This document shows, one piece after another, positions 1-64,000 of a stretch of DNA of 64,000 nucleotides. Both the position numbers and the translations under genes were made by a program. Location of the stretch: positions 1,054,001 to 1,118,000 of the forward strand of contig NZ_JADALJ010000001.1 in assembly GCF_014876185.1 (NCBI RefSeq). Direction: 5' to 3'. Source of the stretch: Rufibacter sp. LB8 (GTDB lineage Bacteria; Bacteroidota; Bacteroidia; Cytophagales; Hymenobacteraceae). The notes beneath the pieces were generated by a model that worked only from the letters and a program-made list of their open reading frames with translations, did no database searches and was not told the origin of the DNA. Positions within the stretch are counted from its first letter, which is position 1. Each line of letters starts with the position of its first letter.

Positions 1-292
1 GCTCGCGCTCCAGCTGCTCATGGTTGTTGGAGTTACCAGACATAATGCGGGCGCCCATGGGCAGTGCCATGCCAAACTCAGCCGCCGAATCAGCATCTGC
101 TTTGCGCACCTCTGGGTTGTTGGCCAGGCCCAGGTAGTTGTTCAGGCTCCAGTTCAACACGGGTTTTCCCCTGAAATTCATGCGTGGGGCAATATCACCT
201 TCTAATTTTGGAAATGTGAAATACCCGTGGGCGTAATGTGAATGGCTACCTAGGGGACCGCGGTTAGCTAATAACTTTTCAAATAAATCCAC
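1..292 (-). CDS. Alpha-oxoamine synthase / serine palmitoyltransferase-like PLP enzyme, 5' part only
   Basis: Reading right to left, an open frame runs off the left edge of the window and gives about 97 residues. It contains NWSLNNYLGLANNPEVRK followed by GMALPMGARIMSGNS, which match the N-terminal substrate-binding region of the alpha-oxoamine synthase group of PLP enzymes (serine palmitoyltransferase, KBL, BioF). Bacteroidota commonly carry a serine palmitoyltransferase of this type for sphingolipid synthesis. The chosen start is a GTG at 292 (VDLFEKLLANRG); the frame stays open a little further upstream, so the start is uncertain. The lysine that binds PLP lies outside the window, so the exact member of the group cannot be decided. 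Confidence 0.65.
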   Translation of the reverse strand, partial: MDLFEKLLANRGPLGSHSHYAHGYFTFPKLEGDIAPRMNFRGKPVLNWSLNNYLGLANNPEVRKADADSAAEFGMALPMGARIMSGNSNNHEQLERE

Positions 293-502
293 TTCAAATA
301 AAGGTTTAGGCGATGATGGATGATGCAAACCTTAAAAGTCCACATTATCTTCCGAAAATAAAATATGAATGGTGGGCAAATTTACATGGTTCAGTGGCAA
401 ATACAAAGTATGCCAGGCCCGCAAATGAATTATATCTTGTATCTTTTAAGTTTGGCCGCAATACGCGTTCTTTGGGTACCTAATTGACGAGAGAATTATT
501 GG

Positions 503-2011
503 ATGAAACAATTCAAAAAAATATTGGTCGCCAACCGTGGCGAGATTGCCTTGCGCGTCATGCGTTCCGCCAAAGAAATGGGCATTAAAACCGTGGCCAT
601 CTACTCAGAAGCCGACCGCCAGGCCCTGCACGTGCGTTACGCCGACGAGGCCGTGTGCGTGGGCCCAGCCCCTTCCAACCAGTCCTATCTTCGCGCTGAT
701 GTTATTCTGGAGGTCTGCAAAAATCTGGGCGTAGACGCCGTTCACCCCGGTTACGGATTCCTTTCTGAGAACGCCACCTTCGCCAAACAGGTGGAAGAAG
801 CCGGCATCACCTTTATTGGGCCTTCACCAGAAGCCATTGAACTGATGGGCAGCAAGCTGGCCGCAAAAGCCGCCGTGGCCAACTACAACATCCCCATGGT
901 GCCCGGCACTGAATACGCCATCACTGATGTGGAAGAAGCCAAGAAACTGGCTACTTCCATCGGGTTTCCTATTTTAATCAAGGCCAGCGCCGGCGGCGGC
1001 GGAAAAGGCATGCGCGTGGTAGACCAGGTCTCTGAGTTTGAGGAGCAGATGCAGGTGGCCGTGAGCGAGGCCACCTCGGCGTTCGGAGACGGTTCTGTCT
1101 TTATTGAGAAATACATAGGTTCGCCGCGCCACATTGAGATTCAGGTTTTGGGTGACACGCACGGCAACATTGTGCATTTGTTTGAGCGCGAATGCTCCAT
1201 CCAACGCCGCCACCAGAAAGTGATTGAGGAAGCCCCATCAGCAGTCTTGACCCCTGAATTGCGTGCCGAGATGGGTTTGTGTGCCGTGAACGTGGCCAAA
1301 GCCTGTAACTATATTGGCGCGGGTACCGTGGAGTTTCTGCTGGACGAGAACAAAAATTTCTACTTCCTGGAAATGAACACCCGTCTGCAGGTGGAGCACC
1401 CAGTGACCGAGCAAATCACCGGTTTAGACCTGGTAAAAGAACAGATCAAGGTAGCACAGGGCGAGCCTCTCTCCTTTTCTCAGGAAGACTTGACCATCAC
1501 CGGCCATGCCATGGAATTGCGCGTGTACGCCGAAGACCCCACCAACAACTTCCTGCCAGACATCGGGACATTGACCACCTACAAAAGGCCGCAGGGCCTG
1601 GGCGTGCGCGTAGATGACGGGTTTGAGGAAGGCATGGAGATTCCCATTTACTATGACCCCATGATTGCCAAACTGGTGACTTACGGCAAAGACCGCGCAG
1701 AAGCCATTGACAAAATGATCAGGGCCATTGACGAATACCAGATCACCGGCATTGAAACCACCTTGCCCTTCGGGAAATTTGTGATGCAGCATGAAGCGTT
1801 CCGGTCCGGGGACTTTGACACCAAGTTCATTGAGCGTTATTTCAAAGACCCCACCGTTCTGAAAGGAGCACCAAATAAAGACGAGGAAGAATTAGCCGCT
1901 GTGTTGGCCGCCGTGTTCGCGGGGAAAAAGAAAACCACAGCGCCAGCAGCTGCTACCAGCGTAGCCGCCACTTCTGGCATGTCTGACTGGCGGAAGAATA
2001 GATTGAAGTAG
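503..2011 (+). CDS. accC: Biotin carboxylase subunit of an acyl-CoA carboxylase
   Basis: Cytoplasmic ATP-grasp enzyme that carboxylates biotin on its carrier protein for acetyl-CoA or propionyl-CoA carboxylase. It opens with KILVANRGEIALRVMRSAKE, has the glycine-rich ATP loop ASAGGGGKGMRVV (about residues 161-173), and the FLEMNTRLQVEHPVTE motif with catalytic Glu and Arg near residues 290-305. At 502 residues it is about 50 longer than E. coli AccC; the extra part is an Ala/Lys-rich tail ending in SDWRKNRLK. No biotin-carrier motif (AMKM) is present, so carrier and transferase are encoded elsewhere. Propionyl-CoA specificity is possible. A strong terminator follows. Confidence 0.93.
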   Translation: MKQFKKILVANRGEIALRVMRSAKEMGIKTVAIYSEADRQALHVRYADEAVCVGPAPSNQSYLRADVILEVCKNLGVDAVHPGYGFLSENATFAKQVEEAGITFIGPSPEAIELMGSKLAAKAAVANYNIPMVPGTEYAITDVEEAKKLATSIGFPILIKASAGGGGKGMRVVDQVSEFEEQMQVAVSEATSAFGDGSVFIEKYIGSPRHIEIQVLGDTHGNIVHLFERECSIQRRHQKVIEEAPSAVLTPELRAEMGLCAVNVAKACNYIGAGTVEFLLDENKNFYFLEMNTRLQVEHPVTEQITGLDLVKEQIKVAQGEPLSFSQEDLTITGHAMELRVYAEDPTNNFLPDIGTLTTYKRPQGLGVRVDDGFEEGMEIPIYYDPMIAKLVTYGKDRAEAIDKMIRAIDEYQITGIETTLPFGKFVMQHEAFRSGDFDTKFIERYFKDPTVLKGAPNKDEEELAAVLAAVFAGKKKTTAPAAATSVAATSGMSDWRKNRLK

Positions 2012-2030
2012 ATTTCCCCTGATTACTACA

Positions 2031-2076
2031 AAAGAGCGAGCCTCAGCGTCTGTAGATGCTGAGGCTCGCTCTTTTT
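2031..2076 (+). terminator. Intrinsic terminator after accC
   Basis: A 17-nt stem (AAAGAGCGAGCCTCAGC and its complement) around a 10-nt loop ends in a T-run, 20 bp after the accC stop. It is nearly symmetric, so it may also act on the convergent bshB1 transcript. Confidence 0.88.
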
Positions 2077-2081
2077 ATTCA

Positions 2082-2127
2082 TTTCCGTTTTCGGGCTCAT
2101 TTCTGGAATTGAAGCCAAAAACGGAAA
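2082..2127. repeat. Dispersed palindrome, copy 1
   Basis: Imperfect copy of the recurring element CCGTTTTCGGGCTCATTT and its inverted complement around a short loop, between the convergent accC and bshB1 genes. Confidence 0.75.
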
Positions 2128-2142
2128 CATCTTTGGATCTGC

Positions 2143-2871
2143 TTACATTAAATCAAACAGGTTTTTCACGCCAATGTGTCGCTCTTTGGTAAAGCCTTCG
2201 CCGTAGGTGGCACCAATGGCATGGCCGAATTCTAAAGCGCGAGCCTCTATGAAACGCATAAACTCCGGCGACGAAATATAGGTGGCTGGTTCGCCGGTGT
2301 CTTCGTTGGCTGGGGTGAAGAACTGGCTTTTGAAGGCTCTAATGGCTTCCACCTTCGTTTCCCAGTACGGCGTGACATCCACAATCAGGTCTGGGGTAAT
2401 CATGCGGTCCTGAATGTAGTGGTAGACGGCTTTGGGGCGCCAGGCTTCTTGTTCAATACCGTTTTCATCCAGCGTCTTCACTTGTCGTAAGCCAGACAAG
2501 AAACAGGCCTCTGACACCAACTGGCTTCCGCGCCCGTGGTCTGGGTGCCGGTCATAGATGGCGTTCAGCAAGACAATCTCGGGCTGGTATTTTCTGATGG
2601 CCGCAATGACCAGGCGCTGGTGGGCTTCGTCGTTCTTGAAAAAACCATCGGCCATGCCCAGGTTCTCGCGGGCGTCAAGGCCTAGAAGTTGAGTAGCGGC
2701 GGCAGATTCCTGGGCGCGGGTTTCTGGCGTACCACGGGTTCCCAATTCACCTCTGGTCAAATCCACGATGCCCACTTTCTTGCCTTGCGCCTTGTGCGCT
2801 AAAATGGTACCCACGCAGCCAAGTTCGGCGTCGTCTGGATGAGAGGCAAACGCCAGGAGGTCGAGTTTCAT
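2143..2871 (-). CDS. bshB1: Bacillithiol biosynthesis deacetylase BshB1
   Basis: Zinc-dependent LmbE-family N-deacetylase that removes the acetyl group from GlcNAc-malate, the second step of bacillithiol synthesis. The N-terminal metal motif SHPDDAELGC, the DLTRGELGTRGTPETR segment and NAIYDRHPDHGRGS are typical of BshB1, and the 242-residue length fits. I start at MKLDLLAFASHPDD (2871) because homologues begin just before the HPDD motif; the frame is open for another 11 codons upstream. It lies 7 bp after the endopeptidase gene and is probably co-transcribed with it. Confidence 0.93.
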   Translation of the reverse strand: MKLDLLAFASHPDDAELGCVGTILAHKAQGKKVGIVDLTRGELGTRGTPETRAQESAAATQLLGLDARENLGMADGFFKNDEAHQRLVIAAIRKYQPEIVLLNAIYDRHPDHGRGSQLVSEACFLSGLRQVKTLDENGIEQEAWRPKAVYHYIQDRMITPDLIVDVTPYWETKVEAIRAFKSQFFTPANEDTGEPATYISSPEFMRFIEARALEFGHAIGATYGEGFTKERHIGVKNLFDLM

Positions 2872-2878
2872 AGATTGC

Positions 2879-3928
2879 TTATTTAACGCGCAGGTTGCGG
2901 CCAATTTTTAACGTGGTTCTAGTAGAAATGCGGTTGAGCTTGGCAATCTGCGCCACAGACACACCGTATTTCCGGGCAATAGTCCCCAAGACTTCACCGC
3001 TTCTAACTTTATGGTACACTGCGCGCCGGGCAGATTTGGCCCCGTAAGACGATTTTTTCTTGCTGGTGCGGTTGTAATAATTGAACAGCGCCGAGGTAAT
3101 CTGGAAGTTCTCCCCTTTCAACAAATAATCTGGGAAATCATAAATCTCCTCTGGGTCAATAGGGTTGCCCTCGTACCGAACTTCGTAATGCAAGTGTGGC
3201 CCCGAGCTACGACCAGTGCTGCCGCCCCAACCAATCAACTCACCGGCTTTCACCATCTGGCCTACTTTGGCCACGGGCTTGCTCAGGTGGCCATACAAGG
3301 TCTCCAAACCGTTCACGTGGCGTACCACCAGATAATTGCCGTAACCACCGCCATCCCATTTAGAAATCCGGATCACGCCGTCAAAGGCGGCTTTCACTGA
3401 GTCACCAGTGTCCAAGTCCAGATCTGTCCCGTAATGCCATCGGTAGCCCCTGAACCCGAAGTCTGAGGTGACCGGCGTTTTCACCAAAGGCATTTTGTAG
3501 CTGTGCTCTTTGTCATACAGCTTGATAGCAATGGTGTCTTTGATCTGGCGGCCGTCTTTGCGGTAAGGGTTGATGTTGCGCGTGTCCCAGATGGCATAGT
3601 AGCTGGCAATCTTCACCCACACGCTGTCTTCCATCTGCACTTCCTCAGACATCTCCACAATAGACTGCTCGCCCAGGTCCAGGTTGCTAGTGTCTTCACT
3701 GACAATAGAAAGTTTTTTGATGGGGCTGAACGTGCCGCGGTTGGCTTTGCCGTCGGTGGGAAAATCCTCGTTTTTGATAAGGACCGTGGTGTCAGGCTTC
3801 ACGTATTTAATCTTGGGGGCCCGCACTTTAAACAAGTCTTTCCTCGCCTTTTTCTGCGCCTGGGCGGTGGTCCCGAACAGGAGCCCCAGACAAAGAAACA
3901 GCAAGAAAGGTATTTTTTGAAAATGCAT
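2879..3928 (-). CDS. M23-family peptidoglycan endopeptidase with C-terminal LysM
   Basis: Secreted or periplasmic cell-wall hydrolase. The order is a signal peptide (FLLFLCLGLLFGTTAQAQ), a linker of about 130 residues, an M23 LytM domain with HYGTDLDLDTGD (zinc His and Asp) and GPHLHYEVRYEG (HxH), and one LysM motif at the end (YHKVRSGEVLGTIARKYGVS). The metal ligands are all present, so it is probably active rather than a pseudo-enzyme of the EnvC type. It precedes bshB1 by 7 bp. Confidence 0.9.
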   Translation of the reverse strand: MHFQKIPFLLFLCLGLLFGTTAQAQKKARKDLFKVRAPKIKYVKPDTTVLIKNEDFPTDGKANRGTFSPIKKLSIVSEDTSNLDLGEQSIVEMSEEVQMEDSVWVKIASYYAIWDTRNINPYRKDGRQIKDTIAIKLYDKEHSYKMPLVKTPVTSDFGFRGYRWHYGTDLDLDTGDSVKAAFDGVIRISKWDGGGYGNYLVVRHVNGLETLYGHLSKPVAKVGQMVKAGELIGWGGSTGRSSGPHLHYEVRYEGNPIDPEEIYDFPDYLLKGENFQITSALFNYYNRTSKKKSSYGAKSARRAVYHKVRSGEVLGTIARKYGVSVAQIAKLNRISTRTTLKIGRNLRVK

Positions 3929-4036
3929 TTATCAGTAGTCATCACCAGGCCTTTACAAGCAAAGGCCCGGTTTTAAAACTGAAAAAGCCGCCCTGTTATT
4001 GCCTTGGCAGATAAAGGAGCAGCTTTTTCTTATGGG

Positions 4037-4981
4037 TTAATGGTCGGCCACAGAGGCCAGATAGCGTTCGGCATCCAGGGCGGCCATGCAGCCGGTGCCG
4101 GCCGCCGTCACGGCCTGGCGGTACACATTGTCCTGCACATCGCCACAGGCGAACACGCCGTCAACGTTGGTTTTAGACGTGCCCGGTATGGTTTTGAGGT
4201 AGCCGCTGGCGTCATGCTCCAGGTAAGGCTGGAAAATCTTGGAATTAGGTTCATGGCCAATGGCCACGAAGAAACCAGTAACTTTAATGTCCTGGGTTTC
4301 GCCGGTCACGGTGTTTTTGATGCGGGCGCCTTCTACGGCATGTTCTCCCAGGATTTCCTCGGTGAGGCTGTTCCAGAGAATCTCTATGTTAGGCGTGTTT
4401 TTGACGCGGTTCTGCATAATGATGGAGGCACGCATTTCATCGCGGCGCACAATCATGTACACTTTAGAAGCCAGGTTTGACAGGTAATGCGCCTCTTCAC
4501 AGGCAGTGTCCCCAGCGCCCACAATGGCTACTTCCTGACCGCGGTAAAAGAACCCGTCACACACGGCGCAGGCAGAAACCCCGCTCCCGTTCAAACGTGC
4601 TTCTGACTCCAGTCCCAGCCATTTGGCCGAAGCCCCAGTAGCGATAATCACCGTATCAGCGGTCATGACTTTCTGGTCATCTATGGTCACCTGGTGCGGT
4701 TTGCCGGAGAAGTCCACGGCGGTGGCAATGCCATACCGTATGTCTGCCCCAAACCGTGCGGCCTGCGCCTTGAAATCTTCCATCATCTGCGGACCGTTGA
4801 TGCCCTGCGGATAACCCGGATAGTTCTCCACGTCATTGGTAATAGTGAGCTGTCCGCCGGGTTGCAAGCCTTGGTACATGACCGGTTTCAGGCCCGCGCG
4901 CGACGCATAAATAGCTGCTGTATAACCGGCTGGGCCGGAACCTATGATTAAGCACTTCACATGCTCTTTCTGGTTTTCCAT
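4037..4981 (-). CDS. trxB: Thioredoxin-disulfide reductase
   Basis: Cytoplasmic FAD/NADPH flavoenzyme that reduces thioredoxin. It has the FAD-binding GSGPAGYTAAIYASRAGL near residue 13, the redox-active CAVCDG near residue 137, the NADPH-binding GAGDTACEEAHYL near 155, and GVFACGDVQDNVYRQ near 280. The 314-residue length is that of a normal TrxB. It is transcribed alone, with more than 300 bp of intergenic DNA upstream. Confidence 0.96.
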   Translation of the reverse strand: MENQKEHVKCLIIGSGPAGYTAAIYASRAGLKPVMYQGLQPGGQLTITNDVENYPGYPQGINGPQMMEDFKAQAARFGADIRYGIATAVDFSGKPHQVTIDDQKVMTADTVIIATGASAKWLGLESEARLNGSGVSACAVCDGFFYRGQEVAIVGAGDTACEEAHYLSNLASKVYMIVRRDEMRASIIMQNRVKNTPNIEILWNSLTEEILGEHAVEGARIKNTVTGETQDIKVTGFFVAIGHEPNSKIFQPYLEHDASGYLKTIPGTSKTNVDGVFACGDVQDNVYRQAVTAAGTGCMAALDAERYLASVADH

Positions 4982-5087
4982 ATCAGGTTCAGATTTAGGG
5001 AGTGCAATATTACGAATTTTTTCCTTGCCTTTTCTGGCTAAGGTGTCCTAAACTGGGTTGCAGCCAGGGAACCATGGGGTAAATCGG

Positions 5088-5132
5088 TTTCCGTTTTCGG
5101 GCCCATTTCTGAAAATGAGCCCGAAAACGAAA
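5088..5132. repeat. Dispersed palindrome, copy 2
   Basis: Copy of the recurring cgttttcgggc element, arms complementary around CATTTCTG, in the trxB-sigma factor intergenic region. Confidence 0.8.
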
Positions 5133-5149
5133 AGCTCAAATTCACTCAA

Positions 5150-5222
5150 CTATGGCGCGGAAGTTATTTCCGTGACTTGCTATATTTCTCCGTAAGTCAC
5201 GGAAGTAACTTCCGCGCCATAG
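5150..5222. repeat. 73-bp inverted repeat (MITE/REP-like)
   Basis: Arms of about 31 nt beginning CTATGGCGCGGAAGTTA and ending TAACTTCCGCGCCATAG are almost perfectly complementary around a short AT-rich loop. It has no ORF and no T-run, so it looks like a non-autonomous repetitive element rather than a terminator. Confidence 0.7.
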
Positions 5223-5271
5223 AAGCAATCGCAAAAACAGAAACCAATGTTTGATCACCTTTCAGAAACAA

Positions 5272-5303
5272 AAAAGCCTTGGCTACCAGAGCCAAGGCTT
5301 TTC
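5272..5303 (-). terminator. Intrinsic terminator of the primary sigma factor gene
   Basis: GCCTTGGCT and AGCCAAGGC form a 9-bp stem around ACCAG, flanked by A and T runs, 19 bp after the sigma gene stop. Confidence 0.85.
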
Positions 5304-5321
5304 ATTACTATTTAAATCAGA

Positions 5322-6185
5322 TTAACCTAAGTAAGGCTTCAACGCTTTGCTGCGTGATGTGTGACGAAGGCGACGGATGGCTTTCTCTTTGATCTGGCGC
5401 ACGCGCTCACGGGTCAGGTTGAATTTCTCGCCAATCTCTTCCAGGGTCAACGAATGCTCGCCGTTCAGCCCGAAGTAAAGTGTGATTACATCGGCCTCTC
5501 TTTTGGTCAAGGTAGACAAGGCGCGCTGCACTTCTTTGCGAAGCGAATCATTCATAAGGCCGGTGTCCGGAGACTCTTCGTCTTCGTTTTCCAGCACATC
5601 TAATAAACGGTTTTCCTCGCCTTGCACAAAGGGTGCATCAACAGACACGTGACGGCCAGAGATCTTCAAGGTGTCCACTACCTCGGCGGTGGTCAATTCC
5701 AGCACTTCAGCAATTTCTTCCGGTGACGGTTCACGCTCAAATTTCTGCTCCAGTTCTGAGAAAGACTTGGAGATTTTGTTCAGGGAACCTACTCTGTTCA
5801 AGGGCAAACGCACAATTCTGGACTGCTCCGCCAAGGCCTGCAGAATAGACTGACGAATCCACCAAACGGCGTAGGAGATGAATTTGAAACCCCGGGTTTC
5901 GTCAAAACGTTTGGCGGCCTTGATCAAACCTAAGTTCCCTTCGTTGATCAAATCGCCCAGAGACAAGCCCTGGTTCTGGTATTGCTTGGCCACCGACACC
6001 ACGAAGCGCAGGTTGGCTTTGGTTAATTTCTCGAGGGCGAACTGGTCGCCTTCTCTGATTCGCTGGGCAAGCGTTACCTCCTCATCTGGAGTGAGCAAGT
6101 CCACCTTACCAATCTCCTGCAGGTATTTGTCAAGGGATTGGCTTTCACGGTTGGTAATCTGCTTGCTTATTTTCAGCTGTCTCAT
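5322..6185 (-). CDS. rpoD: Primary sigma-70 factor, short Bacteroidota form
   Basis: RNA polymerase primary sigma factor. Region 1.2 ([20 protein letters not shown]), region 2 ([19 protein letters not shown], then [18 protein letters not shown]), region 3 ([18 protein letters not shown]) and region 4 with the helix-turn-helix [20 protein letters not shown] occur in order. It has only 287 residues and lacks region 1.1 and the large non-conserved region, as is normal for the primary sigma factor of Bacteroidota, which recognises TTG / TAnnTTTG promoters. Confidence 0.95.
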
Positions 6186-6387
6186 TGGAGTGTGTTTCTT
6201 ACTGTGTGTATCTCTGTGTTAATAGGGCTGGTTTGGTAACCCAGCCCAGGCGCCAAAAGTTCTATCTTAGGCAGAACCCTGGCCAACTCCTTCTGTTTTA
6301 GGCGCTATTTCAAAAACAGAGCCCAAAAACCCAACCGCGCCCGGCCCTACAAGTAGAACGGATTCGGTTGGGTAACGGCTTCAATTA

Positions 6388-8538
6388 TTAGTCTTGTTTT
6401 GGGGCAGCCTCTGTGCGCTCTGGGCGCGGCAACAAGGCCTTGCGTGACAGCTTGAACTTGCCGGTCTTAGGATCTACGTCCACCAGTTTCACCTGGATCT
6501 CTTCGCCTAACTCCAACACGCCTTCCATGCTCTCCAAACGCTCCCACTTCACTTCAGAGATGTGCAGCAAGCCGTCTTTGCCCGCCATGAACTCCACAAA
6601 CGCGCCGTACGGCTGTATGGATTTCACTTTGCCTGTGTACACCTCGCCCACTTCTGGCACGGCCACAATGGCTTTGATCTTACCCACCGCCATTTGCATG
6701 GCTTCCTGGTTGGTGGCAAACACGTTCACGTAACCTTTGTCGTTTTTCTCTTCAATCTGAATCACGGCACCAGAGTCACGCTGAATCTGCTGGATCACTT
6801 TACCGCCAGGCCCAATGATAGCACCAATGAATTCTTTCTCAATGATGATATTGGTAGAACGCGGCGTGTGCGGTTTGAAATCTGCGTTAGGCTGTTGGAT
6901 GGTTTTATTCATCTCACCCAAGATGTGCAGACGGCCGTTTTTGGCTTGTGCCAAGGCCTGGCTCAAAATTTCAAAGGAAAGACCTTTCACCTTGATGTCC
7001 ATCTGGCAAGCGGTGATACCTTTGGCAGTACCCGTTACTTTAAAGTCCATGTCACCTAAGTGGTCTTCATCACCCAAGATGTCAGAAAGAACGGCGAAGT
7101 TACCGGTGGTCTCATCCATGATCAGACCCATGGCAATACCAGAAACCGGCGCTTTGATTTGAATACCGGCATCCATCAAGGCCAAGGTAGCGGCGCAAAC
7201 CGTAGCCATGGAAGAAGAACCGTTAGATTCCAGAATATCAGAGACAATTCTGATAGTGTATGGGTTTTCGTCTTCCGGGGGCAATACTTTCTTGATAGAA
7301 CGCATGGCCAGGTTTCCGTGCCCAACTTCTCTACGGCCGGTTCCGCGCATAGGCTTGGCCTCACCGGTGGAGAATGGCGGGAAGTTGTAGTGCAGCATGA
7401 ATTTGTTGTAGCCAGAGAACATGGCGCCATCAATCATCTGCTCGTCTAACTTAGTACCCAAGGTTACGGTAGTCAACGACTGCGTCTCGCCACGGGTAAA
7501 CACCGCAGAACCGTGCGCGCTTGGCAGGTAGTTGATCTCTGACCAGATAGGTCTGATTTGATCCAGGGCACGGCCATCTAAACGGCGACGCTCTTTCAAC
7601 ACTACGTCACGTACGGCTTCTTTTTCAGCATCATGGAAATACTTGCCAATTAAGGTAGTATCATAGCCATGGTCAGCCGGAAGTGATGCCACAAATTCTT
7701 CTTTTATGCCTTTGAAACCAGCTTTACGCTCGGCTTTCACACCGTTGCCAGAAGCGGCGACTGCGTAGGCTTTCTCGTAAACGGCTTGGTAAATAAGGTC
7801 TTTCAAGGCTGGGTCATTGTTCTCATGGCTGTAGGTACGCTTGGTAGTTTTACCAACCGCCAAACCTAACTCCACTTGAACGGCCACTTGCTCTTTAATA
7901 GCGTCATGGGCAATTTTGATGGCTTCCAGCATCTCTTCTTCAGACACTTCGCTCATTTCACCTTCCACCATGGCTACACTGTCAGCGGTACCGCCAACCA
8001 TCAGGTCAATGTCGGCGCGCTTTAAGTCAGAAAGCAAGGGGTTGATCTGGAACTGGCCATCAATGCGGGCCACCCGTACTTCAGAGATGGGTCCGTTGAA
8101 CGGAATATCAGATACTGACAAGGCAGCAGAGGCCGCCAAAGCCGCCAATGCATCTGGCAGAATCTCAGCATCAGCCGAAATCAAGTTGATGATCACCTGC
8201 GTCTCAGAATGGTAATCATCTGGGAACATAGGGCGAAGAATACGATCTACCAGACGGCTAATCAATACTTCATAGTCAGAAAGGCGTGCCTCTCTTTTCA
8301 AGAAACCGCCCGGTATTTTACCGTTAGAGGCGAATTTCTCTTGATAGTCTACAGACAGGGGAAGGAAATCAACTCCTTCGCGGGCACCTTCGTTAGAAAC
8401 TACAGTGGCCAACAGCATGGCGTTGCCGCATCTCACCACTACAGAACCGTCTGCCTGCTTGGCAAGCTTGCCGGTCTCAATGGTGATATCACGGCCATTG
8501 GCCATTGAAATGGTTTTGGTTATTGCGTTATATGACAT
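6388..8538 (-). CDS. pnp: Polyribonucleotide nucleotidyltransferase (PNPase)
   Basis: Phosphorolytic 3'-5' exoribonuclease of mRNA turnover. Two RNase PH domains (about residues 5-215 and 310-545) flank an all-helical domain; then come a KH domain with [12 protein letters not shown] (about 560-615) and an S1 domain with [13 protein letters not shown] (about 630-700). Length 716 is normal. I start at MSYNAITKT (8538); a second ATG directly precedes it. It is downstream of rpsO in the same direction, the classical rpsO-pnp order, with a hairpin between them. Confidence 0.96.
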
Positions 8539-8635
8539 CATTCTTTTGATAAGATACAATCAACGTAAAAGGCACCCACAGGCAAAGCAAGCCAGGGGCG
8601 CAGTCAGGGGGTATTGACGAAAAGGCAAAGGCCAT

Positions 8636-8678
8636 AAAAAAGAGAAGGGAATCCCGTTTATGAATTCCCTACTCTTTC
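8636..8678 (-). terminator. Hairpin between rpsO and pnp
   Basis: AGAGAAGGGAAT pairs with ATTCCCTACTCT (one A-A mismatch), and a T-rich run follows on the minus strand, 10 bp after the rpsO stop. It may be a terminator or an RNA processing site, as in other rpsO-pnp transcripts. Confidence 0.65.
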
Positions 8679-8687
8679 TTATGGATG

Positions 8688-8963
8688 TTATTTACGGATG
8701 CCTAATTCAGCAATGATGGCGCGGTAGCGGCCAATATCAGTTTTAGTGAGGTAGTTGAGCAATCTTCTTCTCTTACCCACCAACTTCAAAAGACCCAAAC
8801 GGGTTGAAAAGTCTTTCTTGTTTGATTTCAGGTGATCCGTCAAGTGATTGATCCGGGCAGTGAACAGGGCTATTTGTGATTCAGCAGAACCGGTGTCGGT
8901 GGCTGTCTTGGCAAATCCGCTGTTTTGGAAGATTTCTTTTTTCGCTTCGGTAGTTAATTTCAT
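8688..8963 (-). CDS. rpsO: 30S ribosomal protein S15
   Basis: Small-subunit protein that binds the central domain of 16S rRNA. The 91-residue product has the family signature [33 protein letters not shown] near-ideal promoter lies 44-75 bp upstream. Confidence 0.96.
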
Positions 8964-9006
8964 TGCGTGTAAAGTACTGGTCTATTTTTTCGCAGTTTAT
9001 AAGCCG

Positions 9007-9038
9007 CAAAGTTAAGGAACAAAGGAGAATATTCAAAA
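9007..9038 (-). promoter_or_regulatory. Promoter of rpsO (Bacteroidota type)
   Basis: On the minus strand TTTTG, exactly 19 nt, then TAACTTTG: a full match to the TTTG-N19-TAnnTTTG consensus read by Bacteroidota primary sigma factor. It lies 44 bp upstream of the rpsO start. Confidence 0.75.
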
Positions 9039-9067
9039 TTTCATGTGAATTAAACTGCAAAAATCCA

Positions 9068-10480
9068 CTACACCGCCTTGCGGGGCTTGCGTAGCCGGGC
9101 CGTGATCTTCCGCCAGAAGTCAATCTCCAACAAACTGGAGTCATTGCGGGCCTGGAACAAAAAGAAAATGCCCACCGGCAGCAAGATGCCGTTGGCCGCC
9201 CACATGCCCACCGCCACCGGCGCCACGCCCTCGCGGCCCCACTTCTCGCCCAGAATACTCAGCACGTAGTAGATGATGAAGAACACAATGGAGATGATCA
9301 CGGGCATGCCCAAGCCGCCTTTTCGAATGATGGCCCCCAGCGGCGCGCCAATCAAAAACATGATGAAACACGCCAGTGCCTGCGCAAATTTCTTGTGGAT
9401 CTCTATCTCATAGTTATTGGCTTCGCGCTGAATACTGGCCAACCTTGAGGCATAGGAACTGGTGTAACTCTTTACGTTGCGCGCAGCGTTCAAGGCAGTC
9501 TGCACATCACTGAGGCTGGCCACCGGCAGTGCCTTGGGCTTGGCTTTACCGGTTTTCACGGTGTCTGGCGCTTGAAACGCCGTGAACTGCGTGTGGAACG
9601 GTTTAATGTTAGGCCCCAGCAATTTGGTCTCCACTCCTTTCTGTTTGTTCAGCGAGTCAGTGACCTGGGTAAGCTGATTGATGTTCTTCATCATTTTATT
9701 GTCAGCAAACCATTGGCTGTTGCTCCTGGTCATCTGGAACGAAGACATGTTCACCACCATTTTGTTGTACCCGAAGCCCTGGCGTACAAACCCGCTGCCC
9801 TGGGTGGGGCTGCCTTGGTTGCCCTTGTCCTCCACAAAGGTTTTGCCGTTGAACATCTCCAACACCAGGTATTGGTCATTGAACTGGGTGTACATTTTGC
9901 CCGAGTCGGCCAGCATGACCACGGTGTTGCCCTGCCCGTTGCTGTGGTCATAGATCATGACGTCTTTGAGCGTTTGGCCGTCTGGGTACTTTTTGCCCAC
10001 CCTAATGCTGCGGTTGGGCAAGCCATTGTAAAACGAGCCTTCCTTTAAATCAAGCGATGGTTTTTTCTGCCGTATGTCCCACATGAGGCTGTAGGCGCGC
10101 AGGTTGGCTTTGGGTACTATGGTGTTGTGGAAGAAAAAAGCCGCCACCGTGAGCAGCACCGCAAAGACAAACACCGGCCGCAAGGCGCGCACCAGTGAAA
10201 TGCCCGACGTCTTGATGGCCGTGAGTTCATGGTGCTCGCCCAAATTCCCGAAGGTCATCAACGATGACAGCAGAATAGCCAGCGGGAACGCCATGGGCGC
10301 CAGGTTTAGGCTGAAGTAAAAAAGCAGCTCCGCGATTAAGGAAGCCCCCAAATCCTTGCCTATCAGGTCATCCAGGTATTTTAGGATCACCTGCAGCAGC
10401 AGAATAAACTCCACCACGGCAAAGGTGAGCACAAAGGGCCCCAAAAAGGACTTGAGAATAAGCTTGTCTAATTTTTTCAT
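9068..10480 (-). CDS. LptF/LptG-family permease (YjgP/YjgQ)
   Basis: Inner-membrane permease subunit of the lipopolysaccharide transport ABC system. It begins MKKLDKLILKSFLGPFVLTF, the usual LptF/G start, has three N-terminal membrane segments within the first 120 residues, a large periplasmic beta-jellyroll region (about 125-360), and three C-terminal segments from about residue 365. The 470 residues exceed the usual 350-400 because of an insertion in the periplasmic region, as in many Bacteroidota. LptF and LptG cannot be told apart here. Confidence 0.88.
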   Translation of the reverse strand: MKKLDKLILKSFLGPFVLTFAVVEFILLLQVILKYLDDLIGKDLGASLIAELLFYFSLNLAPMAFPLAILLSSLMTFGNLGEHHELTAIKTSGISLVRALRPVFVFAVLLTVAAFFFHNTIVPKANLRAYSLMWDIRQKKPSLDLKEGSFYNGLPNRSIRVGKKYPDGQTLKDVMIYDHSNGQGNTVVMLADSGKMYTQFNDQYLVLEMFNGKTFVEDKGNQGSPTQGSGFVRQGFGYNKMVVNMSSFQMTRSNSQWFADNKMMKNINQLTQVTDSLNKQKGVETKLLGPNIKPFHTQFTAFQAPDTVKTGKAKPKALPVASLSDVQTALNAARNVKSYTSSYASRLASIQREANNYEIEIHKKFAQALACFIMFLIGAPLGAIIRKGGLGMPVIISIVFFIIYYVLSILGEKWGREGVAPVAVGMWAANGILLPVGIFFLFQARNDSSLLEIDFWRKITARLRKPRKAV

Positions 10481-10573
10481 GTAGATGCGCCGCTTGTCAG
10501 CCGCCAGCCATTCTGGAAAGGTGCTGGCATTGAGGGAAAACGGCCAAATTTACGAAAAGCGGCGGAAAGAAGC

Positions 10574-10969
10574 CTATCCGCCAATCAACTCCCGTAAATT
10601 CTGCACCAGGTTGTCCCACAGTTCGGTCAGCTGTTCAACGTCGCCCACGTCTGTATAGTCTATGATGCGCAGATATTGTTCCTGGGTGAGCTCACTGGTC
10701 TCAATGGAGAAGTCAATATAGCTGTAGTCATGCGGAATGCCCTTGTTGGTGTTCATGAAGGTGAACCTAACCGACTTGTTGGTGCGGTGACTGGTCATTT
10801 CGGCGATGTGGTCTGTGTTGTCCCAGACCAGGTTGAACTTGCGGTCGCCTAGCTGCACCGCCGACTCACAGAGCCACTGGGAAAGCCCCGAGGCGGTGCT
10901 CAGGTACGGGTACAACATCTTGGCAGAGGAATTGAGCGGGTATTCTCGTACAAATTTTATTTTACTCAT
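10574..10969 (-). CDS. START-like / SRPBCC domain protein
   Basis: A 131-residue cytoplasmic protein with the helix-grip pattern: EYPLNSSAKMLYPYLSTASGLSQWL at the start, FNLVWDNTDHIAEM in the middle, and a long C-terminal helix (VEQLTELWDNLVQNLREL). It resembles the Bacteroidota START-like (AHSA1-type) proteins often found next to LptF/G or sigma genes. The ligand is unknown. Confidence 0.75.
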   Translation of the reverse strand: MSKIKFVREYPLNSSAKMLYPYLSTASGLSQWLCESAVQLGDRKFNLVWDNTDHIAEMTSHRTNKSVRFTFMNTNKGIPHDYSYIDFSIETSELTQEQYLRIIDYTDVGDVEQLTELWDNLVQNLRELIGG

Positions 10970-11214
10970 ATTGGTACTAGAACTAAAAGGTAAGGGTATA
11001 GTTTTGGTAAGGGCGGTTCTAAGCGTGAATCCAAGGGTTGCCGTCAGGAAAGCTGGCAGGTAAGCCTGAAACTACAACTTTGCTGGGGCTGGTTTGTTCC
11101 AGGGCGGCGGCGGCTGGGTCTAAGAAAGAACCACCTTGCTGCCTGCAGCAGAATAACTTGCCACTAAAACCCTAATAGTTCTCAAATAAGGCAAAATATT
11201 TTACACAAAAAAGT

Positions 11215-11246
11215 TTGTGGGTTTATAATTCTTCTGCCTACATTTG
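11215..11246 (+). promoter_or_regulatory. Probable promoter of tRNA-Met
   Basis: TTG at 11215-11217 and TACATTTG at 11239-11246, separated by 21 nt, fit the Bacteroidota TTG / TAnnTTTG pattern with slightly long spacing. The tRNA begins 12 bp downstream. Confidence 0.6.
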
Positions 11247-11257
11247 CACCACAATTC

Positions 11258-11331
11258 GGCGGGGTAGCTCAGATGGTTAGAGCGCAGGATTCATAACCCT
11301 GAGGTCGGCAGTTCGATTCTGCTCCCCGCTA
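11258..11331 (+). tRNA. tRNA-Met (anticodon CAT)
   Basis: A 74-nt cloverleaf: acceptor GGCGGGG/CCCCGCT with a terminal G-T pair, D-stem GCTC/GAGC, anticodon CAT at 11292-11294, and T-loop GTTCGATTC. CCA is not encoded. The paired first base suggests an elongator, not an initiator. A tRNA-Ile2 whose CAT is modified by lysidine cannot be excluded. Confidence 0.92.
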
Positions 11332-11335
11332 CAGA

Positions 11336-11363
11336 AGCTCCACTTTACAGTGGGGCTTTTTTG
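11336..11363 (+). terminator. Terminator of tRNA-Met
   Basis: GCTCCACT and AGTGGGGC form a stem around TTAC, followed by TTTTTT, five bases after the tRNA. Confidence 0.85.
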
Positions 11364-11618
11364 TTTTTATACCCTTCCTCCTTCTTTATTCCTTCTTAAA
11401 TTTTCCGCCAATTTGAATACCTGGATTCTAACCTAGGCATGAGGATAAATTAAACTTTCCGTTTTGTCTTCTTATAAAGATCTCGGTTGCAAATGGAGTC
11501 AGCGTTTCTATTCTCTTAGTATCGTTCGCCAAGGATTTTACAAAAGGACAAACTGAGGGAAACTGTATTATATTTTTGTTTAAGCGCTTATCTACAGACA
11601 GAAAAACTGTTCCTGCGC

Positions 11619-11663
11619 TTTCCGTTTTCGGGCTCATTTCTGGAAACGAAGACAAAAACGGAA
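11619..11663. repeat. Dispersed palindrome, copy 3
   Basis: TCCGTTTTCGGGCTCATTT paired with a slightly degenerate complementary arm ending AAAAACGGA. Confidence 0.75.
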
Positions 11664-11808
11664 GTACGCCACACTTTGTACACTCCTTAAATAAGATAGG
11701 AAACGAGCGACAGAATCTGGTCACAACCTCTTTAGGCGAAGTCAATTATGGCAGCAGAAGGTCTGTTCAACCCAAACGCATTCTTCAAGTTGAAAAAAGG
11801 TGGAAGCT

Positions 11809-11850
11809 GCGTTTTCGGGCTCATTTCTGGAAATGAGCCCGAAAACAGAA
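11809..11850. repeat. Dispersed palindrome, copy 4
   Basis: GTTTTCGGGCTCATTT, a CTGG loop and AAATGAGCCCGAAAAC: a fully paired copy. Confidence 0.8.
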
Positions 11851-11907
11851 AAACATAGGCTGCTGGTTATTATTACTTTGCAAAGCGCAGAAAGAAGTGT
11901 TCCTTCA

Positions 11908-12426
11908 CTATTGGTAAACTAAGCCCGTTACTTCCACCAACTCCTCTTCTTTTCCAAACCTTAGCGTTACCTGCTGGCCTGGCTTGGCCCCAATTACGGC
12001 CTTAGCAATTGGCGCCACAAACGCGATTTTCCCTTGGGGCAAAGACGCCTCATCTACGCCCACAATGGTGAAGGTACGCACCAACCCGGGCTTCCCTCCT
12101 TTCACTGTCTTCAGGGTAACCGTGGCCCCAAACCTTACTTCTTCCGGGGCCTGGCCGCTGTTGTCAATTACCTTGGCATTGTTCAGCCGTTCAGACAGGG
12201 CGCTGATCTGCGCTTTAAGAATGGTCAGTTGGCGGGTCCGGTTGGCGGGTTCATCTGGGCTGGCTTCCGTTTTGGCACGCTGGGCTTCCAATTCCTCCAA
12301 TTCCTGGCGCAGCAGTTCCAGACCCTTGGGGGTGACGTAATTGGTTACGCCGGGCGGCAAGGCGGCGCGTGGCGCTATAATGGGTGCCTCGCCGGCATCG
12401 TCTTCTTTTACAAATGCTCTGCTCAT
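11908..12426 (-). CDS. GreA/GreB-family transcription elongation factor
   Basis: Cytoplasmic factor that rescues backtracked RNA polymerase by stimulating transcript cleavage. Residues about 28-85 form the N-terminal coiled coil (TPKGLELLRQELEELEAQRAK ends in acidic and basic turns), followed by the FKBP-like C-terminal domain (VRFGATVTLKTVKG, then TIVGVDEASLPQGKIAFVAP). The 172 residues include about 25 extra at the N-terminus compared with E. coli GreA/GreB. GreB-like is the closer fit, but the assignment is by eye. Confidence 0.8.
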   Translation of the reverse strand: MSRAFVKEDDAGEAPIIAPRAALPPGVTNYVTPKGLELLRQELEELEAQRAKTEASPDEPANRTRQLTILKAQISALSERLNNAKVIDNSGQAPEEVRFGATVTLKTVKGGKPGLVRTFTIVGVDEASLPQGKIAFVAPIAKAVIGAKPGQQVTLRFGKEEELVEVTGLVYQ

Positions 12427-12569
12427 AATTGGTAGAACGAGGCCTTATAATTTAGGTTCATCTGGCTATGAAAGGATGCCTGAGAGCCGCAGGAAGGAGG
12501 GAAAGTAATAGTGGTTTTTAAAATTTTGTTCTACTTTTAGGCGATTCAAAGTTTTAAATAAATTTTAAG

Positions 12570-14090
12570 ATGTCTTCAAATCCTCTGAAATTTGGTGTCT
12601 GGCTGGTGCTGCTCTTGGCGATGGCCGGCTGTAAATCCACCGCACCCGTCGCCACCACCGCTCCCCCCGTTCAGCCTATAAAAGCGCCTTCTGAGTTCAG
12701 GGCTGCCTGGGTGGCCACCGTGGCCAACATTAACTGGCCCAGCAAACCCGGCCTCAGCACTCAGGAACAACAGCGGGAAGCCATAGAATTACTGGATTTC
12801 CTGAAGCAGCATAATTTCAACGCGGTCATCTTTCAGGTGAGGCCCCAAACCGATGCCCTTTACCAAAGCAGTTTGGAGCCCTGGTCTTATTACCTCACCG
12901 GCACCCAGGGCAAAGCCCCAGACCCGTTTTATGACCCATTGCAGTTCTGGATTGAGGCCGCCCATGACCGGGGCCTGGAACTGCACGCCTGGCTCAACCC
13001 CTACCGGGCCCACCATGTGAGTGGCGGCCCGGTTTCTGACCAGTCTATTGTGAAGAAAAAGCCGGAGCTGGCCCTTTACCTGAAAGAAGGCTATTGGTGG
13101 CTGGACCCCGCCCACCAGGGCACGCAGGACCATTCCTACGCCGTGGTCATGGACCTGGTGAAACGCTATGACCTGGACGGTATCCATTTCGATGATTATT
13201 TCTATCCCTACTCTTCTTATAACAAGGAAGAGGATTTCCCGGATCATGTGACCTGGGCGGCTTACCAGAAGTCGGGCGGAAAGATGGCGCGCAACGACTG
13301 GCGCCGGCAGAGCGTGAACCAGTTCATAGAGCGGCTGTACACGGGCATTAAGCAAGAGAAAAAGCATGTGAAGTTTGGGTTGAGCCCCTTCGGGATTTGG
13401 CGCCCCGGCCACCCCGAGAGCATTCAAGGCCTGGACCAGTATGACAAGCTCTACGCCGATGCCAAACTGTGGCTCAACAAAGGCTGGATAGATTATTTCT
13501 CGCCGCAGCTGTACTGGAAAATCAACCAGATTCAACAGAGTTACCCCGTATTGTTAGGCTGGTGGCAAGGTGAAAACACTTTGCAGCGCCACCTTTGGCC
13601 CGGCATTAGCGTGGGCCGCGACAGCACCGCGCGTAACGTACAGGAAATCACCAGCCAGATCATGATTGCCCGCGGCATGCTGCCCCAGAGCCAGGGCGTG
13701 GTGCACTGGAGCATTTCGTCGCTCACTAAGAACCCGCCAATGGCCAAAGCCCTGCTGGCCGGTCCTTATAAAACCGATGCGCTGGTTCCGGCCTCGCCGT
13801 GGCTAGATAAAACCCCGCCGGCCTCCCCTACCATCAGCAGCCAGGTACAAGGTGACTCCGTGCAGGTGTCCTGGTCAACCCAAGAACCAACCGACGCCTT
13901 CAAGTGGGTAGTGTACTCGCAATACGGCAACCGCTGGACCTATCAGGTACTTACACGCAAAGACACTTCCCTCGTGCTGCGTAGGTCCTTCAAAGCACCA
14001 GACGGTACGCAAATCCCACTGTCTAAAGTGGCCGTCTCCGCCATTGACCGCGTAGGCAATGAAAGCAAATGGCAGGAAGTGGCATTGTAG
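12570..14090 (+). CDS. Family-10-like glycosyl hydrolase (GHL10/DUF187) lipoprotein
   Basis: Cell-envelope carbohydrate-active enzyme. A lipoprotein signal ends LLLAMAGC, followed by a linker, then a TIM-barrel domain of the YngK/GHL10 type: EFRAAWVATVANINWPSKPG near residue 44, FNAVIFQVRPQTDALYQS near 90, HAWLNPYRAHH near 137, and YDLDGIHFDDYFYPY near 203. The C-terminal 100 residues look like a fibronectin-III-type domain. GHL10 proteins are thought to act on peptidoglycan or related glycans; the substrate here is unknown. A terminator follows, then the distal end of the cassette array. Confidence 0.85.
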   Translation: MSSNPLKFGVWLVLLLAMAGCKSTAPVATTAPPVQPIKAPSEFRAAWVATVANINWPSKPGLSTQEQQREAIELLDFLKQHNFNAVIFQVRPQTDALYQSSLEPWSYYLTGTQGKAPDPFYDPLQFWIEAAHDRGLELHAWLNPYRAHHVSGGPVSDQSIVKKKPELALYLKEGYWWLDPAHQGTQDHSYAVVMDLVKRYDLDGIHFDDYFYPYSSYNKEEDFPDHVTWAAYQKSGGKMARNDWRRQSVNQFIERLYTGIKQEKKHVKFGLSPFGIWRPGHPESIQGLDQYDKLYADAKLWLNKGWIDYFSPQLYWKINQIQQSYPVLLGWWQGENTLQRHLWPGISVGRDSTARNVQEITSQIMIARGMLPQSQGVVHWSISSLTKNPPMAKALLAGPYKTDALVPASPWLDKTPPASPTISSQVQGDSVQVSWSTQEPTDAFKWVVYSQYGNRWTYQVLTRKDTSLVLRRSFKAPDGTQIPLSKVAVSAIDRVGNESKWQEVAL

Positions 14091-14104
14091 ATTTTTGTTT
14101 ATCC

Positions 14105-14142
14105 AAAAAAAGGAGAAGACTATCAGGGTCTCCTCCTTTTTT
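14105..14142 (+). terminator. Terminator of the glycosyl hydrolase gene
   Basis: AAAGGAG-AAGAC and GTCT-CCTCCTTT pair around TATCAGG, followed by a T8 run. Confidence 0.8.
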
Positions 14143-14185
14143 TTCGTTTTTGGGCTCATTCCAGAAAACGGAGCCGAAAATGGAA
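14143..14185. repeat. Dispersed palindrome, copy 5
   Basis: Degenerate copy (CGTTTTTGGGCTCATT / AACGGAGCCGAAAATGG), the last backbone element before the cassette array. Confidence 0.65.
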
Positions 14186-14201
14186 TCTTGTATTATTTTC
14201 T

Positions 14202-14267
14202 CCTTAACGGTTAGTATAAACGACGGCAAGGCCGTCGGCCGAAGCTGACGTTTATGCAATGTTAGCT
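14202..14267 (-). repeat. attC of cassette C38 (array end)
   Basis: Arms GTATAAACGACGG / CTGACGTTTATGC around GGCCGTCGGCC. The right box GTTAGCTGGT is complementary to ACCAGCTAAC at the other end of C38. The left box (CTTAAC) is the array terminus. Confidence 0.85.
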
Positions 14268-14749
14268 GGTGTAGTTTTTCTTTTTAAAATGTTCCACCAT
14301 TCCCATTTTGTCAACTGGTAACCGATAAAGAACCCTGCTGTCCTTAAAGTCCATGTTAATACTATTTCTACCGTTCTTGCATTGTCGATAAGGTGAAAGT
14401 CAGTTGTTTCTGCCGATTTCACGAACCCATATATCAAGACGATGAAAGTAATCAAGAGAATAAGAACCCGTAGAATTTTATAGGCTAATTCTTTGACATA
14501 TTTTTCAAATAGCTGAAAGAACAGATAAGTGGCAAGAATCGGAGGTGCGAAATTGGCGCCAATTATAAATGCAAGTCCTTTAGTCGGGTTTTCTCTTATT
14601 ATGTGACCGTGCCCTTTGTAAAATGCTTCTCCTTGATAGTCGAAGTTGGACTTTAGAAAATTGCTTAGTAGAAGAACAAGTCCGACAAGAATGAGAGTCA
14701 CGACCCCAAATGAAAGAATCTTGTATAGGCTTGAGTCTTTTGAATTCAT
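14252..14749 (-). CDS. C38: four-segment membrane protein, unknown
   Basis: A 165-residue protein with four likely membrane segments (about residues 10-30, 58-82, 90-112, 130-150), ending in a basic tail. No family was recognised. The frame extends far upstream, but through the neighbouring site and the gene-less cassette C37, so I start at MNSKDSSLYK (14749), 20 nt after the site. Its last residues (ANIA) and stop codon are encoded inside its own attC. It is the cassette farthest from the recombinase. Confidence 0.7.
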   Translation of the reverse strand: MNSKDSSLYKILSFGVVTLILVGLVLLLSNFLKSNFDYQGEAFYKGHGHIIRENPTKGLAFIIGANFAPPILATYLFFQLFEKYVKELAYKILRVLILLITFIVLIYGFVKSAETTDFHLIDNARTVEIVLTWTLRTAGFFIGYQLTKWEWWNILKRKTTPANIA

Positions 14750-14769
14750 TTTTTTATTCTTTCTATACC

Positions 14770-14835
14770 AGCTAACGTCTAATATAAAAAACGGCGAAGG
14801 CCGTCGGCCGAGATGATTTTTATACAATGTTGGCG
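14770..14835 (-). repeat. attC of cassette C37
   Basis: Arms ATATAAAAAACGGCG / GATGATTTTTATAC around GGCCGTCGGCC. Right box GTTGGCGG pairs with CCGCCAAC at the far end of C37. Confidence 0.85.
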
Positions 14836-15216
14836 GACGTTGTTGTTTTATTTTCCCCGCGTATTTTTTCTGCTTTTGACCTGATTTCAGAAAAACAGCC
14901 CGAAAACAGGAAATCGGAGTGTTTGAATTATTCCGATTACAAGTCCAGTTTTGGACTGATTTCCGTAAAACAGGCCGAAAACGCAAATCTGTCCGTCGGT
15001 GATGCACGCATTTTGCGTCAATTCTTGCTCAAACGCAACGTCAATTCCACTTCTGCAACATTGGCTGAAAGTCGGAGGCGTTCCCAACTTCTGCTAAACT
15101 AATCAAAATCCTCTGCTGATTTTCTTCTGCAAGTCCAGACGATTTTTTTTAGAACTTCTGCCACTCTTGCTGATGTTTTTCTGCCGTTCCAGCTGATAAA
15201 ATGTTCTTTCAATGAC
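14836..15216 (-). other. C37: gene-less cassette (non-coding family)
   Basis: About 380 bp without a credible gene. It shares with C28, C19, C16, C9 and C4 two tandem palindromes related to the genome-wide element (near 14869-14912 and 14943-14985), then the blocks GCATTTTGCGTCAATTC, CTCAAACGCAACGTCAATTC and a GTCGG..GCGTTC stretch. It may carry a small RNA or a regulatory region; this is inference. Confidence 0.7.
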
Positions 15217-15285
15217 CGCCAACGGCCTCGTGCATGAGGCGTGCAAGGCCGTCGGCCGTAGCATGGCTTATGCACATTGTTGGCA
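15217..15285 (-). repeat. attC of cassette C36
   Basis: Arms GTGCATGAGGCGTGC / GCATGGCTTATGCAC around GGCCGTCGGCC. Right box GTTGGCAG pairs with CTGCCAAC at the far end of C36. Confidence 0.85.
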
Positions 15286-15289
15286 GTAG

Positions 15290-16003
15290 TTAATATTCTA
15301 GCTCAAAAGTTCCGACTTCGCCTTTTTTTATGTAGATACTGTCCCTTCTAGATATCCTTTGTCCATTTTTCTTGATTAATATCATAAACTGAGTATACTG
15401 GTTACCTGCTGTAATGCCCGATACTTCATATTTGGCAAAAGGAGGGTCTGAACCATAGAACCAATAATTGTGGTTACTGCTTATCTGCTCAACTGGGATG
15501 CCGCCAGAGCCATATGTGTTAATCAAAGGTATTGCCTGGAAAAAATCATCTGAAGAATTCGGACTGAAATTCTTAAATACTACTTTAACTGTTGCCTTGC
15601 TGGGTAAATGTACGTTTGCCGTTACAGTTGTGTCCGTTTTGTTGATACCGTAGTGGCTGTCAAACTGATAATGGTAGCTATTATCCTTTTTTACGGATAT
15701 GTAGTATTGCCCTTCCTCCAATTCTCTGGCTGTAGGCGAAAAGCTAAAAGTATAGCGTCCTTTTTCATCCGTACTCCCTTTAGAGATTAATCTACCTGGA
15801 TTGCCTATAGGTGTAGCAGGGCTGTTCCAACCTAATTCTACAGAAGCACCTGGTACTGGGGTTTGTGAGCCTTGCCCAGTATTGACAGTTATATTGAACG
15901 TCACGCAATTTTGCTTGCAGGGGATATTGACCATAGATTCGTCCCTAGTAAAACAACCTTGTAATAGAAAAGCGACTATTAATAAGTATAAAATGTTTTT
16001 CAT
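15290..16003 (-). CDS. C36: lipoprotein with Ig-like domains, unknown
   Basis: A 237-residue lipoprotein (signal ILYLLIVAFLLQGC). Residues about 35-130 look like a carboxypeptidase-regulatory or Ig-like beta-sandwich (VPGASVELGWNS, then STDEKGRYTFSFSP), and a second beta-rich domain follows. Probably envelope-anchored. The frame stays open upstream, but I start at MKNILYLL because the signal peptide and the 19-nt leader after the site both fit. Confidence 0.75.
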   Translation of the reverse strand: MKNILYLLIVAFLLQGCFTRDESMVNIPCKQNCVTFNITVNTGQGSQTPVPGASVELGWNSPATPIGNPGRLISKGSTDEKGRYTFSFSPTARELEEGQYYISVKKDNSYHYQFDSHYGINKTDTTVTANVHLPSKATVKVVFKNFSPNSSDDFFQAIPLINTYGSGGIPVEQISSNHNYWFYGSDPPFAKYEVSGITAGNQYTQFMILIKKNGQRISRRDSIYIKKGEVGTFELEY

Positions 16004-16022
16004 GATTTTGAGATTTAATTTC

Positions 16023-16154
16023 TGCCAACGGTTTGCAGCTACAAGAAGTTGGCGATTACGAAGCACAAAACTGTCTGCCAGCACTAAACTTGATACGAAG
16101 CACAAAGCTTCATTTAACCACTGAACCGCCAATTTCTTGTAGGTGCTGTTACCT
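16023..16154 (-). repeat. attC of cassette C35, long divergent type (132 bp)
   Basis: It lacks the GGCCGTCGGCC core. Outer arms GCAGCTACAAGAAGTTGGCG and CGCCAATTTCTTGTAGGTGC pair with few mismatches, and the inner part contains GATACGAAGCACAAAGC-type short repeats. Right box GTTACCTGC pairs exactly with GCAGGTAAC at the far end of C35. Confidence 0.8.
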
Positions 16155-16173
16155 GCTGGCATTTCTGTTGTTA

Positions 16174-17424
16174 TTAAACTGTCCTCGCAATTTTCTTAAG
16201 TATATTATGACTTTCTCCAAATTTGCAAAGTGCATCACAATGTTCTCTTAACTCCGAGAACAAAATATATTGAATTTTTGTTTGACTGCTTTTTATAGAT
16301 GGTCTAGAAAGTTGCATTACTACTTCCTTTTCTCTTTTGTTAGGTAAAACAATATATAGGTGTTGTTCACTTTCTGTGAAAGAATATGATAAGTCTGTCA
16401 ACCTTAATATTCCTGAATAAATGGAAGTGCTTTTTTCAACCTCAAACGCACAAATTGGCTTGTTTGTCCCTTTCTCAAACCAAACAACATCAATAAGTCC
16501 AACGGTGTTATAAGTTTCTTTGCTAATTTCCATTTTAGGAAAATTAGATAAACTTAAAAATGAAAAATTATTTCCTTGGTGAGATTTAGATCGGTCATTC
16601 GATGCACTAATTACATCATAACCTAATGCTTGTCCAATTTTCAGTAAATGATACTGCATTTCGGTGTGTACATCAACTTCTAATTGCTCACTCTCTACTT
16701 CTTTCCTTCTTTTCTCTACTTGCTTTTCAAATTTAATTTTGTCTTCTTCTGTTATAAATTTTTCTTCGCCAATAATCATTTTCTTTGCACCTATTTCAAA
16801 TAGTAACCCTGAAAACGCACCAAGGTCGTTAGAAAGTAAAGATTTATGTTTTTCATTTGTTTCAATTAATGTTTCTCGTAGTTTGAGATATTCATTCCAA
16901 GAACCTAATTTTTTGTTGTCATTGAATAGTGTGTTGTAACCATTGACAATTGCAGTGTTAAATGGTGGAATAGTAGTAGGATGCAAAAAATACAAAATGC
17001 TTGCGACCGCAGGACCAAGTCCTTTAATTTTAAGTTGGTCCAGTTTTATTATTTCTTTTAAAATCGCATCTTCTTTTGTGTTGTAATTAAAACAGTTTTC
17101 TAAAAATTGTCCGAAATCGTTTTTATTTTTTTCATTTTCATAAATGTCCGGAATTCTTAATTTTGGTTTCCAATAAAAGGGATGAGCGACACCAACAAAA
17201 ACTTGCTTTTGCTCCGAAATACAAGATAAAACAAACTCTAAGGAACTTCCTTTAAAATCGTTTGGAAAATTTTTATCCTTAATGTCATTTATAACCTGCT
17301 GTACCCCTCTGCGAATTGAACGAAAAGCTTTTAGTCTTTCATCATTATTGGCGAACCAAGTATTGTAAACACTCTCGGGGTCTGCTTTATAATTTCTTAT
17401 TAGTAGTTCAAACTTTTCTGTCAT
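16174..17424 (-). CDS. C35: putative HhH / PD-(D/E)XK nuclease
   Basis: A 416-residue protein, the largest in the array. Residues about 130-175 hold a helix-hairpin-helix-like DNA-binding stretch ([17 protein letters not shown]). The C-terminal third has a restriction-endonuclease-like pattern: [11 protein letters not shown], then [15 protein letters not shown], that is D...ExE-K. This suggests a DNA nuclease, perhaps an orphan type II-like or defence enzyme; no methyltransferase is adjacent. Its cassette carries one of only two long divergent attC sites, so it may come from a different array. The function is inferred from motifs only. Confidence 0.6.
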
Positions 17425-17445
17425 GGTTGTCTTTTTTATGCTTGC

Positions 17446-17512
17446 AGGTAACGGTTTGGCTAAACGACGGCGGAGGCCGTCGGCCGATGCTGGCGTTTAG
17501 CTCTTGTTAGCG
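17446..17512 (-). repeat. attC of cassette C34
   Basis: Arms GGCTAAACGACGG / CTGGCGTTTAGC around GGCCGTCGGCC. Right box GTTAGCGGTA pairs with TACCGCTAAC at the far end of C34. Confidence 0.85.
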
Positions 17513-17524
17513 GTAGGGCTTTTT

Positions 17525-17932
17525 TTAATATTTTAGATAGTCTACTTTTTCTAAAGTCCCAGCGAATTGCATTAGATGACCTTTGCTTGCAGAATTCACC
17601 AGTCCGCGAACAATAACTTTTTTATTTTTCAGCTTTTCCAGCTCTTCTTCAGGCAATAATCCTTCTTCAAAGTCCGTCCAAAGAGCATTTTTTGAATCTT
17701 TCCTGTTTGCGTCCGCCCGAGTTTTATATAATCCAACATTCTCAAATTCATAGAGCAAGATTCCCGTTGCTTCTATATATTTTCCGTCAAATCGGCTGGG
17801 ATTTTCAAGAAGCGTATTAATTTCCACGCTTATATACTTAGTCGATTCTTCTTTTGTCGTTTTGAATTCTTTGGATTCATTGCAACTAAAGAGAAAAAGC
17901 GGTAATAAGATTGTTAAGAGTCTATTCTTCAT
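17525..17932 (-). CDS. C34: small lipoprotein with OB-fold-like domain
   Basis: A 135-residue lipoprotein (LLPLFLFSC). The mature part (ISVEINTLLENPSRFDGKYI, then KKVIVRGLVNSASKGHLMQF) resembles OB-fold 'tRNA_anti-like' lipoproteins, in which a first strand announces loss or gain of a ligand site. Function unknown. The leader between site and ATG is about 16 nt. Confidence 0.7.
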   Translation of the reverse strand: MKNRLLTILLPLFLFSCNESKEFKTTKEESTKYISVEINTLLENPSRFDGKYIEATGILLYEFENVGLYKTRADANRKDSKNALWTDFEEGLLPEEELEKLKNKKVIVRGLVNSASKGHLMQFAGTLEKVDYLKY

Positions 17933-17947
17933 TTTTCTATGCCTTAC

Positions 17948-18014
17948 CGCTAACGGACTTGGCTAAACGACGGCGAAGGACGTCGGCCGAGATGACGTTT
18001 AGCCTTTGTTAGCT
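17948..18014 (-). repeat. attC of cassette C33
   Basis: Arms GGCTAAACGACGG / GATGACGTTTAGCC; the core is GGACGTCGGCC, one base off. Right box GTTAGCTGTT pairs with AACAGCTAAC at the far end of C33. Confidence 0.85.
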
Positions 18015-18515
18015 GTTGTTCTTTCTTCTTCTTTTAAAGATAAATTTTATTTCCTCTAACCAACTACTTTTTTGCCCCTGTTGATTATCTGTTTGATTTG
18101 AAGAATTTTCTGATTCATTTACTGGGAACCATTCCTTGCCGGTAAGATATTTTTCAAAATCCGAAAGCAACAAGGAAGCCGCTTTCTCTAAATAGTCCTG
18201 TTCTACGTCCTGGTCTTCTTTAAGAACAAAATAAACCAATTGTCCGCCGAGGTGTGTTTCAGGTGGAGTTGTGTTAACTATTCTAATCTCAAAACCATAG
18301 TCTACAGGATGATAGGCATTCGAGACCCTTACAACCCTTTCAGCCGCTTTGTTGATGTATTCTATTTGGTCATAAATAATAACCCCATTCGGTTGCTTAC
18401 TTTCGGTATGCGTCGGTTTATCATAGCCGTAGTCCGTTGAAAGGCATTCAAAAAACCTCAGTGACTTCTCAATGAAGTTTTTCCTTTTAGCATCATATTG
18501 CTCTTTTATATTCAT
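18009..18515 (-). CDS. C33: unknown soluble protein
   Basis: A 168-residue cytoplasmic-looking protein with a central alternating strand/helix part (DQIEYINKAAERVVRVSNAYHP, cut by a VDYGFEIRIVN strand), a Gln/Ser/Asn-rich linker near residue 140 and a very basic tail (FIFKRRRKNN). No family was recognised; the first part is reminiscent of small immunity-type proteins, at low confidence. Its TAA stop is formed by the attC box itself. Confidence 0.7.
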   Translation of the reverse strand: MNIKEQYDAKRKNFIEKSLRFFECLSTDYGYDKPTHTESKQPNGVIIYDQIEYINKAAERVVRVSNAYHPVDYGFEIRIVNTTPPETHLGGQLVYFVLKEDQDVEQDYLEKAASLLLSDFEKYLTGKEWFPVNESENSSNQTDNQQGQKSSWLEEIKFIFKRRRKNNS

Positions 18516-18527
18516 AATATGAATAAC

Positions 18528-18595
18528 AGCTAACGGTTAGTATAAAAAACGTGCGAGGCCGTCGGCCGTAGCATGATTTTTATGCAATGTTGGGT
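18528..18595 (-). repeat. attC of cassette C32
   Basis: Arms GTATAAAAAACGTGC / GCATGATTTTTATGC around GGCCGTCGGCC. Right box GTTGGGTG pairs with CACCCAAC at the far end of C32. Confidence 0.85.
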
Positions 18596-18607
18596 GAAGC
18601 CATTTTT

Positions 18608-18979
18608 TTATTTACAGCTTACAACGCCAGCTTTAAAGTTTATTTTAGACACGCTTGGGTCTATTCTGCTATATGTTATTTTAATGCATTCCCCAATATT
18701 TGGATTTAAGCCATCCTGTGATTTTTGACTAGCTTCATATTTTTGTCCGTTAACTTGATAGTCGTAATGGATTAATGGATAAAGTGAAACTCTTACTCCT
18801 TTTGAATTTTGAAGGAAAGTCACTTTCCCTGTCGTTTCTGCCGAATCCTTAAAAGCTTTTTCTTTATATAAGTAGTTGTTTACGCCCCAAATTAAAGCTG
18901 CTGAAAAGAAAACAGTCATTACCAGTCTATAAGTTGTGAATTCTATTCCTGCAATTTTGAACAAGTATTTCTTTTCCAA
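18608..18979 (-). CDS. C32: DUF3592-like membrane protein, paralogue of C24
   Basis: A 123-residue protein with one N-terminal membrane segment (LVMTVFFSAALIWGVNNYL) and an exported beta-rich part (ETTGKVTFLQNSKGVRVSLYP, interrupted before IHYDYQVNGQKYEAS), the layout of DUF3592 proteins. It has the same length as the C24 product (23976-24347) and is about three quarters identical by eye, so this cassette exists twice in the array in diverged form. Confidence 0.75.
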   Translation of the reverse strand: MEKKYLFKIAGIEFTTYRLVMTVFFSAALIWGVNNYLYKEKAFKDSAETTGKVTFLQNSKGVRVSLYPLIHYDYQVNGQKYEASQKSQDGLNPNIGECIKITYSRIDPSVSKINFKAGVVSCK

Positions 18980-18997
18980 TTTTTATTTTATTGGTTA

Positions 18998-19067
18998 CAC
19001 CCAACGGCCTCGTGCATGAGACGTGCAAGGCCGTCGGCCGTAGCATGGCTTATGCACAATGTTAGCA
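18998..19067 (-). repeat. attC of cassette C31
   Basis: Arms GTGCATGAGACGTGC / GCATGGCTTATGCAC around GGCCGTCGGCC. Right box GTTAGCAATA pairs with TATTGCTAAC at the far end of C31. Confidence 0.85.
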
Positions 19068-19077
19068 ATAGGAGTTT

Positions 19078-19575
19078 TTATTCTAGTACAAGCGCTATAT
19101 CAAACTTACCTAGCTGCTTAGAAAAATCAGCTAAAAAAGAAGGCTTGAGCCATACTGTATCTTTCGTGTCCTGTCGAATGATTTGCATTTCTATGATATT
19201 GCTAAATATTTCGTGTCGATAAGATTCTTCTTGAAAGGTGAAGTTAGGCAAGTTGCTTCCGCTTGAAGCCGCTGAATGGGGGTTGATTATCATCTTATAA
19301 TATTCTAGTCCGTCCCGGTTTTCTTTTAAATATGTACCGCCAGAACTGTCCTTTGTCAGTTTACTATCCTCCGCTTTCCAGTCTTTTTTAAGCTTATAGA
19401 ATTCAATGGTGTCCTTTATTGCAAAATCATAATCACTTCTTTGAGTTGGCATTAGTGAGAAAGTGATTATGATTTTATCTTGAGTATTATTGATTATGTA
19501 GAAACTGGATAGCCATGAACAGCCACTAAGACTGAAAACCAAAATCGAATAAATGAATAGTAAACTTTTCTTCAT
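19078..19575 (-). CDS. C31: lipoprotein, unknown
   Basis: A 165-residue lipoprotein (signal ending ILVFSLSGC). The mature protein has beta-strand patterning (SFYIINNTQDKIIITFSLMP) and ends FDIALVLE. No family was recognised. The ATG lies only 8 nt after the preceding site, the shortest leader in the array. Confidence 0.7.
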   Translation of the reverse strand: MKKSLLFIYSILVFSLSGCSWLSSFYIINNTQDKIIITFSLMPTQRSDYDFAIKDTIEFYKLKKDWKAEDSKLTKDSSGGTYLKENRDGLEYYKMIINPHSAASSGSNLPNFTFQEESYRHEIFSNIIEMQIIRQDTKDTVWLKPSFLADFSKQLGKFDIALVLE

Positions 19576-19583
19576 TCTCTTAT

Positions 19584-19650
19584 TGCTAACGGTTTAGCTA
19601 AACGACGGCCAAGGCCGTCGGCCGAGTCTGGCGTTTAGCTGTTGTTGTGG
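19584..19650 (-). repeat. attC of cassette C30
   Basis: Arms AGCTAAACGACGG / CTGGCGTTTAGCT around GGCCGTCGGCC. Right box GTTGTGGTGC pairs exactly with GCACCACAAC at the far end of C30. Confidence 0.85.
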
Positions 19651-19668
19651 TGCGTTTTTCTTTCTGCT

Positions 19669-20136
19669 TTAGCTATCAAAATCCTGACATTCTACTTCAC
19701 AAACATAACAGCCAATTTCCTTCAGCTTTGGTAATGTGTTATTCAAATAATACCCATAGTCAGTGTACCTGTCAGAGCCGATGATTCTTTTACCGATTCC
19801 AGGGGTAATGTGCAATTCGTAATGCTTTGCATACCCACTGTTTTTATTCTCTAGTGGGTAAATCAGGAGAATGTTACATTCAAAGTATTCCCTATCACAA
19901 AATGTAATAGCGTTCAGTTTGTTGCTCCTTTCCCTATTGTCCAGTATTTTGTAAACTTCTTCTACATCATAGAATACTTTATAGTCGAAGTCGTCAAGGT
20001 CATTAACCGCTATAGAAGAGAATTTTCCGTTTTGGTCTTTGAGAGTCCAGAAATCATTGGTGAAATCGCGGATGAGGTCTGATAGAGTTTTATGGTTAGT
20101 AACTACTCTTATTTTGATTGACCTTGAAACGCTCAT
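19669..20136 (-). CDS. C30: unknown soluble protein
   Basis: A 155-residue acidic protein without a signal peptide. Notable stretches are ISDLIRDF-like helices near the start, a strand NILLIYPLE in the middle and a Cys-containing end (GCYVCEVECQDFDS). No family was recognised. The leader is about 19 nt. Confidence 0.65.
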   Translation of the reverse strand: MSVSRSIKIRVVTNHKTLSDLIRDFTNDFWTLKDQNGKFSSIAVNDLDDFDYKVFYDVEEVYKILDNRERSNKLNAITFCDREYFECNILLIYPLENKNSGYAKHYELHITPGIGKRIIGSDRYTDYGYYLNNTLPKLKEIGCYVCEVECQDFDS

Positions 20137-20155
20137 TTTTTATATTTTAAATGCA

Positions 20156-20223
20156 CCACAACGGTTAGTATAAAAAACGTGCGAGGCCGTCGGCCGAAGC
20201 ATGATTTTTATACAGTGTTAGCA
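20156..20223 (-). repeat. attC of cassette C29
   Basis: Arms GTATAAAAAACGTGC / GCATGATTTTTATAC around GGCCGTCGGCC. Right box GTTAGCAGT pairs with ACTGCTAAC at the far end of C29. Confidence 0.85.
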
Positions 20224-20227
20224 GTTT

Positions 20228-21007
20228 TTATTTTTTGTACACAATTGCAATATTTCTATCTTTTATCTTTAATTCTATACTTTCAATGTCTCCAATATCG
20301 TGCTTTATCGCTAACTCATAATTTGCAAAAGACTCACCATTAGTATCCGAGCCATAACCAGCAAGCAACACTTTATTATTTATTTCACTTACAACTTTCA
20401 TTTGCTTTGGGGACATTTGTAAGTAATTTTTCCAAACTGGATGTATGCCATCTAAACTGTAGATTGATACAGTATGTCCTTGTCCACCATTAATATTATT
20501 TTCTATTCTTATTGCACGGCCACTATTCGGGTTATCACTAACAATTCTTCCATTCTCTAATCTTTGGTGAGAATTTGATACAAAGAATATATTGGATAGG
20601 TCTAGTTTAAAGTTTCCAGATGCAGCCCCAGCCATCTTTTTTTCTAATTCTCCTAGTCTTTTGTATTTAATCTGAACTGCATTATTTTTAGCCATTGAGT
20701 CTCCTAAATCGGCTGCTCTTTCATAATCTAACTCTGCCTTAGTTATGTTGTTAAGCATTTGATTTGCTACACCTCTTAAATTGATTGCACTGGCAAAATT
20801 TGGGTCTATTTTTATTGCATTATGACTAGCAATAAAAGAATCTACAAAATTTCTTGTCTGTCCATCGCATACAGCTTTGTTTGCAAATATTATTTCATCC
20901 TCAACTCCATTTTGGATAAGGAGCATATATAAGGAGCTTGCTTCAGTAAATTTTGTTTGCTTTAATAAAACATTAGCCTGGTCGAAGATTTCATTAGCTG
21001 TCGCCAT
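20228..21007 (-). CDS. C29 second gene: TPR-like protein
   Basis: A 259-residue soluble protein. Residues about 1-120 are helical TPR-like repeats (EIFDQANVLLKQTKFTEASS, then NLRGVANQMLNNITKAELDY); residues about 140-255 are beta-rich with HTVSIYSLDGIHPVWKNYLQ. It is the distal gene of a two-gene cassette, 33 bp downstream of its partner and not separated from it by a site. This may be a functional pair; no family is known to me for either. Confidence 0.65.
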   Translation of the reverse strand: MATANEIFDQANVLLKQTKFTEASSLYMLLIQNGVEDEIIFANKAVCDGQTRNFVDSFIASHNAIKIDPNFASAINLRGVANQMLNNITKAELDYERAADLGDSMAKNNAVQIKYKRLGELEKKMAGAASGNFKLDLSNIFFVSNSHQRLENGRIVSDNPNSGRAIRIENNINGGQGHTVSIYSLDGIHPVWKNYLQMSPKQMKVVSEINNKVLLAGYGSDTNGESFANYELAIKHDIGDIESIELKIKDRNIAIVYKK

Positions 21008-21040
21008 AAATTGTGATTTTATAAAAAGTTTATTTAGTTT

Positions 21041-21493
21041 CTAGTTGTAAAATTCTATCAATTTTTCAGGCTTGCTAAAGGAAAAAGTTACCTTAACAGG
21101 TTCACTATCTTGAAAAAATAGATTACAGCAATAAGGCTCGTTAGTAGCAAAATCTTTTTTATGTCTAGTAGCGCCAATTGCCATTTTTAAACCCAATATT
21201 CCCATGCAGTTTGTATTTGTTTCTGCTGGTAATGTTACAATTTGCAATCTATCATTTGAAGTTATGAATTCATCTAAAATAAATTGATTAGCAATTTGGT
21301 CAAACAATAAATTGTCATAAACTGTTATTCTATAAGTTTCTTCCCCGTCTTGGGTGATGACTGTAAAATAAATAGGTAGTTCACTATTTCCCGATTTAAC
21401 TAATTTGCCTTCTAACCATATTTCGTATCTTTTCGGACTAAAGGTGAATGTCTTTTTTTTTAATTTTTTAAAAGGCTCGAAAGTGTCAAACAT
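21041..21493 (-). CDS. C29 first gene: unknown beta-rich protein
   Basis: A 150-residue soluble protein that is mostly beta strands (RYEIWLEGKLVKSGNSELPI, then YFTVITQDGEETYRITVYD) with a Cys pair (EPYCCNLFF) near the end. The upstream leader is 65 nt, longer than usual here. It is followed in the same cassette by the TPR-like gene. The function is unknown. Confidence 0.65.
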   Translation of the reverse strand: MFDTFEPFKKLKKKTFTFSPKRYEIWLEGKLVKSGNSELPIYFTVITQDGEETYRITVYDNLLFDQIANQFILDEFITSNDRLQIVTLPAETNTNCMGILGLKMAIGATRHKKDFATNEPYCCNLFFQDSEPVKVTFSFSKPEKLIEFYN

Positions 21494-21558
21494 ATCTTTA
21501 AGTTAATTTTCATGCTTACTCTAACGTTTTCAGCTTACCGTTTTTTTTTATTAATTAC

Positions 21559-21625
21559 TGCTAACGGTTTGGCTAAACGGCGGCGATGGCCGTCGGCCGG
21601 AGTTGGCGTTTAGGTGTTGTTATGT
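21559..21625 (-). repeat. attC of cassette C28
   Basis: Arms GGCTAAACGGCGG / TTGGCGTTTAGG around GGCCGTCGGCC. Right box GTTATGTGC pairs exactly with GCACATAAC at the far end of C28. Confidence 0.85.
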
Positions 21626-22020
21626 GCAGTTGTTTCTTTTCTTTGGCCAAGCTGCTACTTTTTGCTTTTCTGTTTTGGGCCTGTTTTTGGAAAAAGAGCC
21701 CGAAAACGCAAAAACGAAGCTTTAGGCGAATTCTTTTTCCGTCCTGTTTTCGGCCTGATTTCCGAAAATCAGGCCGAAAACGCATTTCGAGTCGTCGCGT
21801 TGAACGCATTTTGCGTCCGTCTTTGCTCAAACGCCTGGACAATTCCTCTTCTGCAACTTTTGCCGATAAAAGTCGGGGTGCGTTTGCAAACTTTTGCCAA
21901 GGTAATCTAATTCCTTTGCTCGTTTTGATTACGTTTTGCTTCCAGAATTTGCGTTCAGTTTTTTCTTTTCACTTTTTGAGAATCGCTGAATGGCCAGCTA
22001 CGAGCCATGTTTACAATTGC
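21626..22020 (-). other. C28: gene-less cassette (non-coding family)
   Basis: About 395 bp with the family layout: a palindrome near 21673-21712 (TTTTGGGCCTG / AGAGCCCGAAAA), a second, near-perfect one near 21743-21782 (CGGCCTGATTTCCG / AATCAGGCCGAAAACGC), then GCATTTTGCGTC and CTCAAACGC blocks. Open frames across it are shadows without a plausible product. Confidence 0.7.
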
Positions 22021-22086
22021 ACATAACAGTTAGTATAAGCGGCGACGATGGCCGTCGGCCGAGATGCCGTTTATACCTTGTTAGGT
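22021..22086 (-). repeat. attC of cassette C27
   Basis: Arms GTATAAGCGGCG / ATGCCGTTTATAC around GGCCGTCGGCC. Right box GTTAGGTGC pairs with GCACCCAAC at the far end of C27 (one mismatch). Confidence 0.82.
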
Positions 22087-22565
22087 GCTGGCGTTTTTTG
22101 TTTTATTATTTTCAATTCTGCTTTATTATTAGAAAGCCATAAATGGAGGTGGTAAAAATCCTCTCCATCTAATCCATCTTCGCTGAGTTTGTCCAAATTA
22201 CCGTAATAAATTCGTGTTCTATACAATCCCTTCTCTAGTTCAATCCTTTGGGCATCTGGGAAATATTCAGTACATCCTGAGATGACTAATTTTCCTGATG
22301 GTAATTCTAAATCACATTCATTTATTTGGTCGTATGGAGTTAAATCAAGGGGAAGTTTTGGTTCTGTATTGAATATTTCTATCGTTACAGGTACATCCAT
22401 ATTTCTGACAGTTCCAACCCCAATTGTACCTTGAGCTAAAGCTAAAAATCGGTCACAAGCTTCCTGAGTCCAAGAATCAGATAAATCCCCCTCCAATTCT
22501 TCATCTAGTAGGTAGAACTGGAAGTAATCAGCAAATAAGTCTGTTTGGATTTCTTTAATCTTCAT
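22071..22565 (-). CDS. C27: unknown soluble protein
   Basis: A 164-residue acidic protein with aromatic and acidic stretches (DYFQFYLLDEELEGDLSDSW) and a beta-rich core (LPSGKLVISGCTEYFPDAQR). No family was recognised; it resembles generic conserved hypotheticals that occur in cassettes. Its last residues (PNKV) and its stop codon lie inside the attC. Confidence 0.65.
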   Translation of the reverse strand: MKIKEIQTDLFADYFQFYLLDEELEGDLSDSWTQEACDRFLALAQGTIGVGTVRNMDVPVTIEIFNTEPKLPLDLTPYDQINECDLELPSGKLVISGCTEYFPDAQRIELEKGLYRTRIYYGNLDKLSEDGLDGEDFYHLHLWLSNNKAELKIIKQKTPAPNKV

Positions 22566-22581
22566 TTATAACTTCGCTTGC

Positions 22582-22650
22582 ACCCAACGGTCTCGTGTAA
22601 AAAGTGTGCTAGGCCGTCGGCCGACGCATATTTTTTACACAATGTTGGGT
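22582..22650 (-). repeat. attC of cassette C26
   Basis: Arms GTGTAAAAAGTGTGC / GCATATTTTTTACAC around GGCCGTCGGCC. Right box GTTGGGTG pairs with CACCCAAC at the far end of C26. Confidence 0.85.
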
Positions 22651-22654
22651 GACG

Positions 22655-23218
22655 TTATTTTTGGTTGAATTTTTCCTTGCCGTTGTAGAGATTTTTGGGC
22701 GGCGATGCGACAATGATAACTACAGCTTTTTTCCCGTTTGCATTGAAATTGCTATTAAGCTCGTCACCCCAAACAACCTTTACTTCTTTTAACAAGTCGG
22801 GTGTTATGCTGGCCAAGTCACCTGCGTAATTATCTGTTAAGACTTTTCCATTCAGGATATATTGGAAACTGTCATCACTTCCTTCAACTTCAAGTCGTTT
22901 ATTATAATCACTACTTGCTTCTTTCAGCACCTTCTGGTACTTAACCTTAGCAAATGCTTTAGTTTCAATCTCAACGGCTCCATCTTTAGCCTTGTCTCCG
23001 TATCGGGTTGTTGCGTCCTTTCCAAAATAAGTTGTTAAAGAGGCAACATCTTCAGCTTCCATTGTTTGCATTGCAGATTTATCAGATGCCTGTCCGTCTA
23101 TAATGAAGTGAGGATTGGGGCCAAGTTTATTTACGGCCTCAATAGGTGATATTCTTTGTGCAGGTTTGCAGCCAAGGAATGAAGTAGCTAAAGCAACAAC
23201 GAGTATATATTTTTTCAT
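22655..23218 (-). CDS. C26: lipoprotein with TonB-plug-like motif
   Basis: A 187-residue lipoprotein (LVVALATSFLGC). The middle (LTTYFGKDATTRYGDKAKDG, then AVEIETK) resembles the repeated 'plug' motif that Bacteroidota SusC- and TonB-associated proteins use (…GKDAxxxYGxxAxxGxxxIxTK). It is much too short to be a receptor. The C17 product carries a related motif. The role is unknown. Confidence 0.65.
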   Translation of the reverse strand: MKKYILVVALATSFLGCKPAQRISPIEAVNKLGPNPHFIIDGQASDKSAMQTMEAEDVASLTTYFGKDATTRYGDKAKDGAVEIETKAFAKVKYQKVLKEASSDYNKRLEVEGSDDSFQYILNGKVLTDNYAGDLASITPDLLKEVKVVWGDELNSNFNANGKKAVVIIVASPPKNLYNGKEKFNQK

Positions 23219-23236
23219 TTCTTAATTTATAATGAC

Positions 23237-23305
23237 ACCCAACGGTCTCGTGTAAAAGACGTGCAAGGCCGTCGGCCGACGCATGACTTTTACACAATGT
23301 TGGCA
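23237..23305 (-). repeat. attC of cassette C25
   Basis: Arms GTGTAAAAGACGTGC / GCATGACTTTTACAC around GGCCGTCGGCC. Right box GTTGGCACAA pairs exactly with TTGTGCCAAC at the far end of C25. Confidence 0.85.
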
Positions 23306-23315
23306 CAAGTAGTTT

Positions 23316-23879
23316 TTATTTATGCTTCCCTATTAGTGGCTTTAACTCCTTTGCTAATGCGTTTTCTACAATTGGCATCAAGTCCGCCATGTTCTTCTCA
23401 AATTCATAAACATGGATTTTGAATTTAATCGGTAGATTTTTTGCCCAGTAGTAGAGCTGAAGTCCTTGAGTCGCTTTAACTTTGTAGTAACCTAAATGTT
23501 GGATTAGTCTGCCCCAGAACTGCGTTTTTACTTTCCCTACGTATAAAGCTCTGGTATCAAAGTTTAGCGTCTTTTTAAGGGCAGGTACCGACTTATAATC
23601 ACCTAAGTTGATATATTTAGTTAGTTCAGCAATAATTGCTTGATTGTCTATATCAGAAATTATTTCAAACCAGTAAAGAACTGGGCCTGTAACTTTCTTA
23701 AGCTGGCTGAATGTTTCTTTGAATTTTTCTGAATCCCTAATGTCGATATGATTGTAATCTTCTAAATCTTTACAATCTACTTCAAACGTCTGATAGCTTT
23801 TTATCCCGTTTCTTGATACTTCAATAAGAGGTTCAGCGGCTTGACCACAGATTTCCTTTATTCTATCGATGTGATTCAT
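23316..23879 (-). CDS. C25: possible GIY-YIG-like protein
   Basis: A 187-residue soluble protein. Residues about 64-70 (VLYWFEI) and 112-117 (ALYVGK) sit like the GIY and YIG strands of GIY-YIG nucleases; these are followed by a helix with an Arg (QFWGRLIQHLGYYK) and a Glu-containing helix near 170-180 (IVENALAKELKPLIGKHK). The motif is divergent, so nuclease activity is uncertain. Confidence 0.55.
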   Translation of the reverse strand: MNHIDRIKEICGQAAEPLIEVSRNGIKSYQTFEVDCKDLEDYNHIDIRDSEKFKETFSQLKKVTGPVLYWFEIISDIDNQAIIAELTKYINLGDYKSVPALKKTLNFDTRALYVGKVKTQFWGRLIQHLGYYKVKATQGLQLYYWAKNLPIKFKIHVYEFEKNMADLMPIVENALAKELKPLIGKHK

Positions 23880-23898
23880 TATTAATTCTATCTATTTG

Positions 23899-23965
23899 TG
23901 CCAACGTCTAGTGTAAAAGACGGCGACAGCCGTCGGCTGGAGATGACTTTTACACGATGTTGGGT
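23899..23965 (-). repeat. attC of cassette C24
   Basis: Arms GTGTAAAAGACGGCG / GATGACTTTTACAC; the core is AGCCGTCGGCT, in which both flanking pairs are changed together. Right box GTTGGGTGTA pairs exactly with TACACCCAAC at the far end of C24. Confidence 0.85.
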
Positions 23966-23975
23966 GTAGTCATTT

Positions 23976-24347
23976 TTATTCACATTTCACTATGCCAGCA
24001 CTAAAATTGATTTTTGACACGTTGGGGTCGGTTATGCTGTAAGTTATTTTGATGCAGTCCCCAATTTTTGGGTTTAATTCTTCTTCTGACTTTTGACTCC
24101 CTTTAAACTTTTGTCCGTATACTTGATATTCGTAACGGATATAAGGATAAAGCGAAACCCTAACTCCTTTTGAGTTTTGAAGGTAGGTCACTGTTCCGGT
24201 CGTTTCTCCTGAATCCTCGAAAGCTTTTTCTTTATAAAGGTAATTTTTTACTCCCCATATTGTAACTGCTGAAAAGAAAACAGTCATTATCAATCGGTAA
24301 GTTGTAAACTCTATTCCTGCAATTTTAAATAAATATCTTTTTTTCAA
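23976..24347 (-). CDS. C24: DUF3592-like membrane protein, paralogue of C32
   Basis: A 123-residue protein with an N-terminal membrane segment (LIMTVFFSAVTIWGVKNYL) and an exported beta-rich part ending SAGIVKCE. It is the diverged copy of the C32 product, about three quarters identical by eye, with a similar leader and cassette boxes. That both copies persist suggests either duplicate capture or duplication followed by divergence. Confidence 0.75.
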   Translation of the reverse strand: MKKRYLFKIAGIEFTTYRLIMTVFFSAVTIWGVKNYLYKEKAFEDSGETTGTVTYLQNSKGVRVSLYPYIRYEYQVYGQKFKGSQKSEEELNPKIGDCIKITYSITDPNVSKINFSAGIVKCE

Positions 24348-24366
24348 TTCCCAATTTATTGATTAC

Positions 24367-24435
24367 ACCCAACGGTCTAGTATAAAAAACGTGCTAGGCC
24401 GTCGGCCGTAGCATGATTTTTATACAATGTTAGCG
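24367..24435 (-). repeat. attC of cassette C23
   Basis: Arms GTATAAAAAACGTGC / GCATGATTTTTATAC around GGCCGTCGGCC. Right box GTTAGCGGTA pairs with TACCGCTAAC at the far end of C23. Confidence 0.85.
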
Positions 24436-24477
24436 GTAGTTTTTTTTCTTAATTTCATAAATTATTAGGTTATAATA

Positions 24478-24975
24478 TTAAAGAGTGCAAAAGTTGTCAT
24501 TAACAAAATATGAAATTGCTCTATATCTAACATTTTCAATTTTGTCTATATCCTCTACAATATTAGCTTTATCACTGTGGTGATTTATAACTTCCTCTTC
24601 AAAATTATCTATATTTCCTCCCCCAAATGCTCTTTGGATGAAGCTACAAACCTCTATATCTTCTCTAAAGTCACCTGCATGAAAGCCTGGGTTTAAAAAA
24701 GAAATTACTGATTTTTTATTCTTGTAATAATTATTTGTAATTACAAAATTGTTTTCATCTATTGGAATATATAAGTAACAAAGGTATTTTGCTGAATAGG
24801 GCTTAAACATAAAAAGGTCTCTAAATTTGCCGTCTTCTTCTTTGCAAACTCCATATTTTAGCACTTTAGTATTGAATTCTTTTTCTACAAGTTTTGATAT
24901 TTCAGCAATATTTATGTTTAATATTTCCTCTATTGAAGGTTGCTTTTTTTTGAGAAACGAATCAAATAGTCCCAT
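24478..24975 (-). CDS. C23 second gene: unknown, related to its neighbour
   Basis: A 165-residue soluble protein. It shares an overall layout with the preceding gene of the cassette: a helix with ISKLVEKEFNTKVLK near the start, FRDLF, a beta-rich middle, and an ending RYRAISYFV comparable with YRRVLYYL. The pair looks like an old tandem duplication inside one cassette. No family was recognised. Confidence 0.65.
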   Translation of the reverse strand: MGLFDSFLKKKQPSIEEILNINIAEISKLVEKEFNTKVLKYGVCKEEDGKFRDLFMFKPYSAKYLCYLYIPIDENNFVITNNYYKNKKSVISFLNPGFHAGDFREDIEVCSFIQRAFGGGNIDNFEEEVINHHSDKANIVEDIDKIENVRYRAISYFVNDNFCTL

Positions 24976-24992
24976 TTTTTTGGTTTTTAAGG

Positions 24993-25487
24993 TTATAAAT
25001 AATATAAAACTCTTCTATATGCAACACTTCCGAGTTTGGAATAGATGTCATCAGAAATTAATGTGTCGCTAGTTGAATAGATGTCGTTAGTGTCCATTCC
25101 ACTTGACATTGCATAACTCATCTTTATTTGGCCTCCATCATACACTTTTAATCCTAAATCTTTTGAACAAAAGTTGATAACGTCATTAAATGAGGACTTA
25201 TTTGTTTGAAGGTTTCTATTATAAATAAAGCCTTGGTCATTTACTGCTACTAAAACTAAGCAAGCATATGTTACATCATTATCGTTGAAAGATTTTAATT
25301 TTGGGAAACTTGGCCCAAAAACATTATTTTCTTTCCCAGTTAGGTTTGAACTTTCGATTGGGTAAATAGTCCTAAAAAGTCCGCTGGTTTTTTTAGCAAA
25401 CATTTTACGAAGAATTACTGTATCGAATTCTTTTTCTATTTCTTGACTCAACCTGTCCAATGAGTTTTTAACTTCACTATTTTCCAT
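24993..25487 (-). CDS. C23 first gene: unknown
   Basis: A 164-residue soluble protein beginning with a helix (LSQEIEKEFDTVILRKMF) followed by FRTIYPIES, a beta-rich core (VTYACLVLVAVNDQGFIYN) and the ending YRRVLYYL. It is a diverged paralogue of the following gene, 17 bp downstream, with no site between them. Confidence 0.65.
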   Translation of the reverse strand: MENSEVKNSLDRLSQEIEKEFDTVILRKMFAKKTSGLFRTIYPIESSNLTGKENNVFGPSFPKLKSFNDNDVTYACLVLVAVNDQGFIYNRNLQTNKSSFNDVINFCSKDLGLKVYDGGQIKMSYAMSSGMDTNDIYSTSDTLISDDIYSKLGSVAYRRVLYYL

Positions 25488-25506
25488 ATTATTTTTTTTA
25501 AATTAC

Positions 25507-25574
25507 CGCTAACGGTTAGTATAAAAAACGTGCGAGGCCGTCGGCCGAAGCATGATTTTTATACAATGTTGGCA
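25507..25574 (-). repeat. attC of cassette C22
   Basis: Arms GTATAAAAAACGTGC / GCATGATTTTTATAC around GGCCGTCGGCC. Right box GTTGGCAG pairs with CTGCCAAC at the far end of C22. Confidence 0.85.
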
Positions 25575-26035
25575 GAAGTTATTTTTTTATCAATTACCTC
25601 AAGCAATTCTTTGTAATTATTTATCCAATAATTGTCTGTCTCATTTTCAAAAACATACAAGAGATTTAATTTGATTCTTTGCAACATTTCAATATCGTAT
25701 TCATTTGGACTAAGTGAATAGAAACAGGCTCCTAAATTTTGTGAAAGGAAATCTAGGTTGTCTGACTGCTCAACTTCACTAAAAATTTTACAAAAAAGGT
25801 AATCTTGCCGCAGATATTTGTTTCCTCCAAAAAGAATAGGGCTAGCAAGTTCAAAAAGGAAGTTATTTGGCCAATCCCAAATAACTCGACTGAATTCTTC
25901 GGATTGTTTTTCAGTTAAGCTTCCAACAACTGATTCTAAATGTGGGATATGTTCATATTCCCAAGCACCACAATCATCATTAATGTTTTCGGATAAGTAA
26001 TATTTAAGATGTTCAATTGGATTATCTAATTCCAT
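25559..26035 (-). CDS. C22: unknown helical protein
   Basis: A 158-residue, mostly helical soluble protein (HLKYYLSENINDDCGAWEYE, then SEEFSRVIWDWPNNFLFELA). The layout recalls small immunity proteins, but no family was recognised. The frame continues upstream through the site, so I start at MELDNPIEHLKYYL (26035), 15 nt after it. Residues ANIV and the stop are inside the attC. Confidence 0.65.
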   Translation of the reverse strand: MELDNPIEHLKYYLSENINDDCGAWEYEHIPHLESVVGSLTEKQSEEFSRVIWDWPNNFLFELASPILFGGNKYLRQDYLFCKIFSEVEQSDNLDFLSQNLGACFYSLSPNEYDIEMLQRIKLNLLYVFENETDNYWINNYKELLEVIDKKITSANIV

Positions 26036-26050
26036 ATCTTTTATAATTAC

Positions 26051-26119
26051 TGCCAACGGCCTCGTGCATGAGACGTGCAAGGCCGTCGGCCGGAGCATGC
26101 CTTATGCACCTTGTTGGCA
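26051..26119 (-). repeat. attC of cassette C21
   Basis: Arms GTGCATGAGACGTGC / GCATGCCTTATGCAC around GGCCGTCGGCC. Right box GTTGGCAG pairs with CTGCCAAC at the far end of C21. Confidence 0.85.
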
Positions 26120-26139
26120 GGAGTGGTTTTTCCTAAACA

Positions 26140-26535
26140 TTACTTGGTGCGAACCCAATAATCATCGTAATATTCAAATCCCCCATCTGCACGGACAACT
26201 AGAGTATCGTCTTTAAACCAATATTTGGCTTCATTTCTCCATGATTCCCCATTTAGGTTTTCTCCAAATATTATGATTCTTGAATCGGTTATGTCGTAAT
26301 TACATCTTGCCGTTTCTACTCCAGAATAATCGTAAGAGATGCTCGTTTTATCCTTTCTGTACTCAACCATGCTTTGCTCATTTGTAGGTACCAAATGATT
26401 TCCTGTCATGGGGTCATTGGTTTTTACATATTTCCATTTGCCAATTATTGGATTTGCTTGTGGAGTGTTGTCCTCACAACTTGTTGCTATTATTGTACAC
26501 AACAACGCAACTATTACTACTATTTCTTTTCTCAT
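26140..26535 (-). CDS. C21: lipocalin-like lipoprotein
   Basis: A 131-residue lipoprotein (VALLCTIIATSC). The mature part begins IIGKWKYVKTNDP and continues with alternating strands (ISYDYSGVETARCNYDITDS), the pattern of Bacteroidota lipocalin-like lipoproteins. Unusually, about 100 bp separate its start codon from the preceding site, so this is one of the few cassettes with room for a promoter, though I see no clear one. Confidence 0.7.
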   Translation of the reverse strand: MRKEIVVIVALLCTIIATSCEDNTPQANPIIGKWKYVKTNDPMTGNHLVPTNEQSMVEYRKDKTSISYDYSGVETARCNYDITDSRIIIFGENLNGESWRNEAKYWFKDDTLVVRADGGFEYYDDYWVRTK

Positions 26536-26639
26536 AATTGTTTACTTCAAAATCAGCTGTTTAATTAGATGATATCAGAAAGTGCAATAAGGTTGCATGT
26601 TTCAGTTCTGGCTTCTTAATTAATCATTATCTCCATTAC

Positions 26640-26708
26640 TGCCAACGGTTAGTATAAAAAAACGTGCTTGGCCGTCGGCCAAAGCATGTTTTTTATACAG
26701 TGTTAGCG
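26640..26708 (-). repeat. attC of cassette C20
   Basis: Arms GTATAAAAAAACGTGC / GCATGTTTTTTATAC; the core is TGGCCGTCGGCCA. Right box GTTAGCGGTA pairs with TACCGCTAAC at the far end of C20. Confidence 0.85.
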
Positions 26709-26719
26709 GTAGGCATTTT

Positions 26720-27229
26720 TTATTTTAACGATTTGTTGGTTCTTTTTTCTAAGAAATACTTTCTGTCCTTCATATTTGTGTCTCCCCAAAGTATCCATTT
26801 TCTTATATTGCTTTGTTTTCTCTTAACTACTTTCCCTTTTGAGTTTAACTCAAAGAGTTTTCCGTTTTTATAGAGCAATCTTCCCGGCCTTTCTGATGCA
26901 GCGTAATTTGGAACTTCTAGCCCTCTAAATTTCTGCTGCACAGAGTCGGGCAGCGATGATGTAAATTCATCTGTTTGTTTAGGGGCAAACATTAGGTAAA
27001 GAGTGTCGTTATGGAAATCATATGCACCTTTTGACTCATCAATAAATAAATCGCCCGAGAATCGGTAATTGAAAGTAGAATCGTTGTTTAGCTGCAACTC
27101 TGTGATGAACCATCCGCTTACTCCAAAGTTACTTGAATAGTAGCCTAAAAAGTCTTTGCTTGTCCTACATGAAGATATAAGAGCAATAAGCAAGCACAAT
27201 ATGATTGTTCTTTTGATATATGATTTCAT
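26720..27229 (-). CDS. C20: lipoprotein, unknown
   Basis: A 169-residue lipoprotein (IILCLLIALISSC). The mature part has the 'LNNDSTFNYRFSGDLFIDES' strand pattern common in Bacteroidota lipoproteins of the copper-resistance/lipocalin-like type, followed by a basic C-terminal half (KGKVVKRKQSNIRKW). No specific family was recognised. Confidence 0.65.
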   Translation of the reverse strand: MKSYIKRTIILCLLIALISSCRTSKDFLGYYSSNFGVSGWFITELQLNNDSTFNYRFSGDLFIDESKGAYDFHNDTLYLMFAPKQTDEFTSSLPDSVQQKFRGLEVPNYAASERPGRLLYKNGKLFELNSKGKVVKRKQSNIRKWILWGDTNMKDRKYFLEKRTNKSLK

Positions 27230-27241
27230 ATTTATGCTTAC

Positions 27242-27309
27242 CGCTAACGTACTTGTGTAAACGGCGGCGAAGGCCGTCGGCTGATGCTGGCGTTTACACG
27301 TTGTTGTGC
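27242..27309 (-). repeat. attC of cassette C19
   Basis: Arms GTGTAAACGGCGG / CTGGCGTTTACAC; the core is GGCCGTCGGCT. Right box GTTGTGCG pairs with CGCACAAC at the far end of C19. Confidence 0.85.
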
Positions 27310-27722
27310 GGAGGTGTTCTTTTACTTTTCCCCGCGCTTTATATTATTTCTGTTTTTGACCTGATTTTGGAAAAACAGCCCGAAAACAGAAAATCGGAGC
27401 GTATGACTTTTTTATTTGTCCGTCCAGTTTTGGCCTAATTTCCGAAAAAGAGGCCGAAAACGCATTTCACTCTGTCGGTTCTGCAAGCATTTTGCGTCCG
27501 TTCTTGCTCAAACGCAACGTCAATCCCTCTTCTGCTACTTTTGCGACATTCGTTGGTCAAAGTCGGGCGGCGTTCAATTTCTTTTGTAAAGCTAATTTAA
27601 AAAATCTTGCTGATTTTCTTTTGCGGCTTTTGCCACGCTAACCGATTTTATTTTTGAACTTCTGCTACTCTTGATGATAATTTTTTCTGCAGTTCAAGTT
27701 GTCAATTCATTATTTCACTTGC
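27310..27722 (-). other. C19: gene-less cassette (non-coding family)
   Basis: About 413 bp. It has two palindromes (near 27349-27391 and 27424-27465), then GCATTTTGCGTCCGTTC, CTCAAACGCAACGTCAATCC and GTCGGGCGGCGTTC. It is clearly related to C37, C28, C16, C9 and C4. No credible gene. Confidence 0.7.
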
Positions 27723-27789
27723 GCACAACGGTTAGGCTAAACGACGGGCGAGGCCGTCGGCCGAGGCTGGCGTTTAGGTGTTGTTAGCG
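27723..27789 (-). repeat. attC of cassette C18
   Basis: Arms GGCTAAACGACGGG / GCTGGCGTTTAGG around GGCCGTCGGCC. Right box GTTAGCGGC pairs with GCCGCTAAC at the far end of C18. Confidence 0.85.
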
Positions 27790-27800
27790 GCTGGCATTTT

Positions 27801-28196
27801 TTAATTATTGACCTCTTCCGTTTGAAATCCAATATTTATCTTTTTTCTTTTATACCAATCATTTGCCAGTAAGATAAGAATCAGTAGCGAGAAGACATTG
27901 AAGCTAATCCAATCGCTTATTGCTAGTTCGATATTGTATCCAGACTTCGTAAAGAATTTCAGGTTGTCGGTGTATATATTTACGGATTGAAGTCCATAAA
28001 TAATAACTAGGGTTACTAATGCCCATTTCTTTCCTTTAATCAATTTGTAGGCTATCCAACAAACGATTGCTTCAAATATTATTAAGCCGAATAATAGCAT
28101 GCTTCCTACTTCTGCTGAAATAGCATAATAGGCATTAACCATTAAAGTAAAGAGTGACCAAATAAAAACTAGCTTGTAGAGTAACTCAGATTTCAT
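27801..28196 (-). CDS. C18: four-segment membrane protein, unknown
   Basis: A 131-residue membrane protein with about four segments (near residues 7-27, 32-53, 59-79, 92-112) and a polar C-terminus. A hydrophobic helix such as WALVTLVIIYGLQSVNIYT alternates with short basic loops. No family was recognised. Confidence 0.7.
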   Translation of the reverse strand: MKSELLYKLVFIWSLFTLMVNAYYAISAEVGSMLLFGLIIFEAIVCWIAYKLIKGKKWALVTLVIIYGLQSVNIYTDNLKFFTKSGYNIELAISDWISFNVFSLLILILLANDWYKRKKINIGFQTEEVNN

Positions 28197-28210
28197 ATTT
28201 TATTGCTTGC

Positions 28211-28278
28211 CGCTAACGGTTGGTATAAAAAACGTGCGAGGCCGTCGGCCGAAGCATGATTTTTATACAGTGTTAGGG
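28211..28278 (-). repeat. attC of cassette C17
   Basis: Arms GTATAAAAAACGTGC / GCATGATTTTTATAC around GGCCGTCGGCC. Right box GTTAGGGGC pairs with GCCCCTAAC at the far end of C17. Confidence 0.85.
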
Positions 28279-28289
28279 GCTGTAATTTT

Positions 28290-28787
28290 TTAATGTCTTA
28301 TAGTTAATTCTCCAGGTTTTCTCTGGTCGAAATTATTTTTGGCTGTTAAAGTTAGTCCAGCTACTTCTGGGTCAAAGTCTGCTTTTTTCTTTAAGGTTAT
28401 TAGTATTGTTCCTCCTGTTCCCAAGCTTCCATAAAGCGCCTGAGAGTATTTTGGCTGGACAACTGTAACACTTTCTACTTTGCTCACATTAAGTATCCCT
28501 TCGGCAAACTTGAGCACTTCCTTACCCTCTACGATGTCTATTTTATAGGAGAATTTGCCATTTACTATAAACAAAGGGGAATTCAGCTTTTTATTTTGGG
28601 TTATCCCTGCGGAGTGTATCAGGTCGCTCCTGGAGAACTTGACAGTATCGCTGAGAATCGTTGATTTGATGCTGTCGAGAAATACTTCAAGCTTTTGTTT
28701 TTCTATATCCCTGTATATGTCGCTTTTCTTCTGTCCGTAGGCAAAAAGCGATGTAAAGACGAACAGTATAGAGATATATTTCTTCAT
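28290..28787 (-). CDS. C17: secreted protein with TonB-plug-like motif
   Basis: A 165-residue exported protein (signal YISILFVFTSLFAYGQ, no lipobox). The middle has PLFIVNGKFSYKIDIVEG, then ESVTVVQPKYSQALYGSLGT and GGTILITLKKK, which match the plug-domain pattern (vxVdGkxv...ixxvxvlKxxxaxaxYGxxgxxGvixItTKk) of SusC-like receptors and BlaR-associated proteins. It is far shorter than a receptor. Related in motif to the C26 product. Confidence 0.7.
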   Translation of the reverse strand: MKKYISILFVFTSLFAYGQKKSDIYRDIEKQKLEVFLDSIKSTILSDTVKFSRSDLIHSAGITQNKKLNSPLFIVNGKFSYKIDIVEGKEVLKFAEGILNVSKVESVTVVQPKYSQALYGSLGTGGTILITLKKKADFDPEVAGLTLTAKNNFDQRKPGELTIRH

Positions 28788-28803
28788 TTTATTTACTTAT
28801 TGC

Positions 28804-28869
28804 CCCTAACGTCTGGGCTAAACGACGGCGAAGGCCGTCGGCCGAGATGACGTTTAGCTTTTGTTGGCG
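28804..28869 (-). repeat. attC of cassette C16
   Basis: Arms GGCTAAACGACGG / GATGACGTTTAGC around GGCCGTCGGCC. Right box GTTGGCGG pairs with CCGCCAAC at the far end of C16. Confidence 0.85.
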
Positions 28870-29241
28870 GACGTTGTTCTTTTGTTTTCCCCGCGTATTT
28901 TTTCTGCTTTTGACCTGATTTCAGAAAACAGCCCGAAAACAGCTTGCCGAGCGAAAATGAATCTTTTGCTGTCCGTCCGTTTATGGCTTCATTTCGGAAA
29001 ACGAGGACGAAAACGCATTCCAAAAGTCGGATTGAACGCATTGAAGATAAATTCTCTGCAAGCATTTTGCGTCAATTCCTCTTCTGCAACATTTCTCGGT
29101 CAAAGTCGGGCGGCGTTCACCAGCTTTTTATATGCTAACTTAATTCTTCTGCTGGTATATTTCTTCAACTCTAGCTGATTCATTTTGTCGGGTTTGCTGA
29201 TTTTTTTGCTGGCCGCCGCGAGAACTTATGTTTACAATGAC
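28870..29241 (-). other. C16: gene-less cassette (non-coding family)
   Basis: About 370 bp. The end next to its attC is almost identical to that of C37 for about 70 bp (TTTTCCCCGCGTATTTTTTC onward), then it diverges. It keeps the two palindromes (near 28905-28942 and 28979-29013), GCATTTTGCGTCAATTCC and GTCGGGCGGCGTTC. No credible gene; the basic frame across it is a shadow. Confidence 0.72.
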
Positions 29242-29310
29242 CGCCAACGGACTCGTGTAAACAACGTGCGAGGCCGTCGGCCGTGGCATGATGTTTACAC
29301 AATGTTACCA
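29242..29310 (-). repeat. attC of cassette C15
   Basis: Arms GTGTAAACAACGTGC / GCATGATGTTTACAC around GGCCGTCGGCC. Right box GTTACCAGTA pairs exactly with TACTGGTAAC at the far end of C15. Confidence 0.85.
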
Positions 29311-29319
29311 GTAGTTTTT

Positions 29320-30024
29320 TTACTGAGTTTGCCTTGGCTCAACATACTTTTTTAATTCTCTAAAATTCTGGTAATGTTCAAAGGCGTACATGTTAAAGTT
29401 TACATATGAGAATCCATTACTAATATTTTGAACCCCCAAGTAGAAGAATCCAGCTTGAATTCTATGTAATATATTTAACAGATTATAATCTAAAGTCGAA
29501 ATATAAGGGAATGAGTATATCATCTGTATATTCTTCTTTACTAATTCCATTTCTTCATAAAAAAGGTCAACTTCTGATAATGCCCCAGTTGTATGGTGAA
29601 CTAAATTCCCTTGAGTATTAATTTGTTGGTAAGAAAAGTTAATCGGTGAATTTTTTAATGTCGTTATACCTGTAAAGTCGCTAATGGACAAATTGTCAAA
29701 ACTTATTTTGGCATTATAGGTCTTGTGTAAATATAGTTGACCAACTTTCATTTGAGTAATTATATCAACAAGGTAATTATGAATCAGTTTGCGCGTCTTT
29801 TTTTCACGCATATAGTTCGCAATCTGAAAGTTAATAACATAAAAGATATAGCCTGCAATTATACTTGTTGCTATGCTAAATATTATATTATTTGTTTTAT
29901 CAATATTTTCATCACTCAGGTTTAACCAATTGAATGGGAATTGAAAGAAGTTTATTTGTAAAATTGTCAAGACGCAAACACAGCTAAGAGCAAGCAACCA
30001 TCTATCTATACATTTTTGTGTCAT
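29320..30024 (-). CDS. C15: two-segment membrane protein, unknown
   Basis: A 234-residue protein with two N-terminal membrane segments (near residues 9-29 and 47-70, the second IIFSIATSIIAGYIFYVINF), a basic loop (REKKTRKLIH), and a cytoplasmic mostly helical domain of about 150 residues. The two-TM-plus-soluble-domain layout occurs in several defence-linked membrane proteins, but nothing more specific is visible. Confidence 0.65.
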   Translation of the reverse strand: MTQKCIDRWLLALSCVCVLTILQINFFQFPFNWLNLSDENIDKTNNIIFSIATSIIAGYIFYVINFQIANYMREKKTRKLIHNYLVDIITQMKVGQLYLHKTYNAKISFDNLSISDFTGITTLKNSPINFSYQQINTQGNLVHHTTGALSEVDLFYEEMELVKKNIQMIYSFPYISTLDYNLLNILHRIQAGFFYLGVQNISNGFSYVNFNMYAFEHYQNFRELKKYVEPRQTQ

Positions 30025-30042
30025 TTTATTTTATTAAATTAC

Positions 30043-30111
30043 TGGTAACGGCCTGGTGTAAAAAGTGTGCTAGGCCGTCGGCCGACGCATAATTTTTACA
30101 CAATGTTAGCA
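30043..30111 (-). repeat. attC of cassette C14
   Basis: Arms GTGTAAAAAGTGTGC / GCATAATTTTTACAC around GGCCGTCGGCC. Right box GTTAGCACAA pairs exactly with TTGTGCTAAC at the far end of C14. Confidence 0.85.
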
Positions 30112-30115
30112 CAAG

Positions 30116-30673
30116 TTATTTTTCTGCTTTTATTCCATTTCTTAAATCAAGGAGGTCTTCTTTATCTATAATAGGCTTCCATTGCTTGTCCTTTTCATAT
30201 CCATCTTCAGAAACTTCAGGTTTATAAAAGTCCACTTGCTCAACTGAATCTTGGTAGAAAACATAAAGCTGTCTTGCGTAAACCAGTTCAGCAATTCTAT
30301 TATAGCCTTTTTCCTTCATTCTTTCCTCTGAAATTTCTTCAAAGCAATGTCCGCAAACAGGGTCATTTTTCTCAATTGCTTTATATCCACATACCTGGCA
30401 TGTTTGAGGGTAAGCATTGGAATTTGTCGAGAAAGCTATGGAAAGTATAAAAATTATAATGACTAAGCCAGCAAAAACGCCTCTCACTTTGGTCTTTGCT
30501 TCTTTCGTGAAGTAATAGACAGCATATCCTAATAAGACCCCTACAAATCCAAAAAGGATGTCATAGAGAAACCCCATTTTTTCATCAGGTGCAAAAGCAT
30601 CAGCGAATGCCTTTGCTGTAATCAATGGTATAACTAGAAAAATCCCCAGCCAAACCTGTTCTCTTTTATTCAT
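30116..30673 (-). CDS. C14: membrane protein with zinc-ribbon
   Basis: A 185-residue protein with three membrane segments in the first 85 residues and then a four-cysteine zinc-ribbon, CQVCGYKAIEKNDPVCGHC, near residues 96-114, followed by a charged soluble tail. The arrangement suggests a small membrane-tethered sensor or adaptor, which is inference. No family was recognised. Confidence 0.7.
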   Translation of the reverse strand: MNKREQVWLGIFLVIPLITAKAFADAFAPDEKMGFLYDILFGFVGVLLGYAVYYFTKEAKTKVRGVFAGLVIIIFILSIAFSTNSNAYPQTCQVCGYKAIEKNDPVCGHCFEEISEERMKEKGYNRIAELVYARQLYVFYQDSVEQVDFYKPEVSEDGYEKDKQWKPIIDKEDLLDLRNGIKAEK

Positions 30674-30685
30674 GTTTCTAATTTG

Positions 30686-30753
30686 TGCTAACGTATTGGG
30701 CTAAACGACGGGCGAGGCCATCGGCCGAGGCTGACGTTTAGTTGTTGTTGGGC
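30686..30753 (-). repeat. attC of cassette C13
   Basis: Arms GGCTAAACGACGGG / GCTGACGTTTAGT; the core is GGCCATCGGCC. Right box GTTGGGC pairs with GCCCAAC at the far end of C13. Confidence 0.82.
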
Positions 30754-30770
30754 AAAGGCATTTTTTTACT

Positions 30771-31631
30771 TTATTCTTTACCCTTTTTTACATAATTGTA
30801 ATCAAGTTGATAAGATAAATAACATTGTAAATCTGGAAGATAAGTACTAATGGAAGATGTATTACCAAACATCATAGTGGAAAAGAGCAAAATATGTGCA
30901 TCATTATTTGTATTATTAGTAACAAATGATGCATGATTAGATTGTCCTTTTACATAGGGGTAAGAAAATACTCTGTCTTTCTCTCCAACTTGTAAAATAT
31001 AGGTTATTAAACCATCATCAAGACTTAAAATTAAATTATGTTTTTGCCATGGCATTATATCTGATTCATACAAAGTATCAATCTCATTAGCTATATTTTT
31101 TAAATCAAAATCTAATTTTTTGCAAATAATAAAACTAAATATATTATCATACGGACAATTTATTGGGTCGAAGTCTCCATCTACAATCTTTCTAATTGTT
31201 GAAGGTTCTGTAATGTGTTCTCTAAGTTTTTTTGTTCTAGCTAATTTATTCAAAGCTACTTTCAACTGTACTTTTGATAAATTAGACTTTACTTCGCCTA
31301 AAGCAATAATCGTTTCTACAGGAAAAAACTTTTGCCTTTCAGAATCTTCAATCAGAGGAGTGCTATCTTTATCATAAATAATAATATCACATTGCGTACT
31401 GACTTCCTCATTACTGTTTATTACAAAACCATTGCCAATGCTTAGCTTTTGAGGCACAACAGATTTTAGAAATTCTTTGATTATAACTTCTCTATACATT
31501 CCATATTCACCAGGGTGCTTCAAGCTCTTGGTTTTCTCGTCCCAAAATACTGACGTTGCCACTTCATTAAAAGCGAGTTTTAAATAATTAATCTTTTCAA
31601 GAATTATAGCTTGTTGTATTTTATTACTCAT
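30771..31631 (-). CDS. C13: DUF6602-like protein with nuclease-like fold
   Basis: A 286-residue soluble protein. Residues about 55-125 give QCDIIIYDKDSTPLIED and then FFPVETIIALGEVKSNLS, that is a D...ExK arrangement on strands, as in PD-(D/E)XK nucleases. The whole protein resembles DUF6602, a family often found near defence genes; its biochemical role is not established to my knowledge. The leader is 33 nt. The assignment is from motif memory only. Confidence 0.65.
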   Translation of the reverse strand: MSNKIQQAIILEKINYLKLAFNEVATSVFWDEKTKSLKHPGEYGMYREVIIKEFLKSVVPQKLSIGNGFVINSNEEVSTQCDIIIYDKDSTPLIEDSERQKFFPVETIIALGEVKSNLSKVQLKVALNKLARTKKLREHITEPSTIRKIVDGDFDPINCPYDNIFSFIICKKLDFDLKNIANEIDTLYESDIMPWQKHNLILSLDDGLITYILQVGEKDRVFSYPYVKGQSNHASFVTNNTNNDAHILLFSTMMFGNTSSISTYLPDLQCYLSYQLDYNYVKKGKE

Positions 31632-31664
31632 ATCTAAAAAACTCCATATTAATTATTTGCTTAT

Positions 31665-31732
31665 GCCCAACGGACTAGTATAAACGGCGGCGGAGGCCGT
31701 CGACCGGAGCTGGCGTTTATACAGTGTTAGGT
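31665..31732 (-). repeat. attC of cassette C12
   Basis: Arms GTATAAACGGCGG / CTGGCGTTTATAC; the core is GGCCGTCGACC. Right box GTTAGGTGT pairs with ACACCTAAC at the far end of C12. Confidence 0.85.
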
Positions 31733-31750
31733 GTTAGTATTTTTTCAATT

Positions 31751-32047
31751 TTAGCCTTTTCCATTCCTTAAGAAGATAAGGTTTGATAAAAATTCAGGTT
31801 TATCAGGGAGTTGAATTGTTTCTGAAATTTCTTCTAATCCGTAATTTGGAAAATCGGCTATTACTTCACCAGCAGCATCAGAAAGTAGTTCAAAATCTTC
31901 CTGTGTCGCATTTTGGTCGAATGCACATTTCCAGATTATTTTTTCATTGTTCAACTCTATAGAAACAGACCTTAATGAATTAGGTACATTTCCCCATAAT
32001 GCTCTGACTCCGCTAAGTATCAGTTTTACATCTATTTCGGTATTCAT
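31751..32047 (-). CDS. C12: small unknown protein
   Basis: A 98-residue acidic soluble protein with alternating strands and helices (IDVKLILSGVRALWGNVPNS, then SIELNNEKIIWKCAFDQNAT). Size, charge and fold pattern are those of small immunity proteins, but no named family was recognised. Confidence 0.65.
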   Translation of the reverse strand: MNTEIDVKLILSGVRALWGNVPNSLRSVSIELNNEKIIWKCAFDQNATQEDFELLSDAAGEVIADFPNYGLEEISETIQLPDKPEFLSNLIFLRNGKG

Positions 32048-32062
32048 TATAATTTATATTAC

Positions 32063-32131
32063 ACCTAACGGACTCGTGCAAACGGCGGCTGAAGGCCGTC
32101 GGCCGAAGCTGGCGTTTGCACAATGTTATGG
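32063..32131 (-). repeat. attC of cassette C11
   Basis: Arms GTGCAAACGGCGG / CTGGCGTTTGCAC around GGCCGTCGGCC. Right box GTTATGGGC pairs exactly with GCCCATAAC at the far end of C11. Confidence 0.85.
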
Positions 32132-32149
32132 GCTGGGCTTTTTATTACA

Positions 32150-32584
32150 TCAGAAGAGTTGCTTCACCTTATCTGTTAATTCAAGTTTGGTATTAGCTCC
32201 TCCTTTTCCAAATAACTTTTGCCAAAATGTTCTAGGTTTCTCTTCTTCAGTTTTTACAACCACGAATAATTCCTGCTTTTCTAGGCTTTTTGGATAGATT
32301 ATACTTGTCGCCCAGCTTGTCGAGGCAAACAGATTTGGAGCTATTTCACTGTCGAGTTTCTTTCCAATGTCAGTCCAAAAATTGTTATGGTCAACCGCAA
32401 GTGCGGGAACTTGCCACCATTGGTCAACAGAGTCGGCAAATACGAAGAACCAATCATCGGCCATTGGGCCCGCGGAAGTCGTGTATTCTCCAATGAATTT
32501 GATTTTGTCAATTTCAAGTGACCATTTATTTTCTGGGTCAATTTCGTAGGATAATATATTATCGGTAATCGCGAGTTTGTTCAC
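32150..32584 (-). CDS. C11: unknown soluble protein
   Basis: A 144-residue protein with a beta-rich aromatic N-terminal two thirds (WSLEIDKIKFIGEYTTSAGP, then WFFVFADSVDQWWQVPALAV) and a basic C-terminal segment. No family was recognised; the pattern is reminiscent of immunity-type proteins, at low confidence. Confidence 0.65.
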   Translation of the reverse strand: MNKLAITDNILSYEIDPENKWSLEIDKIKFIGEYTTSAGPMADDWFFVFADSVDQWWQVPALAVDHNNFWTDIGKKLDSEIAPNLFASTSWATSIIYPKSLEKQELFVVVKTEEEKPRTFWQKLFGKGGANTKLELTDKVKQLF

Positions 32585-32613
32585 TTCTTTATTTTTTTAA
32601 TACTTTGCCTTGC

Positions 32614-32682
32614 CCATAACGGTCTCGTGTAAAAAGTGTGCTAGGCCGTCGGCCGACGCATAATTTTTACACAATGTTGGCA
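32614..32682 (-). repeat. attC of cassette C10
   Basis: Arms GTGTAAAAAGTGTGC / GCATAATTTTTACAC around GGCCGTCGGCC. Right box GTTGGCAA pairs with TTGCCAAC at the far end of C10. Confidence 0.85.
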
Positions 32683-32751
32683 AACGTTTTTTTTTTATTA
32701 AATGCGTGTTTTTAGCCTAATTTTCTAAAAACAGGCCAAAAACAAGAATGA

Positions 32752-33135
32752 TTATTCAGCGTATTTAACTGTGTCGGTTTTATAAGTTATCCGACTGGCG
32801 GCAATGTAAACATCATTTTTGTAATCTTCCGTCCGAATGATAAACAGTTGATAACCCTGCTCAATTTCATACTTTTTGTTCAATTCTATTTGAGTATTAC
32901 CTGTCGGAATTTCGATTACAGTGTTTTTAGTGTCGGTATGCCAGCCTTCGAAATAGGCTTTTACAAAAAACACGTCGTCGAATACAATTTCTAATGTATG
33001 AGAAATTGAAAGGTCGGTGCTTCCGCCAATTATTAAGCTATTACCGTCATAGCTCAGCACATGGAAGTCGAACCAAAGATTCTGTCGGATTATATGGTCT
33101 ATTTCTAAGACAGCATTTTGGTTCTGTTCTTTCAT
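32752..33135 (-). CDS. C10: unknown beta-rich protein
   Basis: A 127-residue acidic protein, nearly all strands (NSLIIGGSTDLSISHTLEIV, FDDVFFVKAYFEGW). No family was recognised. Between its stop and its attC lies a degenerate copy of the palindromic element (about 32707-32746), so the gene may carry its own terminator. Confidence 0.65.
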   Translation of the reverse strand: MKEQNQNAVLEIDHIIRQNLWFDFHVLSYDGNSLIIGGSTDLSISHTLEIVFDDVFFVKAYFEGWHTDTKNTVIEIPTGNTQIELNKKYEIEQGYQLFIIRTEDYKNDVYIAASRITYKTDTVKYAE

Positions 33136-33147
33136 TCTTTAAATGAT

Positions 33148-33214
33148 TGCCAACGGACTGGTGTAAACAACGCCGAAGGCCGTCGGCCGAGGTGAGGTTT
33201 ACACGTTGTTAGGT
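33148..33214 (-). repeat. attC of cassette C9
   Basis: Arms GTGTAAACAACGCCG / GGTGAGGTTTACAC around GGCCGTCGGCC. Right box GTTAGGTCTA pairs exactly with TAGACCTAAC at the far end of C9. Confidence 0.85.
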
Positions 33215-33572
33215 CTAGTTTTTTTTCTACAAAGACTGCTCGTCTTTTTTCTAGTTTTTGCCTGATTTCCAGAAAAGAGCCGCTAATCAGCTTTCCTGGC
33301 GCGATCCGCATTTTCTGGTTTTGGCCTCATTTTGGGAAACGAGGCCTAAAACGCATTTATAAAGTCGGGCTGCGCGCATTGAAGATAAATTCTTTTGCGC
33401 AAACGCAGCGTCAATTCCTCTTTGTCACTTTCACTGGTCAAAATCGGGCGGCGTTCCCCAACTTTTGCTAAGCTAACTTTCTACTTTAGCTGATTCAAAT
33501 TTTTCCTCTTCTGCGACTCTTTCTGATTCTTTTTTCTGCAAAGCGAGAACGGTTCTTCATGTTTAAAATTAG
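33215..33572 (-). other. C9: gene-less cassette (non-coding family)
   Basis: About 358 bp with palindrome relics (near 33250-33290 and 33310-33355), GCGCAAACGCAGCGTCAATTCC and GTCAAAATCGGGCGGCGTTCCC blocks shared with C37, C19, C16, C28 and C4. No credible gene. Confidence 0.68.
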
Positions 33573-33641
33573 ACCTAACGGACTCGTGTAAAAAGTGTGC
33601 TAGGCCGTCGGCCGACGCATAATTTTTACACAATGTTGGCT
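33573..33641 (-). repeat. attC of cassette C8
   Basis: Arms GTGTAAAAAGTGTGC / GCATAATTTTTACAC around GGCCGTCGGCC. Right box GTTGGCTT pairs with AAGCCAAT at the far end of C8, where the conserved AAC is mutated to AAT. Confidence 0.85.
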
Positions 33642-33645
33642 TACG

Positions 33646-34212
33646 TTATTTTTTCTCTTGTATTGACATTGAGTTTAGGCAATTATACAAGACATTTTTA
33701 AGTGTCAATTTGTAAAGCTCTTCCATTCTTTCGTTAGTAGCATCGGCTGATTGAACAAAAAGCTCACCACTTGTATCGCATCCTTTAATTAACTGGCCAG
33801 TCTCTTTTTTGATAAAGCTAACTTTCAGCTGTGCAAAGCTTTTTTCCTTTTCACTACTCCAAGTAGATGAAAACTCCTTGTAACTTTCACTAATGTCAAT
33901 TATCGCTTTTACAGATTCCCCGGAAGCGGTTGTGTTTTCTCTAATCACTTTTTCCAGAACTTCTTTATGGCTAACTGTTAAAGCTGGTATATGCTTTATT
34001 AAGGAATTAGGCTTTGATAAAACAGGTAATTTAATGTCCTCTGTCTTCTGGTCACTTCTGCTATCTATAATCTCAACTTCCTGTATATTGTACTGAAGTC
34101 CCAGGCGAGGTAATTCAGCTTGTTTTATCTGTGATACATAATTACTTGCAGCACAGCTTGACATTAAAGATGTCGTGAAAAATATAAAGTACCTTAATAA
34201 TCTATTGTTCAT
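33646..34212 (-). CDS. C8: lipoprotein, unknown
   Basis: A 188-residue lipoprotein (FIFFTTSLMSSC). The mature part begins LQYNIQEVEIIDSRS and resembles generic Bacteroidota envelope lipoproteins with a TolB-like or GNA1162-like beginning; no family was recognised. I start at MNNRLLRYF (34212), 18 nt after the site, rather than at the upstream ATG that overlaps it. Confidence 0.68.
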   Translation of the reverse strand: MNNRLLRYFIFFTTSLMSSCAASNYVSQIKQAELPRLGLQYNIQEVEIIDSRSDQKTEDIKLPVLSKPNSLIKHIPALTVSHKEVLEKVIRENTTASGESVKAIIDISESYKEFSSTWSSEKEKSFAQLKVSFIKKETGQLIKGCDTSGELFVQSADATNERMEELYKLTLKNVLYNCLNSMSIQEKK

Positions 34213-34230
34213 TTTTATAGTTTTAATGAA

Positions 34231-34297
34231 AGCCAATGGACTAGTATAAACGACGGCGAGGCCGTCGGCCGATGCTGGCGTTTATGCAGTGTTAGCA
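34231..34297 (-). repeat. attC of cassette C7, mutated crossover box
   Basis: Arms GTATAAACGACGG / CTGGCGTTTATGC around GGCCGTCGGCC. Right box GTTAGCAGT pairs with ACTGCTAAC at the far end of C7. On the minus strand its 3' box reads ATTGGCT instead of GTTGGCT: the G of the conserved GTT triplet is changed. Confidence 0.82.
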
Positions 34298-34301
34298 GTT
34301 G

Positions 34302-34718
34302 TTATTCTTTATTTTTTATTCGCAACTTATACTTACCTGTCTCAAGATAATGCTTCCATAATTGCATATTTGAGGGAGTTAGTGGAAAGTTAATCTCTGG
34401 ACTATCCCAGTCGTAGATTATTGTTTCTATTATTTCGCCTTCCTCTGTATTAGTATCCCAAATAAAGTATTCAGAGAAGACCAGAGCCAGGGCAATCGAG
34501 TTAATGTCTTCAAGTGTTAGATTCCCATTCAAGACTTCATTGCACAATCTAAGCAGGTGTTCTTTTCTTACCTGATATGTCGTGCCATCCTTGATTTGCT
34601 CTACTTGCACCGATGTGGTGTCATAGGTAGCTCTTTTTTGAGTGTTCTTGACATTTTCAGCTAAGGTTTCTACTGGAACCCTGTTTTCTAAGTAGTCCCT
34701 TAAAACTGTTTCTTTCAT
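34302..34718 (-). CDS. C7: possible immunity-type protein
   Basis: A 138-residue acidic protein. The second half (LLRLCNEVLNGNLTLEDINS, then FSEYFIWDTNTEEGEIIETI and DWDSPEINFPLT) has the layout of small acidic immunity proteins found in contact-dependent or colicin-type toxin systems. The resemblance is from memory and weak. No toxin is adjacent. Confidence 0.6.
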   Translation of the reverse strand: MKETVLRDYLENRVPVETLAENVKNTQKRATYDTTSVQVEQIKDGTTYQVRKEHLLRLCNEVLNGNLTLEDINSIALALVFSEYFIWDTNTEEGEIIETIIYDWDSPEINFPLTPSNMQLWKHYLETGKYKLRIKNKE

Positions 34719-34730
34719 ATTTCTAATTAC

Positions 34731-34797
34731 TGCTAACGGCCTGGTATAAACGACGCCGATGGCCGTCGGCCGAGGTGAAGTTTATGCGTTGTTAGTT
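34731..34797 (-). repeat. attC of cassette C6
   Basis: Arms GTATAAACGACGCCG / GGTGAAGTTTATGC around GGCCGTCGGCC. Right box GTTAGTTCTA pairs with TAGAACTAAC at the far end of C6. Confidence 0.85.
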
Positions 34798-34915
34798 CTA
34801 GTTTTTCTACCCGCGTTCTAGTTTCCGCTCAGCTCCAAGCCTTTGCCCGCCCTTGGACGCCGCTTCTGCTGTTTCTTCTGCCGAGTTAGCGCAGCGGTAA
34901 AATATTGTAAATTAG
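34798..34915 (-). other. C6: mini gene-less cassette
   Basis: The whole cassette is only about 130 bp plus its attC. The body contains no start-to-stop frame of useful size and no palindrome pair. It is probably a deletion relic of the non-coding family (CTTCTGCTGTTTCTTCTGCCG recalls its Cttctgc-rich section), or a minimal cassette that is mobile without a gene. Confidence 0.65.
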
Positions 34916-34983
34916 AACTAACGGTTAGTATAAACGACGCGCAAGGCCGTCGGCCGAAGGGTGACGTTTATACATTGTTAGGC
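34916..34983 (-). repeat. attC of cassette C5
   Basis: Arms GTATAAACGACGCGC / GGGTGACGTTTATAC around GGCCGTCGGCC. Right box GTTAGGCGGC pairs exactly with GCCGCCTAAC at the far end of C5. This site has a fully canonical GTTRRRY box. Confidence 0.87.
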
Positions 34984-34992
34984 GGCGACTTT

Positions 34993-35391
34993 TTATTTTA
35001 CACATTCACCAAGTCCATCTTTCCAACTGTAATACAGGCCCTGGTTACAAATACTTTTAATATTCGCATGGCTTATCCACGGGTAAAAGGCAGTTAATTC
35101 CCTTTCAAAGTCCGCCTTCAAATCCTTTTCTTTTATTGTTTCTCCCTTGTCGGTCAATTTTCCTAAAGTGGTTCTTATTATTTCAAATCCAGTCGATAGA
35201 ACTTCTTTGCTCTTTCTATTTAATTCATCTAATTCTATTGCGGTCAAGGAAGGCAGCTTTTTTGTTAGCCTAGCTTGAATCGGTTGGTTCCAATTCTGTT
35301 CCCATTCAAGCGCTAATTCAACTGATAGATTTAGAATCTCTTCTTGATTCAAAACTTTCTTTTTTAGAAACTTATTAAAAAGCTGATTCAT
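34993..35391 (-). CDS. C5: unknown helical protein
   Basis: A 132-residue, highly charged, mostly helical soluble protein (LNQEEILNLSVELALEWEQN, then ELDELNRKSKEVLSTGFEII). No family was recognised. The leader is about 15 nt. Confidence 0.65.
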   Translation of the reverse strand: MNQLFNKFLKKKVLNQEEILNLSVELALEWEQNWNQPIQARLTKKLPSLTAIELDELNRKSKEVLSTGFEIIRTTLGKLTDKGETIKEKDLKADFERELTAFYPWISHANIKSICNQGLYYSWKDGLGECVK

Positions 35392-35406
35392 TTTTCTATA
35401 GTTGCC

Positions 35407-35538
35407 GCCTAACGGTTCCGGCTAAGCGACGGCCGGGAGCCTTGCCTGATTATCCTTTAACTTACCATTATCGGCCCAAGAAAGCAACTGCGCCCGCCGC
35501 CTGATGAAAACCCGGCTGGCGTTTAGCCATTGTTACCC
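35407..35538 (-). repeat. attC of cassette C4, long divergent type (132 bp)
   Basis: Arms GGCTAAGCGACGGCCGGG and CCCGGCTGGCGTTTAGCC pair, but a spacer of about 70 bp replaces the short GGCCGTCGGCC core. Right box GTTACCCGC pairs exactly with GCGGGTAAC at the far end of C4. Confidence 0.8.
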
Positions 35539-35941
35539 GCTGTTGTTTTCTTTGCGTCTGCCGCTTCTGCCGCTTTTGCCCCTTTCCCTTTTTTGCCTCG
35601 ATTTCCCGAATCCGGCCATTAATCGCTGGCCAATGGGCCGTTTGAAGCCGTGCGCATTTTTACCGGTATCTCTTCTGCAACATAAGCCACGCATGGCCTG
35701 TATGCAGCTTGCCTTCCCGAAAACGGTCAAAAAACGGTGGCCAAGGGCCGGTGTGAGCCGCAGACATTTCAAATCGGCCTTCTTCTGCTCCGTCTGCCGG
35801 TGAAAGTCGGGCGGCGATTTCTCTCTTTTGCTAAGCTAATTAAATTCTTTTGCTGCTTTTGCAGATGTTTTTTTTGACTTCTGCTGCTCTGCGATTAACA
35901 TTTCCTACTAGGGCAGCCGAGGTTTTTATATTCACAATTGC
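35539..35941 (-). other. C4: gene-less cassette, GC-richer variant
   Basis: About 403 bp. The half next to the divergent attC is GC-rich and unlike other cassettes (repeated GGCC/CCGAAAACGGTC motifs); the other half keeps the family's GTCGGGCGGCG block and CTTCTGC-rich section. Apparent frames on both strands overlap and are not credible genes. Confidence 0.65.
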
Positions 35942-36008
35942 GGGTAACGGCTAGGCTAAACGGCGGCGGAGGCCGTCGGCCGAGGCTGGCGTTTAGCTGT
36001 TGTTCTCA
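35942..36008 (-). repeat. attC of cassette C3
   Basis: Arms GGCTAAACGGCGG / CTGGCGTTTAGC around GGCCGTCGGCC. Right box GTTCTCAGTA pairs exactly with TACTGAGAAC at the far end of C3. Confidence 0.85.
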
Positions 36009-36025
36009 GTAGTTCTTTTTCTTTT

Positions 36026-36433
36026 TTACTGATGGTTTAGAATAGAGAATTGTTCTATGTCAGAATAGTTGTCAATCGAGGCGATTTTATTTTCTAATGC
36101 TGAATAACTTCCGTTATCAACTTTTTCTGAAATAGAGTTTATTCTCTCAGTAATTTCTGAAAATCGATTAGTTTGTACTTTCTCCAAGAGTTCACATTTA
36201 TTCCAATCGTTTCCTCTATAAAGGTAAAGGCAGAAGCATCCGTCTTCCTCTTCTCCATACCAACCCAAGTCCATATGGTAATCTGATTTTGAAATTGAAA
36301 GCAAATCCTCTTGTATGTATAGATTAGAAAATAGAAAGTCGGGGTCAATAGATTTGTCCAATGGGTCTATTTCATAGAATTCATCTCTATTGATTGTCCA
36401 ACCTTCGGATAGCTTTAACAATTTATTTTTCAT
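36026..36433 (-). CDS. C3: possible immunity-type protein
   Basis: A 135-residue acidic protein with LDKSIDPDFLFSNLYIQEDL and WYGEEEDGCFCLYLYRGNDW, ending in a helix-rich tail. Size, charge and aromatic content match small immunity proteins, without a clear family. Low confidence for function, good confidence for the gene (12-nt leader, stop just before its attC). Confidence 0.62.
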   Translation of the reverse strand: MKNKLLKLSEGWTINRDEFYEIDPLDKSIDPDFLFSNLYIQEDLLSISKSDYHMDLGWYGEEEDGCFCLYLYRGNDWNKCELLEKVQTNRFSEITERINSISEKVDNGSYSALENKIASIDNYSDIEQFSILNHQ

Positions 36434-36445
36434 TCTATGAATTAC

Positions 36446-36512
36446 TGAGAACGTACTTGTGTAAACGACGGCGAGGCCGTCGGCCGCTGCTGGCGTTTAC
36501 ACGTTGTTGGCA
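36446..36512 (-). repeat. attC of cassette C2
   Basis: Arms GTGTAAACGACGG / CTGGCGTTTACAC around GGCCGTCGGCC. Right box GTTGGCAG pairs with CTGCCAAC at the far end of C2. Confidence 0.85.
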
Positions 36513-36552
36513 GGAGTTGTTTTTTCTATCTCCTGTTAGTTCTTCTTATTAA

Positions 36553-36600
36553 ATTCTGTTTTTAGCCTCTTTTCCAGAAAACAGGTCAAAAACGGAAATT
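36553..36600. repeat. Cassette-borne palindrome in C2
   Basis: CTGTTTTTAGCCTCTTTTCC / AGAAAACAGGTCAAAAACGG: a degenerate relative of the dispersed palindrome, between the C2 gene and its attC; possibly its terminator. Confidence 0.55.
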
Positions 36601-36620
36601 TCATCTTTCCAAAAATATTG

Positions 36621-36911
36621 TTAGCTGTCGGTAAAAGTAGTTTCTGTCCGCTGCCTAATTCCCTTTATAAATTTGTAGAAGAGGTAGCATATCCCAATGA
36701 TGTTTACTGCGTGCCAAAAGTAAAGTCCGACCACTACTGCTTTGTCGAAGTCGGTCATACTTTCCAAACTCCAATACTCGCCTTTGCTCTCGTCATAGTT
36801 GTCGTCGTAGCTCATCATCATGGTTCCTAAGAACATATATACAGCCAAATCGAAGAGAATTATCCCTAGCCGTAACAGAAAGCCCTTGAATGAATATAGT
36901 TTAATTTTCAC
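36621..36911 (-). CDS. C2: small membrane protein, unknown
   Basis: A 96-residue protein with two membrane segments (near residues 9-30 and 57-80) and a short acidic loop between them (SYDDNYDESKGEYW). No family was recognised. The leader is 23 nt. Confidence 0.68.
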   Translation of the reverse strand: MKIKLYSFKGFLLRLGIILFDLAVYMFLGTMMMSYDDNYDESKGEYWSLESMTDFDKAVVVGLYFWHAVNIIGICYLFYKFIKGIRQRTETTFTDS

Positions 36912-36934
36912 TTAAAATTCATGATTACAATTGC

Positions 36935-37003
36935 TGCCAACGTACTAAGCTAAACGACGGGCGAGGCCGTCGGCCGAAGACTGACGTTTAGGTGTTGTTA
37001 GGC
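36935..37003 (-). repeat. attC of cassette C1 (recombinase-proximal)
   Basis: Arms AGCTAAACGACGGG / ACTGACGTTTAGG around GGCCGTCGGCC. Right box GTTAGGCGT pairs exactly with ACGCCTAAC at 37483-37491, where C1 joins the leader region of the recombinase. Confidence 0.87.
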
Positions 37004-37013
37004 GTTAGTAATT

Positions 37014-37472
37014 TTACTTTAATGCTAATTGCTTCACCCACACATTCTCTTTATTGTTGAAGTAATCAATTATTCTACTTTCAACATGTTCTGCTGCCCA
37101 AACTGCGGCACATTCCAATCCCATGCATTCCTCTTTTGTCGATGGTGTTATTTCGCCTGTATTTGGGTTATAAATGTCAATCGAAGTAGCATCATGAGAA
37201 TCTTGAATAAATTTTAAGGGTAATACTTCAAATCTTCCATCTAACTGCACTTTCCCTACTTTTTTCCATCGTCCAGAAGTGATTGCTTCATTATAAACAG
37301 CAACAATAAAGAGCACTTCTTTATTTAGAATATCAGGAATTTCAAGATTTTCATTAGTCTTTACTTTAAAAACACCAACCGAAGCATCTTCGAGAACTAT
37401 GCCGTAGCAATGTGTGCCGTCGTCCAATGGTATTTCAACAACTGCTCCAATTGTTCGTCTTTGTTTTTTCAT
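37014..37472 (-). CDS. C1: Imm26-like immunity protein
   Basis: A 152-residue soluble protein beginning TIGAVVEIPLDDGTHCYGIV, followed by strands and RWKKVGKVQLDGRFEVLPLK. This is the pattern of the Imm26 family, immunity proteins associated with polymorphic toxins. No toxin gene is present, so it would act as an orphan immunity gene. It is the first cassette, 12 nt behind the crossover box, and therefore probably the most recent insertion. The family call is by eye. Confidence 0.65.
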   Translation of the reverse strand: MKKQRRTIGAVVEIPLDDGTHCYGIVLEDASVGVFKVKTNENLEIPDILNKEVLFIVAVYNEAITSGRWKKVGKVQLDGRFEVLPLKFIQDSHDATSIDIYNPNTGEITPSTKEECMGLECAAVWAAEHVESRIIDYFNNKENVWVKQLALK

Positions 37473-37484
37473 TGTTCTTATTAC

Positions 37485-37621
37485 GCCTAACTACAGTATA
37501 AACACACCAGGTATACTTATCAGCACTATACCTGTAGGCAGAAAGGTTGTTTTTTGGATGACCTTCATTCTTTGAGGGACGGTGAGACCACGGTATATTT
37601 AGAATTAAAAGTAACACATTA
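37485..37621 (-). other. attI-like region between recombinase and first cassette
   Basis: The minus-strand box GTTAGGC (37491-37485) marks the junction with C1. Outside it, ACAGTATAAACACACC resembles one arm of the attC sites (GTATAAAC). An inverted pair CAGGTATA (37508-37515) and TATACCTG (37527-37534), separated by 11 nt, has the 8-11-8 geometry of tyrosine-recombinase core sites. No GGCCGTCGGCC core and no second arm are present, so this end is not an attC. It abuts the recombinase stop codon at 37622. Confidence 0.6.
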
Positions 37622-39070
37622 TCACAAACAATCAAGCGGACTCACAATCTTGTCTAGGGCGTGACTTGTCACGTGGGTGTAAATTTCTGTGGTTTTGCTA
37701 TTCTTATGGCCAAGAAGTGTTTGAATATACCTTAAATCAGTGCCTTGTTCTAGCAAATGTGTCGCAAAAGAGTGTCTAAGGGTGTGAGGCGTGACTTTTG
37801 TCTGAACTCCAGCTCTCAGAACAGCCTCGTTAAAAACCTTCCGCACACTCTGCACCGTATACTGCCCACCAAATTGACCTTCAAACAGCCACTCCTTCGG
37901 TTTGTATTCCCTATAATAGAGCCGCAAACTCTCCAGTAATTTCTGAGACAATAGTGTAGTTCGGTCCTTCTTGCCTTTGCCACCCCTAATGAAGAGTAAG
38001 TTGCGGGCCGATTGTACATCCGTGATTTTCAAATTGATCACCTCCCCAATCCGAAGCCCACCTGCGTACAGCAGTTGCAGCAAGCATCTGTGTTTCTGAT
38101 TATATGTGGCAGCCATTATTCTGGCAACGTCCTGCTTGCTCAGCACCGTGGGTAATCTTTCTGGTTTTTCAGGTCGCTCAACATTGGCTAGGTGCACATC
38201 GGCGCGGCCCAAACTCCGCTGGTAATAAAATTTTATAGCATTAATGCTTTGGTTGACAAAAGAATAAGAATACGTGCCTGCCTGCACCATTTGCCTATGG
38301 TACTCGTTAATCTCCATTTCCTTGAACTGCTGGATCTTGGGTAACCCAACGTGTTTATGCCAATTCAAAAACCGCAGAAGCAGGCTATGGTAAGTTCTAA
38401 TAGTGTTTTGGCTGTAATTCAATAAAAACAATTTTTCCAGGAAGGCTAGTGGGCAAGAGATGAAGTCTTCTGGTTTGCAGAAAGTTTGCTCCCAGAGCTG
38501 CCGTAACAAGGCCACATCTTTCACTGCAAGTTCCTGGCTGAGCCAAAGCCATGCTTTTCCAGTTAGTTGCGCCTGCAGTTTCTTAAGCACCTCACCAGTG
38601 GCGGCCACCACAAATACCCGCTTTTCTTTGTGCCAATGCACAACTGGGCTCTTCTTCAAAATAGTAAATATCTCTTCAGAATACTTAAAGCTTAATGCCA
38701 CCTTTGTGCTCCCGTCCTCCAATAAAAAGGGCTGTAATTTAACTACGGGCAAATCAGGTACTTTTGGCAATGGGTCCATACCTGTCACTTCTGCCAGCAA
38801 AACGGTTGGTTTACCTGGCGTTAATCTTGGTGCCTTTTTCAAATAGACCGTAGTCACCGTGGCCACACCATGGCAATGTGCAAAGGTCCGTTCCAAGCAC
38901 TCCGGGGAATGATGCATCACAAAGGCTTTATAGGTTTTACTGAATTGAATCCAGCTGGCCTGGCGCAAATGGTTCGTCAACAATGGGTTAGCCGCATACC
39001 ACAACTTAATGAAAGTTCTACCCTGGTGGACTAACTGATTGAGATAAAGGATGGGCAACGTAGTAGCCAT
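37622..39070 (-). CDS. Tyrosine recombinase of the cassette array (non-classical integron integrase)
   Basis: Site-specific recombinase presumed to insert and excise the cassettes. Catalytic residues are all visible near the C-terminus: Arg in AGGLRIGEVI, Lys in GGKGKKDR, HTLRHSFATHLLEQG (HxxR), LLGHKNSKTTEIYTHV (His and Tyr), and an IntI/Xer-like ending SPLDCL. Only about 58 residues separate KKDR from HTLRH, against roughly 100 in IntI1, so the insertion typical of IntI is missing. About 200 residues precede the SAM-like core-binding domain (which starts near FLEKLFLLNYSQNTIRTYHS) and include a repeated wHxEKrvFvv-type motif reminiscent of HARP-like domains. The chosen start is MATTLPILY (39070); an open frame continues into the palindrome. 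It points towards the cassettes. Confidence 0.85.
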   Translation of the reverse strand: MATTLPILYLNQLVHQGRTFIKLWYAANPLLTNHLRQASWIQFSKTYKAFVMHHSPECLERTFAHCHGVATVTTVYLKKAPRLTPGKPTVLLAEVTGMDPLPKVPDLPVVKLQPFLLEDGSTKVALSFKYSEEIFTILKKSPVVHWHKEKRVFVVAATGEVLKKLQAQLTGKAWLWLSQELAVKDVALLRQLWEQTFCKPEDFISCPLAFLEKLFLLNYSQNTIRTYHSLLLRFLNWHKHVGLPKIQQFKEMEINEYHRQMVQAGTYSYSFVNQSINAIKFYYQRSLGRADVHLANVERPEKPERLPTVLSKQDVARIMAATYNQKHRCLLQLLYAGGLRIGEVINLKITDVQSARNLLFIRGGKGKKDRTTLLSQKLLESLRLYYREYKPKEWLFEGQFGGQYTVQSVRKVFNEAVLRAGVQTKVTPHTLRHSFATHLLEQGTDLRYIQTLLGHKNSKTTEIYTHVTSHALDKIVSPLDCL

Positions 39071-39124
39071 GGAGTAGCATTGTAATTTTACAGGGGTAAA
39101 AATAAAACCTTTGTAAAGGTCAGC

Positions 39125-39170
39125 CGTGTTATTACCCGTGTATATCCGGATATACACGGGTAATAACACG
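39125..39170. promoter_or_regulatory. 46-bp perfect palindrome between divergent genes
   Basis: CGTGTTATTACCCGTGTATATCC is followed immediately by its exact complement, with no loop. It lies 3 bp before the zinc-ribbon ATG and 54 bp before the recombinase ATG. Candidate operator or cruciform controlling both genes. Symmetry also makes both strands encode the same short peptide from a GTG. Confidence 0.75.
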
Positions 39171-39173
39171 GAT

Positions 39174-39584
39174 ATGGAACAAAAGGAAACAAGAAAGTGC
39201 CCTCAATGTCTCACCCCTGTGCAAGGAAGATCAGATAAAGTTTTCTGTGGGGAACAGTGTCGGTCTTTGGCGAACAATAAAAAGAAGCAACAAGATCTTG
39301 GCGAAAGGCTCATTCACCAAACCAATGCTATTTTGCGCAAAAACAGAAGCGTCCTCAAACACGCGTCGCCCAGAGGCAAGACCACGGTAAGCCTTTCACT
39401 GCTACAAAGCGCCGGATTTGATTTTAGATACCATACCCACCAATACCAGGCACAAAACGGCCGGTTATATAATTTCTGCTATGACTACGGGTACATAGTC
39501 CTTCCTCAAAACAAGGTGCTAATCGTCAATTGGCAAAATTACATGCGGGCTGTGGAGCAAGAACCTTCTCCAGAGTTCAAGTAG
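39174..39584 (+). CDS. Zinc-ribbon protein divergent from the recombinase
   Basis: A 136-residue protein with an N-terminal zinc-ribbon-like motif: CPQC near residue 9, then VFCGEQCRS near 24. A helical basic middle (NNKKKQQDLGERLIHQTNAI) and a C-terminal part (FDFRYHTHQYQAQNGRLYNF) follow. Similar proteins of this size are common in Bacteroidota; function unknown to me. Position suggests a possible regulator or accessory factor, but it may simply be a backbone neighbour. Confidence 0.75.
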   Translation: MEQKETRKCPQCLTPVQGRSDKVFCGEQCRSLANNKKKQQDLGERLIHQTNAILRKNRSVLKHASPRGKTTVSLSLLQSAGFDFRYHTHQYQAQNGRLYNFCYDYGYIVLPQNKVLIVNWQNYMRAVEQEPSPEFK

Positions 39585-39622
39585 TTTTCACCTCCCGTAT
39601 TCTTGATTTACTAGAGTTTTTG

Positions 39623-39868
39623 TCAACTGGTCATTTGACTTATCACTTCTAATTCAACCTTCAGAGCTTGTTTAAATTTTGATTTTGCAGCGCAAAAGGC
39701 AAATTTAAACATGCTCTCATATTGTTTCTTGGTTAATGACCCGGTTTGAATTTTATTTTCATGCCCACCCGGCACCAAAGCTTTATCTCCAAGAGAATTT
39801 AATGATTTAGCAAATACCCAAGCCCACAGCCAGTTTTCTTGGTACCGGATCGCATTGGAAAATGAAGC
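39623..39868 (-). pseudogene. Fragment of an unidentified gene
   Basis: An uninterrupted minus-strand frame of about 81 codons (…YQENWLWAWVFAKSLNSLGD…KFAFCAAKSKFKQALKVELE…) ends at TGA (39623) but has an upstream in-frame stop and no start codon before its middle. The amino-acid composition looks protein-like, so it is probably the remaining C-terminus of a decayed gene. Its family was not recognised. Confidence 0.4.
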
Positions 39869-39933
39869 TCAGGGAATTAAAAGACAGAAGTAAGTCACCT
39901 GAATACAGATAGTCTCACATAAGTTAAAATAAA

Positions 39934-39980
39934 TTCCCGTTTTAGAGCTCATTTCCAGAATCAAGCCCAAAAACAGGAAA
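39934..39980. repeat. Dispersed palindrome, copy 6
   Basis: Degenerate copy (TTCCCGTTTTAGAGCTCATTT / AAGCCCAAAAACAGGAA). Confidence 0.65.
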
Positions 39981-40002
39981 GAGCACTTTAAAATTTTACC
40001 CA

Positions 40003-40031
40003 CAAAAAAAGCCCGGCAAAACCGGGCTTTT
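40003..40031 (-). terminator. Terminator of the thrS-infC-rpmI-rplT operon
   Basis: GCCCGG and CCGGGC pair around CAAAA, flanked by A7 and TTTT, 22 bp after the rplT stop. Confidence 0.85.
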
Positions 40032-40052
40032 CAAATCTATTTACAGGAAAGC

Positions 40053-40397
40053 TTATTTCACTTTCGCAACAATTCCAGTAAAGGCTTCTGGGTGGTTTAA
40101 GGCCAGGTCAGCCAAAACCTTGCGGTTCAGGTTGATGTTGGCTTTCTTCAGACCGCCCATCAATTGGGAGTAAGACAGGCCGTTGATGCGGGCAGCAGCG
40201 TTGATACGCTGGATCCACAGGGCACGGAAATCTCTTTTCTTCACCTTTCTATCGCGGTAAGCGTAAAGCATACCTTTTTCTACCGCGTTTTTGGCTACTG
40301 TCCAAACGTTTTTTCTACGGCCAAAGTACCCTTTGGCCAATTTCATTATTCTTTTTCTCTTGTGGCGCGCAGCCACGGTATTGACCGATCTAGGCAT
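40053..40397 (-). CDS. rplT: 50S ribosomal protein L20
   Basis: Large-subunit assembly protein that binds 23S rRNA. The 114-residue product begins [30 protein letters not shown] (basic rRNA-binding tail) and has [20 protein letters not shown]. It is the last gene of the thrS-infC-rpmI-rplT operon; in other bacteria L20 represses rpmI translation. Confidence 0.96.
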
Positions 40398-40482
40398 TTC
40401 TGATTTTTTTTGGGGCTGGTGATCTCGGTGTAATTCTTAGTTACCAGTTCCCGATGAAACAATTTGAAAAAAATTGATTGGG

Positions 40483-40677
40483 TTAGGCCACCAACATGCG
40501 TTTCACGTTCGCTTGGTCAGCTTCGCTAACTAAACCAATGTGAGTCAGATTTCTCTTCTGCTTGGTGGTTTTCTTGGTCAGGATGTGGCTTTTGTAGGCG
40601 TGCTTACGCTTTACTTTGCCAGTGCCTGTCAGGGTGAATCGCTTCTTAGCCCCTGATTTGCTTTTCATTTTAGGCAT
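40483..40677 (-). CDS. rpmI: 50S ribosomal protein L35
   Basis: A 64-residue very basic protein, [20 protein letters not shown] onwards, as in all L35 proteins. It lies 24 bp after infC and 85 bp before rplT. Confidence 0.96.
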
Positions 40678-40701
40678 GTGGGTTATATAAATAGTGAACG
40701 G

Positions 40702-41256
40702 TTATTTCTTCACTTTAGGAGACAGGAACAAGAACATCCGTTTCCCCTCCAACTTGGGCAACTGCTCCACCTTGGCCACTTCTTCAAGGGCTTGGGCAAA
40801 CTTGAGCAAGAGCAACTCGCCGCGTTCTTTGAAGACAATGGTACGGCCCACAAAGTGCACGTACGCTTTCACCTTGGCGCCTTCATTCAAGAACTGACGG
40901 GCGTGCTTGAGTTTAAACTCAAAGTCATGCTCATCTGTGTTAGGGCCAAACCGAATCTCTTTCATAACCACCTTGGTGGTTTTGGCTTTCATCTCCCGTT
41001 GCTTCTTCTTCTGTTCGTACTTGAACTTAGAATAGTCAATAATGCGGCAAACTGGCGGGTCTGCCTTGGGGGAAATTTCCACCAGGTCAAGATTCTGCTC
41101 CTGCGCTAAACGGCGGGCCTGGTCAATACTGTAGACACCCGGTTCCACGTTTTCGCCAACCACACGCACTTCCCGTAAACCGGTGATGCGCTGGTTGATT
41201 CTGTGGGCTTCTTCAACTTTGCCACGTGGCACGTAGCGTTTGTTATTCGTAGAAAT
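40702..41256 (-). CDS. infC: Translation initiation factor IF-3, AUU start
   Basis: Binds the 30S subunit and checks initiator tRNA and start codon. The N-domain ([20 protein letters not shown]), linker helix ([20 protein letters not shown]) and C-domain ([19 protein letters not shown]) are all present in 184 residues. The start is ATT at 41256 ([16 protein letters not shown]), six nt behind a strong AGGAGGT. There is no nearby ATG, and homologues begin with this peptide. A rare AUU start is the classical device by which IF-3 represses its own translation. Confidence 0.93.
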
Positions 41257-41342
41257 AGTTGTACCTCCTCAATATAGGTTTCACAATCAGGGTGCGAAGA
41301 TCGCGTTTTTCCCTGTACAATAAAAATAATTTTCTAAAATTT

Positions 41343-43280
41343 TTAACTGAGCATCTCTGCCAGCACCGCCCTGAAGTTCTCCACAAAGGCATCTACCCGC
41401 ATATTACCCATGTCGCCCAGCCCGTGTTTGCGCACTGAGATAATCTGGTTTTCCTGTTCTTTCTCCCCTACAATGATCATGTACGGTACTTTGCTCACTT
41501 CGGCATCACGTATTTTACGGCCAATCTTTTCATCACGGCTGTCTAAATAGCCGCGTATGTCCTGGTCTGCTAATTGCGACATTACCTGTTGGGCATAGTC
41601 ATGGTATTTCTCAGAGATAGGCAACACGGCCACCTGCTCTGGGCTCAACCACAACGGGAAGTTACCGGCGCAATGCTCAATCAAAACCGCCACAAACCGC
41701 TCCAGTGACCCGAACGGTGCCCGGTGAATCATAACCGGCCGGTGCTTTTCATTGTCTGAGCCAATATACTCTAACTCAAATCGCTCAGGTAAGTTGTAAT
41801 CTACTTGAATTGTTCCCAACTGCCACTTGCGCCCTAAGGCGTCACGCACCATGAAATCCAGCTTAGGGCCGTAGAATGCCGCTTCGCCAAGTTCAGTTAC
41901 CGTTGGCAAACCTTTTTCTTCGGCGGCTTCAATAATGGCGCGCTCGGCTTTCTCCCAAAGGTCATCGGCGCCAATGTATTTGGCTTTGTTTTCTGGGTCA
42001 CGCAACGAAATCTGGGCGGTGTAGTTCTCAAACCCGAGGGCTCTGAACACATACAGCACCAGGTCAATCACTTTCGTGAATTCCTCTTTCACCTGGTCTG
42101 GGCGGCAGAAAATGTGGGCGTCATCTTGGGTAAAGCCGCGCACGCGGGTCAAGCCGTGCAATTCGCCGCTTTGCTCATATCTATACACCGTCCCGAATTC
42201 TGCTAACCGCACCGGTAATTCTTTGTAGGAACGCGGGCGGGTTTTGTAGATTTCGCAGTGGTGCGGGCAGTTCATGGGCTTCAAGAAGAACTCCTCGTTT
42301 TCATTAGGCGTCTTGATAGGCTGAAAACTGTCTGCCCCGTATTTCTCATAGTGACCAGACGTCACATATAATTCTTTGGATCCAATGTGCGGGGTCACCA
42401 CCGGTTGGTAGCCAGCTTTCTGCTGGGCTTTGCGCATGAACTGCTCCAGACGCTCGCGGAGCATGGTGCCTTTGGGCAACCACAACGGCAAGCCCATGCC
42501 CACTTTCTCTGAGAACGCGAACAGCTCCATCTCCTTGCCCAGCTTGCGGTGGTCACGGCGTTTGGCTTCTTCCAGGCGCTCCAGGTATTCGGTTAAGTCT
42601 TTTTGCTTGGGGAACGTGATGGCGTACACACGGGTAAGCTGTTTGCTCTTCTCGTCGCCGCGCCAGTAGGCACCGGCCACGTTCATGATCTTGGCCGCCT
42701 TGATAAACCCGGTGTTGGGAATATGTGGCCCGCGGCAAAGGTCTGTAAAATTGCCTTGGGTGTAGAAGGTAATAGAACCGTCTTCCAGGCGCTCCAGTAA
42801 GTCTAGTTTATAAGGATCTTGTTTCTCCGTGAAATACGCAATGGCATCTGCTTTGCTTACTGCCTTGCGCACGTATTCGCTTTTCTGGCGGGCCAGGTCC
42901 AGCATTTTCTGCTCAATGGCCGGGAAGTCATCGCTGGACAAGGTTTTCTCTTCGCCCAGGTCAATGTCATAATAAAAGCCGTTCTCAATGGCCGGGCCAA
43001 TGCCCAGTTTCACGCCGGGGTACAAGACCTCCAGGGCCTCCGCCATTAAGTGCGCCGAGGAGTGCCAGTAGGTAGCCTTGCCTTCGTCATCATTCCAGGT
43101 GAGGAGTTGGACATGGGCATCTTGTTCAATAGGGCGCGTAAGGTCCCACACCTGCCCGTTTACTTTGGCGGCTAATACGTTGCGGGCAAGCCCTTCACTA
43201 ATGGAGGCGGCCACTTCAATTCCGGTGACGCCCTCCTGGTATTCACGGACGGAGCCGTCCGGCAAAGTGATGTTAATCAT
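41343..43280 (-). CDS. thrS: Threonine-tRNA ligase
   Basis: Class II aminoacyl-tRNA synthetase charging tRNA-Thr. Domains in order: TGS (residues 1-62), the editing domain with [11 protein letters not shown] near residue 73, and the catalytic core with motif 2 ([15 protein letters not shown] near 380) and motif 3 ([20 protein letters not shown] near 516), plus zinc ligands in [10 protein letters not shown]; then the anticodon-binding domain. Length 645 is normal. First gene of the operon with infC. Confidence 0.96.
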
Positions 43281-43326
43281 ATAGCAATCAAATAAGCTTC
43301 ATTTTAGCTTGACCGTGGCAAAATAG

Positions 43327-44397
43327 TTAAAAAACTGTTCTCTGCGGCAAGGAATCAATCTGCACGCGCGGCCTTGGCGGGGCGGTACGCTGCAAAGCTA
43401 CGCTATAACGCGGGTTCTGCGGATTTTTTCTGTATAAAAAAACATAATGGGTGCGGGCTACCTCGCGGTTGCCGGTCCATTCAAGGGTGGTGGCCAATAA
43501 ATACCGGGTGGCATCATCCAGGACCAAGCCTAGCTCCTGCGCTTTTTGAAAATGTTGGAGCGCCGCGCTGTACTGTCTTTTCTTGTACCAGCCTTTGGCC
43601 AGACCGGCATGCGGCTGGGGGCTGTCGGGTTCCAGGTCAATGGCTTTGGTGAAGCAGGCCATGGCGGTGTCAGTGAGGCGCTGGCTCAGGTAGAACTCGC
43701 CCAGGTGGTGCCACCAAAAGCCTTGCTGCGGCTGACGCTTCACCCCTGCCTGCACATACGGGATAGCTAGGTCAAACTGCTGCCGGGCGGTGTAAATGGC
43801 GCTTAACTCCTTATACGCTGGCAAAGACGTAGAATCCTGTTGCAAGGCTCTTTCCAGATTTACCAAGGCTTTGGTGGTATCACCGGTGCCGGCTTGGGCG
43901 CGGGCAAGCAAGACATAGTATTTGGGCTGGCCCGGACTTAAGGCAATGGCTTTGCTGCTGTGGCCCAGGGCCTGGTCATACTGCTTCAGGGCCACGTAAG
44001 TTTCCGCTAGAATGGCCTCTGACTCCGGGGTATAGTAGTTGTAGGTTTGTGCCTGCGCCATCATCTGCCGGGTGCCCTGGTAGTCGCCGCGTTGCAGCAA
44101 GATGCCTGCTTTCAGGAAATAAGCCTCGCCTAAGTCTTTGTCCTGGGCAATGGCCTGGTTAATGTCTACCAGCGCTTCTTTGGGTAGGTTCTGGGCAAGG
44201 TACAGCCGGGCGCGTTTCAAGTACCACTCAGGCCGGTCATTGCCTTGTTCCAGGGCTTTGGTGAGTTCGGCAATCTGGGTGGGCACGCTGCTGTCTACCT
44301 TGGTCATGGAAAACATGCGTTCGCCCTCTTTCACTTTCTCAGTACAAGAAAACGAGAGCAATACCAACGCATACAAAGACCAAAGGGAAAATCGCAT
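43327..44397 (-). CDS. TPR-repeat lipoprotein
   Basis: A 356-residue envelope lipoprotein (signal ALVLLSFSC) made of about seven tetratricopeptide repeats (for example GEAYFLKAGILLQRGDYQGT and PKYYVLLARAQAGTGDTTKA). Probably a scaffold for protein-protein contacts at the membrane. An upstream frame runs through a dispersed palindrome; I start at MRFSLWSLYALVLL (44397) because of the signal peptide. Confidence 0.82.
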   Translation of the reverse strand: MRFSLWSLYALVLLSFSCTEKVKEGERMFSMTKVDSSVPTQIAELTKALEQGNDRPEWYLKRARLYLAQNLPKEALVDINQAIAQDKDLGEAYFLKAGILLQRGDYQGTRQMMAQAQTYNYYTPESEAILAETYVALKQYDQALGHSSKAIALSPGQPKYYVLLARAQAGTGDTTKALVNLERALQQDSTSLPAYKELSAIYTARQQFDLAIPYVQAGVKRQPQQGFWWHHLGEFYLSQRLTDTAMACFTKAIDLEPDSPQPHAGLAKGWYKKRQYSAALQHFQKAQELGLVLDDATRYLLATTLEWTGNREVARTHYVFLYRKNPQNPRYSVALQRTAPPRPRVQIDSLPQRTVF

Positions 44398-44451
44398 TCC
44401 GGCAGATGAGTTTTTAATCCAGACGAAGATACGGCTTACCCGGAAATCTAA

Positions 44452-44495
44452 AACGTTTTCGGGCTCATTTCTGGAAATGAGCCCGAAAACGGAAA
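44452..44495. repeat. Dispersed palindrome, copy 7
   Basis: GTTTTCGGGCTCATTT, CTGG, AAATGAGCCCGAAAAC: a perfect copy. Confidence 0.85.
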
Positions 44496-44608
44496 TTTCG
44501 CCTCCCACTTTTTCAGTAGATACCTTTCCTTTTTTGTTTGTAAATATTCGGATTTCAGAAAAGTATTGAATCGATTTCTTAAAAATTCAACCAGGAGTTC
44601 CAAGTTGA

Positions 44609-44654
44609 TTTCCGTTTTCGGGCTCATTTCTGGAAACGAGGCCAAAAACGGAAA
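44609..44654. repeat. Dispersed palindrome, copy 8
   Basis: Copy with slightly degenerate right arm (AAACGAGGCCAAAAACGG), 6 bp from the DUF5686 gene stop; probable terminator. Confidence 0.78.
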
Positions 44655-44660
44655 GTGCCT

Positions 44661-47159
44661 TTATGGATTTATGGCCAGCGACATGCGCACGCCCCACAGC
44701 GGCGACTCCAATTCTTTGTAGGTAAGGCGTCTGATCAAATCCACCCGAATCAATTGGAAGATGTTCTTGAACCCTACGTTGGCTTCGGCGTACGGTGTTT
44801 TGCCCAGGCCTCTGAAATTTCCGGTTTCGGTTTGGGTCACGCCGCCTTCGGGTTTGTTTTTATCTGTGAGTCTGCCATAGAGCACCGCGCCGCCCGCCAC
44901 CAACCGCACCCGTGATTTTTTAAGCAGCGGCAATCTGTTGGTCAAGGAAACGGCTCCCTCAAAGTGGTGGTCATAGCGCAAAGACACAAACTCATCAGTA
45001 GCGAAGGCGAAGAATGGCATCAGGTTATACCCGTGCAGAATGAAGAACGGCGTCTCATTGCCGGTGGGCACCTGCAGCAACGGCAGCGGTACGCGGTTGA
45101 ACGTCTTTCCAGCCCTGAAGTAATATCGGCCATAGCCAAACACGCCGGTGTTCAGGCGCTGGTCCACTGAGAGGGTCACTTGCTGGTAAGACAGATCTGA
45201 CTTCAATAAGCCCGTTAAACCCGCCGACAATTCCAGCCCAATCACCGGGGAATTGGAGTTGGAGATGGCTATTTTGTTATGGTGCCTGATCAACATTTTG
45301 CGGTCAGGCGAAAACCGGAAACTTAAGGTGATGTCGGTGCTCCGGAAACTGGAAAACCGGGCGTCGGTTCCTTCATTCACCACTTCGGCCATTTCAAACA
45401 CCGGCCGGAATGTGCTATGGCGCAAGGTTAGCCGTTGCCTAAAGGTTTGAAACCACTCCCGTTCGCCCCAAATCTGGAAACGCTCCTGCTGGTACGGGAA
45501 ATTCATCTTGCCCCACCTGAACGCCGAAAAAAACAAACTGTTCACCTGCGTGTTGTTCAAATCCATGGCCGCCGGCCCTACATCATTGAGGTAACTCATT
45601 CCCCACTCCGTCCAGCGTTCGCGGTCAAAAATATAGCGCACGTTCACCAGACTTTTAAACGATTTGTCTTTGGTGCCATAGGCCACGTAGCCGTTCAAAA
45701 TCCAGTTGTTGTGGAAGTCTGACGTGGTTCGGCCGCCAAACTGAAAACGGCTGCCCTCCACTTTGTTGTACACGTACGCGCCAAACACCGGTCCCCATTC
45801 AAACTTGTCATTGACCTTCATGTGGCCTTCCACAATTACCCTGATGAGCTTTACGGTGCTCTGCACTTCGGGCAGTTGGTTGATCTGGTCAATGGCTTCC
45901 ATGCGCTTGAGCTCAGCCGGTGAAAATGCCTGCGGCCTGATGGTCTGCCAATATGATTCTTTGTGTTTCAGCGCCGAGTCACTTATTTGGTGCGTGATGT
46001 TGAAGAACCCGTCTGGCTTGGCGGTTCCCAGCACAAGGTCTGAGTACTGCGTAATGGTCTCAATGTAAATGCGCACGTCTGTGCCCGGCAAGCCCGAAAT
46101 CTGGAATTTGCGCTTGCTGGACAGCGGCAACATGGTGGGGTATTTATCGTCCCAGGCCTGCACAATCTGGAGGTCACTCACAAAGTTGAGGCCTACGTCT
46201 TTGTTCATCTTGAGTTCAATGCGGCGCAAGGCAAAAGAGCTGTCGGCAATCCACATGTAGCCTTCAAAGGTGAGGTCCTGCGGACGCTTGGGTATGATTT
46301 TGAGCTTGTAGACTTTGCCGCTTCCGCTTTCCACGCTGTCTTCCAGGTCATAGTCATAATAGGCGTTCCAGCTATTGGCAATGGGGCTGATGAACTCCTT
46401 GTCAAACATGCGCATGAAGTTCTGGTTGAGCGTGAAGTGTTCAGCCTGCGCATTGATCAACTGCGAAATCTGGTTGTCATCGCCCTCAAAGCCCACGCTT
46501 TTCATCTTGCTGGCCACCAGAACTTCCTTGCTTTTCCGGGGATCACGGGTGAAAAACGTCTCTTTCACGGTCTCGGTCTGGAAGATGGGCAAAGCGGCCT
46601 TCTTATTGGGATTGTCAGACAAGGCCACGCTGTCCAGGTACGGGGCGTAGCGCTTGGAGAAGCCTTTCTTTTTGTTTGTGGCATCGCGCTCCAGAATGCT
46701 CCCCTTCATAATGGAATAGGTTCTGAACTGGGCCGAAGGTTGGTTCTCTGGCAGGTACAGGTGTTTCTTCTTGGCGGCTTCGCGCACTATTCTGAACGCA
46801 GGGTTTTCGCGGGGTCTCACCACAATTTCCTGGATGGCGTAGCTTTGGCGCACCAGCTGAATGTTCCCGTTTTTCTGCAGTGCTTTGGTTGATTTGGTGA
46901 TGGCCGAATACCCCAACAAGGTAAACGTGACTGAATCTGAAAGCGAGTAGGATTTTATTTCATACGCCCCCGCTTCATCTGTGAAGGTGGGCACTTTGGC
47001 TTTATATAAATGGACGGTTACGTAGTCCAACGGTTTCTTAGAATCAGCGTCCACCACTTTGCCTCTGATAGGCGCATTCTGGCCCACCGCCGACAAAGCA
47101 CTCCACAACAGAAGGACAGGTAATAAGAGATTTTTCACAAAGCTAATATTGAAAAGCAA
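44661..47159 (-). CDS. DUF5686 outer-membrane protein with carboxypeptidase-regulatory domain
   Basis: An 832-residue exported protein. A signal peptide is followed by a carboxypeptidase-D regulatory-like domain (APIRGKVVDADSKKPLDYVT, near residue 30), the DUF5686 middle part (NPAFRIVREAAKKKHLYLPE near 120), and a long C-terminal region of amphipathic strands ending in an aromatic/hydrophobic terminus (WGVRMSLAINP), as in outer-membrane barrels. Family function is unknown; it is a Bacteroidota outer-membrane family. Confidence 0.85.
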   Translation of the reverse strand: MLFNISFVKNLLLPVLLLWSALSAVGQNAPIRGKVVDADSKKPLDYVTVHLYKAKVPTFTDEAGAYEIKSYSLSDSVTFTLLGYSAITKSTKALQKNGNIQLVRQSYAIQEIVVRPRENPAFRIVREAAKKKHLYLPENQPSAQFRTYSIMKGSILERDATNKKKGFSKRYAPYLDSVALSDNPNKKAALPIFQTETVKETFFTRDPRKSKEVLVASKMKSVGFEGDDNQISQLINAQAEHFTLNQNFMRMFDKEFISPIANSWNAYYDYDLEDSVESGSGKVYKLKIIPKRPQDLTFEGYMWIADSSFALRRIELKMNKDVGLNFVSDLQIVQAWDDKYPTMLPLSSKRKFQISGLPGTDVRIYIETITQYSDLVLGTAKPDGFFNITHQISDSALKHKESYWQTIRPQAFSPAELKRMEAIDQINQLPEVQSTVKLIRVIVEGHMKVNDKFEWGPVFGAYVYNKVEGSRFQFGGRTTSDFHNNWILNGYVAYGTKDKSFKSLVNVRYIFDRERWTEWGMSYLNDVGPAAMDLNNTQVNSLFFSAFRWGKMNFPYQQERFQIWGEREWFQTFRQRLTLRHSTFRPVFEMAEVVNEGTDARFSSFRSTDITLSFRFSPDRKMLIRHHNKIAISNSNSPVIGLELSAGLTGLLKSDLSYQQVTLSVDQRLNTGVFGYGRYYFRAGKTFNRVPLPLLQVPTGNETPFFILHGYNLMPFFAFATDEFVSLRYDHHFEGAVSLTNRLPLLKKSRVRLVAGGAVLYGRLTDKNKPEGGVTQTETGNFRGLGKTPYAEANVGFKNIFQLIRVDLIRRLTYKELESPLWGVRMSLAINP

Positions 47160-47911
47160 AGATAGAATTTGTAATGAGTTACGGTAAGCATCAATGGATT
47201 ACTATGCCCGCAGAGCCTATAAATACCCAGAAGTGAGTAGTCTCTGGCGGGTGCTTCTTTTGGGGGAAAAGAAGAATTCTCCTACAATAGACAGTCAACA
47301 GAAGAAATCCCCTATCAACTTAATAATATTTTTTCAATTTATCAAAAGCTTCAAAACCTTTCAACTGATAACTATTTAATATTTAACCAGTTAATACCAC
47401 TCATTACGCTTATTAATTTATCACCAGATGGCACGTCTTCGTTTTTGGGCTCTAAATTCAAAATAAGCGCCAAAACCTAATGAATCCTTCTGATGTCATG
47501 ATACTAGCACTGACATGAATATAAGTTACCTCTTTTCTACCGATAGGTAAACCATTGCTTTGGTATTGGTTATGCTTTATTCTTTAACCTAGCAAAATGA
47601 ATTTTAACCTTACTTCTAACATGAATTCCGTTCCCTTCCTCCTTGGCAAATCCTATCCAAAAAGGACAAGTAATTTCTTCTTATAAAAGTTCGGTATTAT
47701 TTGACAAATGGGCCACCTGGCAATGAAAGCCGCCACGCTTCTTAGGCACATAAATGGGTTCCGTCTTCGGGCTCATTTTTGGAAATGAACCCGAAAACGG
47801 AAAGTACCCAAGGTAAAGGCTAAGCTAAAGATACATTGTTTAATTGAAAAGAAATGCAACTAATATGGCACTGCCCTTAAGCATAGTTCGCTTCTTCTTA
47901 AGTAGATTTAT
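47160..47911. other. Intergenic region without a credible gene
   Basis: About 750 bp, AT-rich, with no convincing gene. It holds palindrome copy 9 and a more degenerate one near 47440-47477. A promoter for the DUF5686 gene is expected here, but no clear motif is seen. Confidence 0.55.
47758..47803. repeat. Dispersed palindrome, copy 9
   Basis: TTCCGTCTTCGGGCTCATTTTTG paired with AAATGAACCCGAAAACGGAA; two mismatches. Confidence 0.75.
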
Positions 47912-47951
47912 AAACAGAGAAAGGCGCCTTATGGGCGCCTTTCTCTGTTTA
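47912..47951 (-). terminator. Terminator downstream of the TPR gene at 47966
   Basis: AAACAGAGAAAGGCGCC and GGCGCCTTTCTCTGTTT form a 17-bp perfect stem around TTATG, 15 bp after the gene stop. Confidence 0.85.
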
Positions 47952-47965
47952 TAATAGGTGTAACC

Positions 47966-48763
47966 TTATGCCCTCACTTTCATGACTTCCTGCAATAGAA
48001 GGCGGCATCTTCTGCTCAGTTCCAGGTCTTCTGAGGTGACCAGCTTTTGGTCAAGGGCCTTCTGCAAGATAGAGATGCATTCATTGGTTTGGTCGGCATC
48101 ATGCAGGACACGGGCCAGGTCATAGTAGTAGAGCAGGTTGCTGGGTTCCAGTTCAATGGATTTGTAGATGGCGGTAATGGCTTCCTGGTTGGTCACGGTC
48201 AAGAGATCCTGCTGCGTGAACAACTTACTGGCCGCGCGCTCTGCAAATGACATGTTGGCCACCTTGTAGTTCCACCGGCCCAGTAAATGCCAGGCACCGG
48301 AGTGCATTGCATCATAAGTAAGGGCGCTCTGCAGGTAACGCTTGATCAAGACCAAATGCTGCATGCGCTGTTTGAGCGAAGACGTCTGACTCAGCAAGCT
48401 TAAAGACAAGGCCGTGACAAAGTTAGCCTCGGCGTGGGTGCTGTCAACGGCCAGGGCGCGTTGCGCATACCCTAGAGATTTCTGGAAATAAATGCCTTTG
48501 TAGGTGTCATCGCCGTACCGGTTGCCAATGCGGCCGCAGAGAATGCTGGCTTTGCACAGGGCTTCCTGTTGCGCTGGGTCCAGGGCCAGCACCAGCTCAA
48601 ACTTCTCCAGCGCCTCGGTGTCCTTGAATTCCCGGTACAGCTGATTAGCCTCCCACAACAGCTTATCTGAGCCCAGGCCACCAGCTTTGGCAGCCTGGGG
48701 AGAAACGCTAATTAGCAAGACCAGCAGATAAACTACAGTAAAAATGCTTCGCATGCTTCCCAT
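47966..48763 (-). CDS. Secreted TPR-like protein
   Basis: A 265-residue exported protein (signal VVYLLVLLISVSPQAAKA) of TPR-like helical repeats (LYREFKDTEALEKFELVLAL, ALAVDSTHAEANFVTALSLS). Resembles the periplasmic TPR proteins that Bacteroidota often encode near topoisomerase genes. Function unknown. Two close ATGs (48763 and 48754) are both possible starts. It follows parC by 57 bp and may be in the same operon. Confidence 0.75.
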   Translation of the reverse strand: MGSMRSIFTVVYLLVLLISVSPQAAKAGGLGSDKLLWEANQLYREFKDTEALEKFELVLALDPAQQEALCKASILCGRIGNRYGDDTYKGIYFQKSLGYAQRALAVDSTHAEANFVTALSLSLLSQTSSLKQRMQHLVLIKRYLQSALTYDAMHSGAWHLLGRWNYKVANMSFAERAASKLFTQQDLLTVTNQEAITAIYKSIELEPSNLLYYYDLARVLHDADQTNECISILQKALDQKLVTSEDLELSRRCRLLLQEVMKVRA

Positions 48764-48819
48764 TCTTTATATTGTCTAAATGCAGGATTGGGGAAGCTAC
48801 GAAAAAGCATTGTAAATTC

Positions 48820-51576
48820 CTAAAAGAGATTGAGTTGCCTTTTTTCTTTTTTAGGGGCTTTTTCAGGTTCCCCAATTTGTTCACTTTCTACGGAAGCTAC
48901 CTCTAATGGTTGTTCCCGCTGCAAATCAAGGATTACTTCGTCTCCACTGGAAAAAGATGGCTCAATTTTAGGAATAAATATTGCCTCTACTTTACTATTC
49001 TTTACTGCTTTAATCCCATTTTTGCTTTTAATTGGCTCCTTGGTCTCTGGTTGTTCAATGGTGATGCTGAAAATCTTGTAGTAATTCAGTTTGTTCCCAT
49101 TTGCCCGCCAGCCTTTCACGTCAATGAACTCGTTCAAAAGCAACACCTCAGATTCCTTCTCAGATTTTTTATCCCGTTGGAATTTAATCTCTGCCTTAGG
49201 TTCTGGGTTCACCGTGGCGGCCAGCAGTTTTGAGCCTTTGGCTTCACTGATGAAGATAAACCGCTTGCCTATGGTACTGGTCTCCACTACAAAACGCTTT
49301 ACATAGGTAATCTTGGTTTCGCCGTCTGTGTACACCGCCGACACTACCAACTCTGGGGAGAACTTGTGAATCACCTCAATATTGGCCACGTCATAATGGT
49401 TAGACAACTCAAACGAAGTCAGTTCATAAGACCCGTCTTTGTAAATCACCAGAATGTTGTCGTCGGTATTAAACGAACCCAAGTAACGACCTCTGTTTTC
49501 GGTGTTCAAACGGCCAATCACTTCATCATAGTAGATTTCACGTCCGCCACGGGTTGATTCACCCAAGGCTTTCTGAGTTACTTTCTTGATTGGGTGCTTG
49601 GTCACAATATTCCCCTGAGAACCTTTGCCCTTGATCAGTAATTCAGCGAAGTCAAAGTCGAACTGTTTCACTCTGGCGGTACTGGCCGGTTGCAAAGTAA
49701 TGGTCACCAGTTCAGATTCAGAGTTAGGGTTGGCCGTCAGGTACACCACTTTGGAGTTTTTCTCGCCTTTGGTCAAATCATACTCTTTGTCACGAGTGAT
49801 GGACGTCACGGCAAAGCGCTTCGCGAAGGAAATGCCGGTTTTACCATCTACATAGATCATGTTGTAGACCATGTGCTCGTCATTCTTGTTATAGACCCCT
49901 AGGTGGATGATATCTTTCCCCATGAAAAGTTTATCAGAAATGCGGCTCACCATAAATTTGCCATCCTTCCTAATGGCAATGATGTCGTCCATGTCTGAAC
50001 ATTCACACACCATTTCCACATTGTCGTCTTTCTTGAGGCCATACCCCACAAAACCATCTTTGCGGTTCACGTACAACTTCTGGTTGGCCACCGCCACCTT
50101 CTGCGCCGACACCACATCAAATGTTCTGATTTGGGTTTTGCGCTCTTTGCCTTTGCCATATTTGGCCAACAAGCCCTCAAAATAACTAATGGCGTAGCGT
50201 GTCAGGTTCGCCAGATTATCGGCCACTTCAGCCATCTCGTCTTCCAGCTTTCTAATAAATTCATCTGCCTTAAAGGCGTCAAACTTAGAGATGCGCTTGA
50301 TTTTGATTTCCGTCAGGCGGATGATATCTTCCTGGGTAACCTCGCGGCGAAGCAAGGGTTTGAACGGGTTCAAGCCTTCATCAATGGCTTGCAACACGGC
50401 TTCCCAGGTCTCACACTCCTCAATGTCTCGGTAGATGCGGTTCTCAATGAAGATCTTCTCCAAGCTGCTCTGGTGCCATTTGTCTTCAAGCTCGCCCATG
50501 CGTATCTCCAACTCGCGCTCCAGCAACCGCACGGTTTTCACCGTTGACATGCGCAGGAGTTCGTCCACGTTCAAGAAACGGGGTTTGTCTTCAATGATCA
50601 CGCAGGTGTTGGGCGAAATGGACACCTCACAGTCTGTAAAGGCATACAGCGCGTCAATGGTCAAGTCAGGTGAAATTCCGGGCGGAATGTGCACCTGAAT
50701 TTCAACAGCAGCGGCGGTATTATCCACCACTTTCTTGATCTTGATTTTGTTGTTCTCGCTGGCCTTGACAATAGATTCCATCAAAGCGGTGGTGGTGGTA
50801 CCGTAAGGCACATCTTTGATCACCAGCAAGGACTTGTCAACTTTCTCAATGGTGGCGCGCAGCCTGATTTTACCGCCTCTGCCCCCACCGTTGTAATTGG
50901 TGAAGTCCGCCAACCCGCCCGTTGGGAAGTCAGGCAATAAAGTGGTTTGTCTGCCTTTCAGCACGTCAATGGAGCCTTTGATCAATTCCCGGAAGTTGTG
51001 GGGCATGATCTTGGTGGACAAGCCCACGGCAATACCTTCCACGCCTTGCGCGAGCAGCAACGGGAATTTCACTGGCAAGGTCACCGGTTCGTTCTTGCGG
51101 CCGTCATAGCTCAATTGCCACTCAGTGGTTTGGCCATTGAACACCACGTCCAAAGCAAACTTAGTCAAACGCGCCTCAATGTAACGCGGGGCCGCCGCGC
51201 TGTCACCGGTACGCACGTCGCCCCAGTTTCCCTGGGTTTCAATCAGTAAGTCTTTCTGGCCCAGGTTCACAATGGCATCGCCAATAGACGCGTCACCGTG
51301 CGGGTGGTACTGCATGGTCTGCCCAATCACGTTGGCCACTTTGTTGAAACGGCCATCGTCCATCTCTTTCATGGCGTGCATGATGCGGCGCTGCACTGGT
51401 TTGAAACCATCTTCCAGGGCAGGCACGGCCCGTTCCAGAATTACATAAGAGGCGTAGTCCAGAAACCAGTTTTCATAGAGCCCAGAAACCGACGTGATGT
51501 CATGGATGACTTCATCAGCGGCTAGTTCAGTTCCCAGTTCTAAGTTATTCTCGTTTTCCAATTCTTCGTTAAGCAT
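48820..51576 (-). CDS. parC: DNA topoisomerase IV subunit A
   Basis: Type IIA topoisomerase breakage-reunion subunit that decatenates chromosomes. Catalytic Tyr lies in [15 protein letters not shown] (about residue 127), preceded by [16 protein letters not shown]. The C-terminal half has beta-pinwheel blades ([36 protein letters not shown]). No GyrA-box (QRRGGKG) was seen. At 918 residues it is longer than E. coli ParC, as usual in Bacteroidota. Its start overlaps the parE end by 8 bp, indicating translational coupling. Confidence 0.9.
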
Positions 51577-53440
51577 AAACCTCCTCTACTATATCTTTCT
51601 CTATTTTGAGATTCTCAATGATAAACTGCTGGCGCTCCGGCGTGTTCTTGCCCATAAAGTAAGACAGCATCTTCTGGATGTTCTCGCCGGTTTTGCCCAT
51701 GATCACCGGCTCCAGCCGTATGTTGTCGCCAATGAACTTGCCAAACTCTTCCGGTGAAATCTCACCCAGCCCTTTAAAGCGCGTAATTTCTGGGTTTTTG
51801 CCCAATTTTCTGATAGCGTTCTGCTTCTCCTGCTCGTTGTAGCAGTAGATGGTCTCTTTCTTGTTGCGCACCCGGAACAAAGGCGTTTCCAGGATGTACA
51901 AGTGTCCGTTTTTCACCAGGTCTGGGAAGAACTGCAAAAAGAAGGTCATCAACAGCAACCGAATGTGCATACCGTCCACGTCAGCATCTGTTGCCACTAC
52001 CACGCGGTTGTAGCGCAAGCCTTCCAGGCCTTCTTCAATGTTTAAAGCATGTTGCAGCAGGTTGAATTCCTCGTTCTCATAGACCACTTTCTTTTTCAGC
52101 CCGAAACAGTTCAACGGTTTCCCGCGCAAACTGAACACCGCCTCTAACTCTACGTTGCGGGATTTGGTGATAGAGCCTGAGGCCGAGTCCCCTTCGGTAA
52201 TGAACAAGGTGGTCAAGGCTTCTTTCTCTAAATCTTTGCTCTCCGCGAAGTGGAAGCGGCAGTCACGCAGTTTCTTGTTGTGCAGGTTGGCTTTTTTGGC
52301 GCGTTGGTTGGCCAGCTTTTTAATGCCCGCCATGTCTTTGCGCTCGCGCTCACTTTGCTCAATGCGGCGACGCAGGGCATCTGCCACGGTTGGGTTCTTG
52401 TGCAGGTAATTGTCTAGATGCTCTTTGACATAGTCATTCACAAAGTTCCGCACGGTGGGCCCTTCATGCGCCATGTTAATGGAGCCCAGTTTGGTCTTGG
52501 TCTGGCTTTCAAACACCGGTTCCTGCACGCGTATAGCCACAGCCGCCACAATGGAACCTCTTATATCTGTGGCGTCATAATCTTTCTTGTAGAACTCGCG
52601 CACGGTTTTCACCACAGCTTCTCTAAAAGCCGCCAGGTGCGTACCGCCCTGGGTGGTATACTGTCCGTTCACGAAGGAATAATACTCCTCGCCGTAATCA
52701 TTGCCGTGGGTGAGCGCGAACTCAATATCCTCCCCTTTAATGTGGACGATAGGGTACCGCATGCTTTCCTCGGCAATCTTGCGGCTCAGCAAATCCTTCA
52801 AGCCGTTTTCAGACAAATACTTCTGCCCGTTAAAATGGATGGTGAGGCCGGCGTTGAGGTACACGTAGTTCCAGATCTGGTTTTCCAGGAACTCCGGAAT
52901 GAAATGGTAATTCTTGAAAATGGTGTCATCTGGCACGAAGACCGTGGTGGTCCCGTTGCGCTGGGTGGTGTCCTGCAGGGGTTCGTCGTTCACCAATTCG
53001 CCGCGCTCAAACTCGGCTACTTTGGTTTTGCCGTCACGCACCGACTGAATCTTGAACTGGGCCGACAAAGCGTTCACCGCCTTGGTTCCCACGCCGTTCA
53101 AGCCCACCGATTTCTGGAAGGCGCGGCTGTCATACTTACCACCGGTGTTAATCTTGCTCACGCAGTCAATAACCTTACCCAGCGGAATGCCGCGGCCGTA
53201 GTCACGCACCACCACTTTGTGGTCAGAGATTTTGACTTCAATGGTGCGGCCATGCCCCATCATGTGCTCATCAATGGAATTGTCAATCACCTCTTTCACC
53301 AGAATGTAAATCCCATCATCGGGAGAGGAGCCATCGCCTAGCTTGCCAATGTACATACCCGGGCGCAGCCGGATGTGTTCACGCCAGTCTAAGGAACGTA
53401 TACTATCCTCGTTGTAGGTAACATCAGTCAGTTCAGCCAT
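51569..53440 (-). CDS. parE: DNA topoisomerase IV subunit B
   Basis: ATPase subunit partner of ParC. GHKL ATP-binding motifs: [15 protein letters not shown] near residue 50, DYGRGIPLG near 78, and [24 protein letters not shown] lid near 100. The TOPRIM domain contains [16 protein letters not shown] near 420 and [17 protein letters not shown] near 495. The 623 residues match ParE rather than longer GyrB forms. Overlaps parC by 8 bp. Confidence 0.93.
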
Positions 53441-53769
53441 AGGGAACTTTTGGGTTTAGTAGTATTGGGTAAAATAAATGAATTTTTGAATGTACATTGC
53501 CAGGGAGCTGGCGGCAACCAGGCAGCGCAAAGACAAATTTAGTCTTTAAATGCGGTTTTACAGCGCCTGGGCTTTGATTCAGCCTGCGTTGTTTTGCTTT
53601 TATTTGTAACCAAATGTGCCACTTTCAGGTTCAATGGAGAGCTGCTATTTGCTTATAAATTTAGCTATTTTTATCTGCTAAATCAAAACAAACAACCATT
53701 TTGCTAATTATTTTAGCTTTTTAGTTTCTTTCATAACCGTTAACACCTTTCTAACTTCTGCCTTGCCCC
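53441..53769. other. Intergenic region between divergent parE and a permease gene
   Basis: About 330 bp, AT-rich next to the permease. It should hold both promoters. On the minus strand TAAATTTG (53535-53542) fits the -7 box, but the matching TTG is replaced by CTG at the right distance; no feature is certain. Confidence 0.4.
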
Positions 53770-54867
53770 ATGGAGCTAAAAATTCCCTCCTTCGCCAAGT
53801 ACGTCCTGATTCTGCTGGGGCTGTATTTGCTCCTTTTTTTCCTGCAGACCTTTAGCTCCATTCTTATTCCTCTTTGTTTCTCGGCGCTGTTTGCCTTGCT
53901 CCTGCTGCCCATGACGCGCGTGATGGAGCGGAAACTGCCCAGGGCTTTGGCCATAACCATCTGCCTGGTGCTGGTGATCATAGTGCTGGCGCTGTTGGTT
54001 TGGTTTCTGTCTTCTCAGCTGGCTAGTTTCTCAGAGGAGTTAAAGGAAATCAACTCTAAAATCTCCATGCTCATTGCCAAGTTCCAGGGGTTCTTGCAGG
54101 AACAGTTCGGGATTAAGCCTACCAACAAAAATGAATTCCTGGAGAAAGCCATGGGCACCATTACGCAGAGCGGGACGGCTTTTTTGGGAAGCACCATTTC
54201 GTTGACCACCGGCGCACTTACCGTGTTCACGCTTATTCCCATTTACGTGTTCTGTATGCTCTATTTCAGAGACCACCTGCGCCAGTTCATGTTCCAGTTC
54301 ATTGCCAACAACCGCCGCGGCTCACTCATGGACACTGTTGACAATATACAGCGCGTGGTGCAGGGCTATCTGTCGGGTTTGCTGATTGTGATCTGCATTG
54401 TGTCGGTACTCAACTCGGTGGGGCTGTTGGTCATGGGCGTGGAATATGCTATTTTCTTTGGCGTGCTGGCGGCCATTCTGACCATTATTCCTTACATAGG
54501 TATTCTGATTGGCGCGCTGTTCCCAGCGTTGTTTGTGCTGGTAGACACTGGTTCTATTGGGCAGGCGCTTATTGTGGTGGCTATCTTCGGGTTTGTGCAG
54601 TTTCTGGAAGGCAATTTCATCACGCCCTACATTGTAGGCTCCAGGGTGAGCATCAACCCATTTGCGGCCATTCTGGCCTTGATTATTGGCGGCGAAATCT
54701 GGGGCGCGCCCGGCATGATCCTTTCCATTCCCATCATCGCAATTCTCAAGGTGCTGTTTGACGCGTATGAACCGCTCAAGCCCTTCGGGTTTCTACTAAG
54801 TGACGTGCATCAGGAGAACAAAGAAAACAAGTTCCTTAAGAAACTCAAGCGTCAGAAAAATGAATAA
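53770..54867 (+). CDS. AI-2E family transporter (YdiK/TqsA-like permease)
   Basis: A 365-residue inner-membrane protein with about seven or eight segments. Typical features of the family: a paired N-terminal hydrophobic start (FAKYVLILLGLYLLLFFLQT), the middle helical region (FSEELKEINSKISMLIAKFQ), and VEYAIFFGVLAAILTIIPYI followed by the FLEGNFITPYIVGSRVSINP signature. Family members export diverse small molecules; AI-2 specificity is not implied. Confidence 0.88.
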   Translation: MELKIPSFAKYVLILLGLYLLLFFLQTFSSILIPLCFSALFALLLLPMTRVMERKLPRALAITICLVLVIIVLALLVWFLSSQLASFSEELKEINSKISMLIAKFQGFLQEQFGIKPTNKNEFLEKAMGTITQSGTAFLGSTISLTTGALTVFTLIPIYVFCMLYFRDHLRQFMFQFIANNRRGSLMDTVDNIQRVVQGYLSGLLIVICIVSVLNSVGLLVMGVEYAIFFGVLAAILTIIPYIGILIGALFPALFVLVDTGSIGQALIVVAIFGFVQFLEGNFITPYIVGSRVSINPFAAILALIIGGEIWGAPGMILSIPIIAILKVLFDAYEPLKPFGFLLSDVHQENKENKFLKKLKRQKNE

Positions 54868-54868
54868 T

Positions 54869-54908
54869 CCCGTTTTGGGGCTCATTTCTGAAAATGAGCC
54901 CCAAAACG
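54869..54908. repeat. Dispersed palindrome, copy 10
   Basis: CGTTTTGGGGCTCATTT / AAATGAGCCCCAAAACG; the change in one arm is compensated in the other. Directly after the permease stop, probable terminator. Confidence 0.85.
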
Positions 54909-55051
54909 CCGCAACCAATTCTGTTAAACGCCAGTATATAAACATCTGTCTGCATAAGTAGCTGGCTCATTGGGACCAAGACTCCTGAAATTCAGTTAAT
55001 GCTTTACTTACATACAGCCTTAAATTACATCAAAACCTGATACAGGAATTA

Positions 55052-55116
55052 TAGATTTGGATATAGTGCCGCCCCGTACAGGGGCAAGAGAAAGCAGCCT
55101 TCTGGCTGCTTTTTTG
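55052..55116 (+). ncRNA. Possible small RNA or isolated terminator
   Basis: TAGATTTG (55052-55059) matches the Bacteroidota -7 box, though no TTG lies 19 nt upstream. It is followed within 50 bp by CCCC-GTACA-GGGG and then a strong hairpin AAGCAGCC-TTCT-GGCTGCTT with T6. No gene ends just before, so a short transcript of about 50 nt is conceivable. Confidence 0.3.
55090..55116 (+). terminator. Isolated intrinsic terminator
   Basis: AAAGCAGCC / GGCTGCTTT with a TTCT loop and a T6 tail, about 220 bp after the permease gene. Confidence 0.75.
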
Positions 55117-55128
55117 GTTTCTGGGGTT

Positions 55129-55170
55129 TGCGTTTTCGGGCTCATTTCTGGAAACGGAGCCAAAAACGGG
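55129..55170. repeat. Dispersed palindrome, copy 11
   Basis: GCGTTTTCGGGCTCATTT with degenerate right arm (AAACGGAGCCAAAAACGG). Confidence 0.75.
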
Positions 55171-55288
55171 ATAGCGTTAGCAAAGCTAAAAAGACTAGCT
55201 TTCCAGAGTATTGAAATGAAACGATATTGCCCGTAATTGAGTTAAGAAAGAGGCAGTGCTGCTGCCGCCTGAACCTTAAGAAACGCGC

Positions 55289-56683
55289 GTGTACGCCATC
55301 ATAGACATTGAAACTACCGGCAGTCAGCCCGCCGATGACCGGATTACCGAGATCGCCATTTTCATCCATGACGGAGAGAAAGTGGTGGACCAGTTCCATT
55401 CGCTCATTAACCCGGGCCGCTCCATTCCTTTCTTTATTTCGCAGCTCACCGGCATTACCGATGACATGGTGCGCGACGCGCCAAAGTTTCATGAAGTGGC
55501 CCGCCAGATTGTGCAGATCACCGAGGGCAATGTATTTGTGGCTCACAACGTGCGGTTTGACTATTCCTTCGTGAAAAAAGAGTTTGCGGATCTGGGTTTC
55601 AACTTCCAACGGAAAACTTTGTGTACGGTGCGCCTGAGCCGGAAACTGATGCCGGGCCTGCCTTCTTACAGTTTGGGCAAACTGTGCCAGAGCATTGACA
55701 TTCCACTGCGCATGCGCCACCGCGCCATTGGCGACGCCGAGGCCACCGCCGTACTGTTTGACCGCCTGCTCAAGATTGACGCTGATAAAGTAAATGCAGA
55801 TCAGGACGAAAAGCTGGGCTCCGCCATTTCCCGTGAAATCAAGACCTCGCTCCTGCCGCCGGCCATCAGCAAAGAAATGGTGGACGCGCTGCCGCTGGAG
55901 GCCGGCGTGTATTATTTCCATGATGAGACCGGCGAGATTATTTACGTGGGCAAAAGCAAAAGCATCAAAAAGCGCATCATTCAGCACTTTAACATTGATT
56001 ACAAGAGCAAGAAATCTGTGGAGTTCAAGAACCGCATCGCCAGCATCAGTTATGAGCGAACGGGTTCTGAGTTGGTGGCCTTGCTGTTTGAGTCTGATGA
56101 AATCAAGAAACGGAAACCGTACTACAACCGTGCCCAGCGCCGCAGCGTGTTCCATTCCGGCATTTACTCGTATATAGACCAGGACGGTTATCTGCGGCTT
56201 ACGTTTCAGAAATCAAGGGATGCGGTGCCGCCGCTGCTCACCATGGCCAACCAATTTCAGGCCAAGAATTTCCTGCACAGCCGCGTACAGAAATACAACC
56301 TCTGCCAGAAACTCTGCGATTTGTATAAGTCAAACGGCGCTTGTTTTGATTACCAGGTGCACCAGTGCAACGGCGCCTGCGTGGGAAAAGAGGCACCAGA
56401 AGAATACAACAAGCGCGTGACCGAAGCCATGGACGCCTTTAAATATGACTACGGTTCCTTTGTGGTGATTGGCAAAGGCCGCAGCGCCGACGAGAAATCT
56501 GTGGTGGTGGTAGACAACGGACGTTACCTGGGCTTTGGCTACATGGACGAAACGTTCAGCGCCACCGGTCTGGAGGATTTCAAGGATGTGATCAAATATT
56601 ACAATGACAACAAAGACACGCAGCAGATTATACGCGGTTACCTCAGAACGTCGCACAAAGACAAAGTCTTGATTTTTGACTGA
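55289..56683 (+). CDS. DEDDh exonuclease fused to a UvrC-like GIY-YIG domain
   Basis: A 464-residue cytoplasmic protein. Residues 1-170 form a DnaQ-like proofreading exonuclease: YAIIDIETTG (motif I), VFVAHNVRFDYSFV (motif II) and HRAIGDAEATAVLF (motif III). Residues about 200-285 form a GIY-YIG domain (EAGVYYFHDETGEIIYVGKS), and a C-terminal Cys-containing region (CFDYQVHQCNGACVG) resembles the UvrC metal-binding part. It begins with GTG. Such fusions are annotated as DNA polymerase III epsilon-like or Cho-like repair nucleases. Confidence 0.88.
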   Translation: MYAIIDIETTGSQPADDRITEIAIFIHDGEKVVDQFHSLINPGRSIPFFISQLTGITDDMVRDAPKFHEVARQIVQITEGNVFVAHNVRFDYSFVKKEFADLGFNFQRKTLCTVRLSRKLMPGLPSYSLGKLCQSIDIPLRMRHRAIGDAEATAVLFDRLLKIDADKVNADQDEKLGSAISREIKTSLLPPAISKEMVDALPLEAGVYYFHDETGEIIYVGKSKSIKKRIIQHFNIDYKSKKSVEFKNRIASISYERTGSELVALLFESDEIKKRKPYYNRAQRRSVFHSGIYSYIDQDGYLRLTFQKSRDAVPPLLTMANQFQAKNFLHSRVQKYNLCQKLCDLYKSNGACFDYQVHQCNGACVGKEAPEEYNKRVTEAMDAFKYDYGSFVVIGKGRSADEKSVVVVDNGRYLGFGYMDETFSATGLEDFKDVIKYYNDNKDTQQIIRGYLRTSHKDKVLIFD

Positions 56684-56730
56684 TTCCTGTTTTCGGGCTC
56701 ATTTCCAGAAATGAGCCCGAAAACAGGAAT
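56683..56730. repeat. Dispersed palindrome, copy 12 (convergent junction)
   Basis: ATTCCTGTTTTCGGGCTCATTT and its exact complement around CCAG. It fills the gap between convergent genes; probable bidirectional terminator. Confidence 0.85.
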
Positions 56731-56734
56731 TCTT

Positions 56735-58324
56735 TTAATGTAACCGGTGCCGCAGGAGCCAGCCTTCGCCGTTGAATTCATTGGCTTTGGGTGAATGCTC
56801 TCTCACTTTCACGGCTTTGTGCCGCGGGTATTCATTTCCGTCTTTTTCATCCAACACCAGAAGTTTAGCGCCGCCTTTCCAATTCTCCGGAATTTTCAGA
56901 ACATCTGAGCCTTCGCCGCCAACCCAGGTAATGTCCATTTTATTGGGTCCAGTACCGCTTATTTCCAGTTCATCTGCTTTGCCCAGGCCAAACAGCTCAA
57001 TGGATTTGGTCACGCCTGCTTTAAAGGTTTTCTGGTGCACCAGCGTGGGCGGGTCTTTTTTAGGGGAAGTCCAAAGCTGCACGGTCACATCGCCGTTTTC
57101 CAGGTACTGCACCAAGAACTTGTCTTTTTCATCGGTGCCAGGCAATAATACTTCTTTGTTCAGTTGCAGGTAAAATAAATCGGCGGCTCTGGCTAATTGG
57201 TCTCGGCGGGTTTTGAGTTTGGCGGTGAACTGCTTGGCGGTTAATTTCCTGATCTGCGGGGGCCAATTAAGCAACGCGTTTTCAATCACGGTGTCGGCCA
57301 GTTTCACCTGCAAGTCTTGGGCAATCTGTTGGAAGTCTTCTCGGGTGAGGTAGGCAAGAAAGTAGGCGTCCATGCGTTTAGAGGCGTTAATCAGCCCCTT
57401 TACGTTGGCCTTGCTGATGGTCTTGTCGAAACTCTGGTAATTGGGCTTGAACAAACTCACAAAAGCCGTGAGCACGCCGTCATGGAATTTAAAGAAGGCA
57501 TGGTCCCGGTCGCGGGGAATGGCGCCATAGGTGGTCTTTCCTTCTTTTTCATGCACGCCCCAGCGCCATTGGTCTTCGCGGCGGCTCCAGTCACTCAGCC
57601 ACATGTCAAACAACCGGCTGGTTAAGTAACGCCGCGCCTCCACCTGGTGGTTGGGGTCTTCCATCAATTTCTCGAAGGCTTTTTTGGAACTCACCACTTC
57701 CGCCGGATTCCCGAAACTCGCTTTCTTTTCCCAGTTGCCGTCGGGCCGTTCTTCCACCAAAGCCAGCGTGTTGGCGAACTCCGCCCTGAACTCGCCCAGC
57801 GCCGGGTCATCTGGAATAAACACCAGCGCCGGATTAGTATGGTACACGCCGGCCGCATTGGCCAGGTGCGGCACAATAAACGCCCCGTACGGATGAATCA
57901 CGCTGGTTTGGTCACGCATGAGATTGGCTACAAAGGTTTTCTGTAAGCCTTTAGGCAACGCTTTTGACGGATCTTTATCAATGGAACGCAGCACAAATTC
58001 ACGGCCCACCGAATCTTGCAGGCGCAGGTTTTTGGTCTGGAAACTTCCTCCTTGTTTAATGGGTGTTACGCCACCTTTGAATTTTTCTACCCAGAAAAAA
58101 GGCGCCGCTACCGGCTCGGCCCACACCTGCCGGTAATGCCGGCCCCACCAAAACCGGTGAAAGGCGTTTTTAATGTAATGCGGGCCCGCGGCCACCGTTA
58201 CGGTAGAGTCTTTCTGTTGCGCGGTGGCAGCAACTGGTCTTAATACAGAAAGGAAAAACAGGAAAAACCAGAGGCAAACCCATGATGTTTTGCTGGCAAC
58301 CGTAAACTTTATAAGAAAATTCAT
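56735..58324 (-). CDS. Exported protein with kinase-like DWxR / DRD motifs, paralogue A
   Basis: A 529-residue exported protein (signal ending RPVAATAQ). Motifs in order: HRFWWGRHYRQVWAEPV near residue 55, EFVLRSIDKDPSKALPKG near 108, FDMWLSDWSRREDQWRWGVH near 240 and GAIPRDRDHAFFKFHDG near 270. The pair DWxRxxxQWxW and PxDRDxAFFKF resembles the catalytic-loop and metal motifs of FAM20/CotH/HipA-type kinases; this is inference. It is divergent from, and clearly paralogous to, the next gene, 98 bp away. Confidence 0.6.
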   Translation of the reverse strand: MNFLIKFTVASKTSWVCLWFFLFFLSVLRPVAATAQQKDSTVTVAAGPHYIKNAFHRFWWGRHYRQVWAEPVAAPFFWVEKFKGGVTPIKQGGSFQTKNLRLQDSVGREFVLRSIDKDPSKALPKGLQKTFVANLMRDQTSVIHPYGAFIVPHLANAAGVYHTNPALVFIPDDPALGEFRAEFANTLALVEERPDGNWEKKASFGNPAEVVSSKKAFEKLMEDPNHQVEARRYLTSRLFDMWLSDWSRREDQWRWGVHEKEGKTTYGAIPRDRDHAFFKFHDGVLTAFVSLFKPNYQSFDKTISKANVKGLINASKRMDAYFLAYLTREDFQQIAQDLQVKLADTVIENALLNWPPQIRKLTAKQFTAKLKTRRDQLARAADLFYLQLNKEVLLPGTDEKDKFLVQYLENGDVTVQLWTSPKKDPPTLVHQKTFKAGVTKSIELFGLGKADELEISGTGPNKMDITWVGGEGSDVLKIPENWKGGAKLLVLDEKDGNEYPRHKAVKVREHSPKANEFNGEGWLLRHRLH

Positions 58325-58422
58325 GTGGGTATTTATACTTAGAAAGCAAGTCAGAGGTTCAGCGGCCTTATTAGGAAAACCTTTATGGGGCGCAGGCGGT
58401 AAGGCAGAAAAGAAATTAGAAC

Positions 58423-60021
58423 ATGCAAAGAGTAATATACATCTGTCTTTTCCTTTCGGTGGCGTTGGTAACCAGCTGCGGCAAGAAAAACTATTTCCAG
58501 GAGTCAGCCTTGGCGGGGCCGGTTACCTCTGAGACCCGCGCCAAGTGGGATTCTGCCCTGGTGGTGGCCGGCAAACATTATGACCGCGGGTTCTGGCACC
58601 GGTTGTGGTGGGGTTCGCATTACCGTAAAGTCTGGGCACAACCGGTCCGGTTACCAGTGCTGGACCTCAAACGCATGCACGGCGGATTAGTGCCGCAGAA
58701 ACTGGGCGGAGGTTTCCAGACCACCAGCCTTACCTTAGAAAACGAGAAAGGCCGCGAATATGCCCTTCGCAGCGTTGACAAAGATCCCAAAGACATTCTT
58801 CCCAAAGGCCTCCGTAAAACTGGGCTTACCAATCTTTTGAGAGACCAAACATCGGCGGGCTTGCCGTACGGGGCGGTGGTGGTGTCTGGGTTAGCCGAAG
58901 GCGCCAAGATTCCGCACAGCCATCCGCGCTACGTGTACATTCCTACCAACATAGAGAAACTGGAGAACATCTCGCCAGATTTTGAAGACAAGGTGTTTCT
59001 GCTGGAAGAGAAATACGAAGGCAAAGAAGCCCTTACCCGCTATTTAGGCAAAGCCAAAGATTTGGTGGATTCAGAGGAATTCCTGAAAAACAGATTCGCC
59101 AAACACTCTCACTTACCAGACCAGGTGGCTTTTGCAAAGGCGCGTTTGTTTGACGTGTTCATCGGCGACTGGGATCGGCACGAAGGCCAATGGCAATGGG
59201 CGGTCTATGACACAGGCTCGGTTACTTCATACGCCCCCGTTCCCAAAGACAGAGACCAGGCTTTTTTTAAATTTGATGACGGGTTTGTTCCTTGGTTGTT
59301 CAGCCGGCGGTGGGCGCCTTTGAGCAAAATGAAAACGTTTCACAAGGATGTGACTTCCGTGAAAGGCTACCTGCAAAACGCCCAGTTCATTGATGAACGC
59401 TGCCTGAACGAGGTGACCTTAGAACAATGGCAGGCGCTGGCGCAGGAATTACAGACCGGCCTCACTGACCAAGTTTTGCAAGATGCCATAAACCGAATGC
59501 CGACCGAAGTATATCCTTTAGTAGGCCCAGACCTTTTGAAAAAACTGAAAGCCAGACGAGCCCAACTGCCAAAAATAGCCCAGCAAATGTACCTCCGCTT
59601 CGCCAAAAACGTGGTGGTGCCGGGCACCGATGAAAAAGAAAAATTTGTGGTGGAGCGCCTGCCCAACGGCGACACGCGGGTACTGGTGTTGCAGGAAAAC
59701 AAAGAGAAGAAAGAGCAGTCACAGTTAGTCTTTGACCGCGTGTTCAAGAAAGGCGAAACCAAAACCATTACGCTGCACGGGCTGGCCGCCTCAGATGAAT
59801 TCATTATTACCGGTAAGGCAGACCGCGGCATCACCGTGCACATCTACGGCGGCATGGGTGAAGATGAAATTAAAGACACGTCCCACGTGAGCGGCTGGGG
59901 CAAGAAAACCAAAGTCTATGACACCCGCCAGGGCATGGTGGCCGAAGAAAAAGGCAAGGAAACCAAAATCTACAAAAGCAAAAATACCGTGGTACACGCC
60001 TTTGACCGTGAAGGAATCTAA
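58423..60021 (+). CDS. Lipoprotein with kinase-like DWDRH / DRD motifs, paralogue B
   Basis: A 532-residue lipoprotein (FLSVALVTSCGKK), paralogue of the divergent gene at 56735. Motifs match in order and spacing: HRLWWGSHYRKVWAQPVRLP, EYALRSVDKDPKDILPKG, FDVFIGDWDRHEGQWQWAVY near residue 245 and APVPKDRDQAFFKFDDG. Here the loop reads GDWDRHEGQW, closer to a kinase-type DxDRH loop than in paralogue A. Homologous regions elsewhere in Bacteroidota sit in front of outer-membrane barrels; no barrel is present here. No function is established. Confidence 0.6.
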   Translation: MQRVIYICLFLSVALVTSCGKKNYFQESALAGPVTSETRAKWDSALVVAGKHYDRGFWHRLWWGSHYRKVWAQPVRLPVLDLKRMHGGLVPQKLGGGFQTTSLTLENEKGREYALRSVDKDPKDILPKGLRKTGLTNLLRDQTSAGLPYGAVVVSGLAEGAKIPHSHPRYVYIPTNIEKLENISPDFEDKVFLLEEKYEGKEALTRYLGKAKDLVDSEEFLKNRFAKHSHLPDQVAFAKARLFDVFIGDWDRHEGQWQWAVYDTGSVTSYAPVPKDRDQAFFKFDDGFVPWLFSRRWAPLSKMKTFHKDVTSVKGYLQNAQFIDERCLNEVTLEQWQALAQELQTGLTDQVLQDAINRMPTEVYPLVGPDLLKKLKARRAQLPKIAQQMYLRFAKNVVVPGTDEKEKFVVERLPNGDTRVLVLQENKEKKEQSQLVFDRVFKKGETKTITLHGLAASDEFIITGKADRGITVHIYGGMGEDEIKDTSHVSGWGKKTKVYDTRQGMVAEEKGKETKIYKSKNTVVHAFDREGI

Positions 60022-60025
60022 ATAA

Positions 60026-60075
60026 AATTCCCGTTTTCGGGCTCATTTACAGAAATGAGCCCGAAAACGGGAATT
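60026..60075. repeat. Dispersed palindrome, copy 13 (convergent junction)
   Basis: AATTCCCGTTTTCGGGC... with exact complementary arm around ACAG. It separates two convergent genes; probable bidirectional terminator. Confidence 0.87.
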
Positions 60076-60091
60076 CTTTCGGAACGCAATA

Positions 60092-61171
60092 TTAAGCAGC
60101 GTCCTTCTCCAGGGTTTCCAACATTCTTATCACAAATTCCTCGGTGCGGGATAAGTGGGGCTGCTCCTTTTTCTTTTTGGCGTCGTGCTTGCGCAGGTAA
60201 TCAATGAGCTTGTCTTGCTTGAACAGGCTGGTCACTTCCGGGTGAATGTAATATTTGCTGCAGACGGTGGGCGTGTTTCCCAATTCTTTGGCCACCAATT
60301 TCACGGCTTCCTTCACAGATTTCTCTTTCTCCAGTTCGGGGTTTTCGTCTAGAATCTGCTCCAGGCATTCTACCATGAGCACGGTGCCGCCCCAGGTCCT
60401 GAAATCTTTGGCCGTAAACTCCTCCCCGCTCAACTCCCGAAGGTATTCGTTCACATCACCAGATTCCACAGCTTGCCGCTGGCCGTTTTCATCATAGTAC
60501 TGAAACAAATCATACCCCGGAATGTCCTGGCATTGTTTCACCAGGCGGGCCAGCCGTTTGTCTTTGATGCTGATTTGGTGCGGCACGCCTTTCTTCCCCA
60601 CAAATTCCAGGTGCAACTGGTCACCTACAATCTTCACATGGCGGTCGCGCAGCGTGGTGAGCCCGAAGGATTTGTTTTCCCTGGCATAGGCTTTGTTCCC
60701 GATTCTAATGAAAGAATGGTCCAGCAACTCCACCACAATGGCCAGAATCTTGCGTTTCTCCAGTTTCTTCAGCCGCAGGTCTTTCTCAATCTGCTCTCTA
60801 ATGGTGGGCAACACCTTCCCGAAGGCCCGCATGCGCCCAAACTTGTTTAAACTGCGCACCGCATTCCATTGCGGATGGTACATGTATTGCTTGCGGCCTT
60901 TCTCATCCCGGCCCGTGACCTGTATGTGCCCGTTCGGCGAAGGACAGATCCAGACATTGGTCCAGGCGGGCGGAATCACCAGTTTTGTCAGGCGGTCCAG
61001 TATTTTGGCATCGGTTACTTTTTCGCCTTTGGCGGTGAGGAATTCGGTTTTTTTACCATTCTGCGCTCTGGTGAAACCAGGTTTGGTGTCTGGTATATAG
61101 CGCAGGCCCGCCTGCTCGGCGAAGGCTTTATAGTCAATGCCGGTTGATTCGGCGTTTTGGGGTTCTTCCAT
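60092..61171 (-). CDS. DNA topoisomerase IB
   Basis: Type IB (eukaryote/poxvirus-like) topoisomerase that relaxes supercoils through a 3'-phosphotyrosyl intermediate. N-terminal domain: IPPAWTNVWICPSPNGHIQV near residue 90. Catalytic domain: LLDHSFIRIGNKAYARENKS (Arg), LEFVGKKGVPHQ (Lys), KDFRTWGGTV (Arg) and the nucleophile Tyr in CSKYYIHPEV near 312. At 359 residues it is the normal bacterial form. Starts just before the intergenic region shared with the M48 gene. Confidence 0.92.
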   Translation of the reverse strand: MEEPQNAESTGIDYKAFAEQAGLRYIPDTKPGFTRAQNGKKTEFLTAKGEKVTDAKILDRLTKLVIPPAWTNVWICPSPNGHIQVTGRDEKGRKQYMYHPQWNAVRSLNKFGRMRAFGKVLPTIREQIEKDLRLKKLEKRKILAIVVELLDHSFIRIGNKAYARENKSFGLTTLRDRHVKIVGDQLHLEFVGKKGVPHQISIKDKRLARLVKQCQDIPGYDLFQYYDENGQRQAVESGDVNEYLRELSGEEFTAKDFRTWGGTVLMVECLEQILDENPELEKEKSVKEAVKLVAKELGNTPTVCSKYYIHPEVTSLFKQDKLIDYLRKHDAKKKKEQPHLSRTEEFVIRMLETLEKDAA

Positions 61172-61225
61172 GGTTGGGATTAGTGGAATTTGTCATTTAA
61201 CTTTTAAAACCCAGAAAAGTTATGG

Positions 61226-61271
61226 TTTCCATTTTCGGGCTCATTTCCGGAATGGAGCCCGAAAACGGAAA
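61226..61271. repeat. Dispersed palindrome, copy 14
   Basis: TTTCCATTTTCGGGCTCATTTCC / GGAATGGAGCCCGAAAACGGAAA, two mismatches. It lies between two divergent genes, so here it cannot be a simple terminator of either. Confidence 0.78.
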
Positions 61272-61366
61272 ATACAGGGCAGTACGTTCTGAGCCGAGCG
61301 CCAGTCATATCAAATATGCGCCGCTTGCGTAGTAGAGTACAACTTATTTCTATATTGAGGCCTCCT

Positions 61367-62209
61367 ATGAACGCATCCTTCTTCAAACCTACCTACGTTG
61401 GGCTATTGGCTCTACTTCTTTCCCTGGCTTCCTGCGGTGGCGATAAAAACGGGGACCTTGTCTTGTTTGGCATTGAAGAAGACTTGAAACTTGGCCAACA
61501 GGTGGCTAACCAGGTAGACTCCACGTACCGCGCCAAAGGCCAACTCCTGGACCGAAACTCTTCTGACCCCAAGATCAAAAACGCCTACGCCCACCTTGAC
61601 AAAATAGTAGAGAGGCTGCTCAATTCTGGCGCGGTGAGCTACGAAGACGAATTCCCCTGGAAGGTGACCATCATACAAGACCCAGCCACCCAAAATGCTT
61701 TCGCCACGCCCGGCGGCCACATTTATGTGTTCACTGGCCTGATTAATTATCTTGACACCGAAGACCAGTTGGCCGGAGTATTGGGCCATGAAATTGCCCA
61801 CGCCGACAAGCGCCACTCCATCAAACAATTGCAGAAGCAGCACGGCATGGCCTTCATCATGAACCTGTTTCTGGGTGAGAATGCGGGGCAGCTGGAGACC
61901 ATTGTGGCGCAATTGGCCGGCCAGATGGCGGGCCTAAAATTCAGCCGAGACTATGAAAGGGAATCAGATAATTTTTCAGTGGAGTATTTGGCGGGCACCA
62001 ACTATTACGCCTGTGACGGCGCCGCGGGCTTCTTCCAGAAAATGCAGACGCTGGAGCAAAAAGGCACGCCGCCCGAATTCATCAGTACCCACCCTTCCCC
62101 GGGCAACCGCGTGCAGGACATTCAAGCCAAAGCCCAGACCCAGGGCTGCCAACGCGAGGCAGCCGCCAATACTGGGTACCAGCAATTTAAACGCAACTTA
62201 GGTCTTTAA
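61367..62209 (+). CDS. M48-family metalloprotease lipoprotein
   Basis: A 280-residue zinc protease anchored to the envelope. Lipoprotein signal ends LLLSLASCGG; the metal site is GHEIAHADKRH near residue 142, with a third ligand Glu in YERESDNFSVEY near 200. The Oma1/BepA-like fold and the TATQNAF-type sequence before it fit chaperone-protease functions at the outer membrane. I start at MNASFFKPTY (61367) because of the signal peptide; the frame is open for 17 codons upstream. Confidence 0.87.
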   Translation: MNASFFKPTYVGLLALLLSLASCGGDKNGDLVLFGIEEDLKLGQQVANQVDSTYRAKGQLLDRNSSDPKIKNAYAHLDKIVERLLNSGAVSYEDEFPWKVTIIQDPATQNAFATPGGHIYVFTGLINYLDTEDQLAGVLGHEIAHADKRHSIKQLQKQHGMAFIMNLFLGENAGQLETIVAQLAGQMAGLKFSRDYERESDNFSVEYLAGTNYYACDGAAGFFQKMQTLEQKGTPPEFISTHPSPGNRVQDIQAKAQTQGCQREAAANTGYQQFKRNLGL

Positions 62210-62251
62210 GCGCGCACGTTTCCTCAGAATCACTCAAGCACCTCATCAGGC

Positions 62252-63448
62252 ATGGAAAATAACTGGAAAACCACCTTCGGCAATTTGCTGGAAAAAGCAG
62301 ATGACACCCTGGACCTGTATATGCAACGGTTCAGGAACCGGCTGGGCTTGTACCATCCCTTGCACATTCTGCCTTACCGCAGCTACGGCACCGTGAATCG
62401 CCTGTACCTCAAAGGCCGCGTGCTGGCAGACAAAGGCATTACCTCTGCCGCTGACAATGACAACCTGCTCAAGAACCTGTTGAACATGTACCGCCGGTTT
62501 GAGAGCGATGAAGTGCGAGACGCCCGGTTGCAGGTGAATTTCCAGGATGAACAGTATGTAGTCACCACAGACCGAGAAGGCTATTTTGTGCTGAACCTGG
62601 CCCCAAAAACCCCTCTGGAACTGGAAGACATCTGGCATGAACTTGATATTGAACTGCTGGAAGCTGACATTTCTTCTTTTGTGCCGGGTATTAAAGCCAA
62701 AGCCCACGTGCTGGTTCCTCCACCAGACGCAGAATACGGCATCATTTCTGACATTGATGACACCATTGTGCTCACCTCGGCCACAGATTTGATCAGGATG
62801 TCACAGAACACGTTCATGAACAACGCGCGCACGCGGCTGCCGTTTGCGGGCGTGTCGGCTTTTTACCGGTCGTTGCAATTGGGTAGGAACGGAAAGCGCA
62901 ATAACCCTTTTTTCTACGTGAGCAGCAGCCCCTGGAACCTCTATGACCTGCTGCATGACTTCCTGGACATCCATGATATTCCGGCCGGACCGCTTTTGCT
63001 GCGTGATTTTGGGTTGATGCAAAACAAATTCTTCGGTTCTGACCACATGAGCCACAAGTTCAAGGAGATTCAGAACATTTTTCTCACCTACCCGCACCTC
63101 AACTTTGTTTTGATTGGTGACAGTGGCCAGGAAGACGCGCCCATTTACCGCGAGGTGATCAAGCAGTTTCCGGGCCGGGTAATCTGCACCTACATCAGAG
63201 ACGTGGAATTGCCTGAGCGCGCCGAGATTGTCACCAAAATAACCGAGGAACTCAAAGGCACCGTGGACATGATTCTGGTGAAAGATACCGAGCAGGCCGC
63301 CCGGCACGCGGCAGAAATGGGCCTCATTTACCAGGAAGAAGTGCAGAAAGTAGAAGAGCAGAAAGCCATTGACACCAGTGATGACGTGGGCACGGCCACG
63401 CACCAGGCACCGGAGCCCATCAGCAAAGACACAAGGAAAGTGGGGTAG
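62252..63448 (+). CDS. App1-type phosphatase domain protein (DUF2183)
   Basis: A 398-residue protein. The C-terminal two thirds carry the DUF2183/App1 catalytic domain of the HAD superfamily: ISDIDDTIVLTSATDLIRM (DxDxT) near residue 165, FFYVSSSPWNLYDLLHDFL near 225, and FVLIGDSGQEDAPIYREV near 280. App1-type proteins are phosphatidate phosphatases, with yeast App1 the reference. The first 130 residues are a beta-rich accessory part. The substrate here is unknown. Confidence 0.87.
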   Translation: MENNWKTTFGNLLEKADDTLDLYMQRFRNRLGLYHPLHILPYRSYGTVNRLYLKGRVLADKGITSAADNDNLLKNLLNMYRRFESDEVRDARLQVNFQDEQYVVTTDREGYFVLNLAPKTPLELEDIWHELDIELLEADISSFVPGIKAKAHVLVPPPDAEYGIISDIDDTIVLTSATDLIRMSQNTFMNNARTRLPFAGVSAFYRSLQLGRNGKRNNPFFYVSSSPWNLYDLLHDFLDIHDIPAGPLLLRDFGLMQNKFFGSDHMSHKFKEIQNIFLTYPHLNFVLIGDSGQEDAPIYREVIKQFPGRVICTYIRDVELPERAEIVTKITEELKGTVDMILVKDTEQAARHAAEMGLIYQEEVQKVEEQKAIDTSDDVGTATHQAPEPISKDTRKVG

Positions 63449-63605
63449 ACATGGCTTAACTTACTAAATCTGCGTATAGCTATATATTGCCTTTCCATGC
63501 CGTAAGTGGTATCTCTTATTCCCTGGGTCTTACTGTTGCTTATCATGGGTTCCTGTCTTTTTTGCGAAAGACAGGCAACGTACCTAGCACAACTTTTATG
63601 ACCCC

Positions 63606-63806
63606 ATGACAAACGAAAAATTCTTGCAGGCCATGCGCCTTTGTCAGTCTGGCCACACGCCCGCCTTTATTTTTCAGGAACTGGGTATTGACCCGGTACC
63701 GCTCACCTCAGATTCCCAGGACCCCATGGATGTCCTTTGCCCGGAACTCTGCCTTAAATTAAAAGAAAAAATCACCTTAGAACTTCCTTTGCCTGAAACC
63801 GAGTGA
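63606..63806 (+). CDS. Small hypothetical protein
   Basis: A 66-residue soluble protein (EKFLQAMRLCQSGHTPAFIF, ending ELPLPETE). No family was recognised. It is framed by a palindrome directly after its stop and by a second gene in the same direction, which favours a real gene. Confidence 0.5.
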   Translation: MTNEKFLQAMRLCQSGHTPAFIFQELGIDPVPLTSDSQDPMDVLCPELCLKLKEKITLELPLPETE

Positions 63807-63853
63807 TTTCCGTTTTCGGGCTCATTTCTGGAAATGAGCCCGAAAACGGAAAT
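63806..63853. repeat. Dispersed palindrome, copy 15
   Basis: ATTTCCGTTTTCGGGCTCATTT and its exact complement around CTGG, followed by T-rich sequence: perfect copy, probable terminator. Confidence 0.87.
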
Positions 63854-63904
63854 TTTTTTTTATTACCTCCTACCCTTCGCCTTTTTTAGTACCCCGTGCC
63901 CACC

Positions 63905-64000
63905 ATGCCTGACCAACCTAATCAAAAAGAACAGATCAAAGAACTTATTAAGCTGAATGATGAGCTTGAAAACTATTTCCGGAACACCCTTATTCCGCAG
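63905..64000 (+). CDS. Start of a possible sensor kinase (truncated by window end)
   Basis: Thirty-two codons are visible, MPDQPNQKEQIKELIKLNDE and then LENYFRNTLIPQ. The sequence LNDELENYFxNTxIPQ opens the PAS-containing region of CheR-type hybrid sensor kinases of Bacteroidota, as I remember it. Only the first residues are available, so this is a weak call. Confidence 0.4.
   Translation, partial: MPDQPNQKEQIKELIKLNDELENYFRNTLIPQ

Follow-up and report, generated by a model that had tools for sequence, protein, structure and literature searches.

The window analysed here, a 64,000-nucleotide stretch of Rufibacter sp. LB8 DNA, contains 38 attC-like sites that delimit 38 minus-strand cassettes and, adjoining this array, a tyrosine recombinase gene. 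The principal features are the following:

14209..37491, minus strand, array of 38 cassettes, each with GTT at its start (ATT in one case) and its own attC-like site at its end
37491..37532, minus strand, attI core of about 40 bp (...GTGCTGATAAGTATACCTGGTGTGTTTATACTGTA, then the G^TT of cassette 1)
37622..39169, minus strand, tyrosine recombinase gene, 515 aa from a GTG
37622..39070, minus strand, the same gene from an internal ATG, 482 aa
39126..39584, plus strand, ORF, divergent neighbour outside the array

A first-pass annotation of this DNA had described 38 sites of one family and one orientation with a tyrosine recombinase at one end of the array. All of these sites were recovered, in one and the same orientation (38/38), and the gene at 37622-39169 does adjoin the array; by the boundaries used here, 36 sites are 65-68 bp long and two (sites 4 and 35) are 131 bp. 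The accompanying count of 31 coding and 7 gene-less cassettes, with 33 genes, fits provided that reading frames no longer than 90 aa are not taken for genes in the seven cassettes that lack a clear gene (4, 6, 9, 16, 19, 28 and 37); some of these seven have ORFs of 41-90 aa, others none, and on the opposite strand cassettes 4, 16 and 28 contain ORFs of 100-147 aa. Two genes apiece are present in cassettes 23 and 29, and many sites are preceded by a run of A. The window also contains dispersed copies of a separate palindromic repeat family.

Structure of the sites

The sites are listed below, the strand being that of the folded bottom strand:

36935..37003, plus, attC-like site 1
36446..36512, plus, attC-like site 2
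35942..36008, plus, attC-like site 3
35407..35538, plus, attC-like site 4, long type, 131 bp
34916..34983, plus, attC-like site 5
34731..34797, plus, attC-like site 6
34231..34297, plus, attC-like site 7
33573..33641, plus, attC-like site 8
33148..33214, plus, attC-like site 9
32614..32682, plus, attC-like site 10
32063..32131, plus, attC-like site 11
31665..31732, plus, attC-like site 12
30686..30753, plus, attC-like site 13
30043..30111, plus, attC-like site 14
29242..29310, plus, attC-like site 15
28804..28869, plus, attC-like site 16
28211..28278, plus, attC-like site 17
27723..27789, plus, attC-like site 18
27242..27309, plus, attC-like site 19
26640..26708, plus, attC-like site 20
26051..26119, plus, attC-like site 21
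25507..25574, plus, attC-like site 22, folding tested
24367..24435, plus, attC-like site 23
23899..23965, plus, attC-like site 24
23237..23305, plus, attC-like site 25
22582..22650, plus, attC-like site 26
22021..22086, plus, attC-like site 27
21559..21625, plus, attC-like site 28
20156..20223, plus, attC-like site 29
19584..19650, plus, attC-like site 30
18999..19067, plus, attC-like site 31
18528..18595, plus, attC-like site 32
17948..18014, plus, attC-like site 33
17446..17512, plus, attC-like site 34, folding tested
16023..16154, plus, attC-like site 35, long type, 131 bp, sharing 92% identity across 130 bp with a site in another family (L051)
15217..15285, plus, attC-like site 36
14770..14835, plus, attC-like site 37
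14202..14267, plus, attC-like site 38, array end

Like attC sites, these sites have a G^TT junction and an R/L architecture. For a cassette to be excised at G^TT, its two ends must pair with each other, and they do so at 356/380 positions (5000 shuffles: mean 237, sd 7, maximum 264); the pairing spans 14 positions, and in 35/38 cassettes position 11 is an A.C/G.T step. A covariance model trained on the regular sites (36, without sites 4 and 35) recovers on the plus strand its own 36 sites (by construction) together with the long site 4, and on the minus strand 36 weaker matches that are the reverse complements of the same sites; site 35, which gave no match to this model at E<=1, was detected through end pairing. 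The consensus fold comprises 19 pairs, 9 of which show compensatory (double) changes. The sites fold more stably than chance predicts: DNA folding of the two that were tried (sites 22 and 34) yielded z-scores of -3.9 and -4.1, with 0/200 shuffles equally stable.

The recombinase

In the 482-aa form of the protein, residues 200-482 make up a Xer/IntI-like core without the IntI insert, and residues 1-180 are predicted by a structural model to form two tandem bbabbab domains. When this N-terminal part was compared with DNA-structure domains of the HARP, XPB-DRD and MutS-I type, matches were weak, the best for both domains being XPB damage-recognition domains. A shorter relative that lacks the two domains also adjoins an array; G045 has a relative of 285 aa.

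Against the IntI model TIGR02249 the recombinase scores 201.4 bits (cut-off 265) in two separate pieces, 7-177 and 241-315, and it likewise falls below the cut-offs of the curated XerC and XerD models (188 against 335, and 196 against 330). The KDR-HxLR spacing is 61 residues in 21/21 family members and 100-110 in 29/29 IntI references, which were our own choice from 120 listed (14 named integron integrase by their source, the rest assigned by homology); the IntI-specific insert between these motifs (the additional domain with the I2 helix, about 42 residues) is present in 0/21 of the former and 29/29 of the latter. In the tree, from which a 192-aa fragment (L150) was excluded, the IntI references fall into one clade (29/29; support 100/99) outside of which lies the window's recombinase family, which together with 12 further relatives constitutes another group (support 88/91); Xer recombinases occupy a separate clade. 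Judged by sequence, the recombinase is not IntI. The window's genome also has its own XerC/XerD-type enzymes. Within the 400 bp upstream of the recombinase, the three Bacteroidetes SOS motifs given in the accessible part of PMC8565304 are absent.

attI and its copies

A conserved attI block lies about 130-160 bp behind the recombinase stop codon in 22/30 loci inspected by eye, and the sequence after its GTT differs from locus to locus. A strict attI pattern has 4 matches in the window's genome (the reversed pattern has 0) and, among four relatives, one each in G006 and G013, namely the primary attI, and 0 in G008 and G001; the attI of the latter two differ from the strict pattern. Three attI copies without a recombinase head further small arrays in the window's genome; such arrays had been missed by the earlier reading. 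Three heads of arrays in the window's genome, L214, L215 and L217, match the primary attI at 35, 36 and 40 of 40 positions if the stretch compared consists of GTT and the 37 bases that precede the cut, and at 33, 35 and 39 if it consists of the 40 bases before GTT; farther upstream identity drops to 11-16 of 40.

For 17 attI-like heads, the primary attI of the same genome is the best match or tied for best in 7; mean identity to the own attI is 28.8/40, versus 20.5 to others, a value equalled in 0/20000 label shuffles by a statistic that ignores kinship between genomes. (Two G001 heads were dropped from this comparison because the script extracted no primary attI.) First-cassette heads were scored as attI-like in 13 cases (two from the window's genome and the primary of G001 among them), as attC in 6 and as other in 14--several of which look attI-like by eye yet failed the regular expression--with 32 not classed; as background, 10/3938 GTT carry an attI-like tail.

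Copies of cassettes elsewhere

Four cassettes have identical or near-identical copies:

24374..25513, minus strand, cassette 23, two genes, body identical at 1078/1087 positions to a copy in G010
19006..19590, minus strand, cassette 31, copies in G011 and G012 (two other species) with a body identity of 97.5-97.7%
27249..27729, minus strand, cassette 19, gene-less, duplicated with 100% identity at G000:C1:581192-581675, where an attI copy precedes it
17453..17954, minus strand, cassette 34, duplicated with 100% identity at G000:C1:604887-605391, where an attI copy precedes it

The copies of cassettes 34 and 19 lie in the same genome and have ends cut exactly at G^TT, and the bodies of cassettes 23 and 31 are 97.5-99.2% identical to those in other species. 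These comparisons indicate that a cassette moves as a whole, with its ends cut at G^TT.

Two further ideas about the hairpins were considered. That a hairpin travels with the next cassette through top-strand recombination had been suggested by the match range reported for cassette 23, and was dropped since the upstream hairpin of that cassette differs (44/57). For independent inheritance of hairpin and cassette body, the evidence is mixed. It is favoured by cassette 31, whose body is about 97.6% identical with a hairpin matching at 46/55 positions in G012 and 32/42 aligned positions in G011; against it, both 100% copies retain their own hairpins and the L048 pair has a body identity of 97 and a hairpin identity of 100. 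Across 12 pairs with bodies at least 75% alike, one of which is the same DNA entered twice, mean hairpin identity is 77.3, versus 74.3 for random pairs.

Co-distribution of enzyme and sites

Within the window's family, the recombinase (E<=1e-80) occurs in 27/28 site-bearing genomes, the remaining one being G023, versus 0/9 site-free genomes; these nine array-free genomes also have Xer-type matches. Stretches of up to 1.5 kb on both sides, in 26 loci of this family, contain model matches downstream, on the expected strand, in 19/26 and upstream in 1/25 (L072), and longer, mainly downstream stretches contain downstream matches in 26/28 loci. Relatives of the recombinase were found in 110/291 genomes sampled from its order, and three of them, from outside the window's family, adjoin attC-like arrays. 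An IntI above the cut-off was found in 1/59 genomes (G027); it has an internal stop, and no sites were found near it.

Interpretation and alternatives

The locus is very probably an integron-type platform--with an attI, 38 cassettes and 38 sites predicted to form hairpins--that is likely driven by the adjacent, insert-free recombinase rather than by an IntI. The platform is taken to be real because cassette ends pair and because two whole cassettes have been copied exactly at G^TT. The adjacent enzyme would catalyse the reaction, with single-stranded hairpins as its substrate: a hairpin would form from the bottom strand of the attC-like site of a cassette, the recombinase would cut it at the conserved G^TT, and the cassette, freed in circular form, would be integrated at attI or at a different attC-like site. 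The enzyme may also act in trans on the attI copies. The two N-terminal domains are a candidate for hairpin recognition without the insert, but the shorter relative that adjoins an array lacks them.

An ordinary IntI integron that has lost its intI (that is, a CALIN), with an unrelated recombinase as neighbour and with cassettes moved by a past or outside IntI, is an unlikely source of this array. CALINs are common and are described, in the accessible part of PMC9668308, as being moved in trans; moreover, one relative (G027) does have a true IntI, and in G023 there are sites and no recombinase. This explanation has to contend, however, with an attI that follows the recombinase gene in most loci inspected, with sites that lie downstream of it in 19/26 loci and upstream in 1/25, with the matching presence of enzyme and sites across genomes, with the scarcity of IntI, of which the single example is broken and has no sites found nearby, and with 100% cassette copies that look recent.

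Integrative elements that exploit Xer exist, and the host XerC/XerD might move cassettes in the same manner; this is very unlikely given that array-free genomes of the family have Xer-type matches too, that attI adjoins a different recombinase, and that the sites have an attC-type G^TT junction and R/L architecture. It is extremely improbable that the sites are non-mobile hairpin repeats (terminators or REP-like) lying between genes by chance, for every cassette has its own matching ends, whole units with exact ends have been copied behind attI copies, and near-identical units recur in other species; several gene ends beside or inside sites, the A-runs and the other palindromic repeat family in the window would fit such repeats.

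Returning to a recombinase-driven platform, a broader reading is possible, though on balance doubtful: integron recombinases would have a second lineage, common across Cytophagales, that moves cassettes through folded attC hairpins without the insert, with two N-terminal DNA-structure readers in some members, several attI docking copies per chromosome (a distributed integron) and swapping of hairpin tips between attC sites. Such swapping would explain near-identical cassettes with different hairpins, and might be expected of an insert-free enzyme because the IntI insert is held to block second strand exchange.

Relationship to known systems

The comparison uses features of Vibrio-type sedentary chromosomal integrons, in which intI is usually divergent from the cassettes. 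As in these, an attI sits beside the recombinase gene, and the cassettes, most of which carry a single gene, all face the same way; the attC hairpins have R and L boxes and leave the central spacer unpaired, the cassettes end at a G^TT cut, and most of the genes are orphans. Unlike them, the platform has a recombinase that lacks the IntI insert, falls outside the IntI clade and is encoded in the same direction as the cassettes; the 14-position pairing with its step at position 11; several attI copies in one genome; and none of the three SOS motifs in the upstream 400 bp. The first-pass reading as a sedentary chromosomal integron stands as regards layout, which end pairing, attI, exact copies and near-identical cassettes in other species support further; it had missed that the recombinase is not an integron integrase by insert, TIGR02249 score or clade. 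Identical cassette content in distant species, which that reading had named as evidence against itself, was not found: first cassettes differ between loci, and where another species shares a single cassette, it is found there in a different setting.

A scanner requiring an IntI-specific domain would probably class the array as a CALIN; unlike a CALIN, it is adjoined by a co-distributed recombinase and an attI, and its satellite arrays start with attI-like sequences. Unlike Xer recombinases (archaeal XerA, XerC/XerD), the enzyme scores below the XerC/XerD cut-offs, falls into a separate clade, has extra N-terminal domains and is linked to cassette arrays. Class 1 and 2 integrons have attG insertion sites and delta-attI cassettes, as described in the accessible part of PMC12901181, and similarly place cassettes away from the main attI and attI pieces in new locations; there, however, attI pieces replace the attC behind a gene, whereas here attI copies of about 40 bp precede small arrays.

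Implications

Integrons as such are already known; what the window holds is an integron without IntI. Neither an integron with a non-IntI recombinase nor an integron in Rufibacter or Pontibacter is described among the literature matches listed, which comprised titles and the beginnings of abstracts and included few subscription papers or preprints. In the accessible parts of PMC9024848, PMC2426708 and PMC4792948, an added domain marks integron integrases and is held to have opened the way to single-strand recombination. The insert being absent from the likely recombinase here, gene capture may not need it. A platform that combines the other tested features of integrons with an insert-free recombinase makes the role of the insert directly testable, with three options: the insert is dispensable, another part of the protein does its work, or the capability predates it. 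Surveys based on the IntI domain would miss such recombinases and would count their arrays as orphan attC clusters. Finally, the dispersal of attI copies suggests that several expression contexts per genome can be supplied by a single enzyme.

Array layout and surroundings

The window occupies G000:C1:1054001-1118000 of a 4.75-Mb genome of Rufibacter, a genus of Hymenobacteraceae (Cytophagales, Bacteroidota). The array (14209-37491) consists of 38 cassettes, whose genes lie on the minus strand, separated by 38 attC-like sites in a single orientation; the sites are 65-68 bp long in 36 cases and 131 bp in two, and seven cassettes lack a clear gene. A tyrosine recombinase gene marks one end, and beyond it lie a small divergent gene, those encoding ribosomal protein L20 and IF-3, and a further gene whose product, judging from its sequence, is presumably threonyl-tRNA synthetase.

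Features of the array and its flanks (window positions)
12570-14090: GHL10 gene, toward the opposite array end
14777-15223, 21566-22027, 27249-27729, 28811-29248, 33155-33579, 35414-35948: homologous gene-less cassettes
16174-17424: cassette 35, restriction-enzyme-like protein (PADLOC 4.8e-6)
30771-31631: cassette 13, PD-DExK/NucC-like nuclease, DUF6602 (PADLOC NucC 1e-22)
37014-37472: cassette 1, Imm26-like protein
37622-39169, minus strand: tyrosine recombinase gene, at one array end
6224, 11816, 44102, 54877, 60038: examples of the palindromic repeat GGCCTGATTT...AAAACAGGCC

Six of the seven gene-less cassettes form one homologous family with conserved blocks, in which no long ORF common to the members was noticed and relatives of which occur in the arrays of other species. 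The palindromic repeat, which may be a terminator or REP-like family spread over the whole genome, was counted at about ten places beyond the array and at about ten within it, some of the latter in gene-less cassettes.

Site folding and pairing of cassette ends

Alignment of 36 sites yields a single hairpin in which an unpaired spacer separates the outer box (AAC/GTT) from a 9-bp inner arm, with GGCC-GTC-GGCC as the tip. Covariation within the inner arm of this alignment is strong (one column pair, for example, is GC in 14 sites, AU in 12 and CG in 9), and double changes occur in 9 of the 19 consensus pairs; when two sites were folded as DNA, each was more stable than 200 out of 200 shuffles.

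The last bases before each site (R'') complement those at the start of the same cassette at 356 of 380 positions, as against just 230 of 380 for R'' with the R' of its own site in the array and a maximum of 264 of 380 among shuffled partners (n = 5000). Pairing holds in 37 or 38 of the 38 cassettes at each of positions 1-8, in 26 at position 9, in 28 at position 10, in 36 at positions 12 and 13, and in 37 at position 14; at position 11, 35 of the 38 show A.C on the top strand, which makes a G.T pair on the bottom one and could mark the strand. (In integron terms the window's plus strand is the 'bottom' strand.) Such pairing of cassette ends is the trace expected if each unit were excised in circular form, and it resolves site 35 even though the covariance model misses that site.

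Cassette copies and the attachment site

Elsewhere in the same genome (G000), identical copies of cassette 34 (G000:C1:604887-605391, 505/505 bases) and cassette 19 (G000:C1:581192-581675, 484/484) start exactly at GTT, extend to the GTT that follows their own sites, and sit behind the same attI block as that of the recombinase locus. This block, about 40 bp long and ending in TA before G^TT, was recognized by eye about 130-160 bp behind the recombinase stop at 22 of 30 loci, and the sequences beyond its GTT differ between loci. At one locus (L024) the block lacks a following GTT; it is divergent or absent at L021, L027, L038, L047 and L057 within the family and at L048 and L051 among relatives.

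A pattern search of G000, whose only family recombinase seen is that of the window, found attI in four places, namely the primary and genome positions 581676, 605392 and 740426, and a control pattern in none. Over their last 40 bases, GTT included, the three copies match the primary at 35, 36 and 40 positions, versus only 11-16 of 40 over the preceding 40 bases. Among 12 satellite loci examined (further small arrays in G000), 9 gave a resolved first-cassette start; apart from the three attI copies, the resolved heads match the primary at just 18-24 of 40 positions, four of them being still attI-like by eye and two (L219 and L224) more closely resembling each other. Similar heads are present in other genomes.

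The body of cassette 23 recurs in G010 (1078/1087 identical), and that of cassette 31 in G012 (518/530) and G011 (517/530), species whose recombinases, unlike these shared bodies, share only 59-62% identity with that of the window. The shared bodies, like the identical copies within G000, point to recent movement of cassettes. Across three species cassette 31 (19006-19590; compared at loci L162 and L163) retains body and R boxes but not the same hairpin, G011 differing in both arms and G012 chiefly in the right one; hairpin interiors seem to be swapped separately from the cassettes. Over 130 bp, site 35 shares 92% identity with a site of G055, a genome from another family, suggesting that sites or cassettes have passed between families; none of the other loci compared yielded the gene of cassette 35.

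Association of the recombinase with the sites

Among 37 Hymenobacteraceae genomes, sites occur in 28 genomes of four genera and are absent from 9 genomes of two genera; the recombinase (E<=1e-80) is present in 27 of the 28 and in none of the 9. G023 is the site-bearing genome without a match at this threshold, G005 and G007 carry a sister type, and two further genomes of a site-free genus, beyond the 37, hold relatives at E 1e-62 to 1e-65.

When both sides of recombinase genes were searched (up to 1.5 kb each, somewhat more upstream in two loci; model hits at E<=1e-3), downstream hits, all on the opposite strand from the gene, appeared at 19 of 26 loci and an upstream hit at one (L072) of the 25 with upstream sequence; six loci had none in that range. 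Longer stretches, cut mainly downstream, gave downstream hits at 26 of 28 loci, those without being L036 (the same G010 locus as L072) and L038. On the recombinase's other side in the window (39170-64000) no site was found. The contig of L072 ends 222 bp downstream of its recombinase; a single attC-like site (754-829) lies upstream of the gene there, contrary to the usual side.

An IntI above the cut-off was detected in one of 59 genomes (G027, locus L042); it contains the insert but is interrupted by an internal stop codon, and its surroundings yielded no attC-like sites.

Classification of the recombinase

Pfam assigns to the recombinase a SAM-like domain followed by a phage-integrase domain, and it falls below the cut-off of all 13 NCBIfam models listed, scoring 208 versus 220 for NF040815, 201 versus 265 for TIGR02249 (integron integrase), 196 versus 330 for XerD and 188 versus 335 for XerC; the TIGR02249 match is in two pieces that skip positions 178-240. 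Aligned with 29 IntI and 16 Xer rows, all 21 family members have a KDR-HxLR motif spacing of 61. The corresponding value is 61-63 in 13 further relatives out of 14 (the remaining one, a fragment, was omitted from the tree), versus 62-69 in Xer and 100-110 in IntI. The IntI rows were chosen among at least 120 homologues of the G027 IntI, and 14 bear the name integron integrase.

In a tree of 79 rows, with the insert columns removed, IntI forms one clade (100/99) and the recombinase family another (100/99); the family groups with 12 further relatives at 88/91, two of which (G005 and G007) are from the window's genus, and L060 is unplaced. Because long branches were flagged in this tree, Xer and IntI are not ranked as to which is nearer to the family. 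By membership, the recombinase is not IntI.

A long palindrome, TGTTATTACCCGTGTATATCCGGATATACACGGGTAATAACA, lies at 39126-39169 between the recombinase and its divergent neighbour, with a similar one in L023, and may be an operator. None of three known Bacteroidetes SOS motifs occurs in the 400 bp upstream of the recombinase.

Relatives beyond the family

A relative in G045 (285 aa; 47% identity over 278 residues) lacks the N-terminal domains and is followed by 14 candidate sites in one direction, nine cassettes meeting the end-pairing test, versus three candidate sites and no such cassette on the other strand. Behind the G039 relative are 10 candidate sites and four such cassettes, with none on the other strand, and three sites lie at the locus of the G055 relative. 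In a sample of 291 Cytophagales genomes, 110 (61 of 115 genera) carry relatives of the G045 enzyme, a count that rests on E-value (<=1e-50), includes some Hymenobacteraceae and has few members placed in the tree; at eight of the loci inspected no array was seen beside them. The window's own site type was found in only 7 of 296 genomes, its own among them, sampled evenly across the phylum. Scattered over G040 are eight tyrosine recombinases, each 326 aa long with 38-39% identity to the query, which probably represent a separate mobile element.

Relation to known integrons

The extra domain of IntI was reportedly found necessary for activity by Messier and Roy in 2001. It is described as the mark telling IntI from other integrases in a passage of the IntegronFinder 2.0 paper (PMC9024848), and a 2008 survey, as its selection step is worded, chose sequences containing the extra domain or patch (PMC2426708). 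In one proposal, as outlined in part of its source, gain of an I2-like domain opened single-strand recombination, the contact of this domain with attC avoiding a second cleavage (PMC4792948). Integrons are listed for Bacteroidota in portions of two papers (PMC8618304; PMC9668308), and the relevant passage on IntegronFinder 2.0 gives In0 as the earlier result and, as the later one for Bacteroidetes proper, a single complete integron, that of Salinibacter ruber M1 (PMC9024848). Among the papers listed by our literature searches, none was seen to describe a non-IntI integron. The platform described here is predicted, from its sequence, to work like an integron by function.
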